48,641 bases of DNA, from positions 1 through 48,641 of the forward strand of contig JAFXBF010000022.1 in assembly GCA_017516745.1 (NCBI GenBank), written 5' to 3'. The notes below the pieces were generated by a model. It was given only the letters and a program-made list of their open reading frames with translations, had not been told where the DNA came from and did no database searches. Source of the DNA: Clostridia bacterium. Its GTDB lineage: Bacteria; Bacillota; Clostridia; Oscillospirales; Acutalibacteraceae. The position numbers and the translations under genes are program-made. Of the stretch, positions 1 to 48,641 are shown one piece after another (within the stretch, counting starts at the first letter, position 1; every line of letters begins with the position of its first letter).

Positions 1-1
1 C

Positions 2-385
2 AACTGTCAGACTATCGCCGTGTGGACAGGTATAGGTTATGCCTTCTCTGCTCTTGCACTTGCTGTCGGTGAAACCGAAATATCGGACACCGTAGTTGAT
101 TCAATTCACAGCAATCAGTTAAGGTTCGGTCACTTCTGGGATCATTGGGAATGCGGACACCACTACACCAGACCTATGTCGAGCTGGAGTACTCTTATTG
201 CGGCATCGGGACTTAAAATCGACTATGAAAACAAAAAGCTGAGCTTTAATCCGATATGTAAAAATATTACTTTCCCCCTTGTCATACCCGATGTGCTTGC
301 AAAAGTAACATTCACCGATGGTGAATGCGGCATTGAGTGTATCAACGGCGACCTGAATGAGTGGAAGGTAACCATAGAAAAATAA
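2..385 (+). CDS. GH116/DUF608-like glycosidase, C-terminal end (partial)
   Basis: The reading frame is open to the left window edge, so only about the last 127 residues are present; no start codon need be sought here. Two segments resemble the C-terminal barrel of GH116 (bile-acid beta-glucosidase-like, DUF608) enzymes: CQTIAVWTGIGYA, matching the family's C-Q-x-x-x-V-W-T-G signature, and ECGHHYTRPMSSWSTLIAAS, matching its E-C-G-x-H-Y-x-R-x-M-x-S-W signature. A short beta-rich tail follows. GH116 enzymes hydrolyse beta-glucosides or beta-xylosides, and the exact substrate cannot be read from this piece. No hydrophobic tail like that of the secreted proteins elsewhere in the window is present, so the location is unknown. 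It points toward the integrase remnant at 393-509 and is one of few plus-strand genes here. Family confidence is fairly high; activity is inferred. Confidence 0.8.
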   Translation, partial: NCQTIAVWTGIGYAFSALALAVGETEISDTVVDSIHSNQLRFGHFWDHWECGHHYTRPMSSWSTLIAASGLKIDYENKKLSFNPICKNITFPLVIPDVLAKVTFTDGECGIECINGDLNEWKVTIEK

Positions 386-392
386 GATTTAA

Positions 393-509
393 TCACCTCC
401 TAACTTCATTGCCGTGCATATACTTCGGACGGTTGGTTTCAGGGTTAATACTGCCTGCAACAGCAAATATCTTTTCAAGTTTTTCAGGTGTGTATCCCCT
501 CTTTTCTCT
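393..509 (-). pseudogene. Tyrosine integrase remnant, N-half (copy 1)
   Basis: The minus strand reads REKRGYTPEKLEKIFAVAGS then INPETNRPKY before a stop. This closely matches the remnant at 1677-1934, which has KEKRGYAPEELERIFAVADG then IKPETNR, and is similar at DNA level too. In tyrosine recombinases such a stretch is the linker between the core-binding and catalytic domains. In-frame stops lie upstream (TAA just before REKRG), so the gene is dead. Promoter-like sequence at 611-662 points into it. It could simply be old mobile-element debris. Confidence 0.55.
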
Positions 510-552
510 TTATTTTTGCTTTTGCACTTATTTCATATAGCGGCAGCATACG

Positions 553-580
553 AAAAGCCGACGGAGTTTATCCGTCGGCT
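553..580 (-). terminator. Intrinsic terminator
   Basis: A perfect 10 bp stem (556-565 with 571-580, arms AGCCGACGGA and TCCGTCGGCT) has a 5 nt loop. On the minus strand a T4 run follows. The same stem-loop, with one G-U change, lies at 39306-39330 after another minus-strand gene, so it looks like a reused terminator. It probably ends the minus transcript starting near 630 or reading through from the PepSY gene. Confidence 0.6.
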
Positions 581-610
581 CAGACTGTCGAACTTGTCGG
601 TTTTTGTGTT

Positions 611-662
611 CACAACTTATTTTTGTCGAGATCATTATATCACACACCCTCATACAAGTAAA
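611..662 (-). promoter_or_regulatory. Minus-strand promoter with recurrent downstream element
   Basis: On the minus strand, -35 TTTACT (662-657), a 17 bp spacer and an extended -10 TGATATAAT (642-634). Immediately downstream lies CTCGACAAAAATAAGTTGTG (630-611), a variant of the palindromic element found after the promoters at 36542, 38670 and 47341. It points at the integrase remnant 393-509 and no intact gene follows, so it may be an orphan promoter or drive a short RNA ending at the hairpin 580-553. Confidence 0.5.
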
Positions 663-791
663 TATTGCTTCTCCTGCTCACCCGCACACTTCTTTTACAA
701 TCGTTCTTATCGTTCCTGAATAATACGATTTGGATATATAACAAAAAGGATGTCACCGAAGTAACACCCTTAAAATGATTTAGATATTAAA

Positions 792-1541
792 TTAATCGTT
801 GAATTCTTTATTATAGGAAAGTACCTTACCGGTTTCGGCATTGACCTCGTATTCATACTCGTACCTGCCTGCAACAAACTCTACGTCGTAATGTACTACC
901 CTATCGTCACGGTCAAGCTCTGCCTTTACGTACTTAACGTCTGCTGCTTTTACTTTAGCGTGTTTGAATGCTGCAGACTTTGCTTTATCGGCAGATATGT
1001 AATCGTTTGCTGCGGAAGTTGTCTTGACGGGTTCTCTTTCCCTTTCAACATCCTTGTCGAAAACTGCACCGTCAGAAGCTCTGACTTCATATTCGTACTC
1101 GTAGCCGTTTGCGTAGAACTCAACGTCATAGTGAGGTACACGGTCGTCATAATCGTAATGCGCTTTTACGAAAACTGCGTCCTTGGCTTTTACACCTGCG
1201 TTTTCAAGTGCCTTCTGCTTGGCGACTTCAACGCTGACATTGCCGTTGTTGTTCTTGTCGGCTTTTTTCTTCGTTGTGTTTTCCTCTGCTACGGGAGCTA
1301 CTGTTTTTTCAGGAGCCTTATCATTTTCGGGAGCTTTTTCTGTTACGGGAGCTTCTACCTTTTCAGTTTCCGGAACTGCTGTTGAAAGCTCTTCGTTTTT
1401 CACTTCCGCTGCAGATGCCTGCGCCTGATTTACAGTTACGTTTTCTTCAACCTGCGGTTTGTTGTCTGCGCAGCCTGCAAGCAAAGCTACCGACAAAACC
1501 AGACCTGCGGATACTAATGCTGTAAATAATCTTTTTTTCAT
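792..1541 (-). CDS. Lipoprotein with two PepSY domains
   Basis: A 249-residue protein. The ATG at 1541 is chosen over an upstream GTG because AGAGGTG lies 6 nt before it. Residues 1-24 form a lipoprotein signal with lipobox LAGC (Cys24), so the protein should be anchored to the outer face of the membrane. A Glu/Lys/Pro-rich linker (about 25-95) leads to two tandem PepSY-type repeats (about 100-165 and 180-248). Each contains a paired motif, HYDVEFYANGYEYEYEV or HYDVEFVAGRYEYEYEV, and a strongly charged helix before it. PepSY domains are known as inhibitory or protein-binding modules in protease propeptides and sensor proteins; no target is visible. It appears monocistronic, with an integrase remnant upstream. 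Family call firm, role unknown. Confidence 0.9.
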   Translation of the reverse strand: MKKRLFTALVSAGLVLSVALLAGCADNKPQVEENVTVNQAQASAAEVKNEELSTAVPETEKVEAPVTEKAPENDKAPEKTVAPVAEENTTKKKADKNNNGNVSVEVAKQKALENAGVKAKDAVFVKAHYDYDDRVPHYDVEFYANGYEYEYEVRASDGAVFDKDVEREREPVKTTSAANDYISADKAKSAAFKHAKVKAADVKYVKAELDRDDRVVHYDVEFVAGRYEYEYEVNAETGKVLSYNKEFND

Positions 1542-1676
1542 TATAGTCACCTCTTAAATAAATTTTATGTTTTTGTCAAGCCATCCTTGACTGTGACTAA
1601 ATCATAACCGGCAAAGATTAAAGTAATATTAGAAAAAAACAAATTTTAGAAATTTTCAAAAAATTTTTCAGTAGAA

Positions 1677-1934
1677 TTATAAGCGGTTGGTTTCAGGTTT
1701 AATGCCATCCGCAACTGCAAATATCCTTTCAAGTTCTTCAGGCGCGTATCCCCTCTTTTCTTTCTTTTCCTTTTGTGTCTCCGGACATTTTACATTTTTC
1801 ATTAAATTGTATTTCGGTCCATTTGGCTTAGAATAACCAGTATACATCTTTTTCAAAAGAACATAACAGTCTTTCAACACAGTTTCGCGACAATTTTCCG
1901 CTATGAAATCAAGAAAAAACACAATAAAGCCCAA
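1677..1934 (-). pseudogene. Tyrosine integrase remnant, N-half (copy 2)
   Basis: An 85-codon open fragment with a basic, helical segment (KDCYVLLKKMYTGYSKPNGP) typical of the SAM-like core-binding domain of phage-type integrases. The linker KEKRGYAPEELERIFAVADG follows, then a stop. The catalytic R, HxxR and Tyr residues are absent, so the fragment cannot be an active recombinase. It stops at the boundary between the core-binding and catalytic domains. Catalytic halves of what looks like the same family lie on the opposite strand at 16290-16724 and 29850-30382. There is no ribosome binding site at the first ATG. Confidence 0.65.
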
Positions 1935-1970
1935 AACTTCAGTCCATACGTAATGAAAGACTGAAGTTTT
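1933..1970. terminator. Bidirectional hairpin terminator
   Basis: An 11 bp perfect stem (1933-1943 with 1960-1970, arm AAAACTTCAGT) has a 16 nt loop and a T run on the plus side. On the minus strand it lies just after the stop of the LRR surface protein and is likely its terminator. Confidence 0.6.
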
Positions 1971-1985
1971 TTATAAATCTACAAT

Positions 1986-4900
1986 TTATGAAAATATCAA
2001 CGCATCCATAGCCCTGCCAAAAATCTGCGCAGTAAACTTGAGCAGCTGAAATGACAGCTTATAAAACACAACCTGAACGGTATCGGTTGCTATAACATTA
2101 CCTTCCGAGTCATATATTTCAACAGTAATATTTGCAGACTTTGCACCAAACAAGCCGCTGCAGGTTACTCTGCCGTTTGAATCAACCATAACTTTAGGAT
2201 TATCTGACTGCCAATGTACCGTACTTTCCCCTATGTTATCTGCAGAGCATTCAAGATTCACAAAAGCCCTTGTGTAAAGCTGAAAAATGCCGAGCTTTTT
2301 ATTGACACGTTCTACGGACACAGACTCATATAAAATATCCGCCGAGCACTCGGAATCAGTAACGGTTATTTCAAATTCAGCTGTTTTTGTAACACCACCG
2401 TATGTATAATAAATCGTAACCTTTTTACGACCTACAGAAGACATATCCGTCATACTGACATTGTAGTCGGTAATCTGCTTAACAGACGAATCGCTGTAAT
2501 AAGCCGTAACATTAAGACCGGTCAGATCAAGCGTGTCTCCGATATTATATTCAGTTTTTACCGGTAAGGATTTGATTTCGATAGAGACAACTGTCGGCTC
2601 AACCTCGATAACAGCAAATTCGCTGAAATGATCGGTTTCAAAGGTTATATAATTGCCGTCGATTGTGCTTGCAAAGCGTACCAACGGATTAACGATATCA
2701 TCCGTTACATGGTACACCTTGCATTTTGCTGGATCAACGCCGTCTGCCAATTTAATTTTTACGGTTACTGTTCCATCGGGCTGAACGGTACTATTGTTAT
2801 AAATAAGATTAATGTCATAAAAATGCAGGCTTCTTATTGAACCGCCTACAGCAAAATTAGTCCCCTCGTAGTTGGACGGGTCCACTTTTTCAACGGACAA
2901 TGATGTATCTGGTTTTATTTCTTTTGTTGTAGCAGAAACTATAACGCCGCATATATCATGCCTTAAAACAACGGCGGCGTATTCCAAGCTGCCAATCGCA
3001 AGCCTTATTGCCTGTGCATACCCGTCAACAGTATTCTGCTGCGTAATGTCAAGTCCGTATTTTACGGCCTTCACTGCATTATCAAGCAAGGTAAGTGTGT
3101 AATCTGAGTAATAACGCCTGTCAATAGATGAAGCAGTACGAATTGCGTTTTCAACCGAAGAATAATCAGCAGGCAGATATTCAAGCCCGATAAGCGCTTT
3201 TTTAATTGCTTCTGTCCAGCTGTCAACCTGATTCTGTTCTTCTTTAGTCAGACCACTTTTAACAGCAGCAACTTCAGCATCAAGCATTGCAAGGCTTTCG
3301 GTAGTATAAAGGTTACGGTCAATTGAGTTTGCTGATTTAATTACTTCTTCCAGCATTGAATAGTCAGCGGCACCGACACTAAGTCCGTCAAGAGCAGCCG
3401 ATATTGCTTTATACCATTCATCAACCTGCTGCTGAGTCAAATTCTCTTTATCCAAATCAACAGCATTAACAGCCGCATCAAGCTCGGCAAGGCTATCTTC
3501 AGAATAGTTCGGACGATAAACCCCTTCTGCCTTCAAAATAAGCTCCTCCAGCATCCTCGTAAAGGGTTCGTCTTCAAAAAGTATATACTGTATGCCGTAT
3601 TCTTCGGCGTATTGCTGCGCTGTTGAGCCCTCATAGCAATGAATGACAACCTTATCAGTATGGTATACGCTCTGACGAGCAAAAGTTGCATCCTTGGTGA
3701 TGAAATATATATTCTTAAGCGAGCTTACGGAAAAAGCCATTTTTTCTATCGTTTTGATATTTTCGGGAATAACCAATTCCTTATAATTGAGGCTTGACCC
3801 ACGCAGCATATTTGAATTAATTACCGACAAGCCTGAGCCTAAATTAATAGTATATAGATTATAGCTGCCCGAAAAGATATACTCACCTGCCGTTTCAAGG
3901 TCATCGTTTAGAGTAATTTTTTTCAGATTTGTGCCTGAAAAAGCAGCATAAGCTATATGCTTTGTGCCTGCAGGTACTGTATATTCGGTCATTGAGCTGT
4001 CGCCCGGAAAGAAGTGAAGAACGGATTTATCCTTACTGAAAACTATACCGCTGCTGTTTGACCAATAGTTGGGATTTTCGGGAGAAACTTCAATACTGCG
4101 TGCGTTTTCCATATCAGAAAAAGCGCCGTCACAGTGCGTAACGTTCTCCGGAATATATACGTATCTGATATCCGTTGCCGAAAAAGCGTCACTGCCGATT
4201 TTAACAACGCTTTCGGGAATATCAAATTCTCTGAGGCTTGTATAATTAAAAGCGCTGCTGTGAATAACTCTCAGGGAAGAATCTTCTTCAAAAACAACCT
4301 CAGTAAGCTCCTGACAGCTGTTAAAAGCACTTTTACCAATCTCTTCAAGAGATGCCGGAATAACAATGCTTTCAATATAATCGTCACTATAAAAAGCATA
4401 ATCGGCTATAGCAACGGTATCTTCCTTAGGCACACAGTGCGTATCGGGAATTACACCCTTATAGCCAAGCAGAACTTTACCGGCATAAACCCAACCATCG
4501 GGCTGTGCTTCATACCAGCCTGTCTTATAAACCGCATGTTCACCAAGGTACTTTAAGCTGTCGGGAAAGGATATATCGGTAACATTTGTTTCATAGCTAA
4601 GCGCTCGGCAGCCAATAGCAGTTGTACCGTCCCGTATTTCAAGCGAAGTCACATCATCGGACAAATCGCCCTTGATATCGAACAAAAAAGAGCCGAAATA
4701 AACAAGTGAGCCGTCACGTTGATTCAAATACCACGGACTTTCGGCAGCGAATTCATAATATACATACCGCAGCTCTGTTTTCTCGGGGAAAATAATATTT
4801 TCAAGCGAAAACATTGATGCATGTGTATGTATTTCTTCGATAGTTGACGGAAGTGTTAATGTCTGAACATTATAAAGCTTGTCAAGCGTACCCTCCATAA

Positions 4901-5162
4901 GGAATGTTATGCCCTCGCCTACCGTAACGCTTGTTATATAGCTGTAGTATTTATCCCAAGGTGCGCTACCAACTGCATAATCGTAAGTTTTGCCTGTCCC
5001 CTCAAGCGTCAGCACACCGGATTGTGTATCAACATACCAAGAAATATTGTCACCGCATTTGTTGTCGGCCGCAAACGATGAAACAGCAAAATACGGCGAA
5101 GGAATAACAACCTGCACTACGATAATTAATGCTGTAAGAAAAACCGAAAGAAGCCTTTTCAA
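1986..5162 (-). CDS. Secreted BspA-type LRR surface protein with FIVAR and Ig-like domains
   Basis: A TTG start at 5162 is preferred: GGGGTGG lies 5 nt upstream and the protein then begins MKRLLSVFLTALIIVV, a clean signal peptide; the upstream in-frame ATG at 5246 has no such context. This gives 1058 residues. After the signal peptide comes a beta-rich segment with the ISWYVDTQSGVLTLEGTGK motif common in these proteins. BspA-like leucine-rich repeats follow to about 520, with units such as VVKIGSDAFSATDIRYVYIP. Next are three FIVAR-like helical repeats (about 530-725; units start NYSEDSL, LYTTESL and YYSDYTL). Two Ig-like domains follow (about 835-920 with KTEYNIGDTLDLTGLNVTAY, and about 930-1030). 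The C-terminus is amphipathic, FYKLSFQLLKFTAQIFGRAM. These domains are typical of adhesins; the ligand is unknown. No LPXTG sorting motif is seen. Confidence 0.85.
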   Translation of the reverse strand: MKRLLSVFLTALIIVVQVVIPSPYFAVSSFAADNKCGDNISWYVDTQSGVLTLEGTGKTYDYAVGSAPWDKYYSYITSVTVGEGITFLMEGTLDKLYNVQTLTLPSTIEEIHTHASMFSLENIIFPEKTELRYVYYEFAAESPWYLNQRDGSLVYFGSFLFDIKGDLSDDVTSLEIRDGTTAIGCRALSYETNVTDISFPDSLKYLGEHAVYKTGWYEAQPDGWVYAGKVLLGYKGVIPDTHCVPKEDTVAIADYAFYSDDYIESIVIPASLEEIGKSAFNSCQELTEVVFEEDSSLRVIHSSAFNYTSLREFDIPESVVKIGSDAFSATDIRYVYIPENVTHCDGAFSDMENARSIEVSPENPNYWSNSSGIVFSKDKSVLHFFPGDSSMTEYTVPAGTKHIAYAAFSGTNLKKITLNDDLETAGEYIFSGSYNLYTINLGSGLSVINSNMLRGSSLNYKELVIPENIKTIEKMAFSVSSLKNIYFITKDATFARQSVYHTDKVVIHCYEGSTAQQYAEEYGIQYILFEDEPFTRMLEELILKAEGVYRPNYSEDSLAELDAAVNAVDLDKENLTQQQVDEWYKAISAALDGLSVGAADYSMLEEVIKSANSIDRNLYTTESLAMLDAEVAAVKSGLTKEEQNQVDSWTEAIKKALIGLEYLPADYSSVENAIRTASSIDRRYYSDYTLTLLDNAVKAVKYGLDITQQNTVDGYAQAIRLAIGSLEYAAVVLRHDICGVIVSATTKEIKPDTSLSVEKVDPSNYEGTNFAVGGSIRSLHFYDINLIYNNSTVQPDGTVTVKIKLADGVDPAKCKVYHVTDDIVNPLVRFASTIDGNYITFETDHFSEFAVIEVEPTVVSIEIKSLPVKTEYNIGDTLDLTGLNVTAYYSDSSVKQITDYNVSMTDMSSVGRKKVTIYYTYGGVTKTAEFEITVTDSECSADILYESVSVERVNKKLGIFQLYTRAFVNLECSADNIGESTVHWQSDNPKVMVDSNGRVTCSGLFGAKSANITVEIYDSEGNVIATDTVQVVFYKLSFQLLKFTAQIFGRAMDALIFS

Positions 5163-5265
5163 AACAACCACCCCACTAATACTTCTTCTAATAAATCTTC
5201 TATTATTTCTATTACAAATTATAAAACAATTTTTCGTTCTTTTCAATCACTATCATCAAGTATTG

Positions 5266-5311
5266 AACAAAAAAGTATCAGCCCGCAAACAGACAACCCT
5301 GCCGCAGGCTG
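5266..5311 (-). terminator. Intrinsic terminator of the CHAP gene
   Basis: On the minus strand CAGCCTGC (5311-5304) pairs with GCGGGCTG (5286-5279), including one G-U pair valid only on this strand. ATAC and a T6 run follow. It lies 38 nt after the stop of the CHAP protein gene. Confidence 0.55.
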
Positions 5312-5348
5312 ATAAATTGTTATTGCTTTACACTAAGATTCATACGGC

Positions 5349-7463
5349 TTAATAAAGCACTCTGTTAATGCCGAACAGATTCTTAAAGAACGAAATAAAT
5401 TTCTGCCAGAAACCTGCCTTTGACGTGACGGATATTTCGTCAAAAATTTCCTCACCATCGGCGTTTATAATCGGATTTTCTTCTTCATCAACAATAACTG
5501 CTGAAAAAGTTGCGTTACCGTTAGCAATAGACGTTACATAACATTCCGAACGGTCTTCACTAACCGCCGCCGAAAAACCGGCTCCCTCAACAAACCACGC
5601 AACTGCATATCCCTCGGGCAATTCAATTTCTTCAAGCTGAAGAACAAGTGTTTCTCCGTAGTTTACTACTGTTGTTGATGTGCGCTTAATCTCTATTTCG
5701 GGCATTTTGTCGAGCTTAGGAATTACGCCTTCTTCAAGCACCTTTTTGCAAACGGTGCATTTCTTAACCTGAACGCCTTCCGCTTTAAAGGTCGGTGCTA
5801 CCGAAATCTCCCAGTCTCCGGGGGTGTGTGCCTTAGTGGGAATTACAGTCTGTGCAACGGTAACGGTACCGCATACAGAGCAATGCTTGCCTTCCGTTTT
5901 GCCCGTTGAAGTACACGTTGCCGCAACAGCCTTGTCGGTTACGATCTTATGTGCAAGTACCGGTATGGGTTCAGTATAGCTTTTACCGCATTCACAAACG
6001 TATGTTCTTACGCCGGTGTTCAGACAAGTCGGAGAAGAAGTTACGGATGAAGTATAAAAGCACTCATGTTCCTTAAGCTTATATCTGTATTCAACGCTTG
6101 CTGCATTACTGTCCTTACTGTCCGTCCATCCGCTTTCTTTTGTCCAATTGTAATAATCAACTCTTACTTTATTCTGGTAAACATAACGTTTATACCACCA
6201 GCACGACCTGTAATCATGGGAATTTGAAGCATCACAGGTAAGTGCGGGAGCACACCAGCAATATGATGACGTATTATGTGCCCAAGCAAGCTTATATGCT
6301 GTATATCTGGAATCGTCTCCGTCAACAACGCTTTGCTCTTCAATAACTGCACTCGGTTCGGGATATGCATCATAATGATTATGCTTGTCAGTATATTTAA
6401 AATTCACTTCATTACCTGCACCGCTACCACACCAATGGTAGTAATAATAGCTGACAAGAACTCGGTAATTGGAGGTTGAAAGCTCAAAATCAGATTCGTA
6501 GGTGCTGCCGCTGTTTACATATTCGGTTTTAGCAAGGCTTCCCTTTGTCCAGCCGCTTGCGTTAGCTGTTGTTGCTACTTTTTTATAGATATTATTATAT
6601 TCAATATCATATTTGTCAGCCGAAACGTGTGAGGGCAGACTGCTTACGTATACCCACTGTGTCTCGTCTATTTTGGGTATAGTTGTACCTGTTTTGAGCA
6701 GTTTACTGCAGCCGCCGCAGTATGTATCACCCGTGTAACCTGTTGACTCGGGAGTTGCAGCAACGGAATTTTTGATTACCGTTCCTCCTGCGTGGTTATT
6801 TGCGTTCTTTGCAATCGTTTCAGTGTAGCTTTTACCGCAGGAACAGGAGTAGGTGCGCACACCCGTAGCATTACAGGTTGCAGCCTTTGTAACGGAGGAT
6901 GAATATGAACAAGTGTGGGTTGAATATTTCGGTCTTATATACTCTCTCGTAATGCCGGAGTTAAGCGTGTGACCATTTACATCCATATAGTTACCATTAG
7001 ATCCACCAACCTTGTATACCTGGCCGTTTACATTTCCCTCAATCGAGTATGTGCCGTCCTGAACAATACCAACGTGTGTCCAAGCACCGCAATATTTACA
7101 ATAGTAGAAGACGATATCACCTTTTTGCCTTGATGAAACAATACTGCAGCCAGCGTTCAACATAGCATTCCTCAAATAAGAAACACCGCCATTAAACGGA
7201 ATAAGTGATTCAACACCCGCAAGGCGCGCGCAATCACTTACAAAATCTGCACACCACGCCTCGGTATATCCCATACTTGACTGTGACCGGCCAAGCTGTG
7301 CTTGTGCAACGGCAACTATATCGTCTGCACCGTTGCCGGTCAACGTATAATTCCTATAAAAATTACCTGCTACAGATTGCGTTGCCTGCACCGAATTTGC
7401 AAAACTAAAAATCATTGTTGCAACAACAAGCAAAGCACACACTCTCTTAAAGACTGTTTTCAT
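5349..7463 (-). CDS. Secreted CHAP-domain amidase with Cys-rich repeats
   Basis: 704 residues; GGAGG lies 9 nt before the ATG. A signal peptide spans about 1-28. A CHAP (Cys/His amidohydrolase/peptidase) domain covers about 46-175. The putative catalytic Cys71 is in EAWCADFVSDCARLAG, His130 in GAWTHVGIVQDG, and an acidic/amide residue in SIEGN (142-144). CHAP domains cleave peptidoglycan peptides or amide bonds, so it probably acts on cell walls, its own or a competitor's. The rest contains repeated CxC/CxxC modules of the GVRTYSCSCGKSYTETI type (about 185-225 and 470-510), plus CSVCGTV and CTVCKKV ribbons near 530-590. An Ig-like domain follows (about 600-675). The end, FWQKFISFFKNLFGINRVLY, is strongly amphipathic and aromatic. 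Expression as a single gene is likely, with a terminator at 5266-5311. Confidence 0.85.
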   Translation of the reverse strand: MKTVFKRVCALLVVATMIFSFANSVQATQSVAGNFYRNYTLTGNGADDIVAVAQAQLGRSQSSMGYTEAWCADFVSDCARLAGVESLIPFNGGVSYLRNAMLNAGCSIVSSRQKGDIVFYYCKYCGAWTHVGIVQDGTYSIEGNVNGQVYKVGGSNGNYMDVNGHTLNSGITREYIRPKYSTHTCSYSSSVTKAATCNATGVRTYSCSCGKSYTETIAKNANNHAGGTVIKNSVAATPESTGYTGDTYCGGCSKLLKTGTTIPKIDETQWVYVSSLPSHVSADKYDIEYNNIYKKVATTANASGWTKGSLAKTEYVNSGSTYESDFELSTSNYRVLVSYYYYHWCGSGAGNEVNFKYTDKHNHYDAYPEPSAVIEEQSVVDGDDSRYTAYKLAWAHNTSSYCWCAPALTCDASNSHDYRSCWWYKRYVYQNKVRVDYYNWTKESGWTDSKDSNAASVEYRYKLKEHECFYTSSVTSSPTCLNTGVRTYVCECGKSYTEPIPVLAHKIVTDKAVAATCTSTGKTEGKHCSVCGTVTVAQTVIPTKAHTPGDWEISVAPTFKAEGVQVKKCTVCKKVLEEGVIPKLDKMPEIEIKRTSTTVVNYGETLVLQLEEIELPEGYAVAWFVEGAGFSAAVSEDRSECYVTSIANGNATFSAVIVDEEENPIINADGEEIFDEISVTSKAGFWQKFISFFKNLFGINRVLY

Positions 7464-7497
7464 TTCTATTTACCTCCATAAATTGGAACTTAATAAC

Positions 7498-7573
7498 TTA
7501 ATAAGCAACTCTACTGATACCGAACAGATTTTTGAAGAACGAAATTTATTTCTATCGGAAACCAACATTTAAG
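7498..7573 (-). pseudogene. Orphan copy of the C-terminal tail of the CHAP gene
   Basis: On the minus strand the frame reads ISFFKNLFGISRVAY followed by a stop. This is nearly identical to the end of the CHAP protein (ISFFKNLFGINRVLY) whose own copy is at 5349-5425. Stops interrupt the few codons upstream. It lies just before the CHAP gene start, so it is the leftover 3' end of a second, deleted gene bearing the same tail, or a partial duplication. Confidence 0.7.
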
Positions 7574-7585
7574 CTTGATTACAGT

Positions 7586-7945
7586 TTATTGCTTTTTATT
7601 TTTGATTATCATATATATTCCGCCAATTAAAAGACCTGCATCCAACAGGATAGTAACAATATCATCTAAGCCAACACCTTCGGTGATATACCTTTCAAAT
7701 GAACCGTTTGCAGAACCGCCCATAATCGCTAAGACAAAACACACAAGCAAAACTATACCGATTGTTCTGCCCTTTTTTGTTGCAGATTTGCCTGATGTCG
7801 GCTGCTGAACGGGTTGCTGATTAATTGGCTGTTGATAAACAGGCTGTGGTGTTTGTGCCGCCTGTTGCGAATTAAGGCTTGTACCGCAGCCCGAGCAAAA
7901 AGCCGCACCGTCTTCGATTTGTTTTCCGCAGTTTGAACAAAACAT
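7586..7945 (-). CDS. Small zinc-ribbon membrane protein (last gene of the Zn-ribbon operon)
   Basis: 119 residues, starting MFCSNCGKQI. The ATG at 7945 has AGAGGA 8 nt upstream; an earlier in-frame codon at 7999 would overlap the preceding gene. A CxxC-x11-CxxC zinc ribbon (CSNCGK, CSGCGT) occupies residues 3-22. A Gln/Pro-rich linker follows (about 25-50). A transmembrane segment follows (IGIVLLVCFVLAIMGGSA), and a second hydrophobic stretch near the end (IVTILLDAGLLIGGIYMIIK). The ribbon should be cytoplasmic, facing inward from the membrane. Paralogous ribbon-plus-membrane architectures occur in three other genes of the same operon. No enzymatic motif is visible, and the function is unknown. 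Confidence 0.8.
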   Translation of the reverse strand: MFCSNCGKQIEDGAAFCSGCGTSLNSQQAAQTPQPVYQQPINQQPVQQPTSGKSATKKGRTIGIVLLVCFVLAIMGGSANGSFERYITEGVGLDDIVTILLDAGLLIGGIYMIIKNKKQ

Positions 7946-7964
7946 ATTTTCTGTCCTCTTTCTG

Positions 7965-8561
7965 TTAATTGTTATCAACAAGCTCAAAACCGAGCTCAAT
8001 CAATGTATTTTCGCAGTTCTGAATATTAAAGCTGAAATCACTTTCTATAGGCATTGAAAGGTACTGTGCCGCTATGTTTATGCACGCATCATTGCCCTGC
8101 GTATCAAGCTCAACAAACTCAAAATTGCCATTGACAGCACTGCTCAGCCTTGAATAAGCAACCTTAGCCGTTTCAATACCGAGAGACTCGATTTGCTTTA
8201 TGGTTGAATCGTCGGAAGCAATAAATTCCTCCAGATTCGGCTTATCGTTGGGATAAGCAAAAGCACCGGTAAATTCCGCAACCTTTGTTGAGCCTTCTCT
8301 GTATCTGATGAAAACTATGTAATAATCATCCTCTGCTGCTCTTAACTCATAACGCTTATACTTTGTTACATAAGGACTAATCTGTGTATCAGGCTTTTCA
8401 GTAGCATCGGGTGTTTGTTTATTAGTCTGATCAGCTTCATTCTGTGTCTGCTGCTCACCCGACTGTGTCTGAGACTCGTTTGTTCCTCCGTTATCCGCAC
8501 AAGAGGTCAAAATGCAAAGACAAAGTAAAACAGATATAACCAATAAAAATTTTTTCTTCAT
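7965..8561 (-). CDS. Lipoprotein of unknown function
   Basis: 198 residues from the ATG at 8561, which has AAGGAGA 9 nt upstream; the longer reading to 8609 lacks a site. The lipoprotein signal ends at LTSC (Cys21). A Gln/Thr/Asn-rich spacer follows (22-55). A compact alpha/beta domain then includes YKRYELRAAEDDYYIVFIRY, and the C-terminus is NTLIELGFELVDNN. I do not recognise a family. It sits 19 nt before the small zinc-ribbon gene and 55 nt after the larger one, so it is almost certainly co-transcribed and probably an extracellular partner of the ribbon proteins. The partner role is inferred from position. Confidence 0.8.
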   Translation of the reverse strand: MKKKFLLVISVLLCLCILTSCADNGGTNESQTQSGEQQTQNEADQTNKQTPDATEKPDTQISPYVTKYKRYELRAAEDDYYIVFIRYREGSTKVAEFTGAFAYPNDKPNLEEFIASDDSTIKQIESLGIETAKVAYSRLSSAVNGNFEFVELDTQGNDACINIAAQYLSMPIESDFSFNIQNCENTLIELGFELVDNN

Positions 8562-8616
8562 AACAATAATCTCCTTTTTATAAATTATAATTAGTATATC
8601 CGCATTCAACGGATTT

Positions 8617-9786
8617 TTAATACTTATTGTACGTTAATACACCTTCTGTAGAGCGTTCGGGGTCAACATCACCGCTGCCAAACCAAGTATATATATTTGA
8701 ATAGCCTATTGCCTCATCCGCATAAACAACCAAACCGTAGCCTGATGAATCCTTTATTATTATTCTTGCCAATTTAGGACTGTAAAGATCTAAAGTTTTA
8801 AATGTACCGTTATAATTGGTTTCTTCGTTTTCAAAATAATTTGCATAGTCGTTAGTATCCCAATCCCACGGCTTATATGATCTTACATCATAACCCGTAT
8901 ATATACCCTCTTGTTCAGATTCATTGTAAACTAAAGAACCGTCAAGAGATTGAATGTTCAGTGTCCAATAGCCGGTAAGTTCATTCCAGTATTCCTCAAT
9001 TTTCCATTCACCAGTAATATCCCAGTTAGCTATAATGTTATCGACAGGATAATGATACCCCCAACCGTATTCATTCAGTTCTTCGGAAAGATTATAACCT
9101 GTTCTTTCAAAAGCAGCTGTTAAAGTAACGGTTCCAGTATATGATAGGTAAGTATATTTATCATTTACAGAACAGACATATGTATAGGTTTTGTTATCCA
9201 AATCCACTTCATCTGTAATCGGTGTAAGAGTTTTGTAATCGCCGTATCTTTCTTGGACTATTGCTTGAAATTTTTGCCTATCAGGTTCGTATTTTACAAC
9301 AAGATTAGGCTCTTGTGTTTCGCTCCAGCTTTCTACAGCCCAACCGGTATCATATTTTCTGCTTTGAAGAGTTACATACGCTGTCATCTGCATATTTTCA
9401 TCTTCAAGCTCAATAACACAATCCGCCGTATCGTAATTGCCGTTTTCAGAATGACGCTCTATCTTGAAATCTTTAACTTCAAGTGTATGAACAGTATTAT
9501 CATCACTTAAAACATATGTAGTTAAATCTCTCGGCAGTGTTTCAATCAAATCCTTTTCAAGACCGCTTGACCCCGAAGAGCTGCTTGCGATAATGATAAT
9601 AACAACAACCGCTATTGCCGCAATAATAAGCCAAACGGGGAATTTCTTTTTGGAGGTAGCCGACACCGACTTTAGTGTAGAATTTGATGAAGTTACCGAA
9701 TACACAGGTGCAGGATTTTGCAAGCCGCAACTCGAGCAGAATTTATTTTCGACACTTACCTGTGCACCGCATTTTTTACAATACAT
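8617..9786 (-). CDS. Zinc-ribbon protein with membrane helix and extracellular domain
   Basis: 389 residues starting MYCKKCGAQV. The ATG at 9786 has AGGAGA 8 nt upstream and avoids an overlap with the preceding gene. The zinc ribbon CKKCGA/CSSCGL lies in residues 3-22. A Ser/Thr/Lys linker precedes one membrane helix (about 48-69, VWLIIAAIAVVVIIIIASSS). The remaining 310 residues are outside, rich in Tyr, Trp, Asp and Asn. They include repeats of beta-strand character, such as YVTLQSRKYDTGWAVESWSE, and a lipocalin-like C-terminal stretch from ITGEWKIEEYWNELTGYW onward. No catalytic motif was recognised. The architecture (cytoplasmic ribbon, helix, extracellular sensor-like domain) recurs at 13112-13975. 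Confidence 0.8.
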   Translation of the reverse strand: MYCKKCGAQVSVENKFCSSCGLQNPAPVYSVTSSNSTLKSVSATSKKKFPVWLIIAAIAVVVIIIIASSSSGSSGLEKDLIETLPRDLTTYVLSDDNTVHTLEVKDFKIERHSENGNYDTADCVIELEDENMQMTAYVTLQSRKYDTGWAVESWSETQEPNLVVKYEPDRQKFQAIVQERYGDYKTLTPITDEVDLDNKTYTYVCSVNDKYTYLSYTGTVTLTAAFERTGYNLSEELNEYGWGYHYPVDNIIANWDITGEWKIEEYWNELTGYWTLNIQSLDGSLVYNESEQEGIYTGYDVRSYKPWDWDTNDYANYFENEETNYNGTFKTLDLYSPKLARIIIKDSSGYGLVVYADEAIGYSNIYTWFGSGDVDPERSTEGVLTYNKY

Positions 9787-9799
9787 CTCTCTTCTCTCC

Positions 9800-10654
9800 T
9801 TAAACATTTCCGGCTTTTTTTATCTGTGCATACAAAGAATTCGTTTCGTCTCTGTAATGCTTTTCCTCAGCCTCTAATTGACCTTGCAGCAATCTTATTT
9901 GTTCATTAATTTCACTGTTCTTTTTTCTGAAATTAGAATCCAATTTCATGCCGCATATATGGTGAATAAGCCAAGTAATCACACCTGCAACAAGCAAAAC
10001 TACAAAAATTGTACCTCCGTCAAGGTTATTCAGACTTGAATTCCCTATTATTATAATCATACCAATATATCTGATAATCAAACCTTTATCCAACTTCTTA
10101 CTTGGCATTTTATCCAAATTATTTTTCTGTTTAGTCAGAAGATTAATTTGATTTAACAAATCGGCTTTATTATGTCCATGTTCTTTTTCGAGCTGATTTA
10201 GTCGTGAATATGCGGCAGTTTTAATTTTTGATAACTCACTGCAAACATCTGCATAATAGTTTTCAAATTGATGCTGCATTTCGTTCCTTTGTGCAACTGT
10301 CGCCACAGTACTCGCCTTACTGTAAAATTGATTAATTTCATCCAGCTTCATTTTGCTAATGCCGAAATCGGTAAAATTCTTGCTGTCAGTTTTCACAAGT
10401 CCCCACCATCCGCGATAATCATAGGGGAATTTATTTGACAGCATTTCAAATTTTCCTCTTGCTGCAGAGTATTCCTTTAAAGTAAGAAATGTATCACCGG
10501 ATTTTGCAAGATTATCAGCTTCACTTTTGAGTTTATCCGTCTTTTTTTCGATTAAAAATGGTGTATCACAATAAGGACAAATCGCTGATTCCTTTTCAGA
10601 ATTGATTTCAAGCCTTGCTCCGCATTGCGTACAAACAGCAGATATCATTGCCAT
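9800..10654 (-). CDS. Zinc-ribbon, coiled-coil membrane protein
   Basis: 284 residues; AGGTGA lies 7 nt before the ATG at 10654. It begins with a zinc ribbon (CTQCGARLE and CPYCDTPF, residues about 8-33), then a TPR-like helical segment (about 45-115) containing KFPYDYRGWWGLVK. A coiled coil follows (about 140-180, rich in Leu, Lys and Gln). There are two hydrophobic segments (about 190-210, IIRYIGMIIIIG; and 218-238, GTIFVVLLVAGVITWLI), and a second charged coiled coil lies at the C-terminus. The ends are probably cytoplasmic. The 13 nt gap to the next gene supports one operon. It could be a scaffold for the other ribbon proteins. Function unknown. Confidence 0.8.
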   Translation of the reverse strand: MAMISAVCTQCGARLEINSEKESAICPYCDTPFLIEKKTDKLKSEADNLAKSGDTFLTLKEYSAARGKFEMLSNKFPYDYRGWWGLVKTDSKNFTDFGISKMKLDEINQFYSKASTVATVAQRNEMQHQFENYYADVCSELSKIKTAAYSRLNQLEKEHGHNKADLLNQINLLTKQKNNLDKMPSKKLDKGLIIRYIGMIIIIGNSSLNNLDGGTIFVVLLVAGVITWLIHHICGMKLDSNFRKKNSEINEQIRLLQGQLEAEEKHYRDETNSLYAQIKKAGNV

Positions 10655-10668
10655 AAATCACTCACCTG

Positions 10669-11028
10669 CTATTTGTTATTTGCAACCATTGCTCGGATTT
10701 GAGCAGCGACATGCGGATTAAGGCTATCAAAATATGCAAGCGTTTTTTTCTCCGGCTTGGCATTATACAGCTGAATGGCTGTTTGTAAGTCACCCTGTAT
10801 TACTTTAATTTCATACCCTTTCGCCTGTACTGTCTTTTTCCATGCGGAGAAGGCAATCTCCTCTGCCCAGAAATGGCATCCAATACCTATTGCCAAACAA
10901 ATAATGGCTGCCGGAATAAGAGCCTCAAAAAGGCAAAGCACACCGCCGTATCTTGTAAGCGCTCCGATAACACTTACAAATGTTGCTGACTTTGAAATTT
11001 TATATTGCTTCCACAATAATACCCACAT
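10669..11028 (-). CDS. Small membrane protein
   Basis: 119 residues, starting MWVLLWKQYK, with GAGGAT 7 nt upstream. One long hydrophobic region (about 25-55, containing ALIPAAIICLAIGIGCHFW) probably forms one or two membrane helices. The C-terminal half is soluble and helical, with the acidic/amphipathic segment VIQGDLQTAIQLYNAKPEKK. There are no cysteine ribbons, unlike its neighbours. It lies 14 nt before the ribbon/coiled-coil gene and 18 nt after the GLUG lipoprotein, so it is the third gene of the operon. I recognise no family. Confidence 0.75.
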   Translation of the reverse strand: MWVLLWKQYKISKSATFVSVIGALTRYGGVLCLFEALIPAAIICLAIGIGCHFWAEEIAFSAWKKTVQAKGYEIKVIQGDLQTAIQLYNAKPEKKTLAYFDSLNPHVAAQIRAMVANNK

Positions 11029-11046
11029 AAATTAATCCTCTAATCC

Positions 11047-13089
11047 TTATTTTCTGATACCTAAATCTTCATATTCCTTGTTACCAAGTCCACGGTCAAA
11101 GTTTGAATAACTGCAGTTTTCAACAAATACGGAATAATTCTTTTCACCGCAATGGTTGCCGATAATACCGCCGAAATAGTTGGTATAAACCTGCTCGCCG
11201 TATTTGTTTACAAACTCTTCTGCAACGTTTACTTTAAGCTCACCGATATTGGAGCAGTTTTTAATGACGAGCTTTGCTTTCTTTGCCTGAATAAACTTTC
11301 CCTTACCGTCATCGTTATCTACCGTAAGCATCGGGAAGCTGCCTACTCTGCCGATGATGCCGCCGGCAACTCTCGCAAAGGTCATAGACTTTTTAAACTC
11401 GTAAACATCTTTGCTCGGCTGAGTATTTTCTATGCAGAGTGTGCCTTCGCTCACACAGTTTTCAAATGCCGACTGAATGCCGCAAATATCCCAGTTGGCT
11501 GCTATACCGCCTACAAGCTGGTTATCGGCGCTGATAACAACGTCTCCGCTGTTTTTACATCCGATAACTTTTATAAAAGAATCTTTTGAAATTTTGCTGT
11601 CACCAAGTTCAGCAAACAAAGCGGACGTGTTACCTATTACACCGCCTGCACATGCTGTGCTTGTAACCGTGCCTGCATTATCACAGTTTTCAATAGTCAT
11701 TTTAAGATCCATTTTATCGCCGGAAAGCATAACATAGCTGATAACACCTGCACAACCAATGCTTCCTTCTGTTGCTGTTATTTTGCCGTGGTTTGTGCAG
11801 TCGGCAATTCTGACCTCACCGCTCTGGTGCAGAATTTCGCCTACAAACGATGCAATAATTCCGCCAACTTTGTCTTTACCCGTAATATCGGCATAATTTG
11901 TGCAGTTTTCGATAACCATTTTATTTGCTCTGCCAATCATAAAATCGCCAACTATGCCGCCGAGAAGTCCGTCGCCTGTAACTTCGCCTTCATTAACGCA
12001 GTTTTTAACGAACATTGAAACATCGGATTCGCTGTTGCCTAAAGAGCCAACAATACCGCCGCCATTTACTGTTGCTTCAATCTTACCTTGGTTAATACAG
12101 TCAGCAATTTCAATTTCCGGATTTTCAATTTCCATATTTGTGCCGGCTGCATAAACCTTACCGGTAATACCGCCTGATGTTTCACCATCCAGAACATAGC
12201 CTTCGTTACTACAATTATAAATGCGTCCACCCCAACCTGTAATACCGCCGGACTTTTCACCGCCGGAAATAGTACCTCTGTTAACACAGTTTTTAATATT
12301 TCCGCCGTTACCCGAAATACCGCCAAGGTAAACGCAGGTTCTGTTTTCACCGTTATGGGTAATTGTACCTTCAAAAATACAGTTTTTAATTTCGCCGTCA
12401 TTTGAGCCGATAATACCGCCCGCTACACCGCCGAGACAGTCAATGACAGCATAGCTCGTACAATTCTCAATTTTGCTTTCGTATGAATTGCCGGCAATAC
12501 CGCCCATATAGGTTGTAGCACTGTTACCGGAAACACAGATGTATGACTTATCAACGGTAAGGTTTTTTACCGTACCCTGCACTCCTCCAAACAGACCATA
12601 GTTCCTGTTCTGCACGTCTTCAATAAGCGTGGAATCGGTATTGATATACATACCGCTGACGGTATAACCGTTTCCGTCAAAGAAGCCTTCAAACCAAGTC
12701 CAACCGGAAGCAATTGGAGTCCATGAATATTCGGGAGCATCCTGTGCCCAGCTGTCAAAGTTTGCGGTATCATTAAGGTTTATGTCACTTGTAAGCACAT
12801 AATAAGCCTTGAAATACGGGTTTTTGTAGCTATCTTCATCGTCAGCAAGGAGCTCGGACATATAGGCAAGCTCTGCTGCAGATGAAATCTGATACGGGTC
12901 ATCTTCCGTACCTGTGCCGCCTGAAAAGCTGTCTGCAGCCTCAATCTGCTTTGTTTCGGGTAAATCACGCATTACATAAGCTGTAGTCGGCTCTGATGTA
13001 GCATCTTCATTACCTTTTGTTTCATTGCCGCAGGCAGCAAAGGTGAATACCGTTACCGCCGCAAGTAAAACTGAAATTAATTTTTTCAT
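11047..13089 (-). CDS. Lipoprotein with GLUG-type beta-helix repeats
   Basis: 680 residues; GGGTGA lies 10 nt before the ATG. A lipoprotein signal ends at FAAC (Cys20). The mature protein opens with GGTGTEDDPYQISSAAELAY, the usual entry to GLUG-type repeat domains. At least ten repeats follow, alternating GGIxGxx with IxNCxNxGxI units, for example KNCVNRGTISGGEKSGGITG. Such repeats fold as a beta-helix and occur in adhesins and surface proteins, including IgA-peptidase-associated ones. It should stand on the outer face of the membrane. It is the second gene of the zinc-ribbon operon and the only one that looks like a long surface rod. It may bind a polymer or another cell; this is inference. 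Confidence 0.85.
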   Translation of the reverse strand: MKKLISVLLAAVTVFTFAACGNETKGNEDATSEPTTAYVMRDLPETKQIEAADSFSGGTGTEDDPYQISSAAELAYMSELLADDEDSYKNPYFKAYYVLTSDINLNDTANFDSWAQDAPEYSWTPIASGWTWFEGFFDGNGYTVSGMYINTDSTLIEDVQNRNYGLFGGVQGTVKNLTVDKSYICVSGNSATTYMGGIAGNSYESKIENCTSYAVIDCLGGVAGGIIGSNDGEIKNCIFEGTITHNGENRTCVYLGGISGNGGNIKNCVNRGTISGGEKSGGITGWGGRIYNCSNEGYVLDGETSGGITGKVYAAGTNMEIENPEIEIADCINQGKIEATVNGGGIVGSLGNSESDVSMFVKNCVNEGEVTGDGLLGGIVGDFMIGRANKMVIENCTNYADITGKDKVGGIIASFVGEILHQSGEVRIADCTNHGKITATEGSIGCAGVISYVMLSGDKMDLKMTIENCDNAGTVTSTACAGGVIGNTSALFAELGDSKISKDSFIKVIGCKNSGDVVISADNQLVGGIAANWDICGIQSAFENCVSEGTLCIENTQPSKDVYEFKKSMTFARVAGGIIGRVGSFPMLTVDNDDGKGKFIQAKKAKLVIKNCSNIGELKVNVAEEFVNKYGEQVYTNYFGGIIGNHCGEKNYSVFVENCSYSNFDRGLGNKEYEDLGIRK

Positions 13090-13111
13090 CGCTTTTAAAT
13101 CACCCTATATT

Positions 13112-13975
13112 TTATTTTTTAACAAAGCCTTTGGCAATCAGGTTGCCATCGGTAACAGCCATTGATAAATACTCTGCGCTTGAAAAGTTAAAGTCAGACC
13201 AACCCGCTGCTGCAAGCTTTTGACAGTTTTCGTACTTGTCAACGCCTTCCATAGTCGTCGTCACCGCAACGTATGTATCGCCGAAATCAAAAGCAGTTGA
13301 ACAGCAGCCTTCAACATTTGATCTCGGTTCATCCATAAAACTTGTACGTATCTCATATTCAAACTGTGCCGCTTCCTGCTCGGTCATTCCGCTTATATCA
13401 AAAACGAAAGTGTACACTACGTCAGAAATCTTATCTCCGGTATAGCCGAATCGGTGAATCAGGAAGTTATTAACTCCTTCAATCGGTTCTTCTTCTTTTG
13501 CATAAGAATTGCTGCTGAGGCTGCCAAAGAGATTATCCAAATCGCTATAGCCGTATTTTGCAAGCAATGCTTCATATTCGCTTGATGCCGATACAGGATT
13601 AGTCTGCTGTACTATGGGATTCGTCTGTACCAAAGCATCTGTCTGAGGAACAGTTCCCACAGTAGGTGAATCTTCAAATCCGAAATCGTATGTCGAATCT
13701 TCTATAGGTGAAATTGTAGGTATGTAATTTTCGTTATCATCCCTTGAGCCCATTGAAACAGCAATTACCACGACAACAATGACCGCAACAACTATTCCTA
13801 CAATTGCACCGGTAGATAATTTCTTCTTGGGTTGAAGCTGTGTGAGATTTACTGTCGGCTGCTGAACGTTCACAGGAGCATTATTTTCTACCGTAGTACC
13901 ATTCTGCTCTGCACCGCATACCGGACAAAACCTTGTGTCCTCACTAATCTCTTTACCGCAATTCTTACAAAACAT
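13112..13975 (-). CDS. Zinc-ribbon protein with membrane helix (first gene of operon)
   Basis: 287 residues starting MFCKNCGKEI, with AGGAGA 6 nt upstream. The ribbon CKNCGK/CPVCGA is at residues 3-22. An Asn/Gln/Pro linker precedes a strong membrane helix (about 54-75, GAIVGIVVAVIVVVVIAVSM). An acidic Thr/Gln-rich spacer follows, then an extracellular domain (about 140-287). Its segment YTFVFDISGMTEQEAAQFEY and the end SAEYLSMAVTDGNLIAKGFV recall DUF1307/YehR-type lipoprotein domains, a weak call. It is the promoter-proximal gene of the seven-gene operon running to 7586, with intergenic gaps of 13-55 nt. A candidate structured RNA lies 290 nt upstream on the same strand. Confidence 0.82.
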   Translation of the reverse strand: MFCKNCGKEISEDTRFCPVCGAEQNGTTVENNAPVNVQQPTVNLTQLQPKKKLSTGAIVGIVVAVIVVVVIAVSMGSRDDNENYIPTISPIEDSTYDFGFEDSPTVGTVPQTDALVQTNPIVQQTNPVSASSEYEALLAKYGYSDLDNLFGSLSSNSYAKEEEPIEGVNNFLIHRFGYTGDKISDVVYTFVFDISGMTEQEAAQFEYEIRTSFMDEPRSNVEGCCSTAFDFGDTYVAVTTTMEGVDKYENCQKLAAAGWSDFNFSSAEYLSMAVTDGNLIAKGFVKK

Positions 13976-14259
13976 ATTCCTTCTCCTCTTTTTTTAATTT
14001 TTATTTAAACAGCAAACGTGTGGTTACCGCCGCTTAAAACAGCAGGCAGATAACCAAAACAGTGCTGTATTAAATATTCAATTACAAATAATTAGACACC
14101 GCATTTTTTGAAAAGGTTCACTATTTGACGAAAATTTTTTCAAAATTTATTTTTTACTTAATTATTGTTAGATTTAGACTATTATGTTATATTTGTATTC
14201 GCCGAAGTGATACTGCGAAAGAAAAAGTAATATTGTCAACATGTATTTTTGAGTAAAAT
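13976..14259. other. AT-rich leader region upstream of the zinc-ribbon operon
   Basis: No gene is seen in this 280 bp stretch. It is very AT-rich from 14060 to 14200 and presumably carries the operon promoter. TTGACA occurs on the minus strand near 14236-14241, but no convincing -10 stands at the right distance, so I do not call a promoter. Confidence 0.4.
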
Positions 14260-14287
14260 AAAAAATGCGCCAGCCGAAGCTGACGCA
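14260..14287 (-). terminator. Intrinsic terminator of the candidate RNA
   Basis: The minus strand reads TGCGTCAGC-TTCG-GCTGGCGCA then TTTTTT: a 9 bp stem with one G-U pair, a UUCG tetraloop and a T6 run. No protein gene lies upstream on this strand before the divergent gene at 14535, so it must end a short non-coding transcript or attenuate the operon. Confidence 0.75.
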
Positions 14288-14418
14288 CGAAAAATGCATT
14301 AGCTCGAATGTCGCCAAACAAACTTCAACATACTATTACAGATATGAAGAAAACGAGCATGCATTTTTTCCGAATTAAAAAATACATACCTATAATAGTA
14401 TATTAAGTTTGTTTGGCA
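14260..14418 (-). ncRNA. Candidate structured RNA or leader with interleaved stems
   Basis: Four arms occur on the minus strand in the order B', A', B, A. B' (14417-14391) pairs with B (14340-14313) over about 27 bp, starting GCCAAACAAACTT with AAGTTTGTTTGGC. A' (14370-14354) pairs with A (14307-14289) over about 15 bp, AAAAATGCAT and GCTCG with CGAGC and ATGCATTTTT. The order B'A'BA is pseudoknot-type or mutually exclusive. Imperfect pairs are G-U only when read on the minus strand; on the plus strand they would be A-C mismatches. This suggests the minus strand is the RNA. A terminator follows directly, and a promoter 5' of B' predicts a start at the first base of B'. It is either a free RNA of about 155 nt or an attenuator leader of the zinc-ribbon operon. 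No known RNA family was recognised. A MITE with 27 bp terminal repeats is an alternative. Confidence 0.5.
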
Positions 14419-14423
14419 ATATT

Positions 14424-14452
14424 ACTTTACCACAGTTTTTGCAAGTTATCAA
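14424..14452 (-). promoter_or_regulatory. Promoter of the candidate RNA
   Basis: On the minus strand, TTGATA (14452-14447), a 17 bp spacer and TAAAGT (14429-14424). A start 7 nt downstream falls on 14417, the first base of arm B'. The match to consensus is moderate (5/6 and 4/6). Confidence 0.45.
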
Positions 14453-14534
14453 TAGTGAATGTTGATTTTTTGCAAACTTCGGCACCTGTTTTTCAGTTCT
14501 TTTATTCTCAAACGCAATTTATACGGAGTATAAA

Positions 14535-16283
14535 ATGAAAGAAATCGTAAACTTCACCGAGCTTGTAAAGCAAGCGGCAAACGGCAATAATGAAGCATTT
14601 GAAGAATTATACCGTGCGACCGTCAAAAGCGCCTACCGCACGGCAAACCTCATACTTTCAAACCCAAGTGATGCAGAGGATGTTCTTCAAAACGCTTATA
14701 TCAAAGCATCAGAAAAGCTCTCGGAGCTTAAAAACCCCGAGAGCTTTGAAAGTTGGTTAAAATCAATTGTAGAAAACGAATGTAAAAACTATATTAGGAA
14801 AGAAAAGCGTATTACCGCACCAATCATTTTACTGAACAGAAAAGCAGAAGAAACTTCAAAAGAACTCGCCGAGCCTGTTCCGCAAGAGATTATGGAACGT
14901 GAAGACCTCAGAAACAGTGTCACGGATATTCTCAATAGCCTTTCTCCCGAAACACGTGCATGTATAGTACTTTTTCACTATGAAGACAAGAGCCTAAACG
15001 AAATTTCCGAAATATTAAATATACCTGTCGGCACAGTAAAAAGCAGACTGTATAACGGCAGAAAGAAAATTGAAAAGCAATTTGAAAAGCTCCGTAAAAA
15101 AGACCCTACGCTTTACAGCATCAGCGCAATTCCGGTTTTGCTCTCTGTTCTTATCTATCAGGCACAAAACATTACTTTGCCTGCTGCCATATCAACCGCA
15201 ACCGCTGTGACGGTAGGAACAACGGTCAGCGCAACTGCTTCGACAGCAGCCGGTTCAACAGCCGCCACGGCTGCTGCAACCGCCGGTACAGCCTTATCTG
15301 CCACCGCAGCCACAGCATCAACTGCCACAGTAATAGTTGCAAAGGCAGCTGCCGTTGTAGTTGCAGTTTCTTTAGCTGTCGGCGGTACGGCAGTAATTAA
15401 AAAGCAAATTGAAAAGAGAACCGAACAGACAACTGCCTATTCGTTAAAAGCAGAGGAAGAAGGAACTGTGGCACCGTCTGAAAATTACGGTTCAGAAAAC
15501 CTTTCAGAAGAAACAAATAATGAAAGTACTTCCACGCAAAACTCAGTAAACTTACACACAACTTCTCAAGCTTTAACTGTAGCGACCTCATCCCGAAACA
15601 ACGAAACATCGGTTATACCCAAAACCGAAACACATCAAACATCTTTTATAACAACTGCAACTACTCAAACACCCACGGAAGCCACGGGTAAAACGACAAC
15701 AGAGACCCAAACCACAGACGTGACGGAAACCGCAACCGAAATCACAACCCAACGCCCCACAGAAGCCACACAACCACCCACAACAAACCCCGAAAATAAT
15801 TATTCAAGTTCTTCGGGTGTTATAACCGAATATATCGGAAACGAAGCCAATGTCAGTATTCCGTCCTCAATAGGCAGTAATACCGTTACCGCAATAGGCG
15901 CATCTGCTTTTCAAAGCAATGCATATATATCGACAGTTACTCTGCCAGATTCAATAACACAGATAGGCCAGGAGGCGTTTGCGGACTGCAGTTCCCTTTC
16001 ATCTGTTTCTCTTCCCGCTTCGCTCAAACAAATCGGTATCGGTGCATTCTACGGCTGTTCAAAGCTCAGTTCGGTAACTGTACCTAATTCGGTAACAACA
16101 ATCGGTGATGAAGCGTTTGCAAACTGCACCTCACTTAAAACAGTGACCATTCCCTCCTCTGTAACTGATATAGCGGACGATGCCTTCAACGGCTGTGATT
16201 CGCTGACCATTATCTGCTCGGAAGGTTCGGCTGCCCACAAATTTGCGATAAGCAATTCGATAGAATATACAATAACCAATTAA
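14535..16283 (+). CDS. ECF sigma factor fused to a membrane helix and LRR domain
   Basis: 582 residues; GGAG lies 7 nt before the ATG. Residues 10-90 are sigma region 2 (AEDVLQNAYIKASEKL, FESWLKSIVENECKNYIRKE). Residues 125-182 are region 4 (LSPETRACIVLFHYEDKSLN, then ISEILNIPVGTVKSRLYNGR). An unusual Ala/Thr/Ser-rich stretch (215-262) leads to a membrane helix (about 264-288, VIVAKAAAVVVAVSLAVGG). A long Thr-rich linker (295-420) and five BspA-type leucine-rich repeats of 23 residues (about 440-575, unit ITQIGQEAFADCSSLSSVSL) follow. The layout predicts a cytoplasmic sigma factor tethered to an external LRR sensor, with no separate anti-sigma gene nearby. Release by proteolysis is one possible mechanism (inference). 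It is divergent from the zinc-ribbon operon, which may be its target. Confidence 0.88.
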   Translation: MKEIVNFTELVKQAANGNNEAFEELYRATVKSAYRTANLILSNPSDAEDVLQNAYIKASEKLSELKNPESFESWLKSIVENECKNYIRKEKRITAPIILLNRKAEETSKELAEPVPQEIMEREDLRNSVTDILNSLSPETRACIVLFHYEDKSLNEISEILNIPVGTVKSRLYNGRKKIEKQFEKLRKKDPTLYSISAIPVLLSVLIYQAQNITLPAAISTATAVTVGTTVSATASTAAGSTAATAAATAGTALSATAATASTATVIVAKAAAVVVAVSLAVGGTAVIKKQIEKRTEQTTAYSLKAEEEGTVAPSENYGSENLSEETNNESTSTQNSVNLHTTSQALTVATSSRNNETSVIPKTETHQTSFITTATTQTPTEATGKTTTETQTTDVTETATEITTQRPTEATQPPTTNPENNYSSSSGVITEYIGNEANVSIPSSIGSNTVTAIGASAFQSNAYISTVTLPDSITQIGQEAFADCSSLSSVSLPASLKQIGIGAFYGCSKLSSVTVPNSVTTIGDEAFANCTSLKTVTIPSSVTDIADDAFNGCDSLTIICSEGSAAHKFAISNSIEYTITN

Positions 16284-16289
16284 TTTCGC

Positions 16290-16724
16290 GGTGATCTTGT
16301 TGCCCGAATCTGAGTATTCAAATAAGTGGTGGGTTAGGAAAAGTTCGGTATATTATTACCGCTATGCACCGATTATGATTATGCTTATGTACACAGGCCT
16401 GCGTGTCGGCGAGGCATTAGCTTTGACTTGGGACGATATTAATTTCAAAGAAAAATTGATTGAGGTAAACAAGTCAATAATTTATATACCTGTTTGATTG
16501 TAAATACGAATCTATTGTTGTATTATAGGAAAAGATGAATACCTCAGCGTACATACACTGCGCACACCTTCGCAACTATGCTTTTTGAAAACAGCTGCTC
16601 AATAAAATTAGTGCCCGAGTTACTCGGACACTGTGATACAAAAGTTACTGAAAATACTTATATTCATGTTATTCAGAAGCAAAAAATAAAGGCTATTAAA
16701 TATCTTGATAAATATTGTGAATAA
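16290..16724 (+). pseudogene. Tyrosine integrase remnant, catalytic half (copy 1)
   Basis: YYYRYAPIMIMLMYTGLRVG and EALALTWDDI carry the catalytic Arg I of tyrosine recombinases. A stop follows at YIPV. After a gap, frames reading VHTLR and LLGHCDT-type sequence then NTYIHVIQKQKIKAI correspond to the HxxR, H and Tyr boxes, but frameshifted. Compared with the copy at 29850-30382, about 180 bp in the middle is deleted, from near 16515 where the sequence jumps to the GKDEY codons. It starts abruptly at the inter-domain boundary and has no N-terminal domain. Confidence 0.8.
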
Positions 16725-16729
16725 GAATA

Positions 16730-16867
16730 TTATTTGGTGCATCTCCAAAAACTACAATAATCATTAGGATTATTGGCAGCCTGCTTATTAAATAAATCAT
16801 TTGCTATATACTGAACTGTTTCAAGCAAAGCATTTTGTGCCAAAGGAAGGAATTGAACGTTATACAA
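16730..16867 (-). pseudogene. ParE/RelE-family toxin, N-terminal remnant
   Basis: From a TTG at 16867, preceded by GGAGGAGAA, the minus strand reads MYNVQFLPLAQNALLETVQY and IANDLFNKQAA. This matches the start of ParE/RelE-type toxins; the frame then loses similarity and stops after 45 codons, about half the usual length. The break abuts the integrase remnant ending at 16724, so the insertion or its decay probably cut the toxin. The antitoxin remnant stop codon lies 2 nt upstream of the start. Confidence 0.65.
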
Positions 16868-16868
16868 G

Positions 16869-17042
16869 TCATTCTCCTCCAACGGCTTCACGAATAGCTT
16901 TTAAAACATCTTTTGAAGAATAACGTACATCAGTTAACTCTGCTTCACGTTCAGCTTCAAGCAGTTTGCAATATACATCACTATCAAAATGAAGTTTTTC
17001 AAATGACTCCATGCTCATAACAACCATATCACCGAATATGCT
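16869..17042 (-). pseudogene. Phd/YefM-family antitoxin, C-terminal remnant
   Basis: The minus strand reads GDMVVMSMESFEKLHFDSDV then YCKLLEAEREAEL, ending AIREAVGGE and a stop. GDxVVMSxExxE is the central signature of Phd/YefM antitoxins. The N-terminal DNA-binding half of about 45 residues is missing, because a TAG stop precedes residue 1 of this piece. Together with the ParE remnant it is a broken type II toxin-antitoxin pair. Confidence 0.65.
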
Positions 17043-17272
17043 CTATGACACAAGAAAAGCTGTATCAATCCGATTAGGGAAGGATACAGCTTTTCTGATT
17101 AGTCTTATTCAACTGACTGACGGATGATTTTGCCTGCCATCTTATATAACCACCTGAAATGATAACACACCGACAAGAACATCTATAGGGAGATCATTGA
17201 CCAGAATGTCCCAAAACGCAGGAATCATAAAAGCATTCTTTCGTATACGAGAAGAAGATACTTTTTATTCCG
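17043..17272. other. Intergenic debris with hairpin
   Basis: A 14 bp stem (17053-17066 with 17083-17096, arm AGAAAAGCTGTATC) has a 16 nt loop and may be a terminator. Between 17190 and 17270 the plus strand has a short open stretch reading TDKNIYREIIDQNVPKRRN that I do not recognise. Nothing else is seen. Confidence 0.4.
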
Positions 17273-17301
17273 TTGACAAAATTCTGTTTCAGTATTAAAT
17301 T
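17273..17301 (+). promoter_or_regulatory. Sigma-A type promoter of the phosphatase gene
   Basis: TTGACA (17273-17278), a 17 bp spacer and TAAATT (17296-17301). It is followed by a short leader with GGAGG before the ATG at 17328. It is the same box pair (TTGACA-17-TAAATT) as at the two TetR genes, though without their inverted repeats. Confidence 0.65.
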
Positions 17302-17327
17302 AAAAGTATGGAATTGGAGGAATCAAT

Positions 17328-18665
17328 ATGAAGAAAACAATCAAAACAATATCAGTTGTTCTTGTCCTTACTCTTATTATGAGTATTACGGCTTTTGCTG
17401 AGCCGGGCTTCGCGTACAAGGACGAAGTGCTTACAGAGTTTTCACCAAGATGGTCACAAATACAGGCTGATAACACGGTGATTTCCGTTACGCCGGGTGC
17501 TACAGTCGGCGAGCTCCGTTTTGCGTGGCTGTCAAGTTCGACAGACAACAATCCCGCTTTTATGATTTCGGAAAACAGCGTTATGTCTGACGCTGAAGAG
17601 TTTGAGGTCATTACTGCAGGCGCTATCGAAAACCTCAGGTCAAACAAGGTTACAGTAACCGGGCTTGAGCAAGGCAAAACCTATTACTATTCATACACAG
17701 AAAACGGTGTCTGGAGCGAAGCACAACCGTTTACTGTTCAACCGGCTGATGAATTCACCGTTCTCTACGTTTCTGATGCACAAATCGGACGTTCCGGTGA
17801 CGAAACACTTGATGAAATACTTATCCGTGACACCTGCGGATGGAATTATACGGTTGAGAAAATGCTTACAGCTTACCCGAATGCCGCTTTTGCAATTTCA
17901 GGTGGCGACCAGTTTCAATCACCCGACAGCCTTGTTCAGATGAAGGCTTACCTTTCTCCCGAAGCCTTACGCTTTCTGCCTGTTGCCAACACCATCGGCA
18001 ACCACGACGATGATTCTACGCTTTACGGCGAAATTTTCAACAATCCGAACGAGGTTGACGAGCTTATGCCCAGCGAAGCGGGAACGGGATATTATTACAA
18101 TTACGGTGATGTGCTTTTTATTACAATCAACTCAAACAACAACTTTATGCTTGACACTGCAAAGGTTTTGCGTGAAGCGACTCAGGCTTATCCCGACACA
18201 AAATGGCGAGTTGTCACAATGCACCATAACCCTTATTCAGCTTCATTAAGCGACGATGATTTTTCAGAAGAACGGCTTTTCTTTTCATCGCTCTATGATT
18301 TATATGATATAGACCTGTGCCTGAGCGGACACGACCACTTTTATTCACGCACAGATACCATGTACGCAGGCAAAGTCACAGACAGCGAAGGTACGGTATA
18401 CGTTCAGTCTTCCTCAGCTTCTGGCAGCAACTATGACCCGCTTCCTGAATCAACCGCTTCGTTTACTGTTTCAGCCTTTGATGTGCGGGTTCCCACCTAC
18501 ACAGCGTTTACATTTACTGATGATGCGATTGTCGGCACAACTTATCGCACAGATACCAATATTATAATTGATTCTTTTGAAATAACCGACAACACAACGG
18601 ATACAGATATTAATTTTTTCTCTGCAATATTTTTCTTCTTCAAAACACTTTTTTCTATGATATAA
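17328..18665 (+). CDS. Secreted purple-acid-phosphatase-like metallophosphoesterase
   Basis: 445 residues; GGAGG lies upstream of the ATG. A signal peptide spans 1-24 (ends ITAFAEP). A fibronectin-like N-terminal domain (about 45-140) has GLEQGKTYYYSYTENGVWSE, typical of purple acid phosphatases. The metallophosphoesterase domain (about 143-400) shows the ordered metal-ligand motifs SDAQIG, SGGDQF, IGNHDDD, TMHHNPY and SGHDHFYSRT. The first motif has Gln where many family members have His. Such enzymes release phosphate from monoesters outside the cell. The C-terminus INFFSAIFFFFKTLFSMI is hydrophobic and aromatic like several other secreted proteins here. Single gene with its own promoter at 17273 and a shared terminator at 18731-18766. 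Confidence 0.88.
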   Translation: MKKTIKTISVVLVLTLIMSITAFAEPGFAYKDEVLTEFSPRWSQIQADNTVISVTPGATVGELRFAWLSSSTDNNPAFMISENSVMSDAEEFEVITAGAIENLRSNKVTVTGLEQGKTYYYSYTENGVWSEAQPFTVQPADEFTVLYVSDAQIGRSGDETLDEILIRDTCGWNYTVEKMLTAYPNAAFAISGGDQFQSPDSLVQMKAYLSPEALRFLPVANTIGNHDDDSTLYGEIFNNPNEVDELMPSEAGTGYYYNYGDVLFITINSNNNFMLDTAKVLREATQAYPDTKWRVVTMHHNPYSASLSDDDFSEERLFFSSLYDLYDIDLCLSGHDHFYSRTDTMYAGKVTDSEGTVYVQSSSASGSNYDPLPESTASFTVSAFDVRVPTYTAFTFTDDAIVGTTYRTDTNIIIDSFEITDNTTDTDINFFSAIFFFFKTLFSMI

Positions 18666-18730
18666 AATGCTGCAATTCAACTCAATAAAAAGTTTTTACA
18701 AAGGCAATACACCAATTTATTGACACACAC

Positions 18731-18766
18731 AAATCAAAACCACCGGTTTCCCGGTGGTTTTGATTT
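18731..18766. terminator. Bidirectional terminator between converging genes
   Basis: A perfect 16 bp stem (18731-18746 with 18751-18766, core ACCACCGG) has a TTTC loop. A and T runs on either side make it work both ways: for the plus-strand phosphatase and for the minus-strand alkylsulfatase operon. Confidence 0.8.
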
Positions 18767-18822
18767 ATGAGCTATTTAATAACTAACAAGAAAACGATTG
18801 AAAATACTACAGTTTTAATAAA

Positions 18823-20859
18823 TTAAGGCTCTACTATATTGAATTTGGCGTTACCTGCCAAATCAAACTGATTGAGGTTGTTAACAATGAGCTCAAGCTT
18901 TGAAACATCGCCCTCCAGCTTCATTGAAGCTTTGATTTTATCCATATCTTTCTGAATGATAAGCGCAAGTGCCTTCTGAGGACAGGTTACGGTAAGCTCT
19001 GCGTCATCCGAATTTATGTTTGCGTACTGCAGCAATGCTCCGTTGTTGAAATGAAGCATAATTTTTTCCTGCGTATCCGAAAGAACGATGTTTATTTTAA
19101 AGTTTTCTTTTGAAATTGCTTCTTTATCCAACAGAATGGCGGCGTAGTCAAATATCATTTCCGCAGTCGTATTTCTGATAAGACTGCCGTCTGTTTTTGC
19201 ATTCGTGCCCTTTTGTGCGGCATTTCCGCTTCGCAGTTCAAGTGCAGCGGAAAGATAAGCATTTCTCCACGTTCCCGATTCAGCCTGATATCCGAGTTGT
19301 TCGAGTGCATCGGCACAGAGAAGTCTTGCCGCTTTGTTTTCGGGGTCGGCAAAAACAAGAACGTTCGTAACCTCCGCAACCCATTGGTATTCTCCCTTGT
19401 CAAAATCAGCCTTTGCTTTGCGTAGAACCTCATCCGTATCTCCAAGATATTCGACCCATTTCTTTGCACTTTCTGAAGGCTCAAGAGGATTGAGATTGAC
19501 GGGATTTGCGTCGTACCAGCCCATATATTTCTGGTAAACCGCTTTTGAATTGTGGGCAACCGTGCCGTAATACTGACGGGTATACCAATTCTTTGCAAGT
19601 TCATCGGGCAATTCGATCATATTTGAAATTTCATCGGAGGTGTAGCCCTGATTTATGTATGTGAGAGTCATGTCGTTTATAAATTTGTAGACAGCTGCCG
19701 TATCCGCAAGGTAATCGTTGACAAATTCATTGCCCCAATGCGGCCAGTTATGCGATTGGAAGGTGAGCTGCACATCATTGCCGTAAAGAGCAATTGCTTC
19801 GGTTATATATTTTGCCCATGCATTTCCGTCACGAATCTGTGCGCCTCTTAACGTATAAAGATTATGAAGAGTTGCCGTGCAGTTTTCGGCAACCCAAAGC
19901 GCTTTCATTCCGGGAAACCAGATATTCATTTCTGCGGGAGCTTCAGTTCCGGGAGTCATCTGGAATTCCATTGTGACGCCGTCGATTGTGTAAACCTCAC
20001 CCGTGTTTCTGATTTCGTATGTCGGTCTGATAAAGCTGACCGTTCCCGTTGACTGACCCATTCCGATACCCATTGCCATTTTGCCTGTTTCCGACTGTTC
20101 AAGGAAAACACCGTACTGATAAGACGCTCTTCTTCCCATACCCTTACCTGCATAGAGATTTTCGCTCACTGCGTGTTCGGTAAAATGCTCGGGAACAATA
20201 ACCGGGATAAAGCCGCTTGCAAGCTGTTCTTCGAGCGTGAGATTGCTGTCGGCAACCTGTTCATCATTAATAACGCCTTTGATTCCGCCATAATGGTCAA
20301 CATGGGGGTGAGAAATAATAACAGCTTTAACGGGAAGCTTACCGAGATTCTTTTCAACAAGCTGCATTGCCGCCTGAGTGCATTCAACACTCATCAAAGG
20401 ATCAAAAATTATCCATCCCGTATCGCCTTTGATAAGAGTAAGGTTTGCCATATCATAGCCTCTGACCTGATATATGTTTTCACAAACCTTAAAAAGACCG
20501 TAGGCGTGGTTGTTTTTAGTGTTTTCCCAGAGGCTCGGATTTACAGTATCGGGACATATTTCAAAATTGTCCACAAAGTTGTATGCCTTCTGGCTCCAGA
20601 TAACTTTTCCGTCAGCATCCTTGAGTTCAAGTTCTTCGGGCGCATCTATAAGTCCCTTTACAGCAAATTCATATTCCGTTTTATTTTCAAAATCAAGCAC
20701 GGAATAAATTGCAGAATTAACCTTTACCGTCTGCTCCGTTGCCGCCTTTGTGTCTGCATTCAAACCAAGCTCGGCAACCATATCGGCATCTTGTGTGTCG
20801 CAGGAGGCAAAAGCAAACAGCATTGCCACTGCGAGAATAAATGATACTGCTTTTTTCAT
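18823..20859 (-). CDS. Lipoprotein alkylsulfatase (MBL fold, SdsA1-like)
   Basis: 678 residues. A lipoprotein signal ends at FASC (Cys20). The metallo-beta-lactamase motif is IISHPHVDHYGG (His184, His186, Asp188, His189), preceded by WIIFDPLMSVECTQAAMQLV, as in linear primary alkylsulfatases such as SdsA1. The dimerisation/helical part is followed by a C-terminal SCP2-like domain (about 560-678, with DLAGNAKFNIVEP at the end). Known relatives hydrolyse alkyl sulfates such as SDS to the alcohol and sulfate. The Gram-positive member would act on the outer membrane face. It overlaps the CstA gene by 4 nt (ATGA), so the two are translationally coupled. Actual substrate unknown. Confidence 0.88.
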   Translation of the reverse strand: MKKAVSFILAVAMLFAFASCDTQDADMVAELGLNADTKAATEQTVKVNSAIYSVLDFENKTEYEFAVKGLIDAPEELELKDADGKVIWSQKAYNFVDNFEICPDTVNPSLWENTKNNHAYGLFKVCENIYQVRGYDMANLTLIKGDTGWIIFDPLMSVECTQAAMQLVEKNLGKLPVKAVIISHPHVDHYGGIKGVINDEQVADSNLTLEEQLASGFIPVIVPEHFTEHAVSENLYAGKGMGRRASYQYGVFLEQSETGKMAMGIGMGQSTGTVSFIRPTYEIRNTGEVYTIDGVTMEFQMTPGTEAPAEMNIWFPGMKALWVAENCTATLHNLYTLRGAQIRDGNAWAKYITEAIALYGNDVQLTFQSHNWPHWGNEFVNDYLADTAAVYKFINDMTLTYINQGYTSDEISNMIELPDELAKNWYTRQYYGTVAHNSKAVYQKYMGWYDANPVNLNPLEPSESAKKWVEYLGDTDEVLRKAKADFDKGEYQWVAEVTNVLVFADPENKAARLLCADALEQLGYQAESGTWRNAYLSAALELRSGNAAQKGTNAKTDGSLIRNTTAEMIFDYAAILLDKEAISKENFKINIVLSDTQEKIMLHFNNGALLQYANINSDDAELTVTCPQKALALIIQKDMDKIKASMKLEGDVSKLELIVNNLNQFDLAGNAKFNIVEP

Positions 20860-22568
20860 ACAATTACCTCATTTTTCACTTCGATGTCGCCTTTTTTGAA
20901 AAGCTGTCTGAAACCTTCAATAACAACGCAAACACCGAGAATTATAATCAGCGTTGCAAACGCCAGCTGAAGTACGTCACCGAAAATGTCTGTGCTTGAA
21001 GACATGATTAGTGCAGTTGACTTGTTGTAAACCGTCATGCCCAAAGCTGTGAAGGTTACGGCAAGCATTGCGCCAAGAGGAATATACATAAACCATCTTA
21101 CCTTTTTGCTCCTCTTGAGAAACACCGCACATGCAAGGAACGCAAATACGGACAAAAGCTGATTTGATGCGCCGAAAAGTGCCCAGATGTTCTTATAGCC
21201 CACAAGAGTAAGACCGTATGCAAGCACAAGGGTAATAATTGTCGCAAAATACTTATTAGTAAGCACCTTTCTGACCTTACCCATGTTTTCATCGGTTATG
21301 GAATCGTCAAGAAAAAGCTCCTGGAATGACAGTCTGCCGACACGGGCAACAGAGTCAAGAGAAGTCAGCGCAAAGGCTGAAATCGAAAGAGTGATAAGAG
21401 TATAAACTATATCAGAGGGCAAACCGAGAGTTGTAAGGAATCCCGAAACTGCTCCTGCAAAAACCTGTGCAGGAGTATTCCAACCCTGTGCAGCAGCTTC
21501 GCCGCTTGCAAAAGATGCAACGGCAATGAGTGCTATTACGGCAAGCATGCTTTCAAGAAGCATTGCACCAAACGAAACAGGAAGCATGTCTTTTTCGTTT
21601 TTAATCTGCTTTGATGCCGTACCCGAAGAAACCAATGAATGAAAACCCGAAACAGCACCGCAGGCAATAGTAACGAAAAGGATGGGGAAAAGATAGCTGC
21701 CGTCAACCTCAAAGCCGATGAAGGCAGGCAGATTAATCTGAGGATTTGCAACAAACACGCCAATAACCGCCGCAACTATCATTGCAACAAGCAGATAACT
21801 GTTGAGATAATCTCTCGGTTGCAAAAGAATCCATACAGGAACAACCGAAGCGATAAGAATATAAACAAAAACAAGAATATGCCATACATCAAGCGAAAGG
21901 AAAACAGGCATTTTCAGTCCGATGATTATTGATGAAACAAGCATTACAATTGCGATGGCAGTATTTACGGCTGTCGGCAATTTGGCATATTTGAGGATAA
22001 GACCGAGAGCAACCGCAAACACGATAAACATCACCGATGTGGTTGCTACGGCACCGTTTGCCTTTATGTTTGCACTCTGCATACCGTCGGTTACGGTAAA
22101 GCCCATAAAAGTGCCTGCCACTATATCGGCAAATGCCGCAACAACAAGGATGCAGAAAAGCCAGCAGAAAAGCAGGAACATCTTTTTTCCTGTTTTGCCG
22201 ATATATTTTTCAATTATGTAGCCGATACTTCTGCCTTTGTTTCTGACAGAAGCATACATTGCTGCAAAGTCCTGAACTGCTCCGAAAAATACGCCGCCGA
22301 TAAGTACCCATAGCAGCACGGGTACCCATCCGAATATTGCCGCCTGAATCGGTCCGTTTATCGGACCTGCACCTGCAATTGAAGCAAACTGATGACCGAA
22401 AACGACGCTCTTTGGTGCAGGCTCATAGTCCACGCCGTCTCGCTGTTCGTAAGCGGGAGTTTTTCTTTTGGGGTCTACTCCCCATTTTTTTGCAATCCAC
22501 CTGCCGTACAAAATATATGCAAGAAGCAAAACGGCAAGAGAGATGATCATAATGGTAATGCCGTTCAT
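20856..22568 (-). CDS. cstA: CstA-family carbon starvation/peptide transporter
   Basis: 570 residues. The ATG at 22568 is preferred to the one at 22580 because GGAGGG lies 4-5 nt upstream. It is a polytopic membrane protein with about 15 helices. It carries the CstA-family signatures FGHQFASIAGAGPINGPIQA near the N-terminus, VQDFAAMYASVRNKGRSIGY, and SGFHSLVSSGTASKQIKNE in the middle. CstA proteins import pyruvate or peptides during starvation. The C-terminus is short. It sits 36 nt after the 5'-nucleotidase gene and overlaps the alkylsulfatase gene. The TetR gene at the start of the operon may control it. Confidence 0.92.
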   Translation of the reverse strand: MNGITIMIISLAVLLLAYILYGRWIAKKWGVDPKRKTPAYEQRDGVDYEPAPKSVVFGHQFASIAGAGPINGPIQAAIFGWVPVLLWVLIGGVFFGAVQDFAAMYASVRNKGRSIGYIIEKYIGKTGKKMFLLFCWLFCILVVAAFADIVAGTFMGFTVTDGMQSANIKANGAVATTSVMFIVFAVALGLILKYAKLPTAVNTAIAIVMLVSSIIIGLKMPVFLSLDVWHILVFVYILIASVVPVWILLQPRDYLNSYLLVAMIVAAVIGVFVANPQINLPAFIGFEVDGSYLFPILFVTIACGAVSGFHSLVSSGTASKQIKNEKDMLPVSFGAMLLESMLAVIALIAVASFASGEAAAQGWNTPAQVFAGAVSGFLTTLGLPSDIVYTLITLSISAFALTSLDSVARVGRLSFQELFLDDSITDENMGKVRKVLTNKYFATIITLVLAYGLTLVGYKNIWALFGASNQLLSVFAFLACAVFLKRSKKVRWFMYIPLGAMLAVTFTALGMTVYNKSTALIMSSSTDIFGDVLQLAFATLIIILGVCVVIEGFRQLFKKGDIEVKNEVIV

Positions 22569-22604
22569 AAAACCCTCCATTTTTCAAATGCAATTCAGCT
22601 TAAA

Positions 22605-25322
22605 TCAATAATGTGCCTCTCCGCATTCACAAACGGGGCTGATGCCCAGAAGGCTGTGAATAAAGTTGCCTATTGTCCAGATAAATCTCCAGAACCAATG
22701 GTCGCTATGGCAGATATGTGAGCACATTTCTTCGTCATAGATATTTTCTTCACCGCAAAGGTCACAGGTTTCGTCATAGTCATCATCAATATGATATCCT
22801 TCGTCGAGCGGCAATTCTTCGTGACCGTAAATGAATTCTTCACAATCGTTACAGTAAAGTCCGTCGGTATATCCGTGCTCCGTGCAATTCGAATATACGC
22901 CCTCAACGAACTCAATGCTATGCTCGCTGCCGTCGTCAGCGGTATGAATTATGCGGTTAAGATTAACACTGAAAGCACCTACGGTGTAGCAGTTATGTGA
23001 GTCGAAATAATAAGTTTCGCCTGCTTCAAAGTAATACACAAGGTCAAAATCCAAGCCGTTGACATCATAGCTGTCAGCAAGCCATTCGCCGTCTGCATAA
23101 TAAAGAGAACAATCAGGGTCAGCGTCTTCCGATACGGATTTGAAGGAATAATATCCGCTTACCTCAGGAGTAAATCTGAACCAGAAAATTTCATAGTCAG
23201 ATTCGCTTTCAAGCTCAAATTCATCGCCATCAGTTATATCTGTTCCCACAAAAATTTCTCCGCACAGGCAGTAGCCGAGAAAACCGATTACAGAATGGTC
23301 ACAGATTTCACCGCAGATGATACAACTGCCGTCTTCAAAGCTGTGACCGCATTCGATAATAAGGTCAAAGGTTTCTGCGCCTTCGGAATATGTAAATATA
23401 TTGAGATAATACTCTTCGCCCGCTTCAAACTCATATTCAAGTCTAAAATCAAAACCTTCTTCTGTATCATCCTGATATTCGCCGAAAAGCTCTTCACCGT
23501 TGGCATCATAAATGTAAGCTCCGGTGTCAACTCCGTCGGATTCGGTTCTGAAAATATATTCACCTGTTTTTTCGGGTACAAACTTAACAAAAACACCGTC
23601 AGAGGATTCTGCTGTAATTGTCAATGTATCGCCAAATTCGATTTCATAATCACAGTCGGGGGCATTGAGATTATCATCAATAATTGTGATTCTGCCGTCA
23701 CCGTCGGGGTCGCCGTATTTTTCGGCAGTTATTTTTCCTTCAAGGGTTTCGACGAAATATTCAATAAGCATTTCGGAATCACAGGGAAGTCCTTCCTGCT
23801 GAAGAACTCTTGCACCGTCAAGCATTGTAAGTCCGTCGCCGCCCTGAAGAAGCACATAAGTGCTGCCTGTGAGTGTATAATTCTTGTTAAGAACAACGGG
23901 CTCGCCGCCGACGCAGACATTCTGAACACGACGTTCCATTGTTTCGTCAACTCCGATAAAATTACCAAGCTGATCGGTAATAACTGGAGTTTTTCTATAT
24001 GTGTGGATTTCGAATGTCATGCCAGAAACCTGGAAAAAGCTGCCGAGTTCTTCGGGACACTTGCGTGCACCGTGCTCAAGTATATCAATAATCTGCTGAC
24101 CCGTAACCTCAAGAACGCACATATTGTTGTTGTATGCATTCACATCCATAAGGCTCTTTCTTGTTACGCTTCCGGCCTCAATCTCTGCACGGATACCGCC
24201 GCCGTTGGCTATTGCTACATCAGATCCGGTTACCGCGCGGTAAGCATCGGCAACAAAATCTCCTGCATTTGTCTCTCTCTTTCTTACAGCTCTGCTCGAA
24301 TCGGAATCATAGATAATAAGATTTGCTTCGGATTTGCCTATTTCTTCAAAAAGATATGCTATATCTTCGTTGTAACCGTCAATCTTTTCCTTGACGGCAG
24401 TATAAGCCGATTTTGCGTCTGCCGACATTGTTTCAATATCAACATTATCGGGGTTTATAAGTTCAAAGCTTTTGTTATCACCGCTGATTGTGAGCACACC
24501 GAAGTTTGCAAACTTAGCACCGGTTGATGTAAGGAAAACATCTTCGTTATCTTTGTTTTTATAGACTGCTTTTTCCGTTATTTCATGGGAATGAGCATCA
24601 ATGAAACAATCTATACCGTCGGTGTTTGCAATGATATCACTTGATTTCCAACCGTCATTTGAACCGATTATTCCCGCATGACCTACCGCAACAACATAAT
24701 CCGCACCGTCTTTTATCGCTTCGTCAACGCTTTCCTGAATGCTGTTATAAAGGTCTTCATTTGTCAATCCCCCGGGAAAAGAAGGAAATCCGTAAATAAA
24801 ATTACCGCTTTCATCCTTGAAATATTCAGGAGTTGTTGAAGTGACCGTATCCGGAGTTGAAATACCCACAAATGCAATCTGATAAGCCCCTAAATCTTCA
24901 ATAGCATAGGGTTTAAGTACAGGCGAATTAGATGTAAGGTTATAAAAATTGGAGCAGATATAATCATATTCCGCCTTATTCTGTGCAAGGTCAAGGAATA
25001 CCTCCATGCCGTAGTCAAACTCGTGGTTACCGGGAACGGCGTAGTCATAGCCGACAGCGTTCATAATATCAACTATAGCTTCGCCTTCGGTTGTTGAACC
25101 GATAACCTCGCCCTGAATGGCATCGCCTGCATCAACAACAATAACATCCTTACCCTGAGCAATAAGATCTGCTCTGTACGCAGCAAGCAATGAATAATCA
25201 TTAATTGCACAGTGAACATCGTTTGTGTAAAGAATAACCGTTTCTGTTTCTGCCGCAAAAGCTATTGGCATAACGGATAAAATCATAATAACCGCAAGAA
25301 TAATTGACAATAATTTTTTCAT
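22605..25322 (-). CDS. Secreted 5'-nucleotidase/UDP-sugar hydrolase-like protein
   Basis: 905 residues; the signal peptide spans 1-24. The metallophosphoesterase domain shows TNDVH (Asp35, His37), DAGDAIQG (Asp67), GNHEFD (Asn99, His100), VAVGHAGI and DAHSHEI. The 5'-nucleotidase C-terminal domain includes IANGGGIRAEI and the substrate-stacking region. Beyond about 570 come two beta-sandwich-like repeats (FVPEKTGEYIFRTESDGVD and FTPEVSGYYSFKSVSEDAD), which look like pre-peptidase C-terminal type carbohydrate- or surface-binding modules. CxxC ribbons (CIICGE, CNDCEE, CDLCGE) follow. The end contains HWFWRFIWTIGNFIHSLLGI, an aromatic segment like other tails here, followed by CECGEAHY. It would release phosphate or nucleoside from nucleotides outside the cell, feeding uptake. 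Confidence 0.88.
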   Translation of the reverse strand: MKKLLSIILAVIMILSVMPIAFAAETETVILYTNDVHCAINDYSLLAAYRADLIAQGKDVIVVDAGDAIQGEVIGSTTEGEAIVDIMNAVGYDYAVPGNHEFDYGMEVFLDLAQNKAEYDYICSNFYNLTSNSPVLKPYAIEDLGAYQIAFVGISTPDTVTSTTPEYFKDESGNFIYGFPSFPGGLTNEDLYNSIQESVDEAIKDGADYVVAVGHAGIIGSNDGWKSSDIIANTDGIDCFIDAHSHEITEKAVYKNKDNEDVFLTSTGAKFANFGVLTISGDNKSFELINPDNVDIETMSADAKSAYTAVKEKIDGYNEDIAYLFEEIGKSEANLIIYDSDSSRAVRKRETNAGDFVADAYRAVTGSDVAIANGGGIRAEIEAGSVTRKSLMDVNAYNNNMCVLEVTGQQIIDILEHGARKCPEELGSFFQVSGMTFEIHTYRKTPVITDQLGNFIGVDETMERRVQNVCVGGEPVVLNKNYTLTGSTYVLLQGGDGLTMLDGARVLQQEGLPCDSEMLIEYFVETLEGKITAEKYGDPDGDGRITIIDDNLNAPDCDYEIEFGDTLTITAESSDGVFVKFVPEKTGEYIFRTESDGVDTGAYIYDANGEELFGEYQDDTEEGFDFRLEYEFEAGEEYYLNIFTYSEGAETFDLIIECGHSFEDGSCIICGEICDHSVIGFLGYCLCGEIFVGTDITDGDEFELESESDYEIFWFRFTPEVSGYYSFKSVSEDADPDCSLYYADGEWLADSYDVNGLDFDLVYYFEAGETYYFDSHNCYTVGAFSVNLNRIIHTADDGSEHSIEFVEGVYSNCTEHGYTDGLYCNDCEEFIYGHEELPLDEGYHIDDDYDETCDLCGEENIYDEEMCSHICHSDHWFWRFIWTIGNFIHSLLGISPVCECGEAHY

Positions 25323-25346
25323 TTGTATTCTCCTTTAAATAAATTA

Positions 25347-25829
25347 TTAATTAATATGATAATCAAACATGAAATCTGCACTTTCGCCTGCAATGCGAAG
25401 TGAAATATATCCGTTAGGATTTTCAAGAACATAGGTTTGCGTAAGTTCATTAAGAGTAAATTCATGGACAATTTTATCATCCTCAAGCAGAACGATTTTA
25501 AAATTGCCTGAGTCTACTCTTGCATGATTAACAGTTATTTCAAAACGGTTACCCCATATATTTTCACCGAAGATTTCCTCAACACCTGTAAACTTATTTG
25601 AAGAATAAGTTGTCGTGTTAAAAATGGAATCCGTAGATTTTTCAAGTCCCATTGCACCGATATCACGGTTAATTATGTTTGAATCTGTAATTGTCTGCAA
25701 GCTGAAATTATCAGCACCGTTAGTGTCTTCAATATGCTCAAGGTCGGTACTTAAAAACCAGACACCACACACAACAATAAGAACAACCGCACCAATTCCG
25801 AAAATGATTTTCTTAATTTTCTCATTCAT
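25347..25829 (-). CDS. Membrane-anchored protein of unknown function
   Basis: 160 residues, starting MNEKIKKIIF. The ATG at 25829 has GAGGTG 8 nt upstream; the longer reading to 25913 lies inside the TetR gene. One N-terminal membrane helix (about 8-26, IIFGIGAVVLIVVCGVWFL) leaves an extracellular domain of about 130 residues. This domain is beta-rich and ends with ENPNGYISLRIAGESADFMF, which resembles a small carbohydrate-binding-like sandwich. No family was recognised. It begins 1 nt after the TetR stop codon and 24 nt before the nucleotidase gene, so it belongs to that operon. Confidence 0.8.
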   Translation of the reverse strand: MNEKIKKIIFGIGAVVLIVVCGVWFLSTDLEHIEDTNGADNFSLQTITDSNIINRDIGAMGLEKSTDSIFNTTTYSSNKFTGVEEIFGENIWGNRFEITVNHARVDSGNFKIVLLEDDKIVHEFTLNELTQTYVLENPNGYISLRIAGESADFMFDYHIN

Positions 25830-25830
25830 T

Positions 25831-26496
25831 TCAAAGCACCTCACTTTTCTGTTCAACATATTCTTTAAACTCTTTGAAAATGCGTTTACCGATTGAACAA
25901 TAATCCATCGCAAGAACTTTTTCTATTTTTATCTTACGTATTTCTTCGGGAACATTATAGATTGTCATAATTGTATTAAGCGCACCTGAAATGCGTGTTT
26001 CAAGCGAAATTGCTTTATCAACCGCATTCAATGTTGCATACTCAATTCCGGCAACAAGGGTTTCCGCTTCACGGAACTGCTCGTCTGTCCAGTCTGAACA
26101 ATACTCTGCAAAAACCTTCTTTGCTCTTTCGGTATCACTCTTATGGATAATTTCAAGACAAACAGGACTCTGATATGCTGAAATGAAAAAGTCCTTTGCA
26201 ACCTCGTTTTCTTCACAAGCCGCTGCCATTGACATCAGCTCCAGACAAATTGAGAGCAGCGAGCTTATCCCCTCGCCTGCCTCGTATTCCATCAACTCAC
26301 GCTGGAACTTACACAGCAAATCCGTGAGCACCGCAAGAATATCTTCTTTGGAATGAAAATAAAAGGTGAAATTGCCTTTGCTGATTCCAAGCTCACTGCT
26401 GACCGCCTGAACCGTTGTTGCCGAATATCCGTTTTCAAGAAACATTCGGGTTGAAACTCGGATTATTTTATCTTTTGTTGATTCTTTCTTTGCCAT
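25831..26496 (-). CDS. TetR-family transcriptional regulator (copy 1)
   Basis: 221 residues; GGAGG lies 5-6 nt before the ATG. The N-terminal helix-turn-helix is KIIRVSTRMFLENGYSATTV followed by SELGISKGNFTFYFHSKEDI, a standard TetR DNA-binding domain. The ligand-binding domain (about 55-215) resembles that of its paralogue at 45798-46460, about three-quarters identical by eye. The recognition region differs most: ATTVQAVSSELGISKGNF here against ASSVKMVCDELGISKGNY. It heads the operon with a membrane protein, nucleotidase, CstA and alkylsulfatase, and probably represses it from the inverted repeat at 26530-26566. Ligand unknown. Confidence 0.92.
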   Translation of the reverse strand: MAKKESTKDKIIRVSTRMFLENGYSATTVQAVSSELGISKGNFTFYFHSKEDILAVLTDLLCKFQRELMEYEAGEGISSLLSICLELMSMAAACEENEVAKDFFISAYQSPVCLEIIHKSDTERAKKVFAEYCSDWTDEQFREAETLVAGIEYATLNAVDKAISLETRISGALNTIMTIYNVPEEIRKIKIEKVLAMDYCSIGKRIFKEFKEYVEQKSEVL

Positions 26497-26529
26497 AGCG
26501 CCTCCTTAAATACATATATATTTTCAAAA

Positions 26530-26577
26530 CTGCACTTGTACTAATGACAATTTAGCACACGTGCAGAACTTTGTCAA
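26530..26577 (-). promoter_or_regulatory. TetR operon promoter with inverted-repeat operator (copy 1)
   Basis: On the minus strand, TTGACA (26577-26572), a 17 bp spacer and TAAATT (26554-26549). Inverted arms CTGCACTTGTAC (26530-26541) and GCACACGTGCAG (26555-26566), 13 bp apart, flank the -10. This is a natural site for autorepression. The same geometry recurs at 46480-46529 with diverged arm sequence. Confidence 0.75.
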
Positions 26578-26599
26578 GTAGTTGAATAATATTTTTTCT

Positions 26600-26686
26600 G
26601 ATGCAATCCACGTCTGCGAAAAGAACAAGGCATATTATGAATTCAAAGCAGACGAAGGTGTGTTAATCTTCCGTGTGACATTCTGA
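26600..26686 (+). pseudogene. 3' remnant of a plus-strand gene (copy 1)
   Basis: The frame reads CEKNKAYYEFKADEGVLIFR then VTF and a stop. It is the same as the remnant at 46521-46637 apart from a few changes. The ending resembles the last residues of AlbA_2/HATPase_c_4-type proteins (often FRVTF), a weak call. Upstream codons contain a stop. It lies back to back with the TetR promoter in both copies, so the pair was duplicated together. Confidence 0.45.
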
Positions 26687-26700
26687 CAGGAAATAAAATT

Positions 26701-26736
26701 ACCGCTGCATTACCGATTGGTAGTGCGGCGGTTTTT
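26701..26736 (+). terminator. Intrinsic terminator, plus strand
   Basis: A 14 bp stem (26701-26714 with 26719-26732) has two T-G pairs that are valid only on the plus strand, a GATT loop and a T5 run. It follows the 3' gene remnant and ended that lost gene. From 26737 to 26954 nothing further is seen except a small palindrome AATAACGAATCGTTATT at 26841-26857. Confidence 0.75.
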
Positions 26737-26954
26737 ACAGAATCCCGAATTCTTATTTCTCAAATAAACATATCTCCGTCCACCCACCTTGTAACTCTCG
26801 ACAACTAACTCTTTGACACAGGAGCTCCATTCCTTTGAGAAATAACGAATCGTTATTCGGAATTAATTTTTCATCGCTCATTCATCACTCATTTGATATT
26901 GATAAGTGATTGATGTAGTTAAGATTCTTTTCAGAAAACAATTTTCTGAGCAAC

Positions 26955-26984
26955 AAAAAAGCTATGCATAATACAGCATAGCCT
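26955..26984 (-). terminator. Intrinsic terminator of the GH141-like gene
   Basis: On the minus strand GCTATGC (26982-26976) pairs with GCATAGC (26967-26961), followed by T6. It lies 25-50 nt beyond the stop codon of the beta-helix gene. Confidence 0.75.
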
Positions 26985-26989
26985 TTCAG

Positions 26990-27011
26990 CTCGACAAATT
27001 GGAGTTTGTCA
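26990..27011 (+). repeat. Recurrent palindromic element at a gene 3' end
   Basis: CTCGACAAAT-tg-GAGTTTGTCA is an imperfect palindrome. On the minus strand its first three bases (TGA) are the stop codon of the GH141-like gene. Other copies: 30411, 31501, 35530, 36542, 38670, 46989 and 47341. Confidence 0.6.
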
Positions 27012-29651
27012 GTTTGTTCTTCCTATTTTATCAAGAGGAATATTTTTAAATCCGGGAATTGTGTTTTTAAGTATTTCAATATCTTTAATGTTGTAGTTTC
27101 CGGAATTGATATCGACAAAAATCTCTTCCGCTTTATTAAGAGAGTATATTTTATTATCGGATATATCGCTGAATCTGTAAGCGGATGTATGAATATCACC
27201 GATTATCTTATATTTGTTGAAGATAAGGTTACCCTTGACTATGCTTGCAGGATTGGGAATATATGCGGCTGAATCGGATTCTGAAATATCGTCCGTCATA
27301 GTTTTATATTCGCTGAAAGTATTCTGCCAGATTTCACTCTTCCACGGTGAAGCATAGAGAGCATCCCACATATCACCGCTTCCGATATGAGCATGGGTAA
27401 ACCAGCCGCTGTTGAGTGCACCGTCTCTTGCTCTTTCGTCAAAGTAAATTGCATTCTCACCCGAATTAACAATTATATTATTGGTTACGACATTATCTCT
27501 GCCGCCGCCGATATGAATTGAGTTTTTCGGGATATTTATAAGCAGATTGCCGTAAACCTGCTGACCCGAAAGTGCATCGTCAAGATAAATTCCGTCGGGT
27601 CTGTGATCACCCGAGCCGACGTTATAAATGCAGTTGTATCTTATGATATTGCCGTACCACACCCAACTTCTGCCTGAGTAAATTGCGCCTGCATCGTCGG
27701 AAAGAAGACAAACATCGTGAATGTTGTTGTACTCAATAATATGGTTATTGCCTTTGTAGGTAATTGCTTCGTGGGGAGAATTTGCCATTTCATTGTGTGA
27801 ACAGATATTGCCTACACCGAGCAGAGTTACCGCAGGCTGATATGTCTGATAAATCTCCGACCAATCGTGAATATAGTTGTTTTCTGCCTTGCTGTTACCG
27901 GGAGTAAGTGTTTGTGTATCGCCGCCGTCAAGAATGATTCCGCCTTTTCCGGTGTGAGTTATTTCGTTGTTGTATGCAAGATTATTGCTGCCTGTCATAA
28001 TAAGTGCATTGCCTGCAACGTTTTTGATAAGACAGTTCTGAACGGTGTTGTTGTTACCCGTTATAACAATACCGTCACTTCTTGTCCCCTTTACGGTTAT
28101 TCCGTCAAAGGTAAGATAATTAGCCTGTGCATTGATTACAGGATTCAGCGACAGAGAAAGGTCAATCTGTGCCGCCTCGATATTTTCGGGCTTCCAAAGG
28201 CAAAGTAAGCCGTTTTCACGGTCAAGATACCATTCACCTTCAGATGTTAGTTCCTCAAGCACATTGAAGAAATAATAAGGCGCATCTGTTTTTGTTCCGT
28301 AAAGGCTTACAAACTTCGGTGAAAGCTCACACGTTTCGGCATCAAAGCTGCCGATTGGCGAGGAAGCGTCTGCCCAATCGTATTTCCAGTAGCCGAACAT
28401 CCAAATATCATCAAGTGTTTTCCAGCCCGAAATTCTCTGTGCAAGCTCGGAATCAACTTTATAGATATCTGACTCGGGGTTGCGGATTTCATCCCAGTTC
28501 TCAACAGTGGTAAGAGCACCGTCTGATTCTTTGCCGAGACCTGTTTTCACAACCTCTTCTGTGTAAAGGAATTCGGCATCAGGGTATCTTGCAAGAGTTT
28601 GCCTTTTATCATTTACAAAAAGCTCGCAATAAAGCTCTCCGGTATAATCGCCGTCATAGCTTGCCGCTGTATGATATGAACCTATTGCATATATCTTTCC
28701 CCAATCGTCCTTTGAGAGAGAATATGGTGCTTCGGTCAAATTTACAACCACAACATTTTCCCGTGCTTCGGGTGTAAGCCTATCGGATATTTCAGGATAT
28801 TCGCCAACCGATTTAAAATCATCGGGCGAAAGCGTAACACCGCCGTTTAATATAACCTCACCGCCGATTGCACAATATGTTATCGGGCAATCAGCCGTGC
28901 CTGAATCTTCTTTTGTGAATTCAAGCGCAGATACACGGTATTCACCGCCCTCAATACAAACAGTTATTCCGTTTTTGTTTGTTTTATCGGTGTTTCTGAC
29001 GGCTTCAACAGCCTTTTCAATTGTGCGGAACGGAGCGTCTTTTGCTCCGCTGTTTGAATCGTTACCTCTTGTGCTTACATAAAAATCGCCGTTAATCACT
29101 TTATCATCAGCTTTCATATTGGTGTATGTTGAAAGAGCAGGTATAGGTGCTTTATATCCGTCATAAATTTCATCAATTACAAAAGGCACTATGTATGAAT
29201 AACTGCCGATTACAAATCCCGTGAGAATTAAAGCAGAAAGAATTGCTTTCAATATTTTTTTATCAAATATTCTGAAAACGCAAAGAAAAGCAAGAACAGT
29301 TATCATAATAAATGATAAGTAAACGGGAATGATCAACGCTATCTGATTAAGCTCACCATTGCCGATAACGGCGTTTGTCAGAAGCATAAGACCGATAAGA
29401 ACAATCGCAAAAACCAATGCAGTAATAACCGCATTGATAACGGTTTTCTTTTTGCCTGCGTTTCTGCTTAAGGGAATAGAAAGTAATGCACCACCAAAAC
29501 AGACAACAACAGCAAGAATAAACTGAAGCGGTGTATATTCATAACACAGATATTGCATATGGAAATAATAAAGACCAACAATTGAAAAGATAATACCTAT
29601 AAAAAGGCAAATAATTTCAGATATTATTTTCTTTTGGCGTGATTTTTTCAT
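27009..29651 (-). CDS. GH141-like beta-helix glycosidase fused to N-terminal membrane helices
   Basis: 880 residues; GGAGG lies about 9 nt before the ATG. Residues 1-165 hold about five membrane helices (for example IICLFIGIIFSIVGLYYFHM, AVITALVFAIVLIGLMLLTN and ILKAILSALILTGFVIGSYS). The extracellular part begins at about 190 with DFYVSTRGNDSNSGAKDAPF, the usual entry of GH141-type right-handed beta-helix enzymes. It continues with ITYCAIGGEVILNGGVTLSP and a long beta-helix with NNTVQNC and NNHIIEYNNIHDV rungs to about 860. GH141 members include an O-methyl-fucosidase and xylanases; the substrate here is not readable. Membrane fusion is unusual for such enzymes. The gene stands alone, with a promoter at 29739-29767 and a terminator at 26955-26984. 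Confidence 0.8.
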   Translation of the reverse strand: MKKSRQKKIISEIICLFIGIIFSIVGLYYFHMQYLCYEYTPLQFILAVVVCFGGALLSIPLSRNAGKKKTVINAVITALVFAIVLIGLMLLTNAVIGNGELNQIALIIPVYLSFIMITVLAFLCVFRIFDKKILKAILSALILTGFVIGSYSYIVPFVIDEIYDGYKAPIPALSTYTNMKADDKVINGDFYVSTRGNDSNSGAKDAPFRTIEKAVEAVRNTDKTNKNGITVCIEGGEYRVSALEFTKEDSGTADCPITYCAIGGEVILNGGVTLSPDDFKSVGEYPEISDRLTPEARENVVVVNLTEAPYSLSKDDWGKIYAIGSYHTAASYDGDYTGELYCELFVNDKRQTLARYPDAEFLYTEEVVKTGLGKESDGALTTVENWDEIRNPESDIYKVDSELAQRISGWKTLDDIWMFGYWKYDWADASSPIGSFDAETCELSPKFVSLYGTKTDAPYYFFNVLEELTSEGEWYLDRENGLLCLWKPENIEAAQIDLSLSLNPVINAQANYLTFDGITVKGTRSDGIVITGNNNTVQNCLIKNVAGNALIMTGSNNLAYNNEITHTGKGGIILDGGDTQTLTPGNSKAENNYIHDWSEIYQTYQPAVTLLGVGNICSHNEMANSPHEAITYKGNNHIIEYNNIHDVCLLSDDAGAIYSGRSWVWYGNIIRYNCIYNVGSGDHRPDGIYLDDALSGQQVYGNLLINIPKNSIHIGGGRDNVVTNNIIVNSGENAIYFDERARDGALNSGWFTHAHIGSGDMWDALYASPWKSEIWQNTFSEYKTMTDDISESDSAAYIPNPASIVKGNLIFNKYKIIGDIHTSAYRFSDISDNKIYSLNKAEEIFVDINSGNYNIKDIEILKNTIPGFKNIPLDKIGRTN

Positions 29652-29738
29652 GAAATGGATACCTCCGAAAACTCAAAATCGAATAACCAACGTAACAACA
29701 GGTTATCTGATAAGCCGCTACAAAGATTCATATATTGT

Positions 29739-29767
29739 TTTATAGCATATTTTTGCTAAAAAGACAA
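29739..29767 (-). promoter_or_regulatory. Promoter of the GH141-like gene
   Basis: On the minus strand, TTGTCT (29767-29762), a 17 bp spacer and TATAAA (29744-29739), 88 nt before the start codon. No palindromic element follows this one, unlike the promoters at 36542, 38670 and 47341. Confidence 0.5.
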
Positions 29768-29849
29768 CCCGCTTGCGCTGATACAGCAAGAGAAAATATT
29801 TACTGAAAAAAGCTTATAAAAAAAATAATTATGTAGGTTCTTTCAAGCC

Positions 29850-30382
29850 TTATTATGCTTATGTACACAGGCCTGTGTGTCGGTGAGGTTTTGGCACTTA
29901 CATGGGATGATATTGACTTCAAAGAAAATATGATTGACATTAACAAATCAACTGTATATATACCTGTAAACGGTAAATATGAATCTGTTGTTCAGAACAG
30001 CGGCAAGACTGACAGCAGCATGCGTTTGCTGCCTATGGCAAGTAAGGCAAGGGAGGCACTTATTGAGCTCAAAGAAATGTCCGATGACAGTAACCTTGTT
30101 ATTACAACAATAAATGGAAACTCCCCTACCCGTGCATCATTAGGCAAATCGCTTACAAGGATGTGCCGTAATGCAGGCATTATTGGAAAAGACGAATACC
30201 GCAGCGTACACACCTTACGATACACTTTCGCAACAATGCTTTTTGAAAACGGCTGCTCAATAAAAATAGTGTCCGAATTACTCGGACACTGCGATACAAG
30301 AGTTACTGAAAACACATATATTCATGTTATTCAGAAACAAAAAATTAAGGCTATTGAGGATTTTGATAAATATTGTGTGTAA
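29850..30382 (+). pseudogene. Tyrosine integrase remnant, catalytic half (copy 2)
   Basis: About 175 codons are open, from IMLMYTGL-type sequence to DKYCV and a stop. Boxes present: HTLRYTFAT (HxxR), LLGHCDT (second His) and NTYIHVIQKQ (Tyr nucleophile). The first catalytic arginine box reads YTGLCVGEVLAL, with Cys where the family, and the copy at 16290, have Arg; a recombinase with this change should be inactive. The N-terminal arm and core-binding domain are missing and no start signal is seen. The rest is intact, so the decay is recent or the frame is kept by chance. Confidence 0.82.
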
Positions 30383-30406
30383 AAAGCAGTAAAAGCGAAC
30401 CGTTAT

Positions 30407-31483
30407 TCAACTCAACAAATAAGAATTTGACGGGCTGTACAAAACAGGTATCATACTTAATAAACGCTCAAAGAACTGATGGCACTGCGTACAGAGGTTT
30501 TGAAAAAATGATAAAACACGCTGCATAAACACACAAAGAGAGTCGCTCAGCTCCTTTATAAAGCGCTCAAACTCGGTAAGTCTGTTGTTCTCGTCATACC
30601 CGTTTTTATCTTTATAGACACGGACATAATCAATCAGCCATTCTATGGGATATTCATTTTCAGGCTCATCCCAACCGCTGAAATCAGAATTGATATACAT
30701 AGACAAAATCATACACATTCTGTATTGCGGCGATTCTTTTGTCTGCGCCACTTCTTTTCCGTCAACATAAAAGGTTATTCCTTCCGGTCTCCAGTCCATA
30801 GCATAGGTGTGGAATTCATTAATATAGTCACTTGGATCGCCATCCAATTCAACCTTGCTTGCCCATTCGTCAAGATCGGGATCATCCCAAGCATGAACCT
30901 TTGGCTCAAACACTCCGGGAGATTTAAAAAAGGTCTCCAATACATCTATTTCACCATTCTGCTTTGACATTGTTCCGTCGGAGTGAGCATCATCCTGAGT
31001 GCCTATAAGCCACCATGAAGCGTATCCGCCACCGCCGGTATCAGGCATTTTCATCCGTATTTCAAAATAGCCATACTGTGTTGCGTATCCTTCATATGGC
31101 TCAACTTGCATCTGCTGAGCACCGCCGGGATGCAGATGATTCTTTTCCCATGTCTGAATACCGTTGGCTATCCATAAAAGATTATCGGGATCTACCGAGC
31201 CGGGCTGACCGCCGAAATAATCCGGAGAATCTTTTGTGATATACAGATTAAGGTAACCGTTCTCGACTTTATATCTTGCAGAGGACCCTGCTGTGTTGGC
31301 GGTACAGTGAGGAAGATACTGCGGCAGCCAGTACTCTGTATCTAAATCGCCGTAATTAAATTCGGTGCTGAAATCAAGGACATAGCCTTCCTTTTCGGGA
31401 ACACTATCTTCGGCAGATGCTCCTAACGGCGAGCCGACCAGCATAATTAAAGCAAGCAGCAAAGCCATACTTTTTCTATACAT
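30407..31483 (-). CDS. Secreted GH16 endo-beta-glucanase-like enzyme
   Basis: 358 residues from the ATG at 31483, which has AAAGG about 10 nt upstream. The signal peptide spans 1-25. The GH16 jelly-roll includes YFEIRMKMPDTGGGGYASWW and the catalytic motif GEIDVLE (Glu178 nucleophile, Asp180, Glu183 acid/base). The aromatic strand WRPEGITFYVDGKEV and the closing YPIEWLIDYVRVYKD are also present. GH16 enzymes cleave beta-1,3, mixed-link or galactan backbones; the subfamily cannot be told. After the domain (about 290) comes an amphipathic C-terminal region, LCVFMQRVLSFFQNLC and FFERLLSMIPVLYSP. The last seven residues are encoded by the palindromic element at 30411-30432, suggesting loss of the original stop. 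Inverted element copies bracket the gene. Confidence 0.88.
   Translation of the reverse strand: MYRKSMALLLALIMLVGSPLGASAEDSVPEKEGYVLDFSTEFNYGDLDTEYWLPQYLPHCTANTAGSSARYKVENGYLNLYITKDSPDYFGGQPGSVDPDNLLWIANGIQTWEKNHLHPGGAQQMQVEPYEGYATQYGYFEIRMKMPDTGGGGYASWWLIGTQDDAHSDGTMSKQNGEIDVLETFFKSPGVFEPKVHAWDDPDLDEWASKVELDGDPSDYINEFHTYAMDWRPEGITFYVDGKEVAQTKESPQYRMCMILSMYINSDFSGWDEPENEYPIEWLIDYVRVYKDKNGYDENNRLTEFERFIKELSDSLCVFMQRVLSFFQNLCTQCHQFFERLLSMIPVLYSPSNSYLLS
30411..30432 (+). repeat. Palindromic element inside the GH16 gene end
   Basis: CTCAACAAAT-aa-GAATTTGACG. It is the same element as at 26990, 35530 and 46989, but here the minus-strand TGA that would be a stop is changed to CGTC. Translation therefore runs through it to a TGA at 30407. 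Confidence 0.55.
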
Positions 31484-31500
31484 AGTTTGCAACCTTTCGT

Positions 31501-31520
31501 ACAAATTCTTATTTTTTTCG
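31501..31520 (-). repeat. Palindromic element upstream of the GH16 gene
   Basis: On the plus strand ACAAATTCTTATTTTTTTCG. It is nearly identical to the element at 36542-36561 and inverted relative to the copy at 30411. The 12 bp core CAAATTCTTATT is exactly complementary to the 3' copy. No clear -10 stands beside this copy. Confidence 0.5.
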
Positions 31521-31581
31521 GTGTCAGCAGTTCGTGATACATTTCATTGAAAAGGCTCATCAGGAAGTTTTTATTATCTCA

Positions 31582-33147
31582 TCACTCAAAAATATCAATA
31601 ATTAATTTGCGTATTTCTTCAATTGCTATATTAAATGCTTGGCGGATAAATCTTACCGCCTTTTCAAAGAAGCTTTCTGTTTCAAGCTCGGCATTCTCTC
31701 CGTCAGCGGAATAGCAGCCGATATTGTTGCTTGTTATTTCATTGCCGTAGAAATCCGTCATACAGCCGTCCTCAACCTCAAAGCCCGCACCGATTAACGG
31801 CGAGCCCTCTGCAAGCTGATAAGCCTTTATCGGGTCATCACCGCCTGCAAAGCCCGGAAGAGTATTTAAAGCGTCCTTATCAAATGCCGGATTGAAGGTA
31901 TTGTAATAGCAGTTGTTGGCAAACACATTATTCCAATCCTTCATTTCGCTGTTTATATGATAAAACTTATGTCCGTCCTTAAAAACTATAATGTTGTTTG
32001 CAAACAGCGAATCATAAATCTGAGTCATCTGAAATTCGGATGAATTGATTATTGTGTTGTTGTAAAAGCTGAAATTCCATTCGCCGTCAGATACGCCTAT
32101 TTTGTTTCTGCCCTGATTGTCGTTAACGGACAGACAATATCTTACCGTATTACCCCAGTTACCGCCTTCGGCAGGATTGTTGCACATAAAGCGCATATTA
32201 TCGTGTGAATAAATATATTCGTACGTACAGTTGTATGAGCCGTGGTCAAAATCCACCGTCATTCCGTCACCGTAGTTTTTCTGACCGGCTATTTCGCAGT
32301 AGCTGAAGGTGCAGTTTGAGGAATAATGAGTCCACATTGCGGCGGTAAAATAGAGGATTTCTCCGTTTTCATCAAGACCGACACCCTGGCAACAGTCAAT
32401 CGCACGGCAATGCGTTACCAAAGCGCCGTCACAGCCTTCAAGAACGACCGCTTCACCGTCCATATTGTAAAATTCACAGTTCTTTACAAGTGCATTTTTG
32501 TTCAGATCCTGACTTCCGGTGAAAAATATACCGTTGCCCACGTCGTATATTTTGCAGTTAATCGCCTGAAAATCGTTGACGGGATAAGGTGAGCCGCCGT
32601 AACGCTTGATAACAATTGCAGCTCTGCCCGAAATCGGACCTTCGGTATAATTGTCACGAGATGTTACGGTATAATTCTGCATATCGTGGAATTCGCAGTT
32701 TTCAATTCTGACGCCCCTCGATTCCTTTGTAACACCATCAACCCAGATACCGCCGCCGTTGTGCGCTGTTATTTCAAAACCGGAAACAGTTACATATGAG
32801 CAGTCAAAAAGCTTCATAACCGCATCTCTCGCATCAGTGTTGAGATGCGGCTTTTCGCCCTCACCGTAAGACGAAATGACAATAGGATTATCCTGAGTTC
32901 CCGAGCATGTAAGCGTAATGGCGCAGTCATAGTCTCCGCCTGACTTGAACAGAACTTTGTCGCCTGCTTCAAGGGTTAAAGCAGCTATGTTATCAACGGT
33001 TTTCCAGGCAGACGCTTCGGATAAGCCGGTGTTTTCGTCATTACCCGATATGCTGTCAATATAGTAAGTCGTTCCTGCTGCAAACACAAACGGAGTTACG
33101 CTCAGGGTGATTAAAACAGCAAGAATTACCGATAAAAGCTTTTTCAT
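31582..33147 (-). CDS. Secreted parallel beta-helix protein (polysaccharide lyase/hydrolase-like)
   Basis: 521 residues; GGAGG lies before the ATG. The signal peptide spans 1-24. The mature start TYYIDSISGNDENTGLSEAS and AWKTVDNIAALTLEAGDKVL are the usual entry of pectate-lyase-like right-handed beta-helix enzymes. Rungs such as VRIENCEFHDMQNYTV and ALVKNCEFYNMDGEAVVLEG run to about 440. A short beta domain follows, then a C-terminal helical tail, ESFFEKAVRFIRQAF and IAIEEIRKLIIDIFE. No catalytic residues could be assigned. It lies 53 nt after the GH92 gene and is probably co-transcribed with it. It is likely to act on a complex glycan outside the cell, whereas its GH92 partner lacks a signal peptide. 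Confidence 0.82.
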   Translation of the reverse strand: MKKLLSVILAVLITLSVTPFVFAAGTTYYIDSISGNDENTGLSEASAWKTVDNIAALTLEAGDKVLFKSGGDYDCAITLTCSGTQDNPIVISSYGEGEKPHLNTDARDAVMKLFDCSYVTVSGFEITAHNGGGIWVDGVTKESRGVRIENCEFHDMQNYTVTSRDNYTEGPISGRAAIVIKRYGGSPYPVNDFQAINCKIYDVGNGIFFTGSQDLNKNALVKNCEFYNMDGEAVVLEGCDGALVTHCRAIDCCQGVGLDENGEILYFTAAMWTHYSSNCTFSYCEIAGQKNYGDGMTVDFDHGSYNCTYEYIYSHDNMRFMCNNPAEGGNWGNTVRYCLSVNDNQGRNKIGVSDGEWNFSFYNNTIINSSEFQMTQIYDSLFANNIIVFKDGHKFYHINSEMKDWNNVFANNCYYNTFNPAFDKDALNTLPGFAGGDDPIKAYQLAEGSPLIGAGFEVEDGCMTDFYGNEITSNNIGCYSADGENAELETESFFEKAVRFIRQAFNIAIEEIRKLIIDIFE

Positions 33148-33200
33148 AACAATACCTCCATAAATTCTAATTCATTTATTCTCTGCAAATTTTTTGCTCT

Positions 33201-35420
33201 TTAGAAACAATCCGTAACAGGCTCTTTTGAAAGCTCAACCTTTAAAGTGCCGCCTGATGTAATTTCAAAATACGACAAATACGGTCTTTTTATCAAATTC
33301 CCGTTAAACTCAACCTTTTTGATATAAGGGTATTCAAGAGGGTCTTTGTCACAAACCACGGTAAAAGTATCGGCATTTATACAAGAATGATAAATTTTAT
33401 TTAATTTAACAGTCGCTTTCTTAAATAAGGGGGTATTAATATAATAATTCTGCTGACCGATACAAACCTGAGCAAATCCAAGGCTTGACAGAACATACCA
33501 CGCAGAAAGCTGACCTACATCTTCATTGCCGCAGAAACCGTATGCACCTGTTCTGTATGCTTCTTTCTGAACTTTTCTAGCCCAGTACTGTGTACGGTGA
33601 GAGAGACCCAAAATGTTAAAATAATGGGTGATGTTATGGCAAGGTTCATTTGAATGGTTGTAATCTTCATTCCAAAGTTTAGAAAAATCGGCATTTTCAA
33701 AAAATCTTTCCAAAAGCTCAATTGTTCTTTCTTCGCCAAAGAGCTTGCTTAAACCGATAACATCGTAAGGTACAAACCACGACTGTTGAAAAATGTTGCT
33801 CTCAACACATCCGTCATCGTCATATTCATTTTCTTCTTTTACAAATTTACCGTTCTTTTTTCGTGGTGCTAAAAAGCCAAGTTTTTCATCGTAATTTTCG
33901 ATATATTTTTTTGCACGATAAAAAAAGAATTCTTCGTTTTCTTTATCGCCTTTTTCTTTTGCAAAAAGGTACATTGTGTAATCTGCAAGTAAAAATTCCA
34001 AAGTATCACTCAGTTTTTCGGGAACAAAAGCATTTTTCAGATACTGTTCGCAATCGGGTCTTACGGAATGAAACGGCTTACCGAATAATTCTTTTTCACA
34101 TTTGCTTGAGGCAAGACCTATTTTGTATGCTTTTTCCGTATCATAATTCCTGATATTTTTGAGGTATGCATCAGCAACAACAAGAAGTCCGGGGTCTCCG
34201 ACCATAGAGTGCGTGTCAATGCCCAAAAGCTCCCATTGCGGAAATGATGTATTTTTAGTCTCCGCTATTTTTAAAAGTGAATTGACCTCATCATTAACAA
34301 TATCCGGACGGATAATTGCCAGAAGAGGAAATTCACTTCTGTAAACATCCCAGCCGCTGAATACCGTGCGGTGAATGTAACTGTCATCTTTCATCGTTTT
34401 TCCGTCCAAAGAAAAGCTTCCGTCAATATCAGCAGAAACTCTCGGATCTAAAAGTGTATGATAAAGGCAGGTGTAAAAAAGCTTTAAATCTGTTTCGTTA
34501 CTGCCTTCAACATCTGCAATGCTGAAGGCTTGTTCCCATAAAAATTGAGCATTTTTTCTTTGAGCATCAAAATCAAAGTCAGGAATTTCCGCACTTAAAT
34601 TCATTCTTGCACCGGCAAGACTTGTGTAAGAAATACCGCATTTTATTTTAAGCGAATCTGTGAGATTTTCACCGAATTCCAAAAGAAGCCCGACATCTTC
34701 GTGGCAAAATTCTTTTATATGTTCACTCTGCATTTCTTCATTTGAAAAGAATTGCATTTTTGCAGGTGCTTCGGAAAACTCGCAGGTAAAATACAAATCG
34801 TAAGAAATTCCTGCATGACCGTGACCGAAACCGCCGCCCTTCGGTGTGCAAATAATTTTACCTTCAACAGTATTTTCGTTAACTATTTTAATTTCTTCAA
34901 AATCTGCTTTGCCACCGATTCTGCGAGAAAAATTCATTATAATTTTTGCGTTTTCGTTTTGCGGATATGTAAATCTTAATATACCGCTGTGAACATTCGC
35001 TGTAGTTTCCGCTAAAATATTGTAACGGTCTAATTTTACGGAGTAATAGCCTGCTTCTGTTTTTTCGCTGTCGTGAGAAAATTCCGATTTCCAGCCTTTT
35101 TTACCCTTTTTAAATTCGACATGACTGTTACTGCCGCTTCTTAAATCCGGTTCGCCCGTAACAGGCATAATCTGGATATTTCCCAAATCACCGTACCAAC
35201 CTATACCGCTCATATGGTTGAAGCTGAAGCCTTCTATTGTGTTATCGCAATAGTTGTAGCCGTTACCGTTGTCACCACCCGTTACTGTATCCGGTGAAAG
35301 CTGCACCATACCGCCGGGAACAGCAGCTCCCGGATACGTTTTACCGCCGCCGTGATAACTTTCTGCCTGACCGTCCGCAACGGTACCGATCATTGTATCA
35401 ACATATTTTACCTTACTCAT
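33201..35420 (-). CDS. GH92 alpha-mannosidase-like enzyme
   Basis: 739 residues from the ATG at 35420, with AGGTGA 4-6 nt upstream. It begins KYVDTMIGTVADGQAESYHG and continues YPGAAVPGGMVQLSPDT, the GH92 N-terminal signature. Also present are FSFNHMSGIGWYGDLGNIQI, HRTVFSGWDVYRSEFPLL and VESNIFQQSWFVPYDV, in the position of the family's general acid Glu. GFCGNEDVGQLSAWYVLSSL holds the second catalytic carboxylate. GH92 enzymes are exo-acting, calcium-dependent alpha-mannosidases working on N-glycans or yeast mannan. The VES-N-I-F box departs from the usual EGN-x-W form, so linkage preference may differ. There is no signal peptide, so it should be cytoplasmic and would need imported oligosaccharides. 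Confidence 0.9.
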   Translation of the reverse strand: MSKVKYVDTMIGTVADGQAESYHGGGKTYPGAAVPGGMVQLSPDTVTGGDNGNGYNYCDNTIEGFSFNHMSGIGWYGDLGNIQIMPVTGEPDLRSGSNSHVEFKKGKKGWKSEFSHDSEKTEAGYYSVKLDRYNILAETTANVHSGILRFTYPQNENAKIIMNFSRRIGGKADFEEIKIVNENTVEGKIICTPKGGGFGHGHAGISYDLYFTCEFSEAPAKMQFFSNEEMQSEHIKEFCHEDVGLLLEFGENLTDSLKIKCGISYTSLAGARMNLSAEIPDFDFDAQRKNAQFLWEQAFSIADVEGSNETDLKLFYTCLYHTLLDPRVSADIDGSFSLDGKTMKDDSYIHRTVFSGWDVYRSEFPLLAIIRPDIVNDEVNSLLKIAETKNTSFPQWELLGIDTHSMVGDPGLLVVADAYLKNIRNYDTEKAYKIGLASSKCEKELFGKPFHSVRPDCEQYLKNAFVPEKLSDTLEFLLADYTMYLFAKEKGDKENEEFFFYRAKKYIENYDEKLGFLAPRKKNGKFVKEENEYDDDGCVESNIFQQSWFVPYDVIGLSKLFGEERTIELLERFFENADFSKLWNEDYNHSNEPCHNITHYFNILGLSHRTQYWARKVQKEAYRTGAYGFCGNEDVGQLSAWYVLSSLGFAQVCIGQQNYYINTPLFKKATVKLNKIYHSCINADTFTVVCDKDPLEYPYIKKVEFNGNLIKRPYLSYFEITSGGTLKVELSKEPVTDCF

Positions 35421-35529
35421 AAAATCACCTATCAAAATTCTTTTCTAACCTGGTCATATACAGTTATTGGGTTCTGTTGCTCCTCCTGCTGAAAGTTCTG
35501 TTTTCAGGCTTTTGCTCTTGAAATTTCAG

Positions 35530-35551
35530 CTCGACAAATCGGAATTCGTCA
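35530..35551 (+). repeat. Palindromic element at the 3' end of the propeller glycosidase gene
   Basis: CTCGACAAAT-cg-GAATTCGTCA. On the minus strand its first three bases are the TGA stop of the gene ending at 35549. The inverted partner is at 36542-36561, on the other side of the gene. Confidence 0.6.
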
Positions 35552-36526
35552 AAAAGATTTAAACAAATCTTTTATTTCTGCCTCGTAAATGCCAATACAC
35601 TCTCTGCCCCTGATGTTATCCGACACATTTCGGGCATTAAAATACAATCTTAATTTGTTATCGTGATATGTAAGACAACAAGCATAAACATACTGTGCCA
35701 TCCAATTATTTTCACCACACTTCTGAGGTGTTAAAAACGGCTTTACAAACTCAAAGCTGATGCCGTCATCAGACTTCAAAAGCATAATGGCAGAATAACT
35801 TTTACCGCCTTCTTCATAAATTCCGTTTTGCAATCCGATGTAACAGTCAGCCAATTTATACACCTTTAAGCAACCCGAACAAAGATTAAGATACTGTTTA
35901 TTTTTGTCGGGGCTGATAATAGGTGTTTCCCTTGAAATATAACCGTTTGCAATGCTCTTGCTTTCTGCAAAGCTTATATGTGTCGGCTCACAGAAGCCGC
36001 AATCCTTAATAAAAGTCTGTCCGCAGGAATAATACAGGCGATAGCTGTTTTCAATTTTCATCAGGAACGGATTGGAAATAGCAATTCCCCTATCATCTTC
36101 TTCAAAACAGCGAGTTTTACCGATTACAAGATAGGGTTCGCTCCAGTCAACAAGATTCTCGGACTGTGTACAGTAAATTTCAGATTTCCATTTTGCTCCG
36201 ATAAGGCTGAAAAGATTAAAGATAACCGGTCTTGTTCTCTCAAAAAAAAGATAATATTTTCCGTCAATATAGTTGATATTCGGACGCATGGCACGGTTGA
36301 CAATACTGCCCTTGTTTTCAAAACTTATTCCGTCGGTGCTTTCATATCGATACACACCAAAAAACGTGTGACAGAATAAATGCCATTTTCCGTCGTGTGA
36401 ATCCGAAGGCGTTAACACACTGGGATCAGCGACAACAAAACTATTCTTCGGATTTTTTAATACAGGATTTTTTTCGTAGAGTTTAAATTCAATGTTATTG
36501 AATTGTTCAAATGTCAGATTCAGCAT
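35549..36526 (-). CDS. Five-bladed beta-propeller glycosidase-like protein (GH43/GH32/GH130-type)
   Basis: 325 residues, GGTGAT 3-5 nt before the ATG. It has repeated blade motifs: KWHLFCHTFFGVYRYESTDG, KYYLFFERTRP, SYRLYYSCGQT, DCYIGLQNGIYEEGG and KLRLYFNARN. VVADPSVL holds a likely catalytic Asp, and CFEEDDRGIAISNPFL carries acidic residues in the position of a transition-state stabiliser. The fold is shared by GH43, GH32, GH68, GH117 and GH130, and I cannot choose between them. No signal peptide is present, so it is cytoplasmic, like the GH92 enzyme. It has its own promoter (36565-36573), and inverted copies of a palindromic element lie on both sides. Confidence 0.75.
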   Translation of the reverse strand: MLNLTFEQFNNIEFKLYEKNPVLKNPKNSFVVADPSVLTPSDSHDGKWHLFCHTFFGVYRYESTDGISFENKGSIVNRAMRPNINYIDGKYYLFFERTRPVIFNLFSLIGAKWKSEIYCTQSENLVDWSEPYLVIGKTRCFEEDDRGIAISNPFLMKIENSYRLYYSCGQTFIKDCGFCEPTHISFAESKSIANGYISRETPIISPDKNKQYLNLCSGCLKVYKLADCYIGLQNGIYEEGGKSYSAIMLLKSDDGISFEFVKPFLTPQKCGENNWMAQYVYACCLTYHDNKLRLYFNARNVSDNIRGRECIGIYEAEIKDLFKSF

Positions 36527-36541
36527 TTCATCACCATTTAT

Positions 36542-36573
36542 ACAAATTCTTATTTATCGAGATCATTATATCA
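36542..36573 (-). promoter_or_regulatory. Extended -10 promoter with palindromic element
   Basis: The minus strand carries TGATATAAT (36573-36565), then GAT and CTCGATAAATAAGAATTTGT (36561-36542), 15 nt before the start codon. No good -35 is seen, consistent with an extended -10. The TGA stop of the decayed gene upstream lies 2-5 nt before the -10 (36577-36575). The element fits an operator, or a 5' leader able to pair with the 3' copy at 35530. Confidence 0.65.
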
Positions 36574-36574
36574 T

Positions 36575-36993
36575 TCAGATATTGTTTGCTCTGAGCAGGT
36601 TTGACGGTATGTCCTTAAACTCATTTGAACTGATTTCTATATTTGTGAAAACGGCAGTTTCGGCAGATTTGCCTGCAATGTTAGTACCTATTTCAATTAC
36701 GCAACCCCAGTCGCTGTAATTGCACTTTTCAAAGGTATTGTTGCGGATGCTATAAGTGTAAGCGTGTTACCGTTTACACCTGAAACATAACCAAGACCGT
36801 CGTGAACATTAATTGCATCGTCACCCATTGAGCTTATGTCACAACCCGAAATATTAAAGCAACCGTCGGTGTTCACTATGTGAATCGCATCAGCGGTCAG
36901 AGACACGCAGCGTTTGTCCTTGTGGTAGCAGATAAGCATAGCACAGGGCGCATAAAAGTGGCAGCGTGTGCAGTCTTTCAGCTTTGCGAGGGC
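36575..36993 (-). pseudogene. GH110-like beta-helix glycosidase, C-terminal remnant
   Basis: The minus strand first reads LKDCTRCHFYAPCAMLICYH, then TADAIHIVNTDGCFNISGCD and ISSMGDDAINVHDGLGYVSG. This resembles the beta-helix core of GH110-type alpha-galactosidases, whose GMGDDAxNVH motif is well conserved. A deletion or frameshift near 36750 moves the frame. It then continues FEKCNYSDWGCVIEIGTNIA and ends IPSNLLRANNI with a stop at 36575. The N-terminal half is missing (a TAA at 36994 precedes). It was probably a companion of the neighbouring glycosidases. Family call moderate. Confidence 0.65.
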
Positions 36994-37055
36994 TTATCTG
37001 TAAATTTCCGCACCGAATATCTCTCGGCTGCAAATTCTATAAAATTCATATAACA

Positions 37056-38645
37056 TCAATAAACAATATATATCGTTGCATTGCTGACTGTCAGCTTTTT
37101 GCCGATTTGTATTTCGTTGCCGTACATATCAAAGGCTTTATAATCGCCTTCGGGTGCGTCGATTTTAGTTTTATTTCCAAGACTGTAATATACTTCGATT
37201 TTCTTTTCGTTATCAGCGTATTCATCAATCACAAGATTCTTTTCATCTGAAATATTCTTCACAAAGTCAGCATTTCCGAGAAAACGGATAACCGTTGCAT
37301 AAGTAATTACGGCTTCGGTAGGCTGCATATATTCGTTAAAAAACGCAAAATCGTTGATATCGTTTTCGGGTGTAACAGTTTTTCTGAATGCGAACGAAAC
37401 AAATCCGCTTGCTCTTGTTGAACGGGTGTAAAGTGACTTGCATGCGATTGTTGCCGCATCTGTGCCGCCTACACCGCTTTCGCTGTTTAAACCGCCGTTT
37501 GAAAGTCCTGCCGATTTTGTAAGCGATAACATCTTGCCCATATAATTATAGTAATTATCGAGTCCGTCGTGGTTGTGATAACCGTAATTATCGAGCAGAT
37601 TTTTATTCATCAACTCTGCTGATTTCTGATAGAAAACAAGGTTGCTCTCTTTTTCTGCAACAGCAAGTCCGCCCGAATAAACGTATAATGACGGATTTTC
37701 GGCTTTGATTATTGTAGCGGTTTTTTCAAGAAGCGAAAAATATTCTTCGGGTGTGCCTGCGAAGAAATACCAGTTCGGCTCGTTCCAGATTTCCCACAGA
37801 ATGTCCGTATTGTCAGCATAATGTGCGGCAACCTTTCTTGTGAAATCTGACCATACATTTTCATCGGGAGGGTAAGTCCAACCGATTGATTCATCGTAAT
37901 TCTCTTTGTATTTATCTGCGGCAGACCATTTGCCTGCGTTGAAGCCGAGAAGCCAGTTATATTTCATATTGCGCTCGTTGACCTTGCCGACAAGGTAATC
38001 CTGCACGGAGAAATTGACTTCGCCATAAGCCTCGCTCTGCATTGCACCCCAGCCGACGCTGTCCTCACGGACAAGATTCACACCGAGATACTCAGCCGTA
38101 TCAAGAATTTTATCTACTGATTCATCTGCAGTATAGTTCGGAATCTGAAAACCCTGACCCCAAGTGTAAGCACGGGTTATATACGGCTGAATTCCGTAGT
38201 AAAAACTGTCGCTTGCCTGTGCATTTTTCGGAAGAACACCAATGTTGAAACTGTATTTGGTTCTGTCGGTCAGTTCAATCGCAACCGTAAAAATTCCGTT
38301 CTTATCGGACGAAAAAGTGAAGGTGTTATACGGCACATCAAAAATTAAATTAACATATCCTCGCTTATTAAAGCCTGTCTGCTCACTCTTAACGGAGATT
38401 TTTACTTTTGTACCGTCAAGGGATTCATCAAGGCACTCAATTATAACCTTGATTTCCTCATCTGGCTCAAACAGATTACCTTCACCAACAACTCCAAAAC
38501 GTAAATAATCGCTTTCGCCGTTTATGTAGTATTCGGTTTCGGTTTCCGTTTGCGTGATAACAAGATTTTTTTCGGGAAATAATCCGACAAAAAACATATC
38601 AATTGCAAACACAACGGATAGCAAAAATGAAATGATTTGTGTCAT
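37056..38645 (-). CDS. Secreted GH39-like (clan GH-A) glycosidase
   Basis: 529 residues with GGAG upstream of the ATG. The first 25 residues (MTQIISFLLSVVFAIDMFFV) look like a signal peptide or anchor. Residues about 30-150 form a beta-sandwich. A TIM barrel follows with NLVREDSVGWGAMQ, then ILWEIWNEPNWYFFAG (acid/base Glu in the NEP motif), and GLNSESGVGG with the likely nucleophile Glu. This order is typical of GH39 and related xylosidase/glycosidase families. The C-terminal beta-sandwich ends KLTVSNATIYIVY. No aromatic tail is present. The promoter at 38670-38721 has -35 TTTACA, a 17 bp spacer, an extended -10, and the palindromic element in the leader. Substrate unknown. Confidence 0.8.
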   Translation of the reverse strand: MTQIISFLLSVVFAIDMFFVGLFPEKNLVITQTETETEYYINGESDYLRFGVVGEGNLFEPDEEIKVIIECLDESLDGTKVKISVKSEQTGFNKRGYVNLIFDVPYNTFTFSSDKNGIFTVAIELTDRTKYSFNIGVLPKNAQASDSFYYGIQPYITRAYTWGQGFQIPNYTADESVDKILDTAEYLGVNLVREDSVGWGAMQSEAYGEVNFSVQDYLVGKVNERNMKYNWLLGFNAGKWSAADKYKENYDESIGWTYPPDENVWSDFTRKVAAHYADNTDILWEIWNEPNWYFFAGTPEEYFSLLEKTATIIKAENPSLYVYSGGLAVAEKESNLVFYQKSAELMNKNLLDNYGYHNHDGLDNYYNYMGKMLSLTKSAGLSNGGLNSESGVGGTDAATIACKSLYTRSTRASGFVSFAFRKTVTPENDINDFAFFNEYMQPTEAVITYATVIRFLGNADFVKNISDEKNLVIDEYADNEKKIEVYYSLGNKTKIDAPEGDYKAFDMYGNEIQIGKKLTVSNATIYIVY

Positions 38646-38669
38646 ACGTTTCTCCTTTTATATCTGTCC

Positions 38670-38721
38670 GCAAATTCTTGTTTGTCAAGATAATTATAAC
38701 ACACAGTTAATATGCTGTAAA
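38670..38721 (-). promoter_or_regulatory. Promoter of the GH39-like gene with palindromic element
   Basis: The minus strand carries TTTACA (38721-38716), a 17 bp spacer and TGTTATAAT (38701-38693), then CTTGACAAACAAGAATTTGC (38689-38670). This is the best-formed promoter of the family, and the element again begins 3 nt after the -10. No inverted partner is seen at the gene's 3' end. Confidence 0.7.
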
Positions 38722-38761
38722 TAGAACTCCCCTGCAATTAGGTGTAATTTAAAGAAATTCC

Positions 38762-38845
38762 AAGACACGAGTGAAAACAGTGTAATATGTCATAAGGCAC
38801 GAGTGAAAACAGTAAAAAATGCTGTAAGACACGAGTTTAGGACAA
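38762..38845. repeat. Three direct repeats with exact 32 nt spacing
   Basis: Units start at 38762, 38794 and 38826. The first two share AAGACACGAGTGAAAACAGT (one change) followed by 12 unlike bases; the third keeps only AAGACACGAGT. 32 is not a multiple of three, so it is not a coding repeat. Confidence 0.6.
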
Positions 38846-39226
38846 AAAGCCATTTTCGGTAAAATTCAGACAAAGGAAAAAGAGCGTAAAAGTTTTCGGC
38901 AAGTGCGAAAATGTCGTTCGTATAAGGTATGAGTCAACAACCTACTTTTGGGCGGTTTTGGCTCTAAGGTGCAAGTCAGCACTTTTTCTTCACCTGAAAA
39001 TTGCCTTGAAAAAAGTTCGGCATCTTGACGACATGAGTTTCCAGACTCGTATCTAAACTCAAAAAAGCTTGATTCTGCGTCGTTTCAGGCTCCTTAATTA
39101 TCCTAAGTATGGCATATATTTGATAAGGCAAATACAACAAATCCGTCTATCCCCTATTATGCAATTACTTTGACTATCCAATAATGCATAATCTTATTCT
39201 GATTGCATTGTTTTATGAAATATTAT

Positions 39227-39261
39227 GATGGTAAGCACCAAAGTGTTTGCCATCTTTTTTT
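39227..39261 (+). terminator. Orphan plus-strand intrinsic terminator
   Basis: GATGGTAAGCAC (39227-39238) pairs with GTGTTTGCCATC (39243-39254) over 12 bp, including two G-U pairs valid only on the plus strand. It has a CAAA loop and a T7 run. No plus-strand gene precedes it within several kilobases, so an unannotated short RNA or a deleted gene is implied. Confidence 0.7.
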
Positions 39262-39305
39262 ATTTTTCGCAAACCAAATCTAATATAGTTCAAACTAATA
39301 CAATA

Positions 39306-39330
39306 AGCCGACGGAGATTATCCGCCGGCT
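39306..39330 (-). terminator. Intrinsic terminator of the giant surface protein gene
   Basis: On the minus strand AGCCGGCGGA pairs with TCCGTCGGCT (one G-U pair), loop TAATC, 19 nt after the stop. It is nearly the same hairpin as at 556-580. Confidence 0.75.
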
Positions 39331-39348
39331 TTGTAGGTTTATTTTGTT

Positions 39349-42300
39349 TTATGCGATTGCCTGAATGCCAAAGAGGCCTGAGAAGGCGTTGACTACGCTG
39401 TTCCATATCCAAAGAATGAGATCCCAGATAAGATAGAACAGACGGAGTGAGAAATATTCAACGGGAGTGTTGATAATCTCGATGAGCTTATCGCACTGAG
39501 CTTTGTATTCATTAAGCTTTGCTTTTTCTGTTTCGCCCATATTCTCGTCTGCAAGGATTTCGTCAATCTTTGTTTTGAGAGCTTCAATATCATCTTCCCA
39601 GAAGATTGTTACTCTTTCCTCGCCAAACATTTCAAGCTGAGCACCGATGTCTGCAACTGCCTTTTCTGCTGCTGCAATTTCATCAAGAAGAGCTTCAAGA
39701 CCTGCCTTGATTTCTTCGTATTCTTCCCTTTGCTCATCGGTGAGATTATCGGGATTTACAGCTTCGATTTCATCAATAGCGTTTTCGATAGCTGACTTAT
39801 CATCGCTTGTTACTGTTTCGGGGTTGTAGACGTTTTCGATACCTTCGATTCTTTCAAGCTGTGTTTCGATTTCTTCGATCTTATCTTCAAGACCTTCAAC
39901 CTTTTCAATCATTTCTTCAAGAGCGGTCTTTTCGTTTTCGGTTGTGTTACCGCTGTCGATAAGATTCTGAATATCTTCTTTGAGCTGTGCGAGGTCTTCC
40001 TTGTCGGTTGACTTGACCGTTTCTTCGTCATAGGACTTAACGGCTACATCAACCTTCTTGATTTCCTCTGCAACCTCTGCGAGCTTTTCAACGAGTTCAT
40101 CTATTGCCTTGTCTGCTTCTTCAAGAGCTGTTCTTTCATCATCGGTAAGGTTATCGCCGTCGGTGAGAGCCTTGATGTCCTCCTTGAGCTGATTTATTGC
40201 ATCTTCATCGCTTGACTTAACTGTTTCTTCATCATAGCCGTTTACAGCTTCATCAATTCTTTCGATTTCCTTTGTTGTTGCTGCGATTCTATCGAGGAGA
40301 GCATTGAGCGTTGCATCATTTTCAACGAGTGCTGCTTCTTCTGCTTCGGTGATATTGTCGCCGTCCTGAAGAGCCTTTGAATCTGCAAGGAGCTTTTCTA
40401 TGTCTGCCTTGTCTGCGGATGTTACTGTGCTGATGTCATAAGCATTGGTTGCATTGTCAATTCTCTTGATTTCTTCCGCTGTTGCTGCAATCTTTTCAAG
40501 GAGTGCGTCTGCGGTTTGATCTGCCTTAACGAGAACTGCTCTTTCATCTTCGGTGATGTTATCGCCATCTATGAGAGCCTTGATGTCTGCAATGAGCTTT
40601 ACAATATCAGCCTTATCGGATGATTTTACGCTTTCAAATACATACGCATCAATTACATCAACGATACGAACGATTTCTTCGCTGACATTTCCTACCTTTG
40701 TGATAAGAGCAAATACCTTATCGTGGAGTTCGTTGAGCTTTGTTTTTTCCTCTGCGGTTACGTTATCCGTAAGGGCGAGAGCATAGATTTCGCTGTCGAG
40801 CTTGTTGAGAGCATCAAGGTCGCTTGACTTAACGGTTGCTTCGTCATACTTGCCGACCTCTGCTTCAAGTCTTGCGAGCTCGTCTGCGGTTTCATCAATC
40901 TTTGCAAGGAGAGCATCAAGAGTTGAATCAAGTTCGTTGAGGTTTGCTCTTTCGTCAGCGGTGATGTTATCGCCGTCGGTGAGCTTCTTGATTCTTTCGA
41001 TAAGGTTTTCAATATCTGCCTTGTCGCTTGATTTTACGGTGTCAATGCTATAAGCATTAACTGCCCTTGTGATTCTTGCAATTTCATCTGCCGTGCTTCT
41101 GATTTTCGCAGCAAGTAAATTCGCCTTTGTGTTAAGTTCTTCAAGGCTTGCTCTTTCGTCTGCGGTAATGTTCTGACCGTCGGTGAGAGCCTCGATATCA
41201 TCAATAAGCTGTAAAATATCTTTGTAGTCGCTGTACTTAACGGTTGCTTCATCATAGCCGTTTACAGCGTTTGTTATTCTTGTGATTTCTTCTGCAACAT
41301 CGCTGATTCTGGTTTCAAGGTCTTCAATCGCCGAATAAATATCGGTTATTTTCTTTTCCTGTTCATCTGTCAGATTGTCATAATAGTCATTATAGAATTT
41401 GCCGACACTATTCTGGAAACTTTCCAAATAAGCAGCATCATCAGATGTTACGGTATTAATATCGTATTCGCCTGACTTATTTTCAAAGGCTTCAATCAGA
41501 TTTTCAATAATATAAATTCTCTGGCGCATTGCGGCACAATAGGCCTGGAGAGTATTCCATTCTGATATCTTATCTTCGTCGGCAAGGTCTTTTACAGCGT
41601 TTTCAAGCTGATTGTAAACGTACTCAACTTTTTCCTTATCGGTCGATTTTACATAATCAATGGTAAGACCTTCAATTCCGCTTTTATCAACTGCAATTTC
41701 ATAAGCAATCTTTGCTTCGCCCGTGAAGTTGCCCGTACCTGTTACTGTGAGCAGATATACGCCGACGTTTGTTGCCTTGTTGCCGCTGACTGTATAGGTT
41801 GCTTCAGGAGCTGTGCCCGTCGGAATAACCTTTTCAACGGTCTGTGTCTGCTCTTTGCCGTTATAGGTGAGAGGAGCGCCGAGAATTATAAATCCGTCGG
41901 AAATATCCTTTGCGTTGATTGTAACGGTAACCGTTGCAGGCTCGGTGTCATTGTGGTTTGAATCACCGATGACTTTATAATATACAGTATAATTGCCTGC
42001 ATCTGTGCCTTGGGGGATTGTTTCGGAATATTCTGTACCGTCAAGGCTGTAAACCATTGTGCCGAAGCTTGCTTCGCCTGCGGAAATAAGATTATGTGCT
42101 TCGCCGTTATATGTGAGAGTGTTGGGCGTAGGTGCGGCTGTTACGGTGTTATCTGCCTTTACGATTGTAAACACCTTTGTTGCTTCGCCCGAGTAATCGC
42201 CTGCACCCTTTACTGTTACGGTTGCCGTGCCTGCGTTAACATTGTTTGCGAAAGTGAGAGTGTAGTCCTTGCCCTCTGTGAGAGTCTTGCCGCCGACTGT

Positions 42301-45300
42301 TACGATAACCGTGGGTTTGATTTCGCTGCCGTTATAGGTGAATTCTGTTGAATCAAGGGTGATAACACCGTCTGTAATGTATGCACCCTTTTCGACCTTT
42401 ACATAGCCTATTATTGTGGTTGCACCGTCGGCAACGGTGATAATTCTGTTTTCCGCATCACGGAAGTAACAGCCGTCTGCAAGATAATCATTCGGGGATT
42501 TAAGATAGGCATAGAAGCCATCGGGGAATTCGCCGCCGTAAATTGCAACATTAGTACCGTCATCATCACCGATTGAATATCGAGCTGTACCCTTATAGAA
42601 TGTACCGCCATTGATTACAAGGTTGCCCTTAGTCAAATTAAGATATCGTTCAAAAATGCCGTTGTCGATGGTTACACATTGAGCGGCAGATATATTCAAA
42701 CTCATAGATGAATCATAAATCTTACCGCCGCCGATACTGTCGGTTATTGTGAGGTTAACATCCGAACCGTTAACCATAACAGCAGTATTCCAACCACTAC
42801 TTGTAACTGTTTTTCCAGCAAGGTCAATGGTAAATGTGCCGGAAGTGATGTTAACATAACTATTCCCATTGTAATCATCAAGCAGAGTGAGTGTGCTGCC
42901 TTCGCTGCCCTGTGCCACTGCGATTGCATCTGCAAGGGTTTTGTACGGTGAGCCTGAAAGCTCGTAGCCGTCTTTGTCGGTTACTGACGCAGCAAAATAT
43001 TCCTTGACCTGAACATAGCCGTCAATCTTGGTTGCATCATCTGCAACGGTTATCTTGTTGCCGTCTTTATCATAGAAAGCGTATCCCTCTGCAAGGAGTG
43101 CGTTTACGGTTGTTTCATCAGTAACAAAGCCGTTGGGGAATTCGCCGCCCTTGAGGATAAGAGTTGCACCTTCGTCGATGTCAACCGTCCATTCGCCGTA
43201 GGGTGTGCCGCTGTGACGGCCGTATTCATTATCCGTTCCCGTAAAGCTGCCGCCGGTTATCTCAACAGTACCGCCAAGCAGATTAAGTGCCACATAGTCG
43301 TCACGGTCTATTTTACCGCCGGAAATATAGGCGTCATTTACGTTTACGATGCTTTCAATCTCGCCACCGTAAACGTAAAGCGTACCGCCGTTTTCAACTG
43401 CGCCGGAGTTTTTACCACCTTTAAGAACACCGTCATAAACATAAACAGTGCTGTCATTATAATTGGCAATCGCCGGATAGTTGTCAGCTTCAACCGTTCC
43501 GTCATTAAAATACAAAACACCGAAGTTGCGAATACCGCCGTCGCCCTTGATTATACCTGATTCAACAGTGAGTTTACCGGAATTGTCAATACAATCCACA
43601 TACAAGCGTTTAGTTTCAACCGTACCGCCTTCACCGTTGTCCTTAATTGTTAAATCGACTTCTTCATATATGTAGAAAACACTATCGGTTTCGTTAACCA
43701 AGTTATTACCGTTAAGGTCAAGCGTGAGCTTGCCGGATCTAATAACCTGTTGCTTTGTAAGTGTAATATCATCAAGCAGAGTTACCGTGCTGCCCTCGCT
43801 TGCACTTGCCGCTGTTATTGCATCTGCAAGGGTCTTGTAGGGTGAGCCTGAAAGCTCGTAGCCGTCTTTGTCGGTTACCATTGCGGCATAGTTGAGCAGA
43901 GTGAACTCAACCGTTGCCGTTGCTCCGCCGACTGTTACACTTGCGGTGTAAGTGCCTGCGGTTTTGGGGGCAGAGCCGTCTGCGGTTGAATATGTAACGG
44001 TGTAATCAACCGCTTCAACAAGCTGATTGTCAATAACTGCTTCCTTGGCTGTTTCGCCGTCAACATAAAGGTCAGCGGGTGCGGAGATTGTGAGCATGCC
44101 GCCAATGCCGTTTTCAAGCGGACAGTCACCTGCAACACAGGTTGCAACTATTCTGCTACCCCCTGCAGTGTAGGTGAATGAATGGGTGTGAGGAACAATT
44201 TCAAAGTTTGCCGTAAGCTCACGGTTTTTAGAAGCTGTGAAAGTATAGACTGCACTTGTGCTTACTTCCTCACCGTTTTCTATCCAATTAATAAATCTGT
44301 AACCGTTGGCTGCCGTTGCGGTGAGAGTAACTGTTGCACCAGAGCTATATGTGCCTGCTCCCTTTACTGTTCCGCCTTCAGCAGGGTTGACAGAAGCTGT
44401 TACTTTAAAACCAGCCTTGGCTACGTAAATATCGTTTTTTACAAATTCGGTGCAGGGTGTACCGTTGTTTTTGAACAAACCCCATCCGTCAGGTAATGTG
44501 ACTGCACTTGCCTGTAATCCGTCAGCACAAGCCTGAATACGAACCTCATCTGCTGTGCAGGCTGAAAGGTCAACGCTGCCGCCATACCAACCGATACGCC
44601 AGTTGCCGTTCAAAACAAAGTCTTTGCCCGTCAACTTTAGTGTGCCGTCTCTAACGGTTGCGGGATAGCCGGCGGAATTAAACGTACCGCCTGAAATGTT
44701 TGCACTTCCGCTCAACACCTCAAGCACTATGTTGCCCTGATCGTTGGTTGCATTAAAAACACCGCCGACTGCACTATCAACAATAGTTACATCCGCACCG
44801 TCAATGCGTAAAAGAAAATAACCGTTTGAGAACAGTTCTTTACCGTTAAGGTCAATGGTAAACTTACCGCTTTCAATCGTAATTCCCGAGTCAATGGAAA
44901 TATGAGACAGAAGCTTGAGCTCGGCGCCGCTGATGCTCTGTGCTTCAGAAATCGCATCTGCCAGAGTTGCGAAGCCCTGACCGTTCACCTCTGCTACAGA
45001 GGCTGCAGCCTTTGATACCTTCATATTACTGAAAGTATCGCCTTCATAATCTGCGGGAACAGATACATAAGCTAACGATGAACAACCCAGAAATACTGTA
45101 TTGCCTATAGTTTCAGGCTCTTTATTACCGAGAAAAATAACTTCACTCAAACTGGAAGTTTCCTCGAAGAAAAAGTTTCCGACAGATGTTACGCTTGCGG
45201 GAATTGTAACGCTTTTGATCGGACCGTAGCCGAAAACATATGAACCAAGCGTTGTAACGCCGTCGGGAATAACCATGCTTTTAATTTGTGTGTTGCTGAA

Positions 45301-45726
45301 CGCCGCGTTTTCGATTGTTTTAAGATTGCCTGCATCGGAAAACTCAAAATTTATAAGACCTGAGCCAGAAAATGCTCTGTTACCTATGCTTGTTACGGTG
45401 TCTGAAATCGTTGCATTAACAAGAGAAGTAATACCGTAAAACGCATCTTTGCCGATGTTTGTAACACCGGATTCTATAACAACCGTTTTAACATTGGTTC
45501 TTTTGCTGTACCACGGCACTTTTGAAACGTTGGCAAAATCTTCCATTTCACCGTTGCCGCTTATGGTAAGCACACCGTCACTGTCAAGCGACCAGGTAAG
45601 ATTGTTGCCGCTTGCGCCGAATTTACCGCTTGCTACTACCGATGCCGCAAACACCGTTACCGGTGCCATTGACAGAAGCATCGCAACAGCGATTAAAATG
45701 CTTATGAGTTTGTTTGTTTTTTTCAT
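39349..45726 (-). CDS. Giant secreted surface protein with LRR, beta-helix and helical repeats
   Basis: 2125 residues; AAGGAGG lies 8 nt before the ATG. The signal peptide spans 1-28. In order: BspA-type LRRs (about 30-230, with IGKDAFYGITSLVNATISDT); beta-helix-like repeats with the tag TDKDGYELSGSPYKTLADAI near 630 and 920; an InlB-like repeat near 410-480 (GGTVKGAGTYSSGATVTLTA); and three MBG/Ig-like domains around 1140-1390 (TYNGSEIKPTVIVTVGGKTL, LTYNGEAHNLI, LTYNGKEQTQTVEKV). About ten helical repeats of 65-72 residues (about 1390-2060) follow, each with a TVKSSDKADI-like start. The end, YFSLRLFYLIWDLILWIWNS then VVNAFSGLFGIQAIA, is hydrophobic and aromatic. It is probably a long adhesin stalk. 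It is co-transcribed with the TetR gene upstream (71 nt gap). Confidence 0.85.
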   Translation of the reverse strand: MKKTNKLISILIAVAMLLSMAPVTVFAASVVASGKFGASGNNLTWSLDSDGVLTISGNGEMEDFANVSKVPWYSKRTNVKTVVIESGVTNIGKDAFYGITSLVNATISDTVTSIGNRAFSGSGLINFEFSDAGNLKTIENAAFSNTQIKSMVIPDGVTTLGSYVFGYGPIKSVTIPASVTSVGNFFFEETSSLSEVIFLGNKEPETIGNTVFLGCSSLAYVSVPADYEGDTFSNMKVSKAAASVAEVNGQGFATLADAISEAQSISGAELKLLSHISIDSGITIESGKFTIDLNGKELFSNGYFLLRIDGADVTIVDSAVGGVFNATNDQGNIVLEVLSGSANISGGTFNSAGYPATVRDGTLKLTGKDFVLNGNWRIGWYGGSVDLSACTADEVRIQACADGLQASAVTLPDGWGLFKNNGTPCTEFVKNDIYVAKAGFKVTASVNPAEGGTVKGAGTYSSGATVTLTATAANGYRFINWIENGEEVSTSAVYTFTASKNRELTANFEIVPHTHSFTYTAGGSRIVATCVAGDCPLENGIGGMLTISAPADLYVDGETAKEAVIDNQLVEAVDYTVTYSTADGSAPKTAGTYTASVTVGGATATVEFTLLNYAAMVTDKDGYELSGSPYKTLADAITAASASEGSTVTLLDDITLTKQQVIRSGKLTLDLNGNNLVNETDSVFYIYEEVDLTIKDNGEGGTVETKRLYVDCIDNSGKLTVESGIIKGDGGIRNFGVLYFNDGTVEADNYPAIANYNDSTVYVYDGVLKGGKNSGAVENGGTLYVYGGEIESIVNVNDAYISGGKIDRDDYVALNLLGGTVEITGGSFTGTDNEYGRHSGTPYGEWTVDIDEGATLILKGGEFPNGFVTDETTVNALLAEGYAFYDKDGNKITVADDATKIDGYVQVKEYFAASVTDKDGYELSGSPYKTLADAIAVAQGSEGSTLTLLDDYNGNSYVNITSGTFTIDLAGKTVTSSGWNTAVMVNGSDVNLTITDSIGGGKIYDSSMSLNISAAQCVTIDNGIFERYLNLTKGNLVINGGTFYKGTARYSIGDDDGTNVAIYGGEFPDGFYAYLKSPNDYLADGCYFRDAENRIITVADGATTIIGYVKVEKGAYITDGVITLDSTEFTYNGSEIKPTVIVTVGGKTLTEGKDYTLTFANNVNAGTATVTVKGAGDYSGEATKVFTIVKADNTVTAAPTPNTLTYNGEAHNLISAGEASFGTMVYSLDGTEYSETIPQGTDAGNYTVYYKVIGDSNHNDTEPATVTVTINAKDISDGFIILGAPLTYNGKEQTQTVEKVIPTGTAPEATYTVSGNKATNVGVYLLTVTGTGNFTGEAKIAYEIAVDKSGIEGLTIDYVKSTDKEKVEYVYNQLENAVKDLADEDKISEWNTLQAYCAAMRQRIYIIENLIEAFENKSGEYDINTVTSDDAAYLESFQNSVGKFYNDYYDNLTDEQEKKITDIYSAIEDLETRISDVAEEITRITNAVNGYDEATVKYSDYKDILQLIDDIEALTDGQNITADERASLEELNTKANLLAAKIRSTADEIARITRAVNAYSIDTVKSSDKADIENLIERIKKLTDGDNITADERANLNELDSTLDALLAKIDETADELARLEAEVGKYDEATVKSSDLDALNKLDSEIYALALTDNVTAEEKTKLNELHDKVFALITKVGNVSEEIVRIVDVIDAYVFESVKSSDKADIVKLIADIKALIDGDNITEDERAVLVKADQTADALLEKIAATAEEIKRIDNATNAYDISTVTSADKADIEKLLADSKALQDGDNITEAEEAALVENDATLNALLDRIAATTKEIERIDEAVNGYDEETVKSSDEDAINQLKEDIKALTDGDNLTDDERTALEEADKAIDELVEKLAEVAEEIKKVDVAVKSYDEETVKSTDKEDLAQLKEDIQNLIDSGNTTENEKTALEEMIEKVEGLEDKIEEIETQLERIEGIENVYNPETVTSDDKSAIENAIDEIEAVNPDNLTDEQREEYEEIKAGLEALLDEIAAAEKAVADIGAQLEMFGEERVTIFWEDDIEALKTKIDEILADENMGETEKAKLNEYKAQCDKLIEIINTPVEYFSLRLFYLIWDLILWIWNSVVNAFSGLFGIQAIA

Positions 45727-45797
45727 TTGTTTAACCTCCTTGAGGATTATTTATTATGTATACAAAAGCCTTTACGCTAAAGCTGAGAACTATGCAC

Positions 45798-46460
45798 TTA
45801 AAATGTATTCGCTTTTTCAACATATTCCTTAAACTCGTTGAAAATGCGTTTACCGATTGAACGGAAATCCATTGCAAGAACTTTTTCAATCTTTGTCCTG
45901 CGGATTTCTTCGGGCACGTTATAAATCATCATTATGGTATTCAGCGCTCCTGAAATTCGTGTTTCAAGCGGCACAGTGTAATCAATGTTGCTGAGAGTTG
46001 CGTGTTCAATGCCTGCAACAAGAATTTCCGCTTCTCTGAACTGCTCGTCTGTCCAATCGGGACAGTATTCCGCAAAAACTTCTTTTGCTCGGGCGGTGTC
46101 GTTGTTATGGATAATTTCAAGGCATTTCGGGCTCTGATAAGTCGAAACGAAAAAGTCTTTCGCAACTTCGCTTTCTTCACAAGCCGCCGCCATTGTCATC
46201 AGTTCAAAGCAAAGAGCAAGCAACGAACTAATACCGTCATCCGCTTCTTCCTTTATCAGCTTCCATTGATATTTGCACAGCAAATCCGTGAGCACCGCAA
46301 GAATGTCATCCTTTGAATGAAAATAAAACGTGTAGTTGCCTTTGCTTATTCCGAGTTCATCGCAGACCATTTTTACGCTTGATGCCGAATATCCGTACTC
46401 AAGAAACATTCGGGTTGAAACTCGGATAATTTTATCTTTTGTTGTTTCTTTCTTTGCCAT
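45798..46460 (-). CDS. TetR-family transcriptional regulator (copy 2)
   Basis: 220 residues starting MAKKETTKDK. The ATG at 46460 has GGAGG 5-6 nt upstream; the longer reading to 46541 crosses the promoter. It carries a TetR helix-turn-helix, then a ligand-binding domain shared with the paralogue at 25831-26496, including MAAACEESEVAKDFFVSTYQ and ETRISGALNTIMMIYNVPEE. It leads an operon with the giant surface protein and probably represses it, and itself, from the operator at 46480-46520. The ligand is unknown; similar ligand domains in both copies suggest the two operons may respond to the same or related signals. Confidence 0.92.
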   Translation of the reverse strand: MAKKETTKDKIIRVSTRMFLEYGYSASSVKMVCDELGISKGNYTFYFHSKDDILAVLTDLLCKYQWKLIKEEADDGISSLLALCFELMTMAAACEESEVAKDFFVSTYQSPKCLEIIHNNDTARAKEVFAEYCPDWTDEQFREAEILVAGIEHATLSNIDYTVPLETRISGALNTIMMIYNVPEEIRRTKIEKVLAMDFRSIGKRIFNEFKEYVEKANTF

Positions 46461-46479
46461 AGTGCCTCCTTTAAAACAT

Positions 46480-46529
46480 CTTTGTACTCGTACTATACAT
46501 AATTTAGCACGAGTGCAAAGTTTTGTCAA
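46480..46529 (-). promoter_or_regulatory. TetR operon promoter with inverted-repeat operator (copy 2)
   Basis: On the minus strand, TTGACA (46529-46524), a 17 bp spacer and TAAATT (46506-46501). Arms CTTTGTACTCGTAC (46480-46493) and GCACGAGTGCAAAG (46507-46520) lie 13 bp apart, the same geometry as at 26530-26566. Within each copy the two arms agree with each other better than with the other copy. Confidence 0.75.
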
Positions 46530-46637
46530 GTGGTTAAACAATATTTTTCTTATGCAATCCTCGCCTGCGAAAAGAGCAAAGCATACTACGAATTCAATGC
46601 AGACGAAGATGTGTTTATCTTCCGTGTGACATTCTGA
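46521..46637 (+). pseudogene. 3' remnant of a plus-strand gene (copy 2)
   Basis: The frame reads VVKQYFSYAILACEKSKAYY then EFNADEDVFIFRVTF and a stop. It is better preserved than the copy at 26600-26686, with no stop in the 30 codons upstream. It resembles the C-terminus of AlbA_2/HATPase_c_4-type proteins (weak call). It overlaps the TetR promoter. Confidence 0.45.
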
Positions 46638-46678
46638 TAATCTTTGAAAAAGTTCAAAAAGTTTTCAAATATTCAAAA

Positions 46679-46713
46679 ACAGCTCTTAATGACAAAAAAT
46701 CGTTAAGGGCTGT
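46679..46713 (+). terminator. Hairpin after the plus-strand remnant
   Basis: A 14 bp stem (46679-46692 with 46700-46713, arm ACAGCTCTTAATGA) has two T-G pairs valid on the plus strand and an A-rich loop. There is no clean T run after it, so it may be a decayed terminator. Confidence 0.45.
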
Positions 46714-46794
46714 CGCTTATTTACCCCAAAACCATAAAAACCCCTCTCAAACTTGCACAGGACCGTAAAAAACGTACAACGAAAAAAACACCCT

Positions 46795-46834
46795 CCTATG
46801 GTAGAATTAAGATAACTATCATAGGGCATTTTTT
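46795..46834 (+). terminator. Plus-strand intrinsic terminator
   Basis: CCTATGGTAG (46795-46804) pairs with CTATCATAGG (46816-46825), loop of 11 nt, then GCAT and a T6 run. It follows the region of the lost plus-strand gene. Confidence 0.65.
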
Positions 46835-46884
46835 CGGTAATTATATTCTAAAACAGAACAATAAAACGCTTCAAGGAGGCTATT

Positions 46885-46929
46885 ATGAGCAAAATTTTCA
46901 AAAAAAAAGTCCCACAAACGGCTCTGTAG
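46885..46929 (+). CDS. Micro-ORF or 5' remnant, 14 codons
   Basis: The peptide is MSKIFKKKVPQTAL. It has a perfect GGAGG (46875-46879) 5 nt before the ATG. It ends inside the minus-strand terminator hairpin, so it may be the surviving start of a deleted gene or a chance match. No product is claimed. Confidence 0.25.
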   Translation: MSKIFKKKVPQTAL

Positions 46930-46946
46930 AGCCATTTCTGAGACTT
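46901..46946 (-). terminator. Intrinsic terminator of the DUF3784 gene
   Basis: On the minus strand AAGTCTCAGAAATGGCTC pairs with GAGCCGTTTGTGGGACTT: 17 of 18 positions, two of them G-U on this strand, loop TACA, then a T8-9 run. Confidence 0.75.
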
Positions 46947-46988
46947 TTGAGTTTGTGTTTACAACTTGTTTTGTCAAAATTAATACGG

Positions 46989-47010
46989 TTCGACAAATTA
47001 GAATTTGTCA
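46989..47010 (+). repeat. Palindromic element at the 3' end of the DUF3784 gene
   Basis: TTCGACAAAT-ta-GAATTTGTCA, 1 nt after the gene's stop codon. The inverted partner is at 47341-47360; both have TTCGA where other pairs have CTCGA. Confidence 0.6.
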
Positions 47011-47011
47011 A

Positions 47012-47329
47012 TCAGAAAACACCGTTATTATATTTTTTCTGCACGCAAAAAATGCAGATAAATCCGATTATTAATCCAACAATTAATACTGCAACCGCAA
47101 CCAATGTAACCTTTTCCGAATCTCCCAGCAGACTTACTATTCCGCTGAGCAAAAGTGCCGTTGAAATAATAAACATGGCTTTTCCGAAAGATTTTCCGTA
47201 TGCGGCTTTATCGATAACATTTGTTTGATGATAATCGTGAATCAAATTGGTTTTTCCCCGATATATCGCAACACCAAGCACAGCAAAAAGTACCGCTGTC
47301 AAAAACATAATTATCGAATATGTAATCAT
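47012..47329 (-). CDS. DUF3784 family membrane protein
   Basis: 105 residues; GAGG lies 8-9 nt before the ATG. There are three membrane helices (about 5-22, 50-66 and 74-96). GKTNLIHDYHQTNVIDKAAY then GKSFGKA between helix 1 and helix 2 is the DUF3784 signature. The function of the family is unknown; it is common and often stands alone in Clostridia. It has its own promoter (47365-47373) and terminator, so it is a single-gene unit, bracketed by inverted copies of the palindromic element. Confidence 0.88.
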   Translation of the reverse strand: MITYSIIMFLTAVLFAVLGVAIYRGKTNLIHDYHQTNVIDKAAYGKSFGKAMFIISTALLLSGIVSLLGDSEKVTLVAVAVLIVGLIIGFICIFCVQKKYNNGVF

Positions 47330-47340
47330 AATATTACCTC

Positions 47341-47373
47341 TGTAAATTGGAATTTATCGAACTGATTATATCA
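47341..47373 (-). promoter_or_regulatory. Extended -10 promoter of the DUF3784 gene with palindromic element
   Basis: The minus strand carries TGATATAAT (47373-47365), then CAGT and TCGATAAATTCCAATTTACA (47360-47341), running straight into the ribosome binding site. The layout is the same as at 36542 and 38670. Confidence 0.65.
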
Positions 47374-47398
47374 CACATACCAAAATATAAAAATGTTT

Positions 47399-48640
47399 TT
47401 ATTTTTCTTTAATAAGCACCATACTGTAAAGCTCCAGTTCAAATGAAAGGTTATCTGTAACTGCTACAAGCTCCCCGTTATGCTCGTTATCAACCTTATA
47501 AATATCATATGACCCCTTTTCACCTAAATCCAACGAAATCTCTTTATTGGGCAAAGAGTCATTATCGCTATAATAAGTAAGTATAATTGTTGCTTTCCCG
47601 TTTTTATCCACACCGCAAAGAGAATAGATATTTTCAATCTCATTTTGGGAGGTTATTTCCTTTTCGCAATCATAAAGGAAGCCGTACCAATAAAAAGCAT
47701 AGTATCCTTTTAACTTTTCATAAGTGTAAAAATCAAAAACACCATTAAAAGCCGAGGGACGAGTGTCATAATACATAAGCATATCAACGGGAGAATGCTG
47801 AGATGTGCAAATACAGGCTAATGTGAACGATGCACCCTTAATTCCGTGGATTGCTTTAACAGAGTAAACAAACTCTTCCTCCCACCCTTTTACGTAGTTC
47901 CATTCATTGAGTATGCTTTCTGAATTTTCATAACCGTATTTGTTTAAAAGAGTTTTTATTCTTTCTGCCTTTTGAACCATATGCGCAGGCTCTGTGCAAT
48001 AAATATGCCAGGAAAAGAAATCAAGCGGGACTTTTCTGTTTTTCATTTCCTGAAGAAAATCCTCTGCCCATTCTTCATTATGTGCAAGTGCAGGGCCACC
48101 TATTTTCAAATCAGGAAAACATTCTTTAAGATGCATTGCGGTAATTTCATATAAATTAAAAAATTCTACTTTTGTTCCGCCCCAAGTGCGCTTGTTGGAT
48201 GAATCATCCGGGTCAAGGTCAGCCTCGTTCCAGATTTCCCAGTATTTAATATTAAGCTTATATCCATCTGCCCAACCCTCATTATAATGTCGGATGATAT
48301 GCTCGCAGATAACAGCCCACTTTTTGAAATCCTTAGGCGGAACAGTGCCATGCTTTTTTATCTGATGCTCGATTGTCTGACCTAATCTAAAAAAGGTTTC
48401 GGTGCCTGCATCAAGGCACACTAAAATACTTTCATCCGTACATGCGAAATCATAGGACTCTGCATCATACGGATCAGCATCGAAATCCGGGAAAATATAT
48501 GTAATATCATGGCTGTACGGCCCCCCGTAAATACCGCAAACTGCAGAATCGTGATTTCTGCTGTATGGAATACGGGCAGACTTATAGTCCGCAAAATTAC
48601 TGCGGAATTGGTCGTTTGCATACCGTCTTTGCCAGGGTCC
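47399..48640 (-). CDS. GH39-like glycosidase, 5' end outside the window (partial)
   Basis: 413 residues remain; the frame is open to the right window edge, so the start lies beyond it. GPWQRRYANDQFRSNFADYK and SHDITYIFPDFDADPYDAES come from the barrel's early part. LNIKYWEIWNEADLDPDD holds the acid/base Glu of a clan GH-A enzyme, and SESILNEWNYVKGWEEEF holds the likely nucleophile Glu. The C-terminus (about 330-413) is a beta-sandwich ending ELELYSMVLIKEK. The order fits GH39 or a close relative and resembles the gene at 37056-38645 only in its barrel motifs. No signal peptide can be judged. Substrate unknown. Confidence 0.82.
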   Translation of the reverse strand, partial: GPWQRRYANDQFRSNFADYKSARIPYSRNHDSAVCGIYGGPYSHDITYIFPDFDADPYDAESYDFACTDESILVCLDAGTETFFRLGQTIEHQIKKHGTVPPKDFKKWAVICEHIIRHYNEGWADGYKLNIKYWEIWNEADLDPDDSSNKRTWGGTKVEFFNLYEITAMHLKECFPDLKIGGPALAHNEEWAEDFLQEMKNRKVPLDFFSWHIYCTEPAHMVQKAERIKTLLNKYGYENSESILNEWNYVKGWEEEFVYSVKAIHGIKGASFTLACICTSQHSPVDMLMYYDTRPSAFNGVFDFYTYEKLKGYYAFYWYGFLYDCEKEITSQNEIENIYSLCGVDKNGKATIILTYYSDNDSLPNKEISLDLGEKGSYDIYKVDNEHNGELVAVTDNLSFELELYSMVLIKEK

Positions 48641-48641
48641 G

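Follow-up and report, generated by a model that had tools for sequence, protein, structure and literature searches.

Surface proteins of Gram-positive bacteria are usually predicted from lipoboxes, LPXTG motifs, SLH domains, LysM domains or dockerins. Part of this list is given in an excerpt of PMC3415414. Two of the described systems close to the one considered here are the following. In Escherichia coli, PBP5 is mislocalised once its C-terminal amphipathic helix has been removed (PMC2909392, in excerpt). In Ruminococcus albus, the module CBM37 is common to many secreted proteins and is reported to attach enzymes to the cell, and the Ruminococcus flavefaciens orthologues of these enzymes bear dockerins (PMC4081043, in excerpt). 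The words 'amphipathic' and 'monotopic' are absent from the excerpt of a further review (PMC5817068), and tails of the kinds reported below were not found described in the open-licence PMC literature. The window, a stretch of 48,641 nucleotides of a Clostridia bacterium, encodes a series of secreted proteins ending in an aromatic helical tail, which probably keeps such proteins attached to the cell in a manner that has attracted little notice.

Aromatic tails in the window and their recurrent classes

Tails rich in Phe, Trp and Leu are confirmed in the window and reach beyond it (Table 1). A preliminary description had named seven secreted proteins with a greasy aromatic end, and in the translations all seven have one; none has an LPXTG motif by eye or a dockerin by Pfam. 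The position is generally C-terminal as described, except that the segments quoted for the nucleotidase and the GH16 protein precede 11 and 27 further residues, respectively, and are therefore near-terminal. The label CHAP for the 704-aa protein finds no support in Pfam at E up to 1, and the idea of one sequence shared by all tails gives way to two recurrent modules accompanied by many individual tails. One ancestral motif was rejected: a regular expression matches 10/73 ends of SP1 proteins (signal peptidase I type, non-lipoprotein) and 1/313 cytoplasmic ends, and we did not use it as evidence because it was written post hoc and five of its ten matches come from the window.

Table 1. Positions of tails and associated features in the window
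Feature	Position	Strand	Remark
Amphipathic C-terminal tail GFWQKFISFFKNLFGINRVLY of the 704-aa protein (CHAP in the preliminary description)	5352..5414	-	Predicted helix directly after G
Ig-like domain immediately before the 704-aa protein's tail; together the recurrent C-terminal module	5415..5723	-	
Second tail copy, broken remnant, its end ~35 nt ahead of the CHAP-like gene's start codon	7501..7569	-	
Tail INFFSAIFFFFKTLFSMI of the purple-acid-phosphatase-like protein	18609..18662	+	
5'-Nucleotidase tail, amphipathic helix between CSHICH and CECGEAH; second recurrent class	22608..22724	-	
GH16 protein tail, aromatic stretches LCVFMQRVLSFFQNLC and HQFFERLLSMIPVLY, then nine residues	30410..30538	-	
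Beta-helix protein tail FFEKAVRFIRQAFNIAIEEIRKLIIDIFE, more charged	31585..31671	-	Fails tail rule; muH 0.50
Tail of the 2125-aa LRR_5 / InlB-repeat protein	39352..39456	-	
Tail of the 1086-aa LRR_5 / Big_3 protein	1989..2072	-	

Our classifier calls ten window proteins SP1: the seven named and those at 8617, 13112 and 25347, which we read as N-terminally anchored. Six of the seven named proteins pass the tail rule applied below; the beta-helix protein fails, yet its end is amphipathic. Tails are absent from all four called lipoproteins and from a glycosidase-like protein (37056-38645) with a signal-like start that was called a membrane protein by rule. The remnant contains internal stops and retains 64% identity to residues 680-704 of the CHAP-like protein.

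The first recurrent module consists of an Ig-like domain followed by GFFxKIIxFFKxLFG, stands at the C-terminus in 79 of 80 named loci, and is carried by LRR_5, subtilase, lipase, papain-like and cohesin proteins. For the 54 loci with a frame complete at the 5' end, our own heuristic assigns 42 proteins to SP1, nine to the membrane class, two to lipoproteins and one to the cytoplasm. AlphaFold predicts, with a mean pLDDT of 88.6, an Ig sandwich followed by a helical tail. A glycine stands directly before the helix in 23 of 26 alignment rows, and in 63 of 65 blocks, although the pattern that found these loci itself asks for G or N there. The module corresponds to no Pfam or NCBIfam family, and searches of Pfam, NCBIfam and PDB folds returned generic Ig-like relations only. 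Cohesin matches occur in 38 of 59 genomes; 30 loci were read, several of them in the wrong frame, and are uninformative on anchoring. One cohesin protein (L142) ends in Ig-plus-tail.

In the second class, of which the window nucleotidase is a member, a helix is flanked by Cys/His pairs; structure prediction for the nucleotidase tail gives helices at low confidence. Five of 14 nucleotidase matches have the tail, all from a single genus (g1), and two of these five align only through the tail-bearing C-terminal half. Among the nine tail-less matches, five end in an LPXTG-like sequence and one in LysM.

Enrichment on exported proteins and helical character

Enrichment was assessed in 0.67 Mb from the same genome and two relatives (G003 and G025), using our own heuristic classifier, whose false positives include CTP synthase and type II membrane proteins and which mislabels as LPXTG one lipoprotein in the own stretches and one in those of G003. 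Under a rule written after the tails of these three genomes had been inspected, 32/73 SP1 proteins pass, as against 15/313 cytoplasmic proteins, 0/20 lipoproteins and 16/923 internal windows of SP1 proteins. The contrast holds with the window excluded, both across the three genomes (SP1 26/63, cytoplasmic 15/307, p 7e-13) and in the own genome (14/36 and 12/185, p 2e-6). Earlier thresholds, FW of at least 4 and H of at least 0.45, gave 11/42 SP1, 2/202 cytoplasmic and 1/19 lipoprotein ends in the own genome; when the present rule replaced them, the lipoprotein call was refined as well, and two tail-bearing proteins with AxA sites moved to SP1. The expected enrichment at the ends of signal-peptide proteins was thus found, and in the three main genomes the tail is not equally frequent in cytoplasmic proteins or at internal positions. 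About three of the 32 hits are not tail-like in appearance. The 41/73 SP1 proteins that fail include some that are misclassified, some with dockerin- or LPXTG-like ends and some without a nameable end.

Stretches fetched after the rule had been fixed gave a weaker result. In three tail-bearing genomes (G013, G018 and G019) the rule is passed by 5/21 SP1 and 10/156 cytoplasmic proteins (p 0.02), and in three control genomes (G017, G066 and G078) by 3/12 and 15/264 (p 0.04), so that the rule does not separate the two sets; we read the three SP1 hits in the controls as membrane proteins. Rule-positive lipoproteins number 0/10 in these stretches.

The 32 rule-positive tails have a helical moment well above that of their shuffles (mean z 1.40, se 0.21, peak at 100 degrees), compared with z 0.19 in each of two reference sets, 140 membrane segments and 101 signal peptides. 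They contain 17.2% F and 3.3% W, against 8.5% and 1.2% in membrane segments, and the charged residues K, R, D and E account for 10.8% of the tail 18-mers but for 3.5% of membrane segments. Hydrophobic residues recur at spacings of 3, 4 and 7 among the 43 ends passing either criterion. The interfacial free energy of the tails lies below that of lipoprotein, membrane and cytoplasmic ends, and their mean net charge is near zero, so a pull toward anionic lipid is not general.

The tails are kept in close orthologues, contrary to the absence that would have counted against a shared function. Four of five groups have a tail pN/pS of 0.06 to 0.31, the nucleotidase group comprising two sequences only; in two of these four, constraint is weaker on the tail than on the remainder of the protein (0.31 vs 0.14; 0.27 vs 0.18). 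The fifth group (MPE-C, eight sequences) gives 0.55 from an alignment that is faulty because the wrong frame was picked for one locus (L242).

Homologues, proposed function and alternatives

The best functional evidence comes from comparing the window phosphatase with its homologues. Among 87 such proteins, the tail is present in 35/64 from tail-bearing genera and 0/23 from elsewhere, and an LPXTG-like end in 1/64 and 10/23, respectively. Pfam searches on nine homologues identified SLH in four, dockerin in three and LysM in one; one of the three dockerin homologues comes from a tail-bearing genome, and 11 in-clade homologues of ~1130 residues have no tail. Because the tail occupies the place of its relatives' known surface anchors, it probably holds secreted proteins on the cell. 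Loss of sortase was rejected as the reason for the tails, since 55 of 59 genomes have a sortase match, the own genome among them, whether or not they bear tails. Nor did a co-occurring processing enzyme, which the preliminary description suggested looking for, come to light: sortases do not distinguish the genomes, and no common cleavage motif was seen.

That description had also proposed a common retention, membrane-association or sorting signal. A single common signal is not supported, but sequence comparison supports retention or membrane association, because the tails are commoner on signal-peptide proteins, are missing from all 20 lipoproteins examined, are amphipathic, are kept in close orthologues, and end proteins whose homologues elsewhere bear known anchors at the same end. 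We consider it moderately probable, with confidence slightly lowered by the fresh-stretch result, that the tail is a non-covalent surface anchor at the outer face of the membrane resembling the PBP5 helix. Such a protein would be exported through its N-terminal signal peptide and then presumably cut by signal peptidase I. Its last 15-40 residues would leave the translocon last and may form an amphipathic helix, rich in Phe and Trp, that lies in the outer leaflet of the cytoplasmic membrane. An enzyme, repeat protein or adhesin could in this way be kept at the envelope with no need of sortase, lipid or S-layer binding. A stalk presenting the helix may be provided by the Ig-like domain, and in the Cys/His class the two pairs probably pin it by metal or disulphides.

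A dedicated surface receptor or scaffold might instead recognise the tail, which would then be an address and not an anchor in lipid. Across all five distance bins of the 26-row alignment, conservation is higher in the tail than in the adjoining Ig domain, a hint that its partner may not be lipid, and 29 tails scoring low on the module matrix preserve an order of residues that composition does not account for (mean z 1.69, p 3.6e-5), although two of these follow an Ig domain and helix periodicity alone may explain the kept order. However, many tails have no sequence in common with the module, and two recurrent classes alongside many individual tails would be odd for one receptor, leaving this explanation unlikely. 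Much less plausible still are ordinary C-terminal transmembrane anchors of aromatic look: a few hits do look transmembrane (own contig C26 55196, C9 96795) and 34/140 membrane proteins also pass the rule, but tails differ strongly from membrane segments in helical moment, aromatic content and charged residues.

We are similarly sceptical, and slightly more so, of a sorting signal that a processing enzyme removes in the manner of sortase or exosortase systems. The conserved glycine before the module helix would suit it, but by eye that glycine is missing from most individual tails, the architecture of a transmembrane helix with a basic end is lacking, and NCBIfam matched no C-terminal sorting family, PEP-CTERM-like models included, to the 26 module sequences at E up to 1. 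That the tails are lytic or signalling peptides freed by proteolysis seems to us highly improbable. A heptapeptide string of the module core does turn up in six papers, among them one on warnericin RK, a detergent-like peptide, and NCBIfam gives a weak match to a modulin family (E 0.17; 11.7 bits vs a cut-off of 33), all 26 module sequences falling below cut-off for phenol-soluble modulin-like families; against this, the proteins that carry tails are diverse enzymes and repeat proteins, the tails stand at the anchor position of homologues, and no common cleavage site was seen.

If a non-covalent anchor of this kind retains proteins at the envelope, the surface proteome of a group of Clostridia from the gut of ruminants and other herbivores has been misread, as the usual criteria would predict tail proteins to be freely secreted; the tail would then also offer a simple, enzyme-free display tag. 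With its flanking Cys/His pairs, the helix of the second class would be an anchor of new architecture. A bolder proposal, for which we hold only a slim expectation, is that this herbivore-gut clade moved much of its exported proteome to sortase-independent helix anchoring with at least two dedicated new modules, one an Ig stalk with an FF-helix and the other a Cys/His-pinned helix, the conserved tail being read by a dedicated partner as well as by lipid.

Comparison with described systems

SLH, LysM and dockerin modules stand at the same end of homologues, but no sequence relation between them and the tails was found. In homologous phosphatases and nucleotidases, LPXTG sortase signals likewise take the C-terminal place of the tail; the tails, however, do not combine an LPXTG-like motif with a transmembrane helix and basic end, are amphipathic rather than transmembrane, and would need no transpeptidase. 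CBM37 offers a parallel as a module common to many secreted proteins of a gut Firmicute, with dockerins in orthologues, yet by description it is a carbohydrate-binding module whereas the tail is a short helix. PBP5 domains were not found by Pfam in the window tail proteins or the 26 module sequences. The likeness to PBP5 (DacA) lies in the order of parts, a signal peptide, then a beta-rich domain, then an amphipathic helix at the C-terminus; but PBP5 is one enzyme family, whereas the tails described here, probably richer in Phe and Trp than its helix, are found on many unrelated proteins.

Tails on exported proteins of the window

The window is contig C24 of its genome (G000; 2.89 Mb in 28 contigs), and the translations of its genes display all seven C-terminal tails named in the preliminary description. 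By Pfam the tail proteins comprise two BspA-type LRR proteins, a purple-acid-phosphatase-like protein, a 5'-nucleotidase, a GH16 protein and a beta-helix protein, together with the protein earlier labelled CHAP, a label that Pfam does not support at E values up to 1. No tail is present on the four window proteins classed as lipoproteins by our home-made classifier.

Coordinates of tail modules and other features (window positions unless a contig is named)
Feature	Position	Strand
Tail of the CHAP-like protein (704 aa)	5352..5414	-
Ig-like domain of the CHAP-like protein	5415..5723	-
Remnant of a second Ig-module tail	7501-7569	-
Sigma factor-LRR gene	14535-16283	+
TetR-like regulator	25831-26496	-
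TetR-like regulator	45798-46541	-
Ig-plus-tail fragment	G000:C8:6343-6675	
L010, different tail form	G000 C26:119926-123444	

Two other features of the window were observed. One gene encodes ECF-type sigma factor domains, then a hydrophobic segment and Ser/Thr-rich linker (both by eye), then BspA-type leucine-rich repeats; its product resembles a sigma factor that spans the membrane and has an external sensor. Two regulators close in sequence, TetR-like by eye only, lie one near the nucleotidase and the other adjoining the giant LRR protein.

We sampled 0.67 Mb (own-genome stretches and the window, G003 of the same genus, G025 of the same family), assigned ORFs to signal peptidase I (SP1), lipoprotein, membrane or cytoplasmic classes by a home-made rule, and scored a tail where a 20-residue stretch within the last 35 residues contained 11 or more F, W, L, I, M, V or Y residues, of which 2 or more were F or W. 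The tail rule matched 32/73 SP1, 0/20 lipoprotein, 15/313 cytoplasmic and 34/140 membrane proteins, and 16/923 internal windows of SP1 proteins; with the window left out, 26/63 SP1 versus 15/307 cytoplasmic. Because the rule was drafted once tails of these three genomes had been seen, their enrichment p values are descriptive only. Enrichment was weaker in later-fetched stretches of G013, G018 and G019 (pooled SP1 5/21 versus cytoplasmic 10/156, p 0.02). Those of the control genomes G017, G066 and G078 gave 3/12 versus 15/264 (p 0.04), and on later-fetched stretches the rule alone does not separate tail-bearing from control genomes. We read the three control matches as membrane proteins; earlier control stretches had given 0/7 (G017) and 0/1 (G066). 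With all control SP1 proteins pooled, 3/20 match versus the 32/73 of the three main genomes (p 0.015). Lipoproteins matched in 0/10 cases across all later-fetched stretches, and in 0/30 over both samples.

The tails are amphipathic, not transmembrane. On the most hydrophobic 18-mer of each of the 32 SP1 matches, the mean helical moment is 0.323 versus 0.192 when shuffled (mean z 1.40, se 0.21) and peaks at 100 degrees, compared with a z of 0.19 both for 140 membrane proteins (best segments) and for 101 signal peptides. Phe makes up 17.2% of tails versus 8.5% of membrane segments, and the C-termini of SP1 proteins have a lower interfacial free energy than those of lipoproteins, membrane proteins or cytoplasmic proteins.

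Recurrent tail modules

At the C-terminus of the CHAP-like protein an Ig-like domain is followed by GFWQKFISFFKNLFG. This pair is found at five places in the genome: four copies lie on proteins that clearly differ, and the fifth is a fragment in a 148-residue frame, apparently a broken gene. Additional to these, the remnant lying immediately upstream of that gene for the CHAP-like protein suggests that a tandem gene was lost or recombined. The module is matched in 16/97 genomes (own included), among them 11/11 of the own genus, with 33 matches in G025. Family-wide it occurs in 40/397 genomes and 16/132 genera, several matches being weak and at most 11 candidates scored per genome; class-wide 5/391 genomes match, own included, the other four only ahead of the tail columns.

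Scanning named genomes by tail pattern returned at least 591 stretches; among the matches listed 95 were confirmed and 80 kept. Judged by accession prefix, the loci kept represent 41 assemblies, most of them MAGs from the guts of goat, sheep, deer, buffalo and horse. Since the scan used the tail pattern, tail conservation among these 80 loci is by selection. In 79 of the 80 loci kept among the matches listed, the module lies 0 to 31 residues ahead of the stop; in the exception, L139, the frame stops before the tail. Pfam partners in 47 of these proteins, chosen for a complete frame, a length of no more than 1300 residues and distinct starts, include LRR_5 (23), Flg_new (12), DUF6273 (5) and subtilase (4), with lipase, papain-like and cohesin once each. 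AlphaFold, given the window module and 48 of the 80 loci, predicts an Ig sandwich and places a helix at residues 112-123; mean pLDDT is 88.6 and drops to about 75-78 in the helical part. In an alignment of 26 rows, collected with a profile instead of a tail pattern, tail identity is 0.40 where Ig domains share 0.22, and 0.81 where they share 0.56; such strong conservation leaves room for a specific partner. A different form following an Ig-like stretch at L010, KYTFLQIIIKYLLFGWLWF, may represent a third recurrent class.

When the nucleotidase tail is aligned with four relatives, C, H and G residues on either side of the helix prove invariant. A profile finds 15 places in 7/97 genomes, which belong to genera g1 and g4; G013 alone accounts for six places. 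All 15 read CxCxCH or CxxxCH, about 20 residues like GFMGFIWKILRFFYKIFG, then in most CxCGxxH, and end at the stop or at most about 7 residues from it. Partners include an LRR_5 and a GH123-like protein; 3 of 7 scanned are without a Pfam family. Two relatives, L204 and L205, carry the nucleotidase C-terminal part and this tail alone behind their own signal peptide, the enzyme domain being absent. The Cys/His pairs may bind metal, and single-sequence AlphaFold of the window nucleotidase tail gives helices at low confidence (mean pLDDT 63.5).

In four close-orthologue groups (a fifth had a faulty alignment), pN/pS was 0.06, 0.09, 0.27 and 0.31 in tails and 0.21, 0.38, 0.18 and 0.14 in the rest of the protein: tails are kept, yet less strictly than the enzyme in two of four groups.

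Possible anchor exchange among homologues

All 87 matches to the window phosphatase (E up to 1e-10, 59 genomes) were read. Within genera g1, g4, g9, g10, g15 and g16, the rule finds a tail in 35 of 64 homologues, 1 other is LPXTG-like, and 28 show neither feature. These 28 include about a dozen with what look like conserved tails that escape the rule, a tail-less group of 11 proteins with roughly 1130 residues, and L259, which has a dockerin. Among 23 homologues in the other 11 genomes, tails are absent and 10 proteins have LPXTG-like ends. Pfam finds SLH in all 4 scanned of the 6 from G078 and confirms dockerins in L194 and L195. A scan of the C-terminal part alone of L276 gave no dockerin match, and 6 remaining out-of-clade homologues have no recognisable anchor. 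The inside-outside p values, 5e-7 for tails and 3e-6 for LPXTG, overstate independence because homologues share ancestry. The genera were grouped after the tails were seen. Of 14 nucleotidase matches, 5 have the tail, all in g1 and two matched by the tail-bearing half only; 5 end LPXTG-like (3 by rule, 2 by eye), three of which also satisfy the tail rule via the sortase helix. The other four are one with LysM, one with a C-terminal transmembrane end and two classed as lipoproteins by rule.

A possible membrane anchor and its known counterparts

Aromatic residues favour the membrane interface. Export and then signal-peptide removal would probably precede membrane insertion of the tail, whose last helix would probably enter the outer leaflet. 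Lipoproteins have no need of such a tail.

In the open-access literature we found no description of a shared tail system across many exported proteins of one bacterial clade, nor of either the Ig-plus-FF-helix or the Cys/His-flanked module; the word amphipathic is absent from the available portion of a review on how Gram-positive bacteria display surface proteins (PMC5817068). C-terminal in-plane anchors are themselves already known: outer-leaflet insertion of the last helix is modelled here on PBP5 (PMC2909392), and our anchor-swap argument is the same as that made for CBM37 of R. albus (PMC4081043).
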